Under the pieces are notes generated by a model. The model was not told where the DNA came from and ran no database searches. It was given only the letters and a program-made list of their open reading frames with translations. Below are positions 1 through 64,000 of a stretch of 64,000 nucleotides of DNA, piece by piece. Each line of letters opens with the position of its first letter. Position 1 is the stretch's first letter. Source of the stretch: Argopecten irradians (Eukaryota > Mollusca > Bivalvia > Pectinida > Pectinidae); the NCBI RefSeq assembly GCF_041381155.1, contig NC_091142.1, forward strand, positions 29,614,955 through 29,678,954, in the 5' to 3' direction. A program made the position numbers and the translations under genes.

Positions 1-3000
1 TTTTCTCCTTTCTACTTTAATTCACGAACATGTTGAACCATACAATAAACAGTGGAGTTGACTTACCTTCCTGTTGTAACATGGGGATGAACTTCTCTGT
101 GACGGTATCACTCAGAGATTGTAGTGCATAGGCCCCACTGGCGGTACAGTGACTGGCGTTACCGATCGCCTGTAACACACTGATCCTCTGGTCCGCTGAT
201 GTAAGCTTCCCCTCGGATCCTACAAACAGAAAGAACTCAATTAAAATGATAACATATTGTAAATCTGGATAGATTCTCAAAGACAATGATTCGAAGCTAA
301 GAGCAACTCCAATACATCACAGGGGCATTATTTGCTAGCAATGACAAAGAAAATTCTTTTTCCAATACTTGTCAGGGTTATCCCATGGTTGCTAGTAAGG
401 CTGTGGATTGTCTAACATGTGGCGATTCGATCCAATCCACGATTCAGGGGTGACAATTCACAGATCGGACCACGAATCACCAGTTAGATACAAGCAAAAG
501 ATTCAATTGAAGTAAAACTGTTTTTATTGATAAATCAATAATGGTTTTATATATTGATAAATGTTTGATTGATAATAAAACCAATTTTAGCAGTTTCCGT
601 ATCATTAAGCAATAGAGTTACAGGTGCAGTACAGCAGGATTCAGTCACTGTAACTGTAAAAAAATCAAATCATTTGAATTTTGAAATGACATCATCTCAA
701 AAATACTACTGCACATCAATTACAGCATGAATCAAAGTCAAACCATCTGTGAACTGGTACACTGCATATAAATTATCATGGTAAGGCATAAATCACAATA
801 TCAAAACATTTCATTGTTACTTTTATTTTGGTCAAATACAGAAAAACAATGAGATTAAGAAAAAAAAATATCTAAAATCTATTAGAGTAGTTACAATTCA
901 ATTTGGTTCTAGGCGTAAAGCTTTTATTTTTAATCAGGTGTTTTATGATTTTGACTCATAATTAGCCTATCTTTCGTTTTTGACATGTGGTTCACATCTA
1001 GTCCGCTTAACCAGCCTATATTATTAGGCTTTTTTTTTTTTTTTTTTTGCCTAATATATAGTCAGCTCGCGGTACCTCTTAAAAATGTGAAATCGTAGGA
1101 CAGATTTGGCCTATGCTACGTGAGCGGCATATTTCTAATATATCGTCCATGCATTGTCGGGAAAACGTACACATACCTATATATTGGGATCTTATGTACT
1201 CCACTGCCCCCATGTTACATCCCATTTATGAAATTAAACAACTCTGCACAATGAAATACTTCCGAGACCCTTCTATTTCACACATTTGTAATGGCCGCTG
1301 TATACACATTTAGTAGAGCAAACGGTAGCCAATCAACGTCGCTTCCGGTTTTATTTTTAAAAAATCACGTGAAAGATAAACAAAATGCTAGCCAGTTAGA
1401 GTTTTTATGGTGAAATTATGGTTGACATACACGACATGTTTAACACGACCATCGCTGGTACTGCATCACTTTCGCGATATTCACGTTGCATATACATGTA
1501 GCATATACACAGTAGCATTTTGTTTATCTTTCAACTACACATGGTTTTTTAAAAATAAAACCAGAAGCGACGTTGATTGGCTACCGTTTGATCTACTAAA
1601 TGTGTATACGGCGGCCATTGCAAATGTGTGAATTAGAAGGGTTTAGCGGACTAGTTCACATCTGCAGTAGGCCTACTCAGATGCCTAATATAATATATTC
1701 ATATTTTTATATATTTCCGACCCGTAATGAAAACGAAATCGATAATAATCTTTTACATCTCTAGAATTCAATAATTATGTTTTATCATTATTATTTTATG
1801 AAGAATTCACAACATTACATCGAAGCGTGGGTACGCAAATAACATGTGGCTAGCTTTACTTCACGCAGCTCTTGTGTACTTCCGGTCTACTTCAAAGTGA
1901 AAACATCGATGATATTCAGAATTTAGTGTACATTCTTTCACATTTTTGAGCTATGACAGCATTAGATGGTATTATTTTTTTGCTTTTGAAAGATCGTGAT
2001 CCACAAATATCAGGAGTAACGAATATTCGTATCCGATCTTTCTCAATAATTCGTGAATAATCAAGTACTTGGATACTCGTTACAGCCCTAGTTGCTAGGG
2101 AAAAGATGACGTCATTGATACAAGCAGACTTTTGTCGAGGACGTCATTAATTTTGATACATTGCAACGTCTCTGTGATGTCAACGTCAAAATCTTTCATT
2201 CCAGTTGACATATCCCTGTCCACTTGACAGACCCATGTAAGATTCTACTAATCTTACAGATGGAGTGGGCAGAGCAGGACAGGACAAAACATAACATCTT
2301 GGCTTGCTTGATCTAATTTCATCCAAAAAACTGAAGAACAGGAAATTAACTTTTGATTGGCCTTACCATTGAGGATACCAAACAGGTGACTGACAAGCTT
2401 CTCCACCGCTTCTGTATCACTACACTGTACAGCAAGGTTCTTAAAGGCAGTAACGGCCTCAGCTCTTGTAGCAGGATCCTTCGAACATATTTGTACTGAA
2501 AGAAAATCCATAACATTTAAGGGAAAATTGCTCTATAATGAAATTTTCTTTCTCATATTTGTATTATACAGTCAAACCTGCAATAGCGGACACCTCTATA
2601 TAGCGGACACCTGTCCATAACGGACAGTGCTTGGAATCCCCAACAAAAATCACTATATAAACGTCATGTATATAGCGGACACCTCCTCAATGCAGACAAC
2701 GGACACTAAATTTAGTCTGTAAGTCGGTAAAATTTCCATATAATGGACACAAATAAATTTTCCGAACGTCGGTACTTTCACTCGAAAAAAAATAAGCTTT
2801 CAGTAGAAGTTAGAGTACATAAATATACAGTTTAGTGGACACAAAAAGACATTGTTTTTTAATGAAAATCACTATGAATTGAATGTGTATAGCGGACACT
2901 TTCTATGAAGAAAGCGGACACTTAGATTTAACCTGAAGACAGTAAATATTCTATAATACAAACAGCGAACATCTTATTTTGAACCTGTGCATCAGTAAAA

Positions 3001-6000
3001 CAACAAAGGAAGCCATATCGGCAATGTTCTTCAATGTTAGTCAATTAGAGTTATTTCCCTTACGTCACCTTTCGTAACGCTCTGGGGTTTGCATTATATC
3101 TGTGTTGGAATATACACCTTCGGGACTCGTGTGGTGTGAACCATTGTTTGTATAGCGACTTTTTGATGTCAGCCAGTTCACGACTACATGTGTTCACACA
3201 TTTGTTTTGACTGAAATAACAAAGATTCAAGACAGCGTGGACGTTTCACTCGGCTCATTAACAATGTGTTTAGAACAATTACATGTACGGACCAATGAGT
3301 GGCGAAAAGATTGAATCTTCAAAGATATTGTCAACCCCAAATGGAAATTTTTGAACGCACCCAAACATCGATTTTCTCATTTTGTGTCACTATTTATTTG
3401 GGATTTTACAAACACAGACGATATTATGGCTTGTTCAAAACCTTCACGAAAGGCACTGTCCTTAGAGCAACGTGTAGACATTATTAGGTAGAAATTGATC
3501 ATAGGTTAATCTATCTTAATTAAAGTGCGGAAATAATGTTAAATTAAACAAATCATTCATTAATATTAATTTATACGAAAGAGTTGTTTTATTTATCTGA
3601 AGATGTTATAAATTATTTGTCCTGAATAACCTTGCTTTTTTTTTATTTCATATGCAGTATATATAGCTGAAAGTGAATAAGAAAAATACAATTTATCAAA
3701 TAACAGTTTCAGATTCATTTTTCTCTGATTTGATTGAAATGAAAAATATAAATATACTGTACATATTCCTTTAAATAATAATTATGTTACTATTCATTTA
3801 TTCCAAAATGAACCAAATGAAAAGAAAGATTGCTTAGGTTGAACCGCTCGTCAAAACACTGACCTCTATATAAAGGACACTTCTCTATAAAGGACACTTT
3901 AGCCTTGTCACCTGGGTGTCCTTTATACACAGGTTTGACTGTATTTACAGTTAAGTACAGGTAGAACCAGTTAAAATGTGCTGATTTTTCTATAAAGAAA
4001 ATAAGGGCTTGATTGATTGACTAATTAATTCAAATATCTGAATGTCGAACATTTGAGGGGAAAATTCAATACAAACAGGGTATGCTCTTGATTTTATCAT
4101 TCAAACAATAAAAATTCCTCTTAATCATAAAAGGTTTTGACATTATAAATACCTCCGAGTGGTTTGGACAGCTCCTGTGCATACTGCCTCAAGTCCAGAC
4201 TCTGACCAATAATCATGTATCCTACAGCTGAAACACAAGACAGGTAAGATAAAGTTCAGGGAATCCTGGACAGACTATATATCATAAAGTAATGAAACAC
4301 AAGGGCTCATACAGAAAAGAATCCGATTCTGGCATAAATCACTCACATCCACAACTGGATTGTGTTGTCATTAGTTTCATTATAAATTTAAATAGTATTA
4401 ATATAGCATATCTTAGTGATAAAAGCAAGCTTTTATCACACTTGTACATTACATCCAGAATTTTACTTTAATATCACATCCGCAGTAATATTGATGCTTC
4501 AATCATTTTATAATAAAGTTCTATCCTTTCTAATCATGCTCATTTTGTTCCATCTAAAAATACAATGTAATATTTTAGCTAGTGACTTACCCTGTAGAAT
4601 ACTCTCCCTTGTCAATACAATGTAATATTTTAGCTAGAAACTTACCCTGTAGAATACTCTCCCTTGTCAATACAATGTAATATTTTAGCTAGTGACTTAC
4701 CCTGTAGAATACTCTCCCTTGTCAATACAATGTAATATTTTAGCTAGTGACTTACCCTGTAGAATACTCTCCCTTGTCAATACAATGTAATATTTTAGCT
4801 AGTGACTTACCCTGTAGAATACTCTCCCTTGTCAATACAATGTAATATTTTAGCTAGTGACTTACCCTGTAGAATACTCTCCCTTGTCAATGCAATGTAA
4901 TATTTTAGCCAGTGACTTATCCTGTAGAATACTCTCCCTTGTCAATACAATGTAATATTTTAGCTAGTGACTTACCCTGTAGAATACTCTCCCTTGTCAA
5001 TACAATGTAATATTTTAGCTAGTGACTTACCCTGTAGAATACTCTCCCTTGTCAATACAATGTAATATTTTAGCTAGTAAATTACCCTGTAGAATACTCT
5101 CCCTTGTCAATACAATGTAATATTTTAGCTAGTGACTTACCCTGTAGAATGCTCTCTGGGTTTCTCAGCATACCCAATGTAATACCTTTTTAGCTAGTGA
5201 CTTACCACAAAACTCCCTATCCAACCCTGTAGAATGACCCACCCCCATTCAACAAAAACGCACTCTCTGGGTAGAAAAACCATTCTCAGCATGATATACA
5301 CATGCGGGTCCTTTTTTGTGGCTGGCATCAGAGTGTCTTGGAAGTCTTGGTGTGTACAGTGTCGCATTACATGGTTACACGAGATCTGAAACACATCACA
5401 TCAATCTTTCTTAATTCATCAATTATCTCCATGGCTTTTAGAACCGGGAGATATCCATCTCTATTGCTACAATTCATAGATTTTCCTGATTACCACTTCT
5501 GTAGACCACCTACTTAGAGCCTCAAATGCCCAAATTAAAAAAGACCTGTGTATAAAGACCATTTTTCTTTGTCCCTTTGGTGCTCTTTATAGACAGGTTT
5601 GGCCGTATTTTATTTTGCAGCAGAATAACTTATTTTAAATTCCAAACATGCATATTCTACTCCCAATTAACAGATTTTCCTTGCAAAATATTCTTTCTCA
5701 GGGATGAAAAGAAGTTAAGCATTTCTGCTATATAGAAATATAAGGATATTAAGTAACGTATTAAAGTTAAAGAGCTTAGTTAAGCGACTATATCCAATAG
5801 CAGGGCTCTCGATGATTACGGGTTAACACAGTAAACATCAAAATTCCTACTTACCAGTAGTTGGACACAGGGTTTGGTCCGAGATCCAAGTACTTGTTTG
5901 GTATACATGTCAAGGAAAGATCCCTAAAGAGGAAATCACTTTTTATTTAAAGATAATTGAATATGATATACACTGTTGAAATACTGTTATTACATGTTTA

Positions 6001-8872
6001 ACATTACTGTTTATTTCTGTAGTATGAAAATAATAAAACACAAATTAAAATTACCAGTTTATGCAACAAATGTTTTAGCTTCAGTATTTTGTTTTTATTT
6101 CAGAATTATTGCTTTGGTTATATATAGCAGGGAGCCTTATCAACAAATGAGGTTATTAAAGGCCACAAATAATTGAATATCTATTAAAATTCAGGTCTGT
6201 TGATATTCATATCTAAACAATTCACAAACCATACAATTTACCCACTTTGAATTTTTTGAGAAGTTCTTGGTTTTTGGTCTTAGTGAGATAAGTCATGACG
6301 ATTCCGGCCGGACTTAAAACAAACATGGACGCCTCCACCTCTGTCAGTAGTTGGGTATATTCCTCCACGGCCTTGTCGCTCTGTACCAACACAAAAAAGA
6401 AAACTGAGAAAACTTTCCATATACAATAACTATAAGGAGGAGTTTAGGTTTCTAGTAAATCTAACAGGGCAATGGAAACTACCTAAAACACTGATACTGC
6501 TGCTAAAAATCAAGGATGATAAATTTACTCATATTAAATTTATTCAATTAAAATACAAATTAATGCAAAATTGACTGGATATAGATATTGTTTGCATTTT
6601 TAAATTCAAGATCTTGTCCTGAATTTTAATATATGATAGTAAATCTCTGACAGCCTCTGTCTTGATTATGAATTCTTCCTGGTGGTAAAAACTTACCGAT
6701 TTGAAGATCCAGAGGAGTTTCCTGTAGGCAGACATACTGATGGTCTTTGAGCCAGCTGCCAGAGCACCGTATACAAGTCCACATTGTACACCAACCTACA
6801 AAGGTCACGTCACTAAACAACTATTTTCATCAATATTTTCATTTTGGTTTGTAAATTTAGCTAAAAACTGTCAATATTTCTCTTATAAAAAACAAATTTT
6901 GCTATTATAGACTTCCTGTCATTATTTTCCAAGCTCTCATATTTAACCCTTAAAATTCCCATGAACCCAGACTTTTGATAAGACATTACTGTATTTTCTG
7001 GATTATAAATTTAAGTATAAGCCACACTCCTGATCTTAAGTTAAAAAGGTGAAGCTTATACAGTATTTGCAGCCAAATGTGCATCATTAGAGTCTAAAAA
7101 TATAAAATAATGTGGGTACATTTGCCTTACCAGTTGTTTGAAGGAATCCCTGGAGAGTTTTCCTTTGAGGAAGGTCTCCTGCATCACCACACAAGTCCAT
7201 GTCAGAGCAAATAATGCCTCCCCAGACGTACTCTTACTGTAGTGGCAAACAATACAAGTAAGTTTTAATGTTTGTCCAACAGTCACTTTTTCAGCATAGA
7301 ACACATAGTGGAGAAATGGCAATTTAGTGATCAGCATACATAAAGATATAAAGTATCTTAGTGTATACTCATATGTTAGACAAATATAAAAAAATAGCTT
7401 TCACTGTATCAAGGGAAAAGTTTTGTTTTGTTTTTAAACTGATTATACACAATATAAAGAATACACTGCAAATAATGAATGCTTTTAAAAATAGATACAT
7501 TAATGAAAAAAAATATTGCTTCAAAACAAAACAAAAAAACGTTTCAAAGATATAAAATACCATGAATGTTGTTGTTTCTTGTAGAAGTTTGAATGGGGTT
7601 CCAAGGTGTTTGATAATGTTTTGACAGTTGACTCTGGATGGGTCTTTGTTACTGCCCTGATGACCTTTAACACAGCGTGACGGGATTTGTTGTCTTGGTA
7701 ATGGGCGATTGTAGGTGCCAAGAATTTGAAAATCCCTTTTACTGCATTCTCTGGGAATTCTAGAAGGAAAATTAATTTATATTTAAAGATTTGTCTGTAA
7801 TTACAATAAACAAACTTTCAGCATATTAATTATGTAATTTGATATCTAAGTGTTTGACTAAAGAATGATGCCATAAATAGTTCGCAAATTGTTGCATTGA
7901 AAAGAAAAAAATCTAAGAAAACTGGTAGATTTACATTATATTTAGGACATTTTTATGGCATTATTTGATTAATTAAATTATTATCCTGATCTTCTGTTTA
8001 AATTATGATTTTCTCTATATTTATCAAAACAAAGACGATGGGCTCCCTCAAGATTTTTCAAAGAATTTTCAACGAAAATAAAAACCATATGTTTATTTAG
8101 ACACTCCATATATATGAAAAGATTGTAAAACACAAATTTGAAAACTTCAATATCAACATATTATGTCATTTTTATCATCATTTAAGTAATTAACTTTTAT
8201 TTCATTTAAAAGTTTGACTTGAAATATTTACTATTTAATCATTTACTATATAAATACCAATATTGGTTTTTGAAAAGTCATATGAAATTTTCAATAGCGA
8301 AACAGAAAGTACCAAGTCAAACCATTTCAGGGTATCAAAACTATATAATCCTTTTTTCACTCTTACCGGATACACAGCTGAAACTACTGTTTATCCATAA
8401 CACATAAACGTCTGTGAATGAAATTATCAAATCACGTCATGGCTAGCTAGCTTATATGTCTATCAATGACATTTGACTTTTGAGACCACCCCTCAGTTTG
8501 GTAAATAAATTGCAATGAAACGACAAATATACAGACGCTTATGTTCATTCCTACAAATCAATAATTTAAAAAACCACAATGAAAACCAAATATAACATGC
8601 AAATAATTTAAAATCGTTGTCTTTATAACATGTGTTCGAATGTCACCAACTTACCGGGTGTTCCTGCGATCGCTGCCACATCGTTCAGTACGCCGATTCG
8701 CTCTTTTGTGCTCGACACAGAAACTTTCTGTGTAAATCTTTTGAGTATATCTGCATTCTGAAGGAAAAGGGAAAATATATAAGTCGTTTATTTTGCAGAT
8801 TAGTGTAAAATTGACACCTCCACGTGTCATTAAAGAAATCAAACTTACCGTCGTTCCCGCATGTTCCGCCAT
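1..8872 (-). CDS. GCN1: GCN1 (eIF2-alpha kinase activator), 5' part, 11 exons, continues past the left edge
   Basis: HEAT-repeat ribosome-associated protein that activates the kinase GCN2 during amino-acid starvation (family knowledge). Coding exons in transcription order: 8872-8849, 8757-8655, 7759-7561, 7236-7131, 6795-6697, 6380-6246, 5923-5855, exon 8 from 5385, 4227-4153, 2495-2367, 219-67. Junctions are AG/GT and phases agree from exon to exon except at exon 8. Peptides recalled from human GCN1 are clear: LKRFTQKV and STKERIGVL (exon 2), ALFALTWTC (exon 4), FLDMYTKQVL (exon 7), FKNLAVQCSD and HLFGILN (exon 10), GSEGKLTSADQRISVL and FIPMLQQE (exon 11). Exons 1-7 encode 245 residues; the full protein is about 2,670 aa, so only the N-terminal solenoid is here. 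The start lies in AGCATGGCG. Exon 8 is disrupted (separate entry). Confidence 0.93.
999..1653. mobile_element. Foldback (long inverted repeat) DNA element with 9-bp target-site duplication
   Basis: The element starts TAGTCCGCTTAACC and ends with its inverse GGTTTAGCGGACTA. It is flanked on both sides by GTTCACATC (990-998 and 1654-1662). Inside, about 1264-1388 and 1514-1645 form inverted arms of about 125 bp around a 125-bp loop. There is a T-run at about 1030-1047 and no credible coding sequence. Long TIRs with a 9-bp duplication suggest a Mutator-like (MULE) non-autonomous element; that assignment is inference. It lies in the GCN1 intron between exons 10 and 11. Confidence 0.75.
2569..3941. 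mobile_element. Tigger/pogo-like DNA transposon, internally deleted
   Basis: The ends are CAGTCAAACCTG and the inverse CAGGTTTGACTG, both flanked by TA (2567-2568 and 3942-3943), the target duplication of Tc1/mariner/pogo elements. Subterminal sequence repeats AGCGGACAC and AAGGACAC motifs. At 1,373 bp it is too short for an intact Tigger, but it keeps a remnant of the transposase N-terminus (3426-3491). It sits in the GCN1 intron between exons 9 and 10. Confidence 0.78.
3426..3491 (+). pseudogene. Remnant of the CENP-B/Tigger transposase N-terminus
   Basis: The reading frame from ATG 3426 gives 21 residues including KPSRKALSLEQRVDII and ends at TAG 3489-3491. The pattern K-R-K-A-L-(S/T)-L-E-(Q/E)-(R/K)-V-x-I-I is the start of the CENP-B-type DNA-binding helix-turn-helix of Tigger/pogo transposases. 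No further domain follows, so this is a truncated relic inside the 2569-3941 element. The match is short and made from memory. Confidence 0.6.
4563..5160. repeat. 55-bp minisatellite spanning the GCN1 exon 8 splice donor
   Basis: Eleven starts of a 55-bp unit occur at 4563, 4618, 4673, 4728, 4783, 4838, 4893, 4948, 5003, 5058 and 5113, nearly identical. Read on the minus strand, the sense of GCN1, each unit contains AGTATTCTACAGG|GTAAGTCA, which is the 3' end of GCN1 exon 8 (encoding SILQ) plus its donor. A degenerate copy near 5174-5200 and a copy at 5141-5183 that still holds the longer exon end lie at the gene-proximal edge. Confidence 0.9.
5141..5385 (-). other. GCN1: GCN1 exon 8, interrupted copy
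   Basis: The acceptor TTTCAG precedes 5385 and the exon opens in phase with ISCNHVMRHCTHQDFQDTLM, matching human GCN1. After LMPATKK the expected continuation AMLRNPESILQ is broken. Its pieces ATGCTGAGAA, ACCCAGAGAG, CATTCTACAGG and GTAAGTCACTAG appear in the right order between about 5201 and 5300 but are separated by unrelated runs of about 10, 26 and 19 nt, with a further 18 nt before the first piece. An uninterrupted version of the exon tail, MLRNPESILQ with its donor, lies at 5141-5175 but is cut off from the exon body. No single donor joins exon 8 in phase to exon 9, which needs phase 1. Confidence 0.7.
5535..5612. mobile_element. Fragment of a Tigger-derived short repeat
   Basis: AGACCTGTGTATAAAGACC and the inverse-oriented ATAGACAGGTTTGGC enclose about 70 bp that resemble the subterminal parts of the 2569 element. 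Related fragments lie at about 9830-9945, 10760-10905 and 15925-16050. All are short and non-coding. Confidence 0.45.
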
Positions 8873-9345
8873 GCTTGTTGTGCAATGGCTTGTCGTGATA
8901 CCCTCAATTTATATTTATTTTCCATTAATACTTAAGAAAAATTACTTTCAACAAAAACATTGTTCTTTCATAAATGTTTATTAATCAAATAATTCATGAA
9001 GTCTTTTTCAAATTTTGTTTCATTAAAAATAATATAATTATGACTACAATTTATCTTTATTACGAGTACATCAATGTAGTGGAAATCTTTAGAAATGAAA
9101 ATAGAAAATTAAGAATTTCCGCCAAAGAAGGGATGGCGGTGTAGGGGGAATAGTAAATAAGTTCCGGGCTACGAAAATAAGCTATCGTCTATCAGAAAAA
9201 TATTGATTCTTTTGTTTACAAACCAAGCAAAACATTACTTGCCTACGTTAAAAAAAGATATATAAAAACATATTATATTAATACAGAGACATAGATTGTA
9301 TGTCTCGATTACAATTTAAATTTATCTGATACATTAAAGAAAAGT

Positions 9346-9350
<5 letters not shown>

Positions 9351-9376
<26 letters not shown>
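9351..9376. repeat. (AT)n microsatellite
   Basis: Thirteen perfect AT dinucleotides. Confidence 0.9.
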
Positions 9377-11070
9377 GTGCGAGGCAAACGCTTGTATTCC
9401 AAGCAAACTCTACAAAAATATTCAAAACTGTCACCGAAAAAAAGCCGCTACACGCTTGCACACGTGCACTTGACATACATCAACATTGTATGGGCGCAAA
9501 AATCACGAAGGGAGGGGGTAGAGGGGGTAGAGAAAAAAAGGTAATTCAACGACACTATATAAAAAAAATTATGTGAAAATCCTTAGAAATTATTTACAAT
9601 TACCAAATGTTCACTATCAACATCTAGGTCCTTGCAATTATCGTACATTTTAATAGATTTTGCTAAGTATGGATTTGCATATTGATTGACAATGTCAAAG
9701 CAATATTTCAAAACAGAAATATAGATAAGTTAAAAGATAAAAATACATAATGCAATAAATACTTCTGTATGAAGACAATTTACTTCATAAGAACACTCTC
9801 TTGGAGTCCCGAATGACCAGTTTCAAAACAATTAGACCTGTGTATACATTTGTACAACAGACCTCTAGGCTATAAAAGACCATTTTTCTTTGTTCCTTAG
9901 GTGGCCTTTACCAAGTTTTACTAATAGGTTTTACTGTATAGTACACTGTCCAGGGGTTTAAATAGTGTAAGTACACTACGTAACAATTTAGATGTGTGAT
10001 TTATTTTGACCCGGAACAACTTTAAATTGATCACCCAAAATATTCCTCATTCATGGTATTTATTGGAACAGACGTTCGTAAAGATGCTTCAAACTATCCT
10101 ACTATCCTTATTATCACACACAACTTGAGAACATCATCATCGCCCAACTAAACGTTTTCGTTATCTTTACCCTTTATAAATTGGTGCTGAATATCCTAGC
10201 ACAATCCTTGGTAGATCACGCACAGATGTCTGCTTCTGGTTTTGAAAAAAAAAAAAAAAACCTACCCCTACTATATGATCAATAATACATGTGTATTTTC
10301 GCTTTCAAGCACCTCCTCTTTTCGAGTCTGGATGAAAGTGGCGAGTTTTGTCGTTTGATAATGGAAAATCTAAGATTGGACTATAATTTGATTTTAATTC
10401 TTGCTAGCGAAACAGTAGTGTCTACTAGTTTAATAATGTCACGTCATGTGTACGAGCACCAAAAAAACTTACAATATAATATACGCTTAGATAATATAGA
10501 ATCAAAAAAATATTAATTGATATATTACATAAAAACTTATAAATATCATCACCTCGAAAAATTGTTTTATCAATTATATCAGAAAATTTGGACAGTATCA
10601 ACTATCAAGTTTAAATATCTCATTATATATACTTCTTTTATAACGTACTCGATATCATAATATCAAAACTATTAGCTAAGGGGTACCAATTAAGTTTAAT
10701 AATGTCTGTGTTGACAATTAGGCATGTGTATTATTGACGTATATATTAAAATTAATTATACAAAACCTGTCGTAAAGGACACCTTTACACAAATGGCGCT
10801 ATCTATTTAAGGGATTAATTAGGTCAACATGATTGTTTATGGTGCATTTTAATTTATAATTGACCTCTATATAAAGGAAATCTCTTTACATAGGGTAAAA
10901 TGATAGAGAAATACACAAAACTGTACATGATATACGCGCGTATTTTGATGCATAGGAATTTTATTGATTTTGTCAGCATCACGCCATAGAAATGGTAGGT
11001 GAAAAGGATGGGCACCCTCGTCAATAAATAAACACGTCACATCACGACTCCTGACAATTAACAGGCGTTA

Positions 11071-11078
11071 TGACGTCA
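11071..11078. promoter_or_regulatory. CRE-like octamer upstream of RPS6KB1
   Basis: Perfect palindromic TGACGTCA, 766 bp before the RPS6KB1 start codon. An 8-mer can occur by chance; it is noted because a second copy lies at 11707. Confidence 0.3.
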
Positions 11079-11603
11079 AAGGAATACTCCTTTGTGAAGT
11101 TCAGACATTTTTTTAACGTTATAATTTTACAAAGCTTTACGGACTGAAAATGAAAAGTGTTGATTCAGTGCGTGCATGCTAGTCAATACCATCGAGAATA
11201 TTAATTTCTACTTCGAACAGTTATTGAGTTCCTTACGATATATCTACTTGAATAGTATTAACAATATGTAATATTGTAGAAAATTTTTATTGAAAATTTA
11301 TGAAAATAAATTTACTATCATATATCTTAATAAATTCCCACCGAACACTTGCAAGCAATCATAATCAAAAATATTATCCAGATCTAAATTATATTGTTAG
11401 AGGGGCGTATGTATTTAAATGATCTGTTTGATTAATTTATTGTTATTTCTTTGTTTCTGAATATTACTAAATTAAAAGATTGCAACTTCAACGGCAAAAG
11501 GTAAAACGGTCGGGCACCTGCTGCGGTCGTAAAAATGCAGGGATAAAAACTGCATTGACACCGCCGAGCATGCCGAAAATGGTTCAAAGAATTCCCGATT
11601 GAA

Positions 11604-11714
11604 CCAATCAAAAATGACTTAACATCTAAATCTTGTTTCCGTTTTTGATATGAAGCATTTCTATTGGACAAAAATCCTGTAGTGGGGGTTTCGTTCATGT
11701 GATATCTGACGTCA
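11604..11714 (+). promoter_or_regulatory. Putative proximal promoter of RPS6KB1 (CCAAT box and CRE)
   Basis: CCAAT at 11604-11608 in GAACCAATCA, and TGACGTCA at 11707-11714 just before a TATATATGG stretch. These lie 123-233 bp before the start codon, where a promoter is expected. No transcription start can be read from sequence. Confidence 0.35.
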
Positions 11715-11826
11715 TATATGGAATCCCTCGGAAAGATTCCCGGCGAAGTGTAAGGCACTACGTAGTAAAGTAGAAATCTACTTTCAAGATCGTAGTTTCG
11801 ATTTAGACTTCTTTCAAAGGACACAA

Positions 11827-11832
11827 ATGTAG
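11827..11832 (+). promoter_or_regulatory. Start-stop uORF (ATG-TAG) just upstream of the RPS6KB1 start
   Basis: ATG followed directly by TAG, ending 4 nt before the main ATG at 11837. If it is in the mRNA it is a minimal upstream ORF whose only codon is the initiator. The main frame has an in-frame TAG at 11804-11806, so no longer p85-like N-terminus can be encoded contiguously in this exon. Confidence 0.5.
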
Positions 11833-11836
11833 CGAT

Positions 11837-31088
<19,252 letters not shown>

Positions 31089-32209
31089 TTTAGTTTATAA
31101 ATTAAGAAATTTTAATTTGCTTTTTTCATTTTTAATGTATTTATTTGTCAAATGATTTTAATTTACTGTTGAAGATGTTCTACAAGGAAGTAAAGGAGAA
31201 TTTGTCAGATTACAGCAAAGTGGTTTTTGTTCAGATATAACCAGACATCTTGTGATTTTTTTGATTTTTTTTTTTTTTGGATGAGTCGCGGTGAAAAGGT
31301 GGGAATTTGTGAGATTTGTTCTCAGGTGAAAATTGCGTCATATGAATGACATATTAAACTATTTGTGTAAGACATGCCAGCAATGTTTGTTTGGAATGTG
31401 AAGAATGAGAGATTATAGAAAATGTAATTAATTTTGTTGTTTTATAAAGTTTCACAAATACTTTTTTTTGCTCTATTCTAGTTCATTTTTGTTTGCCAGT
31501 ATTTATTTAATATACTTAGACTCCTGATAAGATAGTGTCGTTGCAGTTATTTTTAAATTTAGCTATATATCATGAGTTATGATTTTATCTGAGCTTTGGG
31601 AATGAAGCATCATTTGGATACCATTAGCTTACACATGTTATAATGTTTTGTTTCCTAGATCAGAGTGAAATACAATTTAAGTAGTAAGTAGTCAAAAGCT
31701 TAGATTATCTTGCTACATTATTGGTCACAGATAAGTTTATTTGAATTGATCATATGTGTGTGTGCTTAAATTTATATTTGTTTTCATTTCTGTCACCAAA
31801 ACTGGACTTCCAATTATTCATATTTATATAAACTTCAAACATTCAGATTTGTTTTATTTACAAATTACTTTGAAATGTTTTTTCTCTGATTTTCATTTCA
31901 CAAGCTCAATGAATGATGCTATCTATTTTGTTAAACTTCGTATAAATGTTTAAAAATAATTTTGCATTTTAGGAAAAAGAATTTTAAATTGTATTTGTTC
32001 ACAATTAAAGGGTATTTAGTTTTCCTCCATATATCTGTGAGGAACTTAGGACTTGCTTCACATGCAGGGTTTGATATTTATTCAGAATATATTGATATTT
32101 TGTATGATATTCAAATTTTATGTTAATGACAGTAATCTACTGTCTTTATCAGATGTTTAGAAAGAGTGCTACATGTATTGTGTCTCAACATTTTCAGAGT
32201 AATATAGGG

Positions 32210-32395
32210 GTTTTTCGATACCAAAATGATGTGGTTAAGTACAATTTACTGTTGATTAATTCCACATTCCGATGATTGTGAAGTCACAAAAATCACCTCA
32301 GAACATGACATCACAATCACCATAAAATGGGAATAATGGATAGAAAATTGTACATGTATTTTACCCATTTCATTTTGGTATCTTGAAATTGATGT
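32210..32395. mobile_element. Diverged palindromic MITE
   Basis: TTTTTCGATACCAAAATGATG at the left and CATTTCATTTTGGTATCTTG at the right are inverted ends. Inner motifs GTTGATTAAT and GACATCACAATCACC match the 33156 element. Confidence 0.55.
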
Positions 32396-33155
32396 ATTGT
32401 ATGAATATGACAAAATTATTTCCTCTTGATTCAGATTATCTCCCATTATCTTATATTATATCTTTTCATTTATACCTACTTAAAATGTGGGAGGGAATTT
32501 AGTGCTGAACAACTGTTTTGATCGTTTGGCTGAAACAAGTCAGCAAAATGTTTGAAATTCAAAATTAACAATGAAACCATGAGAGAGTATACTGTATACT
32601 AAAATATATAACAACTTTTTCTTGTTGTCACTCGACCAATATTTTTCCTCATTCTTTACACTACCAAAAGTATGTGAGTCAGATTGCACAAGGGAAAGAA
32701 AGAGTATGTGGTAGTAACTGCATGTGAATGTGTATAGTCTTCTTAAGGAAGCTCAGTGGAAAGTGGATGTTTTGTGATGCACATGTGTTATTGATATTTA
32801 TTGCATATAAGCTTGATTTAAATACTGTGTGTCTACAGAAGGTATAATTTTTCAAGAGAGTGAGAGAGGACAATTTTATCAATAATGTCAACATCAAGAT
32901 ATTTCCTTTTAAGTTTAAATATAATTTGTGTTGTTGAAATAACCTCATCTTCCCTTATGGAAGAAATGGACTTTACCATAATTGAGAGACAGCAAAGCCT
33001 ATTATGCAAACTCAGGGATGATGGGTTATTTAGTGAGAAGCTGAAGTAAATAATTTCCTGTTTTTATTATATTTAACAATAAGCATTGCCATTTGATGTA
33101 CACTTTGTATATATATTTTACGTTCTCATGGATGCATTATAACTGTTCAATACAG

Positions 33156-33333
33156 GAGTTTCGAAATCCCAAAACGACGTTGATAAAGTACTATTTACCG
33201 TTGATTAGTCCCACTTTCCGGTGATTATGATGTCGTCATATGAAAAGATATTTGTGACATCATAATCACCGGAAGGTGGGACTAATCAATGGTAGATAGT
33301 ACTTTACCCACGTCGTTTTGGGATCTCGAAACC
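33156..33333. mobile_element. Near-perfect palindromic MITE
   Basis: Arms of about 80 bp flank a loop of about 15 bp. GGAGTTTCGAAATCCC pairs with the inverse at 33318-33333, and GATTAGTCCCACTTTCCGG pairs with CCGGAAGGTGGGACTAATC. As RNA this would be a long hairpin in the probable RPS6KB1 3' UTR. Confidence 0.8.
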
Positions 33334-33479
33334 ATTGTATTAAGACTTTTTCTCCAAATAATATCACATGGAAATTTTTATCTGTAATATTTTCTTACAT
33401 ACCTTTGATGTTTTGAATTATTTTATGTATGTAATTATTCATTGTTTTAGCTTGAACTAGTAATATGATTTAGTCAAAG

Positions 33480-33690
33480 TTCCACATCACCTGTACATGT
33501 AAAGGTCTCTACTTGGGCATATGGAATTGACTGATCCCCAGGCAGTATATAGCCACGCCCCGCATACTTGCAAACGCACATATTTCTATTCAATGAGGGA
33601 GCAAATGTCTTAGAATACACAATACAAAATGTCCATTACTGTGCAGCTGGCTATCCATCAATTACCTGGTACTATCATCAAGCGTTTTTT
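33480..33690. repeat. Dispersed repeat, also present at 56290-57000
   Basis: ATTGACTGATCCCCAGG, TATAGCCACGCCC, TTGCAAACGCA, AATACACAATACAAAATG and CAGCTGGC recur in the same order at 56300-56450, and partly inverted at about 56900-56985. Confidence 0.55.
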
Positions 33691-36322
33691 GTGTTGTTTA
33701 AAAAAACAAAAGGATGTTTTCGATGAAAGGAAAAAACATGACAGTCTTTGTTTTAAAAGACTGAAATAATTGGCTAAATTGAATCAAAGTCTACTAATGG
33801 GGGAAAAAAATAGGAACAAACAACACAGATAAATTTTTCAAGCAGGCCATGTTTACTCTGAAAAACAAGCCTATTTGCGATGGAAGGTTTACACAACCAT
33901 TAACCTGAACCAACTTCCTTTAACAGACTAAATTTTGCAGATTCCATTTCAAAATAGTAAACAATATTTAACGCCACTGCATTTTCATGATCAGAATGGA
34001 AGACATTAATTTGCGCAGGTAAAGTCTTTAAAAATCTACTAAAGTTGTAAAATTGGCGAAGGTAAACCACACTGGAAAGATGGTTAGCTAACAGTACATG
34101 GCCCAATGCAGAGAAAGACCTTGTTTCTAACTGTGACCTGCTAAGGCGAAGGGTACTACAAAATTAGCTCTAAGGTCTAGGGGGATTTCCTCTTCTGAAA
34201 TTGTTGAGACAATTGAAAACTCTTAATTCTTAGCAGATGTTGATCATCTCAAATTTTTCAGCAATAATGATTATAAATTCTTCATATTTTCCTCCTTTTT
34301 TGTTTTGGTCATTTCCCTTTTTTAGGATACATGTATTTCGAAAACCTTGTTCAAGAAAGATACTGTCCTTGATTTTAAATATGATTATCAATGATGTTAT
34401 GGCTGATTATTTGTGTGGGTAAAAAAAATTATACAAGATTTCGACATAGTAAAATTAGAAAATTATTTTCATGAATCCAAAATTTTGCGATCTGACTGAA
34501 AAAGACAACACTGTACCAGTTTCCCATGACTGATCACAGATCAAATGTAAAAGCCTATGTTATTTCAGTACCCTTCACCTAAATTATTTATTTGTTACAT
34601 TGTACAAATGTCAATCATTTCAAAATCATGTGTAAACAAATTGTTGAATCAGCTGAATAACCGTGATAGGTTGTCCACAAAATTGTTGCCAATGGTGAAT
34701 TTTATTTATAATTATTATTTAGAATTAAAGATTATAAAGCAATTGTTGTTTGTTCAGAAAGACTTGTACATGTACATACAAAAGTAGTGAGTGCAAGTTG
34801 TACCATAATTTGTCATAACTTTATTTTGCATTGTAAATATTTGTCTCTTATTTTTCATATAAACGATGTTCACGTAATTTCTCTAGGAAAATCATATAAA
34901 CCTTATACTTATTAATTTCAAAATTCTAAAGTAGATATTTTCCAATTTTCCTTGGTATTCTCAGAAAACTTTTATGGTTAAACATGATCAGTGTCCTTGA
35001 CATAATTTATTTGACAGATTACTTTTATTTTTAAAATTTGATATTTGCTGCTACACTTACAGTATAATTTATAAGATAAATGTTGTTTTGTTATAACTTG
35101 ATTTGAAATAAGTTTTACATGTACAACAATGCCACCTATCAAGGAAAATAATAAAGACTTCAAACTACAATATTTGCTTGTTGTATATAATACAAGAAAC
35201 TTTTATAACATGATAAATTATGTGGTTATATACATATATGTACATGCATACCACATGTAAAAGGGCTTTTCAGGTCACAGTTCACTGTCACTAAAATTAG
35301 TAATGGAAAATGTTTCCACAGGATATCTTCATGTGTAATAGTTCCCTTGAATAATAAAGCTCAAGCTTCAAACTGCCTTCCTAAAACAATATGTTTGATG
35401 GGTCTTAATGGTCATATGACTATTAATAGAACATACTCGTTGTAGAACTGAAGTACAGTCGCTAAAGAGTGTAGCCTTTTTGACCCCTGTGACCTTGAAT
35501 GAAGGTCAAGGTGATTTATTTGAACAAACTTGGTTATGGTTACCCTGGCCTTTCAGTTATTGAGAAGTTGTGTGAATGTAAAGTTTATGGAGGGCATGCC
35601 ACAGACGACGTAATGATGACTACAGGTCATCTCCACCTATAAAGTGTTTGTTTTTGAGGTTCAAAGGTCAAGGTCAGTCCTTTAGTGGATAAAGCTTGGA
35701 ACTTCATAACATTTCCATCAGCAATTATGCTTGAATTGCATGAGATTACTGTCAAGGTTTAAAGATTAATGACACTGTCACTAAAATTAAGAAATTTGCT
35801 TCCTTTCAGTGAATAAAGGTCTGATTTCTTACATTACCTTCGTAAGAAAAAATGTTTGTATCAAAATCGTTTTCCTGTATTAAGGGCAAAGGTAAAGTTC
35901 TTTATAATCTAATTAGTAGTTCAGATATCATTTGTAGAAATTTTAACCTCATAATTATATACATGACATTTTTTATTCACTTAAAGTAATAACAATTAGA
36001 TATTGATAAGAGTTTCATAAATCATTTATTTGCAACAATTAATACAAAACAATTATTATACTTTTAATATCTAATATCAATAAATACATTTTTGCCTCTA
36101 ACTGGTGGAAATTGGGCCACAATGTTACAGTACACATCAGACATATATTACATAAGTTTTCCAGAAATTTTCTTTAATTTGGAAAGTAGACTCCTATTTC
36201 ATATGTCCAACTTTTAGTTTATTTATATGATAAAAAGGTCAAATAATTTATTAAAGAAAATAGTACCGCTACCATTGCTTTAACCTCCAGGAAAATGAGT
36301 TTTTCTCTAGAATGCACCGACA

Positions 36323-36531
36323 TATATTCTGTCTTTGCGTATTACAGAGTTAGCTCCCTTGCAGGTAGAATATATAGGTATCCATTGTGACGTCATTATT
36401 TTGTGAGCGTAATTTACGTCATGTTTTTTTTAATCTGGAAAGAATGACGTTATGCTCGCATACACATGACATAACAATTAATACCTAACCACAAGGGCAG
36501 ATAACTCTGTAATATGCAAATACAGAATATC
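36323..36531. mobile_element. Palindromic MITE
   Basis: The left arm TATTCTGTCTTTGCGTATTA with CAGAGTTAGCTCCCTTG pairs with CAAGGGCAGATAACTCTG and AATATGCAAATACAGAATA on the right. The interior has GTGACGTCA and TTTACGTCA. Confidence 0.7.
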
Positions 36532-37494
36532 AAATCAGAACAGTTTTTGTCATCAGCTTTTTTAAAATCTAAAGAGTATTACTACAATGTATCCCCTAAA
36601 AATTTATATGTTCATAATAATAAACAATATCTTTAAATATTCACCTCTTCAAAATTGATAAAATAATTTCAAAGTGCTACACATGTAGTGTGTCTACTAA
36701 TAAAAGTAATTTAAAAGCATTAATTAACTTTTGTAGCATTCTGAACAAAATTATTCAAATCATTTTGTACTCTCTGAATAAATCATTTACTGACTGCTTA
36801 CACTTTTGTGAAAGTCAATGGATTCTTCTCAGGGTAATAAACTAATTACAACAAAGAAATGTTGTATAGTATATACAAGTTTCAAAGTATAATACAATTT
36901 GAAGGCTACCTAGAAAAAAGTAAACCCTAAATAAATTTCCATTCATCCCAACTGATTCAGTATTGAATATCAAAATCATCTGTTCATGGCTTCATTTACT
37001 GAGTACTACATATACATCAGGCAATGGAGGCAACAAAGAAGCCATGAACTGATCACTTTTAATCAGATTAATGCTGGAATTTATCTAAAGCATATAACAA
37101 AAAATTAATATCGATATTAAATATTTTGATAACTGAAAAAAAAGTTTCCAAAAGAAGTTGAATTGTGACCAATTAGGCAAACGAGAGAAATCAAGGAAAA
37201 TACACAATATAACAAAAAAAAAAAATTTGTTAACATTATTAAATGTTAATGAATTTCAATGTTGGAGATTTATAATCACAAACTGTTACAACATAAATCT
37301 GGCACTGTTTATTACCATTATAATACCATAATATCAAGGTAAACAATGTTTAATACACAAAAACAAACGATCACCAATACTTCAAAATACATGCGAGAGA
37401 ATCAAATTTCAAGCCAGGTTGAATTAGACAAGTAATTTAAATCATCATCACATTTTGTCTTACCATAAAAGTAATTGAAAAGTTGAATTATGAT

Positions 37495-37625
37495 TTTTCA
37501 AATTCTGTTTTTGCGTATTTTAGAGCTATCAGAGTAATACTTGTCAGAAAAATAATGACATCACAATCGATACCTAAATGCAAGGGCAATTAACTCTGTA
37601 TGTAATATGCTATGATGGAATATCA
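37495..37625. mobile_element. Diverged copy of the 36323 MITE family
   Basis: ATTCTGTTTTTGCGTATTTT at the left and GCAAGGGCAATTAACTCTG at the right match the ends of the 36323 element, with a shortened interior. Confidence 0.55.
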
Positions 37626-38391
37626 AGTATATGTATTCATGACTTCAATATAAAAATTGCATTCATTTCAAAGAGATTTTTTGGAGTTGGTTGTCGAACT
37701 TAGACCGAGGTTTAAAATGCTGTCAGTTTAAAGATACAAGCACTCTTATCATCAATGATTGATTGATGGTATGTAAAAGCTCACCTGCAGGTTCTTCCAC
37801 TGTAAATCATTTTTAATAATTACTTTTGCATGAATTTCAATAAAAAATATCAAAGAGCTCTGGATACCAATGCTTACAAAGGCGTGACTGTCACATCTAA
37901 ATAAGATATTTATAAAATTAAGTACCCGGTACTTATGAATATATCTGAATACATAGTCATCCAGAAATCTCCGGATTCAATATTTGACAACACATGTACC
38001 TTGAGAAACATAGAAAACCTACCTGTTTATACATATACCAATAACCACTTACTGAGTAATTCATGAACAAAATCTGAGATCTACTCTAGATAGTATTTAA
38101 TTTTATATATTTAAAGACAGCAACAAATATGTTGTGTCGGCAGAACTGACATCACAATGACAATAATTAATAATCACAAGAGTAGGCTTTCTCTTTGCAT
38201 CTTCACTTTTTAATAGAAATGAAAATATACATTTTCATCAACAAGTCGTGAATTATCAAAGTAAAAAAAAAATTTTTTTTAAAAATGTCATAATAAGTCA
38301 ACAATTTTCCAGTCTCTCTGCATTCATCACTTACATGCTATCAAATATTCTTGCGCTTGGAAAAACATTTCCTTAATAATTGTATTTTCCT

Positions 38392-41300
38392 TTATGCAAT
38401 AAGTAAATAGAAAAGGAAGAGCACAGCTACCCAAAGAAACACTTTTGACAGGAATTGTTCTTCACGGTTCTGTGGTGAGCCAGGAGGGGCTGGAACAGAG
38501 AAATATCAAAATTTACACTTGATATTGAAATTTACTGAAACAATTATATAAACTAAAAAAAATCTGTCAAGTATTTCATGGCTGAGACTTAACTTAATAA
38601 AATGGGTTTTTTTTTAAAAATCATTGATTGTAAAATGTGGAAAGGTTCAAAATGATATTAAGTTTTGTCTTTTGATTTACAAGTTGATAATTAAACAAAT
38701 GCATTTTTCAGTGGTTAAAACTAATTCATTTTTTTGTAAGTGACAAAATATTTTATTTTCTCAAACAATTTCATTTTTCACAGGTCCCCACAGTTTCTTT
38801 TTCCCATGAAAAGAATTTTTTTCCCTTTCTGAATAGTAGTTCAATGTATACCTGGGCCCGGTCGTCCATCATTAAAATTAAATGTTGAGGCGAAAATTCC
38901 AAAAGGAAAAGCACCAATTCCAAATGACATATGAAATCCTCCATCTCCAAAACCAAATCCCTATATTCATAAAGTAAATACAAATTAGATTAAAAAAAAT
39001 TGAAGAAAGGCAACATTAATTTACATCTGAAAGTATCATACTGATAACTCTTGGCTAGCTAATTAGATATTCAGCATATTCCTGAGGTGTACTATTTAAA
39101 CAGTATCTCAATAATAAATGCAGAATTATAATTATAAACACATACAACTACACACAACATTACTTTTCAAGTTTATAGTGAGCTTTTGATGGCTATACTG
39201 TCCATCTAGGTCACTTTAACTTTGGCGTTAGGTGGCGCGACTATGTCACACGTATATAAATCAGTTTTGATCAAATTCAACAGTGATTCTCTATAGTTGC
39301 CACAAAACAATGCAGTCTGTACATACCCCTCCTTGATTTTCTGGTTCAGATCTTTGACCTGCTGGTCGGGGTGGCAGTTTTTCCCTGTGAAGAACAAAGG
39401 AAAATGATTCAAAGTTATATAGAGAAAAAGGAATCTTGAATACTGTAAATGTACATATTTTAGCAGTAGTTATGAAGCGATAATTCATGTACAGCATTAA
39501 GTTTTGTAAAGGGGTTATTCAGATATTGAACCATCAAATTGTGCTAAAACCTTTGGTTTACTATCTAATCTCAGTCTTAAACTCAACTGATTAAGCTTAA
39601 AGTTCTCTCTAGTCGAGAGGTATAATGCGACTTGTTTGACCAGGGTTACATAAACATAATACACTGTAATGACAGTATGTTTGTCAGTGTGTCACCATGC
39701 TTTACCTTGGGTCCTGTTGGTTGCTGGAACCTCTACCATACACAGGAATCACTTTGTCTTTCCCAATTCCAGCTTTACATACTGGACACATCTGTCTCTG
39801 TGGTCGGGTCTCTAACCACTGGTGCAGGCATGGCCAGCTATATTGATATAAAAAAATAAATAAACTATTTTCTTAAAAACATCAGTGGGGTTAAATATCA
39901 AGTTAATCAAAATCAATAATTGGGGATCGGCTGGGTAGTAAAACAGCTAGGTCATGAACTTGTCATTCTTTCAGTTTTGTCATATGGTTGACACTCTACC
40001 ATTTGCTGTAAGGAAAATTGCCCCAGCCAAAACAGAAGTCATCACTTGTCCTTCAACACAGAGAAACCAAGCCTGATCCAGATAATGCCAATGCTATCTA
40101 TAGTACTGTAGCTACGGATCCTGGCCCGTAATTCTCAAAACAAACTAAAGTAAAAAACTGACTTTTAAAGTCATAAATTTTCATATAAGTTACATAAGGA
40201 GAAAAACTTTGATCTTGCTATTACTCTAGTGATTAAGCTACCTCGCCACTGATAGCTAAGTAAATTTTTCCCTGTTTAGGACTCGGAGCCTACCATAAGT
40301 TGTACAGAGAAAATGAAGAGGTTAGTCCAGGGTTTTGACTAATGATCAGAACCTCTGAATACAAGCTGTATGCTCTGTGTAGTGAGCTCTAGCTACTTAT
40401 TCACCGATGATCTACCAACCAATATATAACTTAAGTCACAAACAACTCATAAGTTTGCATATCCTCTGCTAAGTGAACTCACAATGCTTAAAATCGTCAG
40501 GGATCAGCAGCCTTGAAAATTTTGTAACAGGAGTGGAGAAAATGTAGTGACCAGACTTGGGTTTGAATGCAGGACCTCTAAACACTAGCTTGATGCTCTA
40601 TTGATTGAGCTACTGGCAACCCCTAATTGTATTGTCACACCAGCTATTCCAATCATCAGTGAAGAGCAAGGTAACTCAATTTGTAGAGCATCCGGTCGGC
40701 CAGTTTTGAACCATAGGATGGCCGCTACATCTTCTCTTCTACTGTTACTGTTAGACTGTTACACTACAATAATAGCTACATTTTCATGTAGGTATTCTAT
40801 GGTAACAGGAGAGGAGAAAATGTAGCGGCCAGACCAAGATTCGAATACGGAACCGAATATTCTACTGTTGAGCTATCTAGTCACCGATGATCAACCCACA
40901 GGGACCTGGCATGAAAATTTTTAACCAATAGTATACATATATATATTATAGTTTCAAGGGTATGAACTAGGCGGTCGGAAAAAACAGACCTATTTTTTTT
41001 AAACCTTGATTATTTTAATAAATTAGTTCTATACAACATTGATGGACATCTTACATTAAAGAGAAATAATTTAATTTACGGTGACGGTTAATGTAACAGA
41101 GCTACACGATGTTTAAATGGAGTTTTTACAAAGTACGGGTCATGACACCTCCAAAGGAGATTGTGGATGAATACAGTTATGGGTACTGTTTACCACCACA
41201 AGCTTAGATTTTGTGATTTTGGCTTGGTTTTTGAGGTACCCGTTAGAGCCGAGACGACATTTCGACCGGACAGGGAAATGTCTACCTAGCAATTTTTTCG

Positions 41301-41819
41301 TAAATTTACCGATTCATCAAGCCATAACTTCGTCAATACTTGGCCAATTTTATTCATCAAGCACTCAATGGAAATAAAATTATTTCTCTTTAGGGTAAGA
41401 TATCCGTCAATGTTGTATAGAACCCATTTATTAAAATAATCTCTGTTTTAAAAAAATAGGTCAGTTTATCTAGACCGCCGAGTTCATACCCTTGATACTA
41501 TAATATATATATATATATATATACTGTTAGTTTCAAGAAAATCGTGCCAGGTCCCTGTGGATCAACCCAGTCCAATCCTACTACACTTTTTTTTGGTCAC
41601 AGATATCAAAATGAGGAATGAAACATAAAGTTAATTCAAACTAACAATAATTTACCACAATAAATCGTACCAAAATAAATGTCCACACATGCTGACAACC
41701 GGATCACGTGCCGTATCCAAACAAATATTGCACTCATAAAATGTCCCTGCATCCGTGTCTGCGGAATCTGCTCCACCTGGAGGCGTGGTGCCTCCCTCGG
41801 CTCCTGTTGGCGTCGCCAT
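38392..41819 (-). CDS. RNF185: RNF185-like membrane RING-type E3 ubiquitin ligase, complete, 5 exons, 181 aa
   Basis: Endoplasmic-reticulum (and reportedly mitochondrial) E3 ligase of the RNF5/RNF185 family, working in ER-associated degradation (family knowledge). Exons in transcription order: 41819-41671, 39837-39706, 39384-39327, 38960-38852, 38489-38392, all AG/GT with agreeing phases (546 nt). The RING-HC is complete: C30, C33, C45, H47, C50, C53, C67, C70, with [16 protein letters not shown] and MCPVCKAGI. Then come [38 protein letters not shown] and a C-terminal hydrophobic helix [16 protein letters not shown] ending the protein. The second segment and tail fit RNF185 (192 aa in human) better than RNF5 (180 aa); invertebrates may have a single gene for both. 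Introns 1 and 2 are larger and carry SINE and foldback debris. Confidence 0.95.
40540..40890. mobile_element. Cluster of tRNA-like SINE fragments
   Basis: Three box A/box B-like pieces: minus strand about 40540-40620 (GTAGCTCAATCAATAGAGC, then CATTCAAACCC), plus strand about 40661-40735 (TAACTCAATTTGTAGAGC, then TTTTGAACC), and minus strand about 40815-40885 (TTCGAAT, then AGCTCAACAG inverse). They share GGAGAAAATGTAG tails. None folds into a convincing tRNA. Confidence 0.5.
40897..41559. mobile_element. Foldback element with CACAGGGACCTGGCA ends
   Basis: It starts CACAGGGACCTGGCA and ends with the inverse TGCCAGGTCCCTGTG. GATCAACC, or up to GATCAACCCA, flanks both sides (40889 and 41560): an 8-10 bp target duplication inside an older SINE. 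Arms extend about 170 bp (for example GTTCTATACAACATTGA against its inverse near 41412). An (AT)n run lies at about 41501-41522. RNF185 intron 1. Confidence 0.75.
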
Positions 41820-42481
41820 ATTAGATATTCTGTTTTACACCTGAACTCTTTAACGATACTATGCTATACACGCCATAATTCCGCAAAATGAAGGCAAAAC
41901 TCGGATCTCTACTTCATTATGCTCATGTCACGTCAAAATAAGATTTCCTCAGAAAGTTCCGGAAGTTACTGTGTTGACGTATTACTACTCATGCGCAATA
42001 AACATGGTAAGGGAGATAATAAATCCTAGGTGTCAGACAAGTAAATTAAAACCAGAGATAGTGTATAATCGGAGATATAATTGGAAATGACATCTTTAAT
42101 ATTCATTCCAATATTTCTGTTGAACATTATCAAATGATGAAAAAATGTGCAAATTAATATGAAATATCCAGGATCGTTTGTTTATAAACTGCATAATTAT
42201 AATATAATTTATATCGACACAACTCCGATGTACAAATACAAAGGCCGCCCTCGATCGATGTTAATGTTTTTGGTGCAAATTCATCAATCGGCAAATAATA
42301 CGTATTGGAACAGTACTTCCATGAATAGATTAAAATAATCATGCGACTACAGCGCCACCTTTTATAAGTTTTACGCTCGATTCCTACTTGTGCGCCTAAT
42401 GTATCATAGTTAATTAATACAAATGCCAAAGATAAATTATTTTGGTGTAATAACATAGTATTTGGTATTATCTTTTTAACG

Positions 42482-44343
42482 CAGGCGCGGATTCAAGGGG
42501 GGGCGGACCCGGCGTACGCCCCCCCTAAAATAGGAGAGAGAGAAAAAGAAAAAGGAAAAAGAAGGGAAAAAGAAAGAGGGGATGGAAGGAAAAGAAGGAA
42601 GAAAGAAAAAAAAGAGGGAGAAAGGGAAAAAATTAAGGAATTAGATAAAGAGTGAGAATTAGACAGAAAGCTCCATTTCCTACCATTACCGTTTGATGTT
42701 ATCATTTTAAAATCTAAATGTATTCGACTTTGTGGTACATACATGCATGAACATACTTGTATCCAGGCACAATGGAATAATTATATATTTTTTTTTCGTG
42801 TAAGTTTAGGTTTTATCTCCATCGCTTAAAAGGTACAATGTAAATCCCTTCAAGTATTTACTTTTTCCAAAAAAAAAAAACCCGATAAAATCCCAATATA
42901 TTAGATAATTTATTGTCATTGATATTCAATATTGACAGGTTATATCTCGATATCCTTAGCAATAAAAGAAAAGGGGGAGGGGTGGGTGGAAGAAATTGTA
43001 GCTGGCCATGAGTCTTCGCTGGTTGACTATATGTCATGCCCTTCGTTTTCCAGGTTGTAAATGATATATTACACATTTTTGAATAAGCATTAAAGTCCTG
43101 TATTAAATCCGACTATCAATTCACAAATGTGTGCGTACTTTCAAAACGCCAGTTACAAGATCACTACTGACGCCGAATGCTTCTAGAAGCCTTTTATTTG
43201 TCCTAAGAAAATGTATGTAAAGAAAAAAGTGGAATGCGACAGAAAATGAGAGCCTCTAGGGTCTGGGTGTACTCCATGGCCAGATGCCTTCCTTTTTTGT
43301 TTCAATAAAAACATATTTTTTTATAACGATAATGTTATAAGATAGGCAAACGATGTTAAAAAATTAATACACATGACAAAAGGCTCCCTATTAGAAAACA
43401 GGATGATAGCAATAGTTCCTGGCACCGTATGGCCATAGACAAGACCACTAGCCTTCTTTTCTTTCGTTGTCCAATACACGAATTATAAAGATTGTGTAAG
43501 TTAGGGAAAATGAATTATCTAATCTGACAGATAATGTATAAAAGTAAAAGCTTATATCGTTAAAAAGTTCACATACACTTTCATTAGTCCTATAAAAACC
43601 TTCAATAGGCGACCCCTAGCTGCAATATTGTAGCTCAAAAGACTTTTAGACTGAAAATTGTGTCTTCTTTAGAGCTACAATTGTTCCCTGTTACTTCAAA
43701 ACCTTCAAAAAAGTATGAAAAACTGTGCCCGAGTGATTTTCGGAGGCAGTGCTCCACTACGATACATATAGGGACCAATTCGTACCCGGCCTAAAGGCAT
43801 AGTAGGCCGGGTACGTATATTCGTTCTAGGCGGCCCCCAGACCCCCATCCCTTTCTTTGCTTCGTGCCTCTATGAATAGATATTCAGATTTTTGGCAGTG
43901 CAATTCTGTAACTTTATATTCAAAATATGACATTAGACGTCAAAAATAATAAACGAACATTTTTACATGGCTTCAATTATTTTTTGGAAAAAGTGTACAT
44001 TTGTTTGAGGGCTTCTGGGGGCCTAGGCGGCCCCCACCCAGACCCCCGCCCTTCTTCGCTTAAGTCCATATAAATATTAAGATTTTGATATTGCAATTCT
44101 GTAAGTAAAAAAAAAAAATCAAAACTTCAAATAAAAAATATGACACTTGACACGAAAACCATAAATAAACATCCATAAATGGCTTCAATTATTTTCTGGA
44201 AAATGTGTTCATGAAATCCTCAGAATGCAGGATTTTGCACCATTTATTCGAGAGCTTCTGGGGGCCTAGGCGGCCCCCAGACCCCTCGCCTGATTTGCTT
44301 TGTCCCACGCCCCCTCTAACCTCAAAACCTAAATCCGCCCCTG
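42482..44343. mobile_element. hAT-like non-autonomous element
   Basis: The left end CAGGCGCGGATTCA and the right end, whose inverse is CAGGGGCGGATTTAGG, form imperfect TIRs of the CAGGGGCGGAT type seen in hAT elements. A purine-rich stretch lies at 42530-42655. About 200-bp internal units repeat near 43830, 44025 and 44265, each with GGGGGCCTAGGCGGCCCCC or a variant. A clean 8-bp target duplication is not visible, so the left and right ends could belong to two elements. Confidence 0.5.
43610..43840. repeat. Repeat module shared with 45085-45608
   Basis: AGCTGCAATATTGTAGCTCA, TAGAGCTACAATTG, CGAGTGATTTTCGGAGGCAG, GACCAATTCGTACCCGGCC and GTAGGCCGGGTA occur here and again at 45085-45155 plus 45495-45608. 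There they are separated by about 340 bp of other sequence. Confidence 0.75.
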
Positions 44344-45084
44344 TAACGGTATACACTTCTTCATCATATCTGTTTGGGTTTTCTTGCAATTTACAGTTTT
44401 GCTCTTTTTCTTTCTTTTTTTTTTAAATAGAGCAATTTCATTTCATTAGTTTTTAATGAATTTCTATAACAATGACAAACCCCGATTATCGTAAAATTTT
44501 GGCACTCAATATTACCTTCATATATCATTTATTGACTTATGAAAAATAGTGTCGATGAACCACTGGATATGCCGACTTTTTAGCATTTGTTACCCAATAT
44601 CAAAGTACTGTGAGTTAAAAACGTAAAAAAATGCTTAAACGAAAAATGTCCTTCTCTCGGCTCTATCATGAATAAAAAGCCGCTTTAGCGACGTTATAGT
44701 GGTGTTTAAAGTATCACATGCAAGTTTATGTACCGAAGTTTTGTCAATCTAACCTACGTATTGACCTTTGACCTACACCTAAAAAATAACTTGCCTATAT
44801 ATCATATATATGTATTGCCAGAATTCATCACAGGTGCACGCATTTTGTTTTACGGCAAGACGATACAATGGATGTCATGTTAATATTCAATATTAATTCA
44901 ATAATTTACTGTAAAGTGCCCATGGAAACATATGCTAGTGATATACATTTATTTTTACCAAAGTCTTTGTGCTTTGTAAAGCTGTTTTTCATATGCTTGA
45001 CAAGTTGGTATTTTCTGACTGACCATTCAAATCAATGTCATTATGGTTATACCAGTTCTATTAAAAAGAGACCATGGTCAATCG

Positions 45085-45608
45085 TAGCTGCAATATTGTA
45101 GCTCAAAAGACTTTTTGACAGAAAATGATGTCGTCTTTAGAGCTACAATTGGTGCATATTACTGCTAATGGAGCAAAGTAATGATTATGCAAACCATTAT
45201 AAAACGTTTGTTTGCATTTTTATTGTACTTGTTTAATATCGCTTACCTTCTAGGCAATAAAACTGAACCACATAAAATATATCAAATTCTCATCGAGGCA
45301 TAATTTTTTTACATAATACATATGAAGGTCTTTCTGAAGGGAATTTATACGGCAAGTCCACAAATTGTGAATTTAACGTCTTGTGAGCGGTACGGCAGAT
45401 ATTAAGAATGATAGTTATGTTTGTTTTGGACAAAAATCATATGTAAATGCATGTATACGCATAAAATAATTGGAAACCTACAAAAAAGTAAAGAAAACGA
45501 TGCCCGAGTGATTTTCGGAGGCAGTGCTCCACTACGACACATGGGACCAATTCGTACCCGGCCGAAAGGTATAGTAGGCCGGGTATGTATATTCGTTCTA
45601 GGTCAATC
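45085..45608. repeat. Second, interrupted copy of the 43610 repeat module
   Basis: Same motifs in the same order as 43610-43840, with about 340 bp of AT-rich sequence between the two halves. The two copies differ by scattered substitutions. Confidence 0.7.
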
Positions 45609-46258
45609 GCATCGTCGGTTAATATATATCAAAACATTAATTCAATGCTCGCCAATGCACACATGCTTAAACGTGTCCATGTATATGATGCTGCGCCTAC
45701 AAAAAAAGATACATGGTGATGTCTGAGTATTATTGTTTACAGCTGAAACGGTCCTCATAGTAAACTCTGGAATGGATAATCCAGTTTGTTTTTGTTAATT
45801 GTAAAACAGTATCCTATAGATGCATTTTTAATGTGTTGATGAAACTCAGCATTTACTAAACAAATTATCGGCATGCAGATCTTTGGAGTTTGTGCGAGCT
45901 TAGTCCACTAAATTTGACTATATTATAAGTAATGGCCTTTCTTGCCTAAAATAGTTTTATCAGGTAAGACCCCCCCCCCCCCCCAAAAAAAAAAAAAGAT
46001 TAAAAAAAATAAGGTGGGTTTAGTCGACTAGTGAGAGCTAGACGTGGCTGTGAGCGTCAGCTACCTGAAAGGTAGATTTTATATGTATAGAAAAAATAAT
46101 GCACACATCCACTGATAACGTTCTAAAGTTATGATTTTACTTGTTTGTCGTACAATGATATCTAAAACAACTTTAACTTATTTCAGTAATATAATGTTAT
46201 TACAACAAAGACTCGTGTTCATCAGAATATTGTTCAAATTTTGTACTTTTTACTGTAA

Positions 46259-47053
46259 CTAAAGTCTTCTCTTCTTTCCATCGGAGGACACTGTTATTCG
46301 GCCTGTGTTTCCTTGTGATGCCAGTTTCTCCTGGAGATCGGATACAGCGTACTTGAGATGATTTATCTCCCTTTCGTATTCCGTTTTCAGATGCTGGAGC
46401 TTCTTTCGGAAAATCTCCTGATTCGATGAACTTGACTGTGCAGGAGGAATGGATGTCTTTTGTTTCAGTTTTGACAACTTATTTTCATAATCCATCGACA
46501 TTTTGAGGATTTCAGATTCCTTATCATTGATGGATTTATTCAATTTTTGTTGCATCTCGCAAATTTCGTCGTTTTTCTGTTCAATGATTTGATACAGCTT
46601 TCCAACCTCTTCTTTCTTTTCTTTATTCATTGAATCTATCAATTTGCTCTTTTCTTCGGAATGTTTTTCTAGCATTTCTTCCATCAACTTCGAATGCTTT
46701 ATTTTTTCAGTGTGTAGTTCAGATTTTGCTTCATGGAGCTCGGTTATTTTATTTCTTAACTCTGCTTGACCCTTTCTTATATTTTCATCCATGTCACAAA
46801 CAGTGTGTAGTTGTTTATGTAGAGTATCAATCATTCCTTGAAGATCAGAGACAGATTTTTCAAGTTCGACGATCTTCCTCTCCAACCTTTCCTTGTCTGC
46901 TTTGACATTTTTTGCTTCCTCTGATAGTTCAGATTTTCTCTTTACCAATTCAACGATAGCCAGCTGCCAGTTATCAAATGTGTCAATGATACAGTCGAGC
47001 TCTAAACACTTTTTATTATGACTTTTCGCTGATGACTTGTCACCCTCCTCCAT
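46259..47053 (-). CDS. CCDC152: CCDC152-like coiled-coil protein, 264 aa, single coding exon
   Basis: Predicted long coiled coil of unknown biochemical role. Residues of about 55-185 are a charged heptad-type coil (KADKERLERKIVELEKSVSD and similar), and a second coil covers about 215-248. The C-terminal block IFRKKLQHLKTEYEREI followed by LQEKLAS and the end GKKRRL matches human CCDC152 (recalled IYRRKLQHF, IRDLEQRLS, LKRRRF). The human protein is about 254 aa, so the length fits. The coding sequence is uninterrupted. A likely 5' UTR intron (47478 down to 47072) is inferred from ATG|GTAAGA and TTAACAG. The gene is head to head with RUSF1. Confidence 0.8.
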   Translation of the reverse strand: MEEGDKSSAKSHNKKCLELDCIIDTFDNWQLAIVELVKRKSELSEEAKNVKADKERLERKIVELEKSVSDLQGMIDTLHKQLHTVCDMDENIRKGQAELRNKITELHEAKSELHTEKIKHSKLMEEMLEKHSEEKSKLIDSMNKEKKEEVGKLYQIIEQKNDEICEMQQKLNKSINDKESEILKMSMDYENKLSKLKQKTSIPPAQSSSSNQEIFRKKLQHLKTEYEREINHLKYAVSDLQEKLASQGNTGRITVSSDGKKRRL

Positions 47054-47197
47054 CGTAGACTAGAAAATTTCCTGTTAAGTAAAACAGATATATTTCTCTT
47101 GTATTCTTATATTTTAAAACCCGCAATCACGAAAACAATTTGTTACAATAAGGACTAACTGATAAATACTGCTTTCTGATTATTGCTTCAGTTGCCG

Positions 47198-47293
47198 CAC
47201 AGGGCCATGTATAGTTTCTATATGAAAAATAGCCAGAAATACACGGCCATGTATATTTTTCATATAGAAATTAGATCTATACATGGCCCTGTG
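47198..47293. mobile_element. 96-bp foldback element with 7-bp target duplication
   Basis: It starts CACAGGGCCATGTATAG and ends CTATACATGGCCCTGTG, flanked by GTTGCCG on both sides (47191-47197 and 47294-47300). Inner arms TTTCTATATGAAAAATA and its inverse make almost the whole element a hairpin. Its CACAGGG terminus is shared with the 40897 element. Confidence 0.85.
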
Positions 47294-47762
47294 GTTGCCG
47301 TCTGTTATTCTTCCAGTTGCCTCAGACACACGTTCCTACTGGTCCGTCAGACTCAGTGTATGAATTGAATATTTCTAAGTGGTATGCAAAAGTTAACAAA
47401 AGCAACAATCTTCCATTCACTAATTGCAGTTGTACAAATAACAATGAAAGCATAAATCCCTATTTAACATGATCTTACCATACTGAAACAATGCAATCAA
47501 ATTTTTCCGGCAACGAAACTTTCACAGGAAGTTGTCTGGGTAAAATGGCGCTTTATTATGCTGTGCATTTCTAAAGAACGCTCGAAAGACTAAGATTTAT
47601 TTTTTGGCCTACCATACAGAAGTTAAGATACAACTGAATAGTAATCAATAATTATAAATTTAATGTAGGCCTAGCAAGAAAGGAATGACAGTCTTATGCT
47701 TTAAGTTGCGGAAAAAAATAAAGGTGCTATCTACTTTCACTTTCTATTTGACAGGAAGGCGA

Positions 47763-47778
47763 TAGCGCCACCTGGTGT
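47763..47778. promoter_or_regulatory. CTCF-like motif between divergent genes
   Basis: TAGCGCCACCTGGTGT differs at two positions from the core TAGCGCCCCCTGGTGG of the animal CTCF motif as I recall it. It lies 79-94 bp before the RUSF1 ATG. Sequence match only. Confidence 0.35.
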
Positions 47779-47856
47779 AACATAACGGATGTACACATCA
47801 TATCACAGCCACACAATACGTTGTCAGGTTGTTGTTAGTGTTATGCTATATATGAC

Positions 47857-50800
47857 ATGGGAGACACTGTACTATGCAGGGAAGGATATGGCTCGTCTCG
47901 TGTGAAAAAGAATTATGTATCAACAAACGATGGACAGTTGGTGGTGGTCGATCGCTCGCCCACTGGGACGTCAGTTTCTCACTTCTTCAGGGTAAGTTCT
48001 AAAAATAGAGTTCCACGTGTTTTATGTATACAACGTTAAACGTTTACATATAGTGTTTTGAAATACATATTTGTTGCATATGAATTGCCAAACAGTTTTG
48101 TTCTATTTGTAATGATTTTATCAATAAAGTTTATCCAATCAATGCATTATATAAGGATGCTAGCCAGGGTTTTGATTTTACTGTACTATACATATAACAT
48201 GCATACATACATATACATCATTAAGATGGCATCGCAACACCACTACAAAAAGTGGAATAGGAAAAGGACTTCAGTTTTGTTATTACATATTCAGAGTTGG
48301 GTTTAATGACAGTGATAGTAACCCCTGGAGTACCGAAGATGGTGCTTAGCATACTATTTTGTATCAGAGGTGGATCATATGCAGTATCTGTTACAAATTT
48401 ATTAGATTAGGCACTTTTCAAAGAATTATGTGGTTGTCTTCCAAATTGTCTGTTGAAATCAATAGACATACACATTTATTGTACCTGCATCAGCTGCATG
48501 TACATGCATACATGCCATACCTCCCGGCGTGAGACAAAACCTCCTGTATTTTAAAGCCTTTTATTGTCTCCCGACAGGAGAGTCTAAATTCCCGATTTCT
48601 ATAAACCCCTCCGTTTTATTTTTGTTGCCACATTTGTGTACATGCTAGGTTAATTTTAGCACGAGAGTAACCACTCCCTGACCCCCTGACCAACACCCAA
48701 GTGGCCCTAATTAGCAGCCTTGGGCTATTTCCACCTTGGCTTGTGGTGTCACTTTCACTCACGTCTGTGTATTACGTAAACTGACGTCAAGCAGCCGATC
48801 GGCTGCCTAGAAAACAATCAGCTGGCCTTTCAATAAATTTTATGACTACAGCTAGTGAGCATTACAACAAAACAAATACTGCTTACAACTGTGAATGATT
48901 TACTCACGTTTTTAATGTTAAATAGGCCTATCTGTATTTGATGGATGTCACAAACTTTGCAATCGTAATGGCCGCCATTTTGGGTAATTGTAATAGATGA
49001 TCCGGATTTTATAGAATTTCCGGATTTCCTAATAACCACGTTTTTAAAAATGGAAAAAGTATTATTTTTTTTTAGAATTTCTGTGTGAATTTATTTTTAG
49101 AAAAAAAATATATTAATTATAAAAAATTATCAGTAGTAACTGAATTTAAATAGATAAAATTAAAAAGAAATTTACTTTTTTTCTCTCTCAGATTAAATTA
49201 CATTTTGAATACTACTGTAACGATTCTGTTTTTTTTTTTTAATTTAGTGCTTGTAAGAACTTTATCTAAGTTAATTATCCGTTATTGTGAAAGATTATTA
49301 AAAAGCCCAGTCTAATATTTCGAATAATAAAACTGCTCCAGAACTGGGTGTATATAGGGATGTCACTACTTTTGCAAAACCACACATTCCTTTATGTCAG
49401 TAAAATTCAATATGAATGCAGAATTTCATCATAAAAAAGCAGATATTTAATTTATTCATACATGTCGCGCGTATACCTCCCTCTTTTGAGACCAAAATCC
49501 CTCAAAATGGTTATCAATCTCCCTCACCACCCCTAGAAAAATATGGCATGTATGTACATGTAGCTGTACACTGAAAATGAAGACTGTAACTGGCCGGTAT
49601 TACTTGCTCAACTATACAAAAACATGTCCCTGTATTGTATGAAATATAAATGGAATGTTTTTGCTTCTTTATTTTGCAGTCAGTATTTCTACCTCAAGGC
49701 TATCCAGAGAGTGTAAGCCAGGATTATCTGGAGTATCAGATATGGGACACAATTCAGGTAATAAACACTATAAAATAGCTGTATCAGATATGGGACATAA
49801 TTCAGGTAATACACACTATAAAATAGCTGTATCAGATATGGGACACAATTCAGGTAATAAACACTATAAAATAGCTGTATCAGATATGGGACAAAATTCA
49901 GGTAATAAACACATTAAAATAGCTGTATCAGATATGGGACACAATTCAGGTAATACACACTGTAAGTAGCTGTATCAGATATGGGACACAATTCAGGTAA
50001 TACACACTATAAAATAGCTGTATCAGATATGGGACACAATTCAGGTAATAAACACTATAAAATAGCTGTATCAGATATGGGACACAATTCAGGTAATACA
50101 CACTGTAAGTAGCTGTATCAGATATGGGACACAATTCAGGTAATACACACTATAAAATAGCTGTATCAGATATGGGACACAATTCAGGTAATACACACTA
50201 TAAAATAGCTGTATCAGATATGGTAACAATTCAGGTAATACACACTATAAAATAGCTGTATCAGATATGGGACACAATTCAGGTAATACACACTATAAAA
50301 TAGCTGTATCAGATATGGTAACAATTCAGGTAATAAACACTATAAAATAGCTGTATTACAAATTATATCAAAGGGTCAAAACCGATATAACAGTACAGAT
50401 ATAGGGGATACTATGTACATTGATTACTAATGTATTGGTGTATAGTGTATCTCATATATCTAATGATTAGATTCTACACTTGACTCAAAGGGTCAAAACC
50501 GATATAAAAGTACAGATATAGGGGATACTATGTACACTGTTTACTAATGTATTGGTGTGTCTCATATATCTAATGATTAGATTCTACATTTGACTTTTAC
50601 CTCCAATACTACTTGACTGGAAGGTTTATATAGGTTGTCAATGATTTCTTCATCCAATTGTTTTTACTTTGGTAATTGATTATTTTTTCCAGGCATTTGC
50701 CAGTAGTATTACCGGAACTCTAGCGGCCCAGGCTGTACTGAAAGGTGTGGGCGTAGGAGATGAAAATGCAACAGTGTTGGCTGCAACAATGACTTGGATA

Positions 50801-53800
50801 CTCAAAGGTGGGTTCCTCACAGAAAGAATAAATTGTTTCTCATTTTTCAATTTATGCCACTTGAAATATTAATCATATAAGTGAACAAAATGTGTGGATG
50901 GGATTGTCTCCATATATTTTCAGCTCCTTTTTATTTAACATAGGATTATTTTTTCAGGTCAATCATGGAATTAATTGCATTTATCTTTATAAACAGAATT
51001 AAAAGTATTGATATATATCTAAAATCTTGGACAAGGGTTTTGATTAAAACCTTATAAACATTTTAGATATTGAAAAAGATGAAAACTTAGTGGATAGTTT
51101 AAACGGTATAAGTGATCTAAAGCTGGCACTTAAATGTAATTTAATTTTCTTTTATAGAACTATAATTAATTTTTCTTTGTTTTCATACCAAATCTGGCTT
51201 TCTGATTGGCCTATATTTTTTTTGCATACCACTAAGAAAAAAAAATCTGAGAATGGCATGAAACCCAGACGTTATCATGACGTCACAATAGAGACATTGA
51301 CGTTGTGTATTGATTCGGAAAAAAGAATCCCTTGAAAAAACACTATAATGTTACATTTAAACATACTTCATTTTATCAAATAGAGTATAAAATTAATTAC
51401 AAGTATTGATGTCACTATTTTTTAATTTTATTGGGGTATGAAAAAAAAATTGTTTGCAAACTTTTGTGAGAATCCGCTACGCTGATTCACACAGTTTGCA
51501 AACAATTTTTTTTTCCAACCCCGATAAAATTAAAAAATAGTGACATCAATGCTTAAATAATAAGGAAGTGGTTCAGGAAAACAGTCAAGCTTTAAGTTGT
51601 CAATTAATTTAATGGTATAATTTGTTTTCCTTAGCTCTTAGCTACTAAGAATATTGGAGTGTACAGTTGTGTAGCTATTATATTTATGTTAGCTTGGATA
51701 TTTTTCTTCTTTTTAAAAAGATGGAACTGGGATGCTTGGCAGGATTGTATTTACTTGGCTGCGTGGATCTAGCTTGGACTGCAACTCAAAACGATGGAGG
51801 TAAATATCAACAAACATCATTGACACTCGAGGGGTTACTATCACTTACGTCATTTCCCCTCTGGATTATCTCATAGTAAAACTGGAGGCAGTTCAGAAGG
51901 AAAAAAAACCCTTACGAATTACATGCAGGCCTGCAGAGACTTCCTTTGAAGATTACAGAGAGAGTGACGCCCAACTTCAAAGCGACACAATCAACTACAG
52001 TGTATTGTTATTCCATTCCTTTGTTGTACATCAAAGGATCAAATTATCTGTGTCTTCTGGTTCCTTCAGTTTTACTATGAGATATGGTGGATATAATGTC
52101 AGTGATAGTAACACCTGGAGTACCAAGGATGCAAACAGCCCAATTGTATGTAAATTGTCTATGCAACTAGTAGGTGTATGAGTTTTCTTCAAGTATTTCA
52201 CAGCAGTTGCATAATAGATTTATATCAGCTGCTGTTGCTGGCTTTTGGTAGAAACGCAACATGGAGAAAATCAAATTATTATCAAACTATTGATCACTAT
52301 TGTTCACCATGAATGGAATGAATATCAGTTAAAAGAATTTTTGTTGCTGTTTGAACATAATGAACTGTTGAACAGACCAGCATTTTACTAAGTTCAGTAG
52401 ACATGAATGTTTTCTCTAGATAATCATTTTTTTCTACTACAAGAAAATACCTGTTTTAACAATTTAAAATTGAATTTCTTAATACAAATTCAGGGAAAAA
52501 TTCAATTACACTTACAGAACAGAAACTGATAATCTCTTTAGTCTGTCCTTTTGTCTTTTCCGGACTTTTGTCTTTCACATCTGTATTGTGATTTAAAGAT
52601 TTGTTTGCTCTTGTTTCAGGTTATTTGCAGACATCCTGAATGATCTTGCTATTTTTATAGAGATTTTGGCACCAAATTTCAAAAGCATTTTCACGCCATT
52701 GGTGTGTACTGCAGGAGTATGCAAGGTAAGTTCTGCATGGACTTGAACATTTTTACACCATTTTGGAGTTTCTGTCTTTGAGTTCTATCCTCTTGCGTTC
52801 TGCAGTTCCATGATTGGTATCCTTTAGCACTATCCTTCAGCATCCTTTAGCTCCACCCATCAGCATATCTTTGAGCTTATTTTCTCATTATCCTTGCATC
52901 CATCCCTTAACATTCCTGTACACAATCCATCAGAATTCCTTACCATTTCTAAGCGTCTTTAAGCTCTAATTTCCTCGGCCTTTTAGAACTCCAACCCTTA
53001 ACTTTATGAGGCTTCGTCCCTCAGCCTCTCGAAGCTTTACTCTTTGCTTTGGGCTCCTAGAACTCGAACCCTTGACTTTATAAGGCTTCCTCCCTCAGCC
53101 TCTTGAAGCTTTACTCTTTGCTTTGTACTCCTAGAACTCGAACCCTTGACTTTATGAGGCTTCGTCCCTCAGCCTCTCGAAGCTTTACTCATTGCTTTGT
53201 ACTCCTAGAACTCCAACCCTTGACTTTATGTGTTTTCGTCCCTCAGCCTCTCGAAGCTTTACTCTTTGCTTTGGACTCCTAGAACTCAAACCCTTGACTT
53301 TATGAGGCTTCGTCCCTAAGCCTCTCGAAGCTTTACTCATTGCTTTGGACTCCTAGAACTCAAACCCTTGACTTTATGAGGCTTCGTCCCTCAGCCTCTC
53401 GAAGCTTTACTCATTGCTTTGGACTCCTAGAACTCAAACCCTTGACTTTATGAGGCTTCGTCCCTCAGCCTCTCGAAGCTTTACTCATTGCTTTGGACTC
53501 CTAGAACTCAAACCCTTGACTTTATGAGGCTTCGTCCCTCAGCCTCTCGAAGCTTTACTCTTTGCTTTGGACTCCTAGAACTCGAACCCTTGACTTTATG
53601 AGGCTTCGTCCCTCAGCCTCTCGAAGCTTTACTCTTTGCTTTGGACTCCTAGAACTCCAACCCTTGACTTTATGTGTTTTCGTCCCTCAGCCTCTCGAAG
53701 CTTTACTCATTGCTTTGGACTCCTAGAACTCGAACCCTTGACTTTATGAGACTGAGGGACGAAGCCTCTCGAAGCTTTACTCATTGCTTTGTACTCCTAG

Positions 53801-56755
53801 AACTCGAACCCTTGACTTTATGAGGCTTCGTCCCTCAGCCTCTTGAAGCTTTACTCTTTGCTTTGGACTCCTAGAACTCCAACTTACCTTAATGTCCTGG
53901 AGCTCCTGCCCTTGACTTCCTAGAGCCTCAACTCTTGGCCTATTAAAAAACACCACCCCTTCTAGCTTTCCCTATTGAAGCCTCACCTTTTGGTCCTTTA
54001 GAGATCTACCCTTTGGCTTGTTGGAATTCTATCCCTTAGCTTGGTGGAGTTCTACTCCTTGGCTTGCTGGAGAACTACCCCTTGGCTTGCTGGAGCTCTA
54101 TTCTTTAGCTTGCTGGAGCTCTACTCCTTGGCTTGCTCGAGAACTACCCCTTGGCTTGCTGGAGCTCTACTCCTTAGCTTGCTGGAGCTCTACTCCTTGG
54201 CTTGCTGGAGCTATACTCCTTAGCTTGCTGGAGCTCTACTCCTTAGCTTGCTGGAGCTCTACTCCTTAGCTTGCTGGAGCTCTACTCCTTAACTTACTGG
54301 AGCTTTACTTCTTAGCTTGCTGGATCCCTCTGTATTCTTGAGCTTAATCATTTCAAAGTTCATAGTTCATTGTTCTTGAGCACCATTCCTCTATATTTAC
54401 ATTCTGAGTGTTTCGTCACTATATGAATCAACCTTAGCTTGCTGGAGCTCTACTCCTTAGCTGGCTGGAGCTCTACTCCTTGGCTTGCTGGAGCTCTACA
54501 CCTAGGCTTGCTGGAGCTCTACTCCTTAGCTTGCTGGAGCTCTACTCCTTAGCTTGCTGGAGCTCTACTCCCTAGCTTGCTGGAGCTCTACTACTAAGCT
54601 TGCTGGAGCGCTACTCCTTAGCTTGCTGGAGCTCTATTCCTTGGCTTGCTGGAGCTCTACACCTTGGCTTGCTGGAGCTCTACTCCTTAGCTTGCTGGAG
54701 CTCTACTCCTTGGCTTGCTGGAGCTCTACTCCTTGGCTTGCTGGAGCTCTACTCCTTAACTTACTGGAGCTTTACTTCTTAGCTTGCTGGATCCCTCTGT
54801 ATTTTTGAGCTTAATCATTTCAAAGTTCATAGTTCATTGTTCTTGAGCACCATCCCTCTATATTTACATTCTGAGTGTTTCGTCTCTATATGAGCTCTAC
54901 TCCTTAGCTTGCTGGAGCTCTACTCCTTAGCTTGCTGGAGCTCTACTCCTTGGCTTGCTGGAGCTCTACACCTAGGCTTGCTGGAGCTCTACTCCTTAGC
55001 TTGCTGGAGCTCTACTCCTTAGCTTGCTGGAGCTCTACTCCCTAGCTTGCTGGAGCTCTACTACTAAGCTTGCTGGAGCGCTACTCCTTAGCTTGCTGGA
55101 GCTCTATTCCTTGGCTTGCTGGAGCTCTACTCCTTGGCTTGCTGGAGCTCTACTCCTTAGCTTGCTGGAGCTCTACTCATTGGCTTACTGGAGCTCTACT
55201 CCTTAGCTTGCTGGAGCTCTACTCCTTAACTTACTGGAGCTTTACTTCTTAGCTTGCTGGATCCCTCTGTATTTTTGAGCTTAATCATTTCAAAGTTCAT
55301 AGTTCATTGTTCTTGAGCACCATCCCTCTATATTTACATTCTGAGTGTTTCGTCTCTATATAAATCAACCAACTGACGAAAACAAACATTTGCCTAAGAA
55401 AACACTATGAATACACTATGAATACAATGATTCTCATGCAATGATCAGCTGATTTCAAACACTACGCCAGTTTCATATCAATAGAAAATAGTCCCCCACA
55501 ATATCTTCCGAGGAGCGCACATGCTTCACGGGATATGTAGATAGCTCTGCTATTCATAGCCGCTATGAAAATTAGAAAAATACATTTAATCCATATATCC
55601 AAAACCTCTGTAACCCCAACTCTAAGAATTTATGTGGTTGAATATGAATATTTAGCTTTTGCTGTTATTATAGTTAATGATAATTGTAATACATGGGTGT
55701 TAAACTTGTCTCCCCTTGTGATCAGTCTATCGTAGGTGTAGCAGGTGGCGCCACTAGAGCAGCCTTGACCCAACACCAAGCCAGACGAAACAATATGGCC
55801 GATGTTTCAGCCAAAGACGGAAGCCAGGTAAGTTTACAGTGCAATTGACCACAACCAAGCCCAAGTTCCATAAACACTCTTTAACTTAAAGAGATTCCAT
55901 AACTTGAAATTCTGCATAGGAAAGCATTACTGTAGCAGAAAATAAAAAAAAAATAAAAACTTTTTGTAATGTTTTCCTATGATAAATTTCAAGTAAAGGA
56001 ATGTTTGTGAAACTTGGCTTAGTTATTCATTTTGAATGTCTTCTATTTTATCAAGAAATTTTCATGCTACAGCTACTGTTGTTCTGTTTTCTTTCAACAG
56101 GAAACGTTAGTAAACCTGGCAGCTTTGTTGTGTAATCTAGCACTCATACCTTTAGTCACCGGTAGACAAACGTAAGTCTGATAGAAGTCGTAAACACTTT
56201 ATTATATCAAAGTTAATTAAATTCAAAGATAATGACTAAAACATCATCATCATATATGTTGTCCATGTATGAATTAAGTAAAAGGTTTTACACATGGCTG
56301 GAAAATAATTGACTGATCAGGTGTAATATAGCCACACCTTGTGCTCGCAAATGCATGTGTACCAATTCAATGTTGGAGTAAACATCATAGCATACACCAT
56401 ACAAAATGCAAAGTCATGTGTAGTTTGATTGACAGCTGGCAATCTGTTAATTGCTGGTAAGAAGAGGGAGGCAAATATTTAGATTATGAAACTAGTCTGA
56501 AACTATACATTTGTTGCTCACACAAACTTTGTAACATTTTCATTAATTTATGTTTATTTTTACCACGCAGACTCATCTGGTTCCTGTATGTAATATTCAC
56601 CTGTCTTCATCTCTATGCAAATTACTCGGCTGTTAAGTGTGTTGTCATGGAAACTATGAACCAATCAAGATTGAATCTCATTGTGAAAGATCTTCTTGAC
56701 TCCTCCCACATTCCAAGTATACAACAGACCAACCAATCAGAGCCTGTGGTATTTA
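47857..56755 (+). CDS. RUSF1: RUSF1 (RUS family, DUF647), 5' part, 8 exons, continues past the right edge
   Basis: Member of the ROOT UV-B SENSITIVE family (human RUSF1, formerly C16orf58), a membrane-associated protein of unclear function. Exons: 47857-47991, 49680-49757, 50693-50807, 51721-51799, 52620-52725, 55726-55827, 56101-56171, 56571-56755, all AG/GT with agreeing phases (871 nt, about 290 aa; human is 468 aa). Matches recalled from human: VFLPQGYPESVSQDYLEYQ, WDTIQAFASSITGTLA, QAVLKGVGVG, GTGMLGRIVF, RLFADILNDLAIFIEILAP, VAGGATRAAL, HQARRNNMADVSAKD, SQETLVNLAALL. The last donor is VVF A|GTAAGT, phase 1. The C-terminal third must lie beyond 64000, after at least 7 kb of satellite-filled intron. 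Exon 2's donor is the seed of a minisatellite. Confidence 0.93.
48791..48806. repeat. Perfect 16-bp palindrome
   Basis: GCAGCCGATCGGCTGC, near a TGACGTCA (48782). It lies in RUSF1 intron 1. Role unknown. Confidence 0.6.
49732..50350. repeat. 48-bp minisatellite spanning the RUSF1 exon 2 splice donor
   Basis: About 13 units of 48 bp. Each holds the last 24 nt of exon 2, GTATCAGATATGGGACAC plus AATTCAG, and its donor GTAATA, followed by ACACACTATAAAATAG. From AAAATAG| to CAG|GTAATA is 27 nt, read in the exon's phase 0 as LYQIWDTIQ, so each unit is formally an in-frame mini-exon. Reading through a donor gives a TAG within seven codons. Late units carry GGTAACAATT in place of GGGACACAATT. Confidence 0.92.
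50370..50600. repeat. 116-bp tandem duplication
   Basis: CAAAGGGTCAAAACCGATAT starts at about 50369 and again at 50485, each followed by GTACAGATATAGGGGATAC and CTCATATATCTAATGATTAG. RUSF1 intron 2. Confidence 0.85.
51405..51550. mobile_element. Palindromic end of a CRE-containing element
   Basis: ATTGATGTCACTATTTTTTA at the left is the inverse of the sequence ending at 51550; arms are about 60 bp. To the left, ATGACGTCACAATAGAGAC (about 51279) and CTGATTGGCC (about 51201) recall the 24814 element. RUSF1 intron 3. Confidence 0.6.
52985..53883. repeat. 75-bp minisatellite in RUSF1 intron 5
   Basis: Twelve units with GCTTCGTCCCTCAGCCTCTC, GAAGCTTTACTCTTTGC and CTCCTAGAACTCGAACCC. One unit (53752-53765) has its GCTTCGTCCCTCAG block inverted. 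Each normal unit has a pyrimidine-rich CGTCCCTCAG that resembles a splice acceptor. Confidence 0.9.
54018..55370. repeat. 23-bp minisatellite with 470-bp higher-order repeat in RUSF1 intron 5
   Basis: The basic unit is CTTGCTGGAGCTCTACTCC plus TTAG (23 bp). A unique spacer starting GGATCCCTCTGTATT and containing CTTAATCATTTCAAAGTTC occurs three times (about 54322, 54789, 55259). From 54430 the pattern of variant units repeats with a 470-bp period (CTACACCTAGG at 54496 and 54966). The many frames open here are repeat artefacts. Confidence 0.9.
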
Positions 56756-57000
56756 GTAAGTTATGATGATGTGTTTTTGTTGTGTAACATCTGTGTGATA
56801 GGCACCCTATTATTCAAGCAATCGACAGATTACCAGCTGTCAATCATACTGCATGTGATGTTGTATTTGATATTGTGTATGCTATGACATTATTACAACA
56901 TTGAACGGGAACTGTGAACACATGTGTTTGCGAGTATGAGGCTTGGCTACCATGATAGTGCCTGGCAATTGCTCAATGCCATAAAAACCATGAAGTATAG
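56290..57000. repeat. Dispersed repeat, direct and inverted parts
   Basis: Forward part about 56300-56450 shares motifs with 33480-33690. An inverted part at about 56900-56985 includes GTTTGCGAGTATGAGGC. RUSF1 exon 8 lies between them, so the two parts flank an exon. Confidence 0.5.
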
Positions 57001-57040
57001 CTGTCCTACTTTCAGTATCACATTTATATTGTTATAATAT

Positions 57041-59310
57041 CGACATAACTACCCTGTTATCAGTGTCATGTTAAACAACATCCACATAACTACCCTGTTA
57101 TCAGTGTCATGTTAAACAACATCCACATAACTACACTATTGTGTGTGTCATGTTAAACAACATCCACATAACTACACTATTGTGTGTGTCATGTTAAACA
57201 ACATCCACATAACTACCCTGTTATCAGTGTCATGTTAAACAACATCCACATAACTACCCTGTTATCAGTGTCATGTTAAACAACATCCACATAACTACCC
57301 TGTTATCAGTGTCATGTTAAACAACATCCACATAACTACCCTGTTATCAGTGTCATGTTAAACAACATCCACATAACTACACTATCGTGTGTGTCATGTT
57401 AAACAACATCCACATAACTACCCTGTTATCAGTGTCATGTTAAACAACATCCACATAACTACACTATCGTGTGTGTCATGTTAAACAACATCCACATAAC
57501 TACCCTGTTATCAGTGTCATGTTAAACAACATCCGCATAACTACACTATTGTGTGTGTCATGTTAAACAACATCCACATAACTACACTATTGTGTGTGTC
57601 ATGTTAAACAACATCCACATAACTACCCTGTTATCAGTGTCATGTTAAACAACATCCACATAACTACCCTGTTATCAGTGTCATGTTAAACAACATCCAC
57701 ATAACTACACTATTGTGTGTGTCATGTTAAACAACATCCACATAACTACCCTGTTATCAGTGTCATGTTAAACAACATCCACATAACTACCCTGTTATCA
57801 GTGTCATGTTAAACAACATCCACATAACTACACTATTACGTGTGTTATGTTAAACAACATCCACATAACTACACTATTGTGTGTGTCATGTTAAACAACA
57901 TCCACATAACTACACTATTGTGTGTGTCATGTTAAACAACATCCACATAACTACCCTGTTATCAGTGTCATGTTAAACAACATCCACATAACTACACTAT
58001 TGTGTGTGTCATGTTAAACAACATCCACATAACTACCCTGTTATCAGTGTCATGTTAAACAACATCCACATAACTACCCTGTTATCAGTGTCATGTTAAA
58101 CAACATCCACATAACTACCCTGTTATCAGTGTCATGTTAAACAACATCCACATAACTACCCTGTTATCAGTGTCATGTTAAACAACATCCACTTAACTAC
58201 CCTGTTATCAGTGTCATGTTAAACAACATCCACATAACTACCCTGTTATCAGTGTCATGTTAAACAACATCCACATAACTACCCTGTTATCAGTGTCATG
58301 TTAAACAACATCCACATAACTACCCTGTTATCAGTGTCATGTTAAACAACATCCACATAACTACACTATTGTGTGTGTCATGTTAAACAACATCCACATA
58401 AACTACACTGTTATCAGTGTCATGTTAAACAACATCCACATAACTAACTGTTATCCCTGTTTATCAGTGTCATGTTAAACAACATCCACATAACTACACT
58501 ATTGTGTGTGTTCATGTTAAACAACATCCACATAACTACCCTGTTATCAGTGTCATGTTAAACAACATCCACATAACTACCCTGTTATCAGTGTCATGTT
58601 AAACAACATCCACATAACTACCCTGTTATCAGTGTCATGTTAAACAACATCCACATAACTACCCTGTTATCAGTGTCATGTTAAACAACATCCACATAAC
58701 TACCCTGTTATCAGTGTCATGTTAAACAACATCCACATAACTACCCTGTTATCAGTGTCATGTTAAACAACATCCACATAACTACCCTGTTATCAGTGTC
58801 ATGTTTAAACAACATCCACATAACTACACTGTTGTCAGTGTCATGTTAAACAACATCCACATAACTACACTGTTATCAGTTTCATGTTAAACAACATCCA
58901 CATAACTACTACCCTGTTATCAGTGTGTCATGTTAAATAAACATCCACATAACTACCCTGTTATCAGTGTCATGTTAAACAACATCCCACATAACTACCC
59001 TGTTATCAGTGTCATGTTAAACAACATCCACATAACAACCCTGTTATCAGTGTCATGTTAAACAACATCCACATAACTACCCTGTTGTCAGTGTCATGTT
59101 AAACAACATCCACATAACTACCTGTTATCAGTGTCATGTTAAACAACATCCACATATCAACCCTGTTATCAGTGTCATGTTGATAAACAACATCCACATA
59201 ACTACCCTGTTATCAGTGTCATGTTAAACAACATCCACATAACTACACTGTTGTGTCAGTGTCATGTTAAACAACATCCACATAACTACACTATCGTGTG
59301 GGTTATGTTT
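57041..59310. repeat. 41-bp satellite array, about 55 units of two types
   Basis: The shared part is CATGTTAAACAACATCCACA plus TAACTAC. The remainder is either CCTGTTATCAGTGT (type A) or ACTATTGTGTGTGT (type B). Types are intermixed at first and type A dominates later. Units after about 58390 have many small insertions and deletions. It lies in the RUSF1 intron after exon 8. Confidence 0.93.
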
Positions 59311-59324
59311 AATTCTTTTTGGTT

Positions 59325-59410
59325 TGATTAGTTTAACGTCCTAATTAACAGCCAGGGTCATTTAAGGACGTGTCAGGTTTGTTAGTGGAGGAAAGCCGGA
59401 GTACCCGGAG
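59325..59410 (-). mobile_element. SINE fragment between two satellite arrays
   Basis: The minus strand reads TCTCCGGGTACTCCGGCTTT and CTCCACTAACAAACCTG, then CACGTCCTT and ACGTTAAACTAATC, the 3' part of the SINE family at 19981. The 25-bp array starts within about 25 bp of its truncated side. Confidence 0.8.
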
Positions 59411-59431
59411 AACAAAACTTATTTTGTAATA

Positions 59432-62400
59432 AGGTAAGATTGTAAAATTATGTAATGGTAAGATTGTAATTAATTAGGTAATAGGTAAGATTGAAAAATT
59501 ATGTTATAGGTAAGATTGTTAAAATTATGTATATAGGTAAGATTGTAAAAATTATGTAATAGGTAAGATTGTAAAATTATGTAATAGGTAAGATTGTAAA
59601 ATTATGTAATAGGTAAGATTGTAAACCTATTAGGTAATAGTTAAGATTGTAAAATTATGTAATAGGTAAGATTGTAAAATTATGTTATAGGTAAGATTGT
59701 AAAATTATGTAATAGTAAGATTGTAAAATTATGTTAATAGGTAAGATTGTAAAATTTAAAATTATGTTATAGGTAAGATTGTAAAAAATTTATGTAATAG
59801 GTAAGATTGTAAAATTATGTAGTTTTAGGTAAGATTGTAAAATTATGTAATAGGTAAGATTGTTTAAATTATGTAATAGGTAAGATTGTAAAATTATGTA
59901 ATAGGTAAGATTGTAAAATTATGTTATAGGTAAGATTGTAAAATTATGTAATAGGTAAGAATTGTTAAATTATGTAATAGGTAAGATTGTAAAATTATGT
60001 AATAGGTAAGATTGTAAAATTATGTAATTGTAAATTATGTAGGTAAGATTGTAAAATTATGTAATAGGTAAGATTGTAAAATTATGTAATAGGTAAGATT
60101 GTAAAATTATGTAATAGGTAAGATTGTAAAATTATGTAATAGGTAAGATTGTAAAATTATGTAATAGGTAAGATTGTAAAATTATGTAATAGGTAAGATT
60201 GTAAAATTATGTAATAGGTAAGATTGTTAAATTATGTAATAGGTAAGATTGTTAAAATTATGTAATAGGTAAGATTGTAAAATTATGTAATAGGTAAGAT
60301 TGTTAAATTATGTAATATAAGATTGTAAAATTATGTAATAGGTAAGATTGTTAAAATTATGTAATAGGTAAGATTGTAAAATTATGTAATAGGTAAGATT
60401 GTAAAATTATGTAATAGGTAAGATTGTTAAAATTATGTAATAGGTAAGATTGTTAGGTAAGATTGTAAAATTATGTAATAGGTAAGATTTGTAAAAATTA
60501 TGTAATAGGTAAGATTGTTAAATTATGTAATAGGTAAGATTGTTAAATTATGTAATAGGTAAGATTGTAAAATTATGTAATAGGTAAGATTGTAAAATTA
60601 TGTTATAGGTAAGATTGTAAAATTATGTAATAGGTAAGATTGTAAAATTATGTAATAGGTAAGATTGTAAAATTATAGGTAATAGGTAAGATTGTAAAAT
60701 TATGTAATAGGTAAGATTGTAAAATTATGTAATAGGTAAGATTGTAAAATTATGTAATAGGTAAGATTGTTAAAATTATGTAATAGGTAAGATTGTAAAA
60801 TTATGTAATAGGTAAGATTGTAAAATTATGTAATAGGTAAGATTGTAAAATTATGTAATAGGTAAGATTGTAAATTATGTAATAGGTAAGATTGTAAAAT
60901 TATGTAATAGGTAAGATTGTAAAATTATGTAATAGGTAAGATTGTAAAATTATGTAATAGGTAAGATTGTTAAAATTATGTAATAGGTAAGATTGTAAAA
61001 TTATGTAATAGGTAAGATTGTAAAATTATGTAATAGGTAAGATTGTAAAATTATGTAATAGGTAAGATTGTAAAATTATGTAATATAGGTAAAAGATTAG
61101 GTAAGATTGTAAAATTATGTAATAGGTAAGATTGTAAAATTATGTAATAGGTAAGATTGTAAATTATGTAATAGGTAAGATTGTAAAATTATGTAATAGG
61201 TAAGATTGTAAAATTATGTAATAGGTAAGATTGTAAAATTATGTAATAGGTAAGATTGTAAAATTATGTAATAGGTAAGATTGTTAAATTATGTAATAGG
61301 TAAGATTGTAAAATTATGTAATAGGTAAGATTGTAAAATTATGTAATAGGTAAGATTGTAAAATTATGTAATAGGTAAGATTGTTAAATTATGTAATAGG
61401 TAAGATTGTAAAATTATGTAATAGGTAAGATTGTAAAATTATGTTATAGGTAAGATTGTAAAATTATGTAATAGGTAAGATTGTAAAATTATGTAATAGG
61501 TAAGATTGTAAAATTATGTAATAGGTAAGATTGTAAAATTATGTAATAGGTAAGATTGTAAAATTATGTAATAGGTAAGATTGTTAAATTATGTAATAGG
61601 TAAGATTGTAAAACTATGTAATAGGTAAGATTGTAAAATTATGTTATAGGTAAGATTGTAAAATTATGTAATAGGTAAGATTGTAAAATTATGTAATAGG
61701 TAAGATTGTAAAATTATGTAATAGGTAAGATTGTAAAATTATGTAATAGGTAAGATTGTAAATTATGTAATAGGTAAGATTGTAAAATTATGTTATAGGT
61801 AAGATTGTAAAATTATGTAATAGGTAAGATTGTAAAATTATGTAATAGGTAAGATTGTAAAATTATGTAATAGGTAAGATTGTAAAATTATGTAATAGGT
61901 AAGATTGTAAAAATTATGTAATAGGTAAGATTGTTAAATTATGTAATAGGTAAGATTGTAAAATTATGTAATAGGTAAGATTGTAAAATTATGTAATAGG
62001 TAAGATTGTAAAATTATGTAATAGGTAAGATTGTAAAATTATGTAATAGGTAAGATTGTAAAATATGTAATAGGTAAGATTGTAAAATTATGTAATAGGT
62101 AAGATTGTAAAATTATGTAATAGGTAAGATTGTAAAATTATGTAATAGGTAAGATTGTTAAAATTATGTAATAGGTAAGATTGTAAAATATGTTATAGGT
62201 AAGATTGTTAAATTATGTAATAGGTAAGATTGTAAAATTATGTAATAGGTAAGATTGTAAAATTATGTAATAGGTAAGATTGTAAAATTATGTAATAGGT
62301 AAGATTGTAAAATTATGTAATAGGTAAGATTGTTAAATTATGTAATAGGTAAGATTGTAAAATTATGTAATAGGTAAGATTGTAAAATTATGTAATAGGT

Positions 62401-64000
62401 AAGATTGTTAAAATTATGTAATAGGTAAGATTGTAAAATTATGTAATAGGTAAGATTGTAAAATTATGTTATAGGTAAGATTGTAAAATTATGTAATAGG
62501 TAAGATTGTAAAATTATGTAATAGGTAAGATTGTTAAATTATGTTATAGGTAAGATTGTTAAATTATGTAATAGGTAAGATTGTAAAATTATGTAATAGG
62601 TAAGATTGTAAAATTATGTAATAGGTAAGATTGTAAAATTATGTAATAGGTAAGATTGTAAAATTATGTAATAGGTAAGATTGTAAAATTATGTAATAGG
62701 TAAGATTGTAAAATTATGTTATAGGTAAGATTGTAAAATTATGTTATAGGTAAGATTGTAAAATTATGTTATAGGTAAGATTGTAAAATTATGTAATAGG
62801 TAAGATTGTTAAAATTATGTAATAGGTAAGATTGTAAAATTATGTAATAGGTAAGATTGTAAAATTATGTAATAGGTAAGATTGTAAAATTATGTTATAG
62901 GTAAGATTGTAAAATTATGTAATAGGTAAGATTGTTAAATTATGTTATAGGTAAGATTGTAAAATTATGTAATAGGTAAGATTGTAAAATTATGTAATAG
63001 GTAAGATTGTAAAATTATGTTATAGGTAAGATTGTAAAATTATGTTATAGGTAAGATTGTAAAATTATGTTATAGGTAAGATTGTAAATTATGTAATAGG
63101 TAAGATTGTAAATTATGTAATAGGTAAGATTGTAAATTATGTAATAGGTAAGATTGTAAAATTATGTAATAGGTAAGATTGTAAAATTATGTAATAGGTA
63201 AGATTGTTAAAATTATGTAATAGGTAAGATTGTAAAATTATGTAATAGGTAAGATTGTAAAATTATGTAATAGGTAAGATTGTTAAATTATGTATAGGTA
63301 AGATTGTAAAATTATGTAATAGGTAAGATTGTAAAATTATGTAATAGGTAAGATTGTAAAATTATGTATAGGTAAGATTGTAAAATTGTAATAGGTAAGA
63401 TTGTAAAATTATGTAATAGGTAAGATTGTTAAATTATGTAATAGGTAAGATTGTAAAATTATGTAATAGGTAAGATTGTAAAATTATGTTATAGGTAAGA
63501 TTGTAAAATTATGTAATAGGTAAGATTGTAAAATTATGTAATAGGTAAGATTGTAAAATTATGTAATAGGTAAGATTGTAAAATTATGTAATAGGTAAGA
63601 TTGTAAAATTATGTAATAGGTAAGATTGTAAAATTATGTAATAGGTAAGATTGTTAAAATTATGTTATAGGTAAGATTGTAAAATTCTGTAATAGGTAAG
63701 ATTGTTAAATTATGTAATAGGTAAGATTGTTAAATTATGTAATAGGTAAGATTGTAAAATTATGTAATAGGTAAGATTGTAAAACTATGTAATAGGTAAG
63801 ATTGTAAAATTATGTAATAGGTAAGATTGTAAAATTATGTAATAGGTAAGATTGTAAAATTATGTAATAGGTAAGATTGTAAAATTATGTAATAGGTAAG
63901 ATTGTAAAATTATGTTAATAGGTAAGATTGTAAAATTATGTAATAGGTAAGATTGTAAAATTATGTAATAGGTAAGATTGTAAAATTATGTAATAGGTAA
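59432..64000. repeat. 25-bp satellite array, about 180 units, runs off the window
   Basis: The unit is TAGGTAAGATTG followed by TAAAATTATGTAA. Variants are TTAAATT, ATGTTATAG and single-base length changes, which are denser before about 59850. On the plus strand, the sense of RUSF1, every unit contains TAG|GTAAGA, a close match to the 5' splice-site consensus. The true array length cannot be judged from this window. Confidence 0.95.

Follow-up and report, generated by a model that had tools for sequence, protein, structure and literature searches.

Boundary-spanning minisatellites of amphioxus, termed mirages, are reportedly the subject of Canestro et al. 2002, which we cite through passages that refer to it, and the tandem-duplication model of intron gain is said to go back to Rogers 1989. 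Two more recent papers, in the passages available to us, describe mirages as tandem repeats at exon-intron boundaries in a handful of amphioxus genes (Adh3, the globins BflGb6 and BflGb9, PGBD5 and troponin C), in which regular splicing is retained, the inner copies are unused and array length is unstable between haplotypes or somatically (PMC3087553, PMC3902484). A link to intron gain by tandem duplication has already been drawn for them in the same passages (PMC3087553/PMC3902484). Human segmental-duplication genes, according to part of a further paper, also carry internal tandem repeats at their exon-intron boundaries, and these alter intron structure (PMC2812944). A sequence-only reading of the scallop DNA analysed here had stated that no named system of this kind was known to it, which the amphioxus mirages contradict; a literature search for a report of mirages in molluscs found none.

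The window, i.e. the whole stretch of 64,000 nucleotides from the scallop Argopecten irradians, had been read as carrying four minisatellites with units of 55, 80, 54 and 48 bp at exon-intron junctions. Tandem Repeats Finder recovered all four with these unit lengths and with coordinates agreeing within a few bases. Two of them lie in RPS6KB1, a gene whose identity is certain from its joined exons (best solved-structure match RPS6KB1, E 9e-50). Exon 8 (18627-18717, plus strand; donor GTAAGT at 18718) runs into an 80-bp array (18667-21369, plus strand), in which the unit comprises about 51 nt of the exon end followed by a donor, mostly GTAAGT, and which is interrupted by an inserted tRNA-like SINE, present twice. 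The second RPS6KB1 array (25905-26929, plus strand; 54 bp, 19.0 copies) precedes the exon at 26929-27036, and its units terminate in the acceptor TTGTCTTTTGTATGACCAG, with a few variants, the acceptor of the exon lying at 26927-26928. RUSF1 is likewise identified with certainty (joined exons, Pfam UVB_sens_prot, E 1.5e-82); its exon 2 (SVFLPQGYPESVSQDYLEYQIWDTIQ; 49680-49757, plus strand; donor GTAATA at 49758) is overlapped by 13.1 copies of a 48-bp unit (49733-50356, plus strand) made up of about 25 nt of the exon end and GTAATA. The remaining array (4559-5156, minus strand; 55 bp, 10.9 copies) is found on the donor side of exon 8 of a gene tentatively assigned as GCN1-like (Pfam GNC1_N, E 0.062), and its units contain a copy of the exon end and a donor, mostly GGGTAAGT. 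The three donor arrays thus agree with the earlier description of units that hold an exon end or splice site, whereas the acceptor units contain at most 1-2 nt of exon and are therefore labelled as carrying the splice site rather than the exon end. Compared by eye, the units look unrelated between genes, in line with their description as local sequence and not one mobile family. The remaining long arrays in the window, starting at 52984, 54001 and 57039, have no exon edge where read, as had been noted before, and none was seen where read in a 25-bp array from 59421, the far end of which lies beyond the window.

The first unit of each array had also been taken for the functional junction itself, a view that fails at the GCN1-like border. 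Here, by reading on the minus strand, the intact portion of exon 8 spans 5283-5385, and in the copy that continues this exon, between about 5283 and 5170, the assembly has three inserts (about 10, 26 and 19 nt) that break it up, while intron-like sequence precedes the first intact copy of the exon end (about 5142-5172). A search across the assembly found no second copy of the broken border, and use of the outermost site at GCN1 looks impossible in this assembly.

We consider it likely that the arrays are mirage-type minisatellites, which arose by tandem duplication across an exon-intron border, were tolerated and then grew. According to this model, a short stretch of DNA astride the border would be duplicated in tandem, probably via slippage or template switching between short direct repeats. 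The outermost splice site, still attached to the remainder of the exon, would keep working, and the duplicate would be tolerated because this site still yields the normal message. Subsequent slippage or unequal exchange would enlarge the array and keep it uniform, and this growth would lengthen the intron. Homologies at the breakpoints comprised TAT in RPS6KB1, GTAT in RUSF1 and a 12-bp imperfect repeat in the enolase array, and by eye at most 1-2 bases in the acceptor array of the window and in arrays G6 and N7. Across 21 arrays read by eye, the position of the junction within the unit was uniform (KS p = 0.72); as the unit has no fixed place for the junction, cleavage at the splice site itself does not seem to be involved. 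In later copies, the GT core was altered in 7 of 352 cells, compared to 2.9% at non-donor positions, which indicates no clear protection. The pooled change of later donor 9-mers was 1.8% versus 2.9% for non-donor positions, and comparison with sliding windows revealed an unusually conserved donor 9-mer in none of the nine arrays tested.

Border arrays recur in other genes, and in our samples they are several times more frequent than random placement would give. The gene-first sample consisted of 64 exon stretches, drawn from 44 of 82 listed myosin-head and 20 of 21 listed AAA Pfam matches, in which arrays of at least 2.6 copies and a period of at least 18 were scored (thresholds chosen after looking). 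An exon edge was spanned by 5/13 arrays, compared to about 1.4 expected (P = 0.008) when 128 edges are assumed, together with a unit of 45 bp and non-exon DNA of about 49 kb; arrays were accordingly present at 5 of an assumed 128 edges. The edge-spanning arrays comprised the donors L158, L187 and the diverged L139 as well as the acceptors L159 and L150, and the other eight of the 13 had no exon edge. Since L139 crosses the border only in a row of 2.0 copies of 21 bp, and a second row, of 2.6 copies of 34 bp, lies just past it, a strict count scores it as non-spanning (4/13, P = 0.04). Inclusion of the two-copy L157, a 118-bp duplication at a myosin acceptor (2.1 copies, 99% identical) that looks like a young case, raised the count to 6/14 (P = 0.002). 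The 13 include L194 (18 bp, 3.3 copies, 68% match), and the 12 arrays left upon its removal gave P = 0.0054. For the window by itself, 4/10 arrays corresponded to P = 0.0047, a post hoc value based on about 80 exon edges that were estimated, not counted.

Among the matches listed on C1, up to 100 places per motif, arrays picked with splice-neutral motifs carried a donor inside the unit in 6/26 cases, including POLRMT (Pfam RNA_pol, E 8e-17) and OPA1 (E 9e-9). Relative to an assumed frequency of 3.25-6.5%, this yields P = 1.5e-4 to 0.006, and relative to an assumed 10%, P = 0.04. At least 6 of these 26 arrays touch no exon with both edges read, and at least eight, an edge of which fell beyond the sequence retrieved, were scored as non-spanning. 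Arrays G9, T4 and T5, which are diverged or no more than about 20 bp from an exon, were left uncounted, the microsatellite-like T1 and T9 were dropped, L049 was merged with L048, and two arrays picked with TTTCAGG (L128-L130), showing no exon edge where read, were kept outside the 26. With the arrays picked by donor motifs set aside, donors outnumbered acceptors 12 to 3 in the samples (p = 0.035).

With donor motifs, an open exon was found at the array start in 9/12 distinct AGGTGAGT-picked and 2/5 GGTAAGT-picked arrays among the matches listed, the latter including enolase (E 6.5e-10). Genome-wide, GGTAAGT gave 27,446 triples and 141,817 singles versus 7,322 and 129,344 for the reversed motif, and AGGTGAGT gave 4,669 and 27,765 versus 1,118 and 16,647; the concentration of both motifs in arrays is 2.5-3.4 times that of the reversed controls. 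The acceptor 7-mer TTTCAGG was barely enriched (3,830 versus 2,774 reversed), which, since it is a weak motif, is no proof of donor bias. Removal of the donor GT (GGAAAGT) still left 4,112 versus 2,382, with some arrays carrying donors elsewhere in the unit, so that a ratio near 1.7 can have other causes. CATCCAA yielded 5,700 versus 11,528 for its reverse, the complement of which, GTAGGTT, is donor-like by chance. By reading, AGGTGAGT was a coding donor in 9/12 arrays versus 5/20 singles (Fisher p = 0.01; p = 0.066 with two uncertain singles added).

Many of the exon calls are based on an open frame and splice motifs alone. Pfam searches left 4/10 exons without a match in a batch that included enolase, POLRMT and RUSF1, and 6/10 in a second batch that included the GCN1-like exon, the other four giving weak matches (E 0.012-0.22), and a PDB search with a GLUT-like exon found no match. 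A classifier combining codon usage and acceptor scores passed 38/55 training donors and placed the known enolase, RPS6KB1 and RUSF1 exons below the 95% control line; as it failed on homology-proven exons, no exon calls were filtered with it. Applied as a rank test, it did not separate array from single AGGTGAGT sites (p = 0.096).

If minisatellites are sufficiently abundant, some will land on exon borders by chance. Arrays are indeed very common, with 27,446 triple windows for GGTAAGT alone, many of them are exon-free (8/13 gene-first, at least 6/26 neutral), the strict gene-first P is only 0.04, and the window was picked for being striking. In contrast, the main count of the independent gene-first sample (P = 0.008) and the neutral 6/26 (P = 1.5e-4 to 0.006 for an assumed 3.25-6.5%, 0.04 for 10%) argue against chance, which we regard as unlikely. 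Selection for extra donors, whereby more U1-binding sites would aid exon definition or protect long introns, would fit the array enrichment of GGTAAGT and AGGTGAGT, the ratio of 12 donors to 3 acceptors (p = 0.035) and the slightly lower change of later donor 9-mers (1.8% versus 2.9%). Yet the later GT core is not clearly protected (7/352), the donor 9-mer is unusually conserved in 0/9 arrays and acceptor arrays exist too, which makes donor selection decidedly unlikely.

That repeats were inflated or misjoined at borders during assembly is suggested by the broken GCN1-like exon end, by the pair L048/L049, in which an array locus recurs in inverted orientation about 233 kb away, and by one published amphioxus mirage that, according to the passages available, was misassembled in the draft (PMC3087553/PMC3902484). 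However, the copies differ among themselves, a SINE was inserted and re-duplicated within the RPS6KB1 array, unrelated genes are affected, and the amphioxus cases are described in these passages as backed by RT-PCR or resequencing (PMC3087553, PMC3902484); an artefact is thus very improbable. Tandem AG/GT-border copies are also what intron gain by tandem duplication would leave, and the amphioxus authors proposed it in the parts available to us (PMC3087553/PMC3902484), but the introns extend past the arrays to unrelated acceptors (RPS6KB1, 21370-21724; RUSF1, 50357-50692), and creation of the introns by the arrays is highly improbable. Least probable of all is a mobile element or introner inserting at AGGT sites: while some arrays seem element-borne and T3 and A5 have flanking sequence in common, units look unrelated by eye between genes and hold the local exon, and the junction is located anywhere in the unit.

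For mirage-type growth from border duplications, tolerance alone is insufficient to explain the excess because the comparison is with neutral DNA; its source could be selection or a hotspot of mutation close to exon ends. The sequence-only reading is borne out in that the overlap with exon borders extends beyond the window and exceeds random placement; the process it proposed, which would amplify DNA specifically at splice junctions, is putative, and the uniform junction position speaks against cutting at the site. Our guess is that duplication is commoner near the exon ends of transcribed genes. It is conceivable, and we put it forward tentatively, that such ends are tandem-duplication hotspots here, that a few per cent of borders bear arrays and that these act as a source of intron growth in scallops. 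If true, this supply from border-seeded minisatellites would be a permanent one, of a kind shared with amphioxus. A second phylum with a measurable share of borders makes intron lengthening testable within one genome, in which duplication rates near exon ends and in other non-coding DNA can also be compared. Border arrays multiply coding sequence together with strong splice sites and can thereby mislead gene prediction and assembly.

In structure, the scallop border arrays are of a known kind, mirages, here in a second phylum. As in mirages, minisatellites span exon-intron boundaries, in the three donor arrays of the window and in others elsewhere, and either the 5' (donor L158) or the 3' boundary (acceptor L150) is duplicated. 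Whereas the amphioxus mirages, in the passages available, are single cephalochordate genes, the scallop arrays were sampled across a genome with controls; they reach copy numbers of up to about 60 and are known here from the DNA of one assembly. They share with the human repeats their nature as minisatellites at exon-intron boundaries, but the latter, as described in part of PMC2812944, average 30 bp x 4 and are linked, in recent paralogues, to introns that are new or alternative, while the scallop arrays are longer and several are located at widely conserved genes. With intron gain by tandem duplication they have in common the tandem copies of AG/GT borders; in RPS6KB1 and RUSF1, however, the duplicated segment is not itself a new intron, and an existing intron is lengthened, of which the array is only a part.

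All four arrays described in the sequence-only reading were present in the window at matching coordinates and unit lengths: a GCN1-like array in a minus-strand gene (4559-5156, 55-bp unit), the donor array of RPS6KB1 exon 8 (18667-21369, 80-bp unit), an RPS6KB1 acceptor array (25905-26929, 54-bp unit), and the donor array of RUSF1 exon 2 (49733-50356, 48-bp unit). That units hold the exon end or the splice site was borne out, on reading the sequence, for exon end plus donor at RPS6KB1 (80-bp unit, the last ~51 nt of exon 8) and RUSF1 (~25 nt of exon 2 and GTAATA), whereas the 54-bp array repeats the acceptor almost without exon. The best match of the kinase fragment was RPS6KB1 (E 9e-50), and the RUSF1 exons matched Pfam UVB_sens_prot (E 1.5e-82), the family to which we take RUSF1 to belong. 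The GCN1 exon gave a weak family match (E 0.06), beyond which its identity is presumed from resemblance to GCN1. Within the RPS6KB1 donor array, a tRNA-like SINE is present in two copies (~19981-20194 and ~20691-20904), duplicated along with adjoining units, indicating that large array blocks were copied after SINE insertion.

The proposal that the first unit is the functional junction did not hold at GCN1, where G/T-rich inserts interrupt the exon-continuous copy (5170-5283, minus strand) and no functional first unit was seen. The inserts have the look of a damaged allele or of a read left unpolished; either an assembly fault or a damaged allele may be the cause. Searching the assembly for a second copy of this border returned solely the one in the window.

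Spanning of exon edges was compared with chance in stretches surrounding exons that matched either of two Pfam families: 44 of the 82 myosin-head matches listed, plus 20 of the 21 AAA matches listed. In this gene-first sample, five arrays spanned an exon edge: L158 (54 bp) and L187 (25 bp) at donors, L159 (56 bp) and L150 (60 bp) at acceptors, and the diverged L139 (21/34 bp) at a donor. Eight others, each with 2.6 or more copies and a period no shorter than 18, did not (among L131-L194, in L132, L133, L155, L158, L172, L186, L188, and L194). If 128 edges, units of 45 bp, and ~49 kb of DNA outside exons are assumed, chance would place 10.5% of arrays across an edge, so that 5/13 spanning arrays compare with 1.4 expected (P = 0.008). 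Taking L139 as non-spanning gave 4/13 (P = 0.04), including the two-copy L157 gave 6/14 (P = 0.002), and an earlier count of 5/12 gave P values of 0.0005-0.016 under other unit lengths and edge numbers. A muscle-myosin exon was identical at 101/101 residues to 1dfk, 1dfl, and 1b7t, structures of scallop myosin from Argopecten irradians, in the three alignments listed, and on this basis the genome was taken to be that of an Argopecten scallop.

Arrays were also collected by motif, with exons called by reading frame and splice motif. On C1, a contig of the same assembly, arrays carrying TGAATGG, GGAAAGT, or CATCCAA, motifs that are not splice signals, were taken from the first 100 listed places each; among these matches, 6 of 26 had a donor within the unit, three more were diverged or lay within ~20 bp of an exon, and the remainder lay elsewhere or had an edge out of view. 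When arrays were picked by donor motif, an open exon marked the start of 9 of the 12 distinct ones with AGGTGAGT and of 2 of the 5 with GGTAAGT, enolase among them (Pfam E 6.5e-10); 5 of 20 single AGGTGAGT sites resembled coding donors and two were uncertain. Homology backed the exon calls for enolase, POLRMT, and OPA1, and weakly those for a laminin-G and a UreF exon; Pfam and structure searches of other called exons gave no or only weak matches.

Across the 846-Mb genome, GGTAAGT triples at 40-70 bp spacing numbered 27,446 versus 7,322 for the reversed motif, with single motifs near equal (141,817 versus 129,344); AGGTGAGT gave 4,669 versus 1,118 triples and 27,765 versus 16,647 singles. Normalised to singles, the triple excess was 3.4-fold and 2.5-fold, respectively. 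Because triple counts give long arrays more weight and the non-donor GGAAAGT itself reached 1.7-fold over its own reverse (un-normalised), these counts support rather than prove an array excess at borders.

Several further repeats were observed. A 25-bp array (59421-64000), with the donor-like TAATAGGTAAGATT in most units, extends past the window end; no exon was found at its visible edge (from 59421), which lies in repeat. Dispersed-satellite repeats of ~130-161 bp occupy 27358-30041, and closely similar satellite sequence turns up on C1, both at 204797-205587 and at a single site. Stretch L040 carries a very similar 41-bp unit in two arrays ~900 bp apart (1-169 and 1063-1483), with two apparent exons between them. 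No difference was seen between the array loci of L048 and L049 within the compared stretch; they lie inverted, ~233 kb apart on C1, and may represent a segmental duplication or a retained haplotype. The arrays in L039 and L077, neither of which has an exon edge, share flanking sequence, suggesting that some minisatellites in this genome may be cores of mobile elements.

Short homologies marked the breakpoints of three arrays: TAT for RPS6KB1, GTAT for RUSF1, and, for enolase, an imperfect repeat of 12 bp of which the array holds the intron version; little was found at the window acceptor array and at two junction arrays outside the window (G6 and N7). Over 21 donor arrays, the junction lay anywhere in the unit (KS p = 0.72, positions read by eye), which weighs against cutting at the splice site and favours duplications whose freely placed breakpoints would straddle it by chance. 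One duplication looks like a founder: a 118-bp duplication of a myosin exon start (L157, 131-373; 2.1 copies, 99% identity), in which, 118 not being a multiple of three, the frame is kept only if one copy is skipped. Arrays are expected to be tolerated if the outermost splice site is used, as it presumably is. Donors outnumbered acceptors 12:3 in samples not picked by donor motif (p = 0.035, small numbers), the bias that would arise if the spliceosome used whichever donor it reached first; among the copies compared, protection of the donor in later copies was not clear. Tolerance accounts for arrays being allowed, not for their excess at borders over other non-coding DNA, for which our preferred guess is a raised duplication rate near exon ends.

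The sequence-only reading knew of no named system of this kind, yet two amphioxus papers already describe 'mirages', tandem repeats of exon-intron boundaries, at 5' and 3' boundaries of globin, Adh3, PGBD5, and troponin C, with regular splicing and unstable lengths (PMC3087553, PMC3902484). Searches of open-access papers on molluscs, bivalves, or scallops brought up no border-spanning arrays, and titles and opening lines among the matches listed in the broader open-access literature gave no other reports of arrays at exon borders. Abalone and earthworm have intronic minisatellites, with no border spanning described in the portions of text examined, and single tandem duplications are reported, by title and opening lines, as a route of intron gain in fly and potato. 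Cases in human segmental-duplication genes are shorter (PMC2812944). Compared with these systems, the scallop arrays add a further phylum for mirages and a first rough estimate of their frequency.
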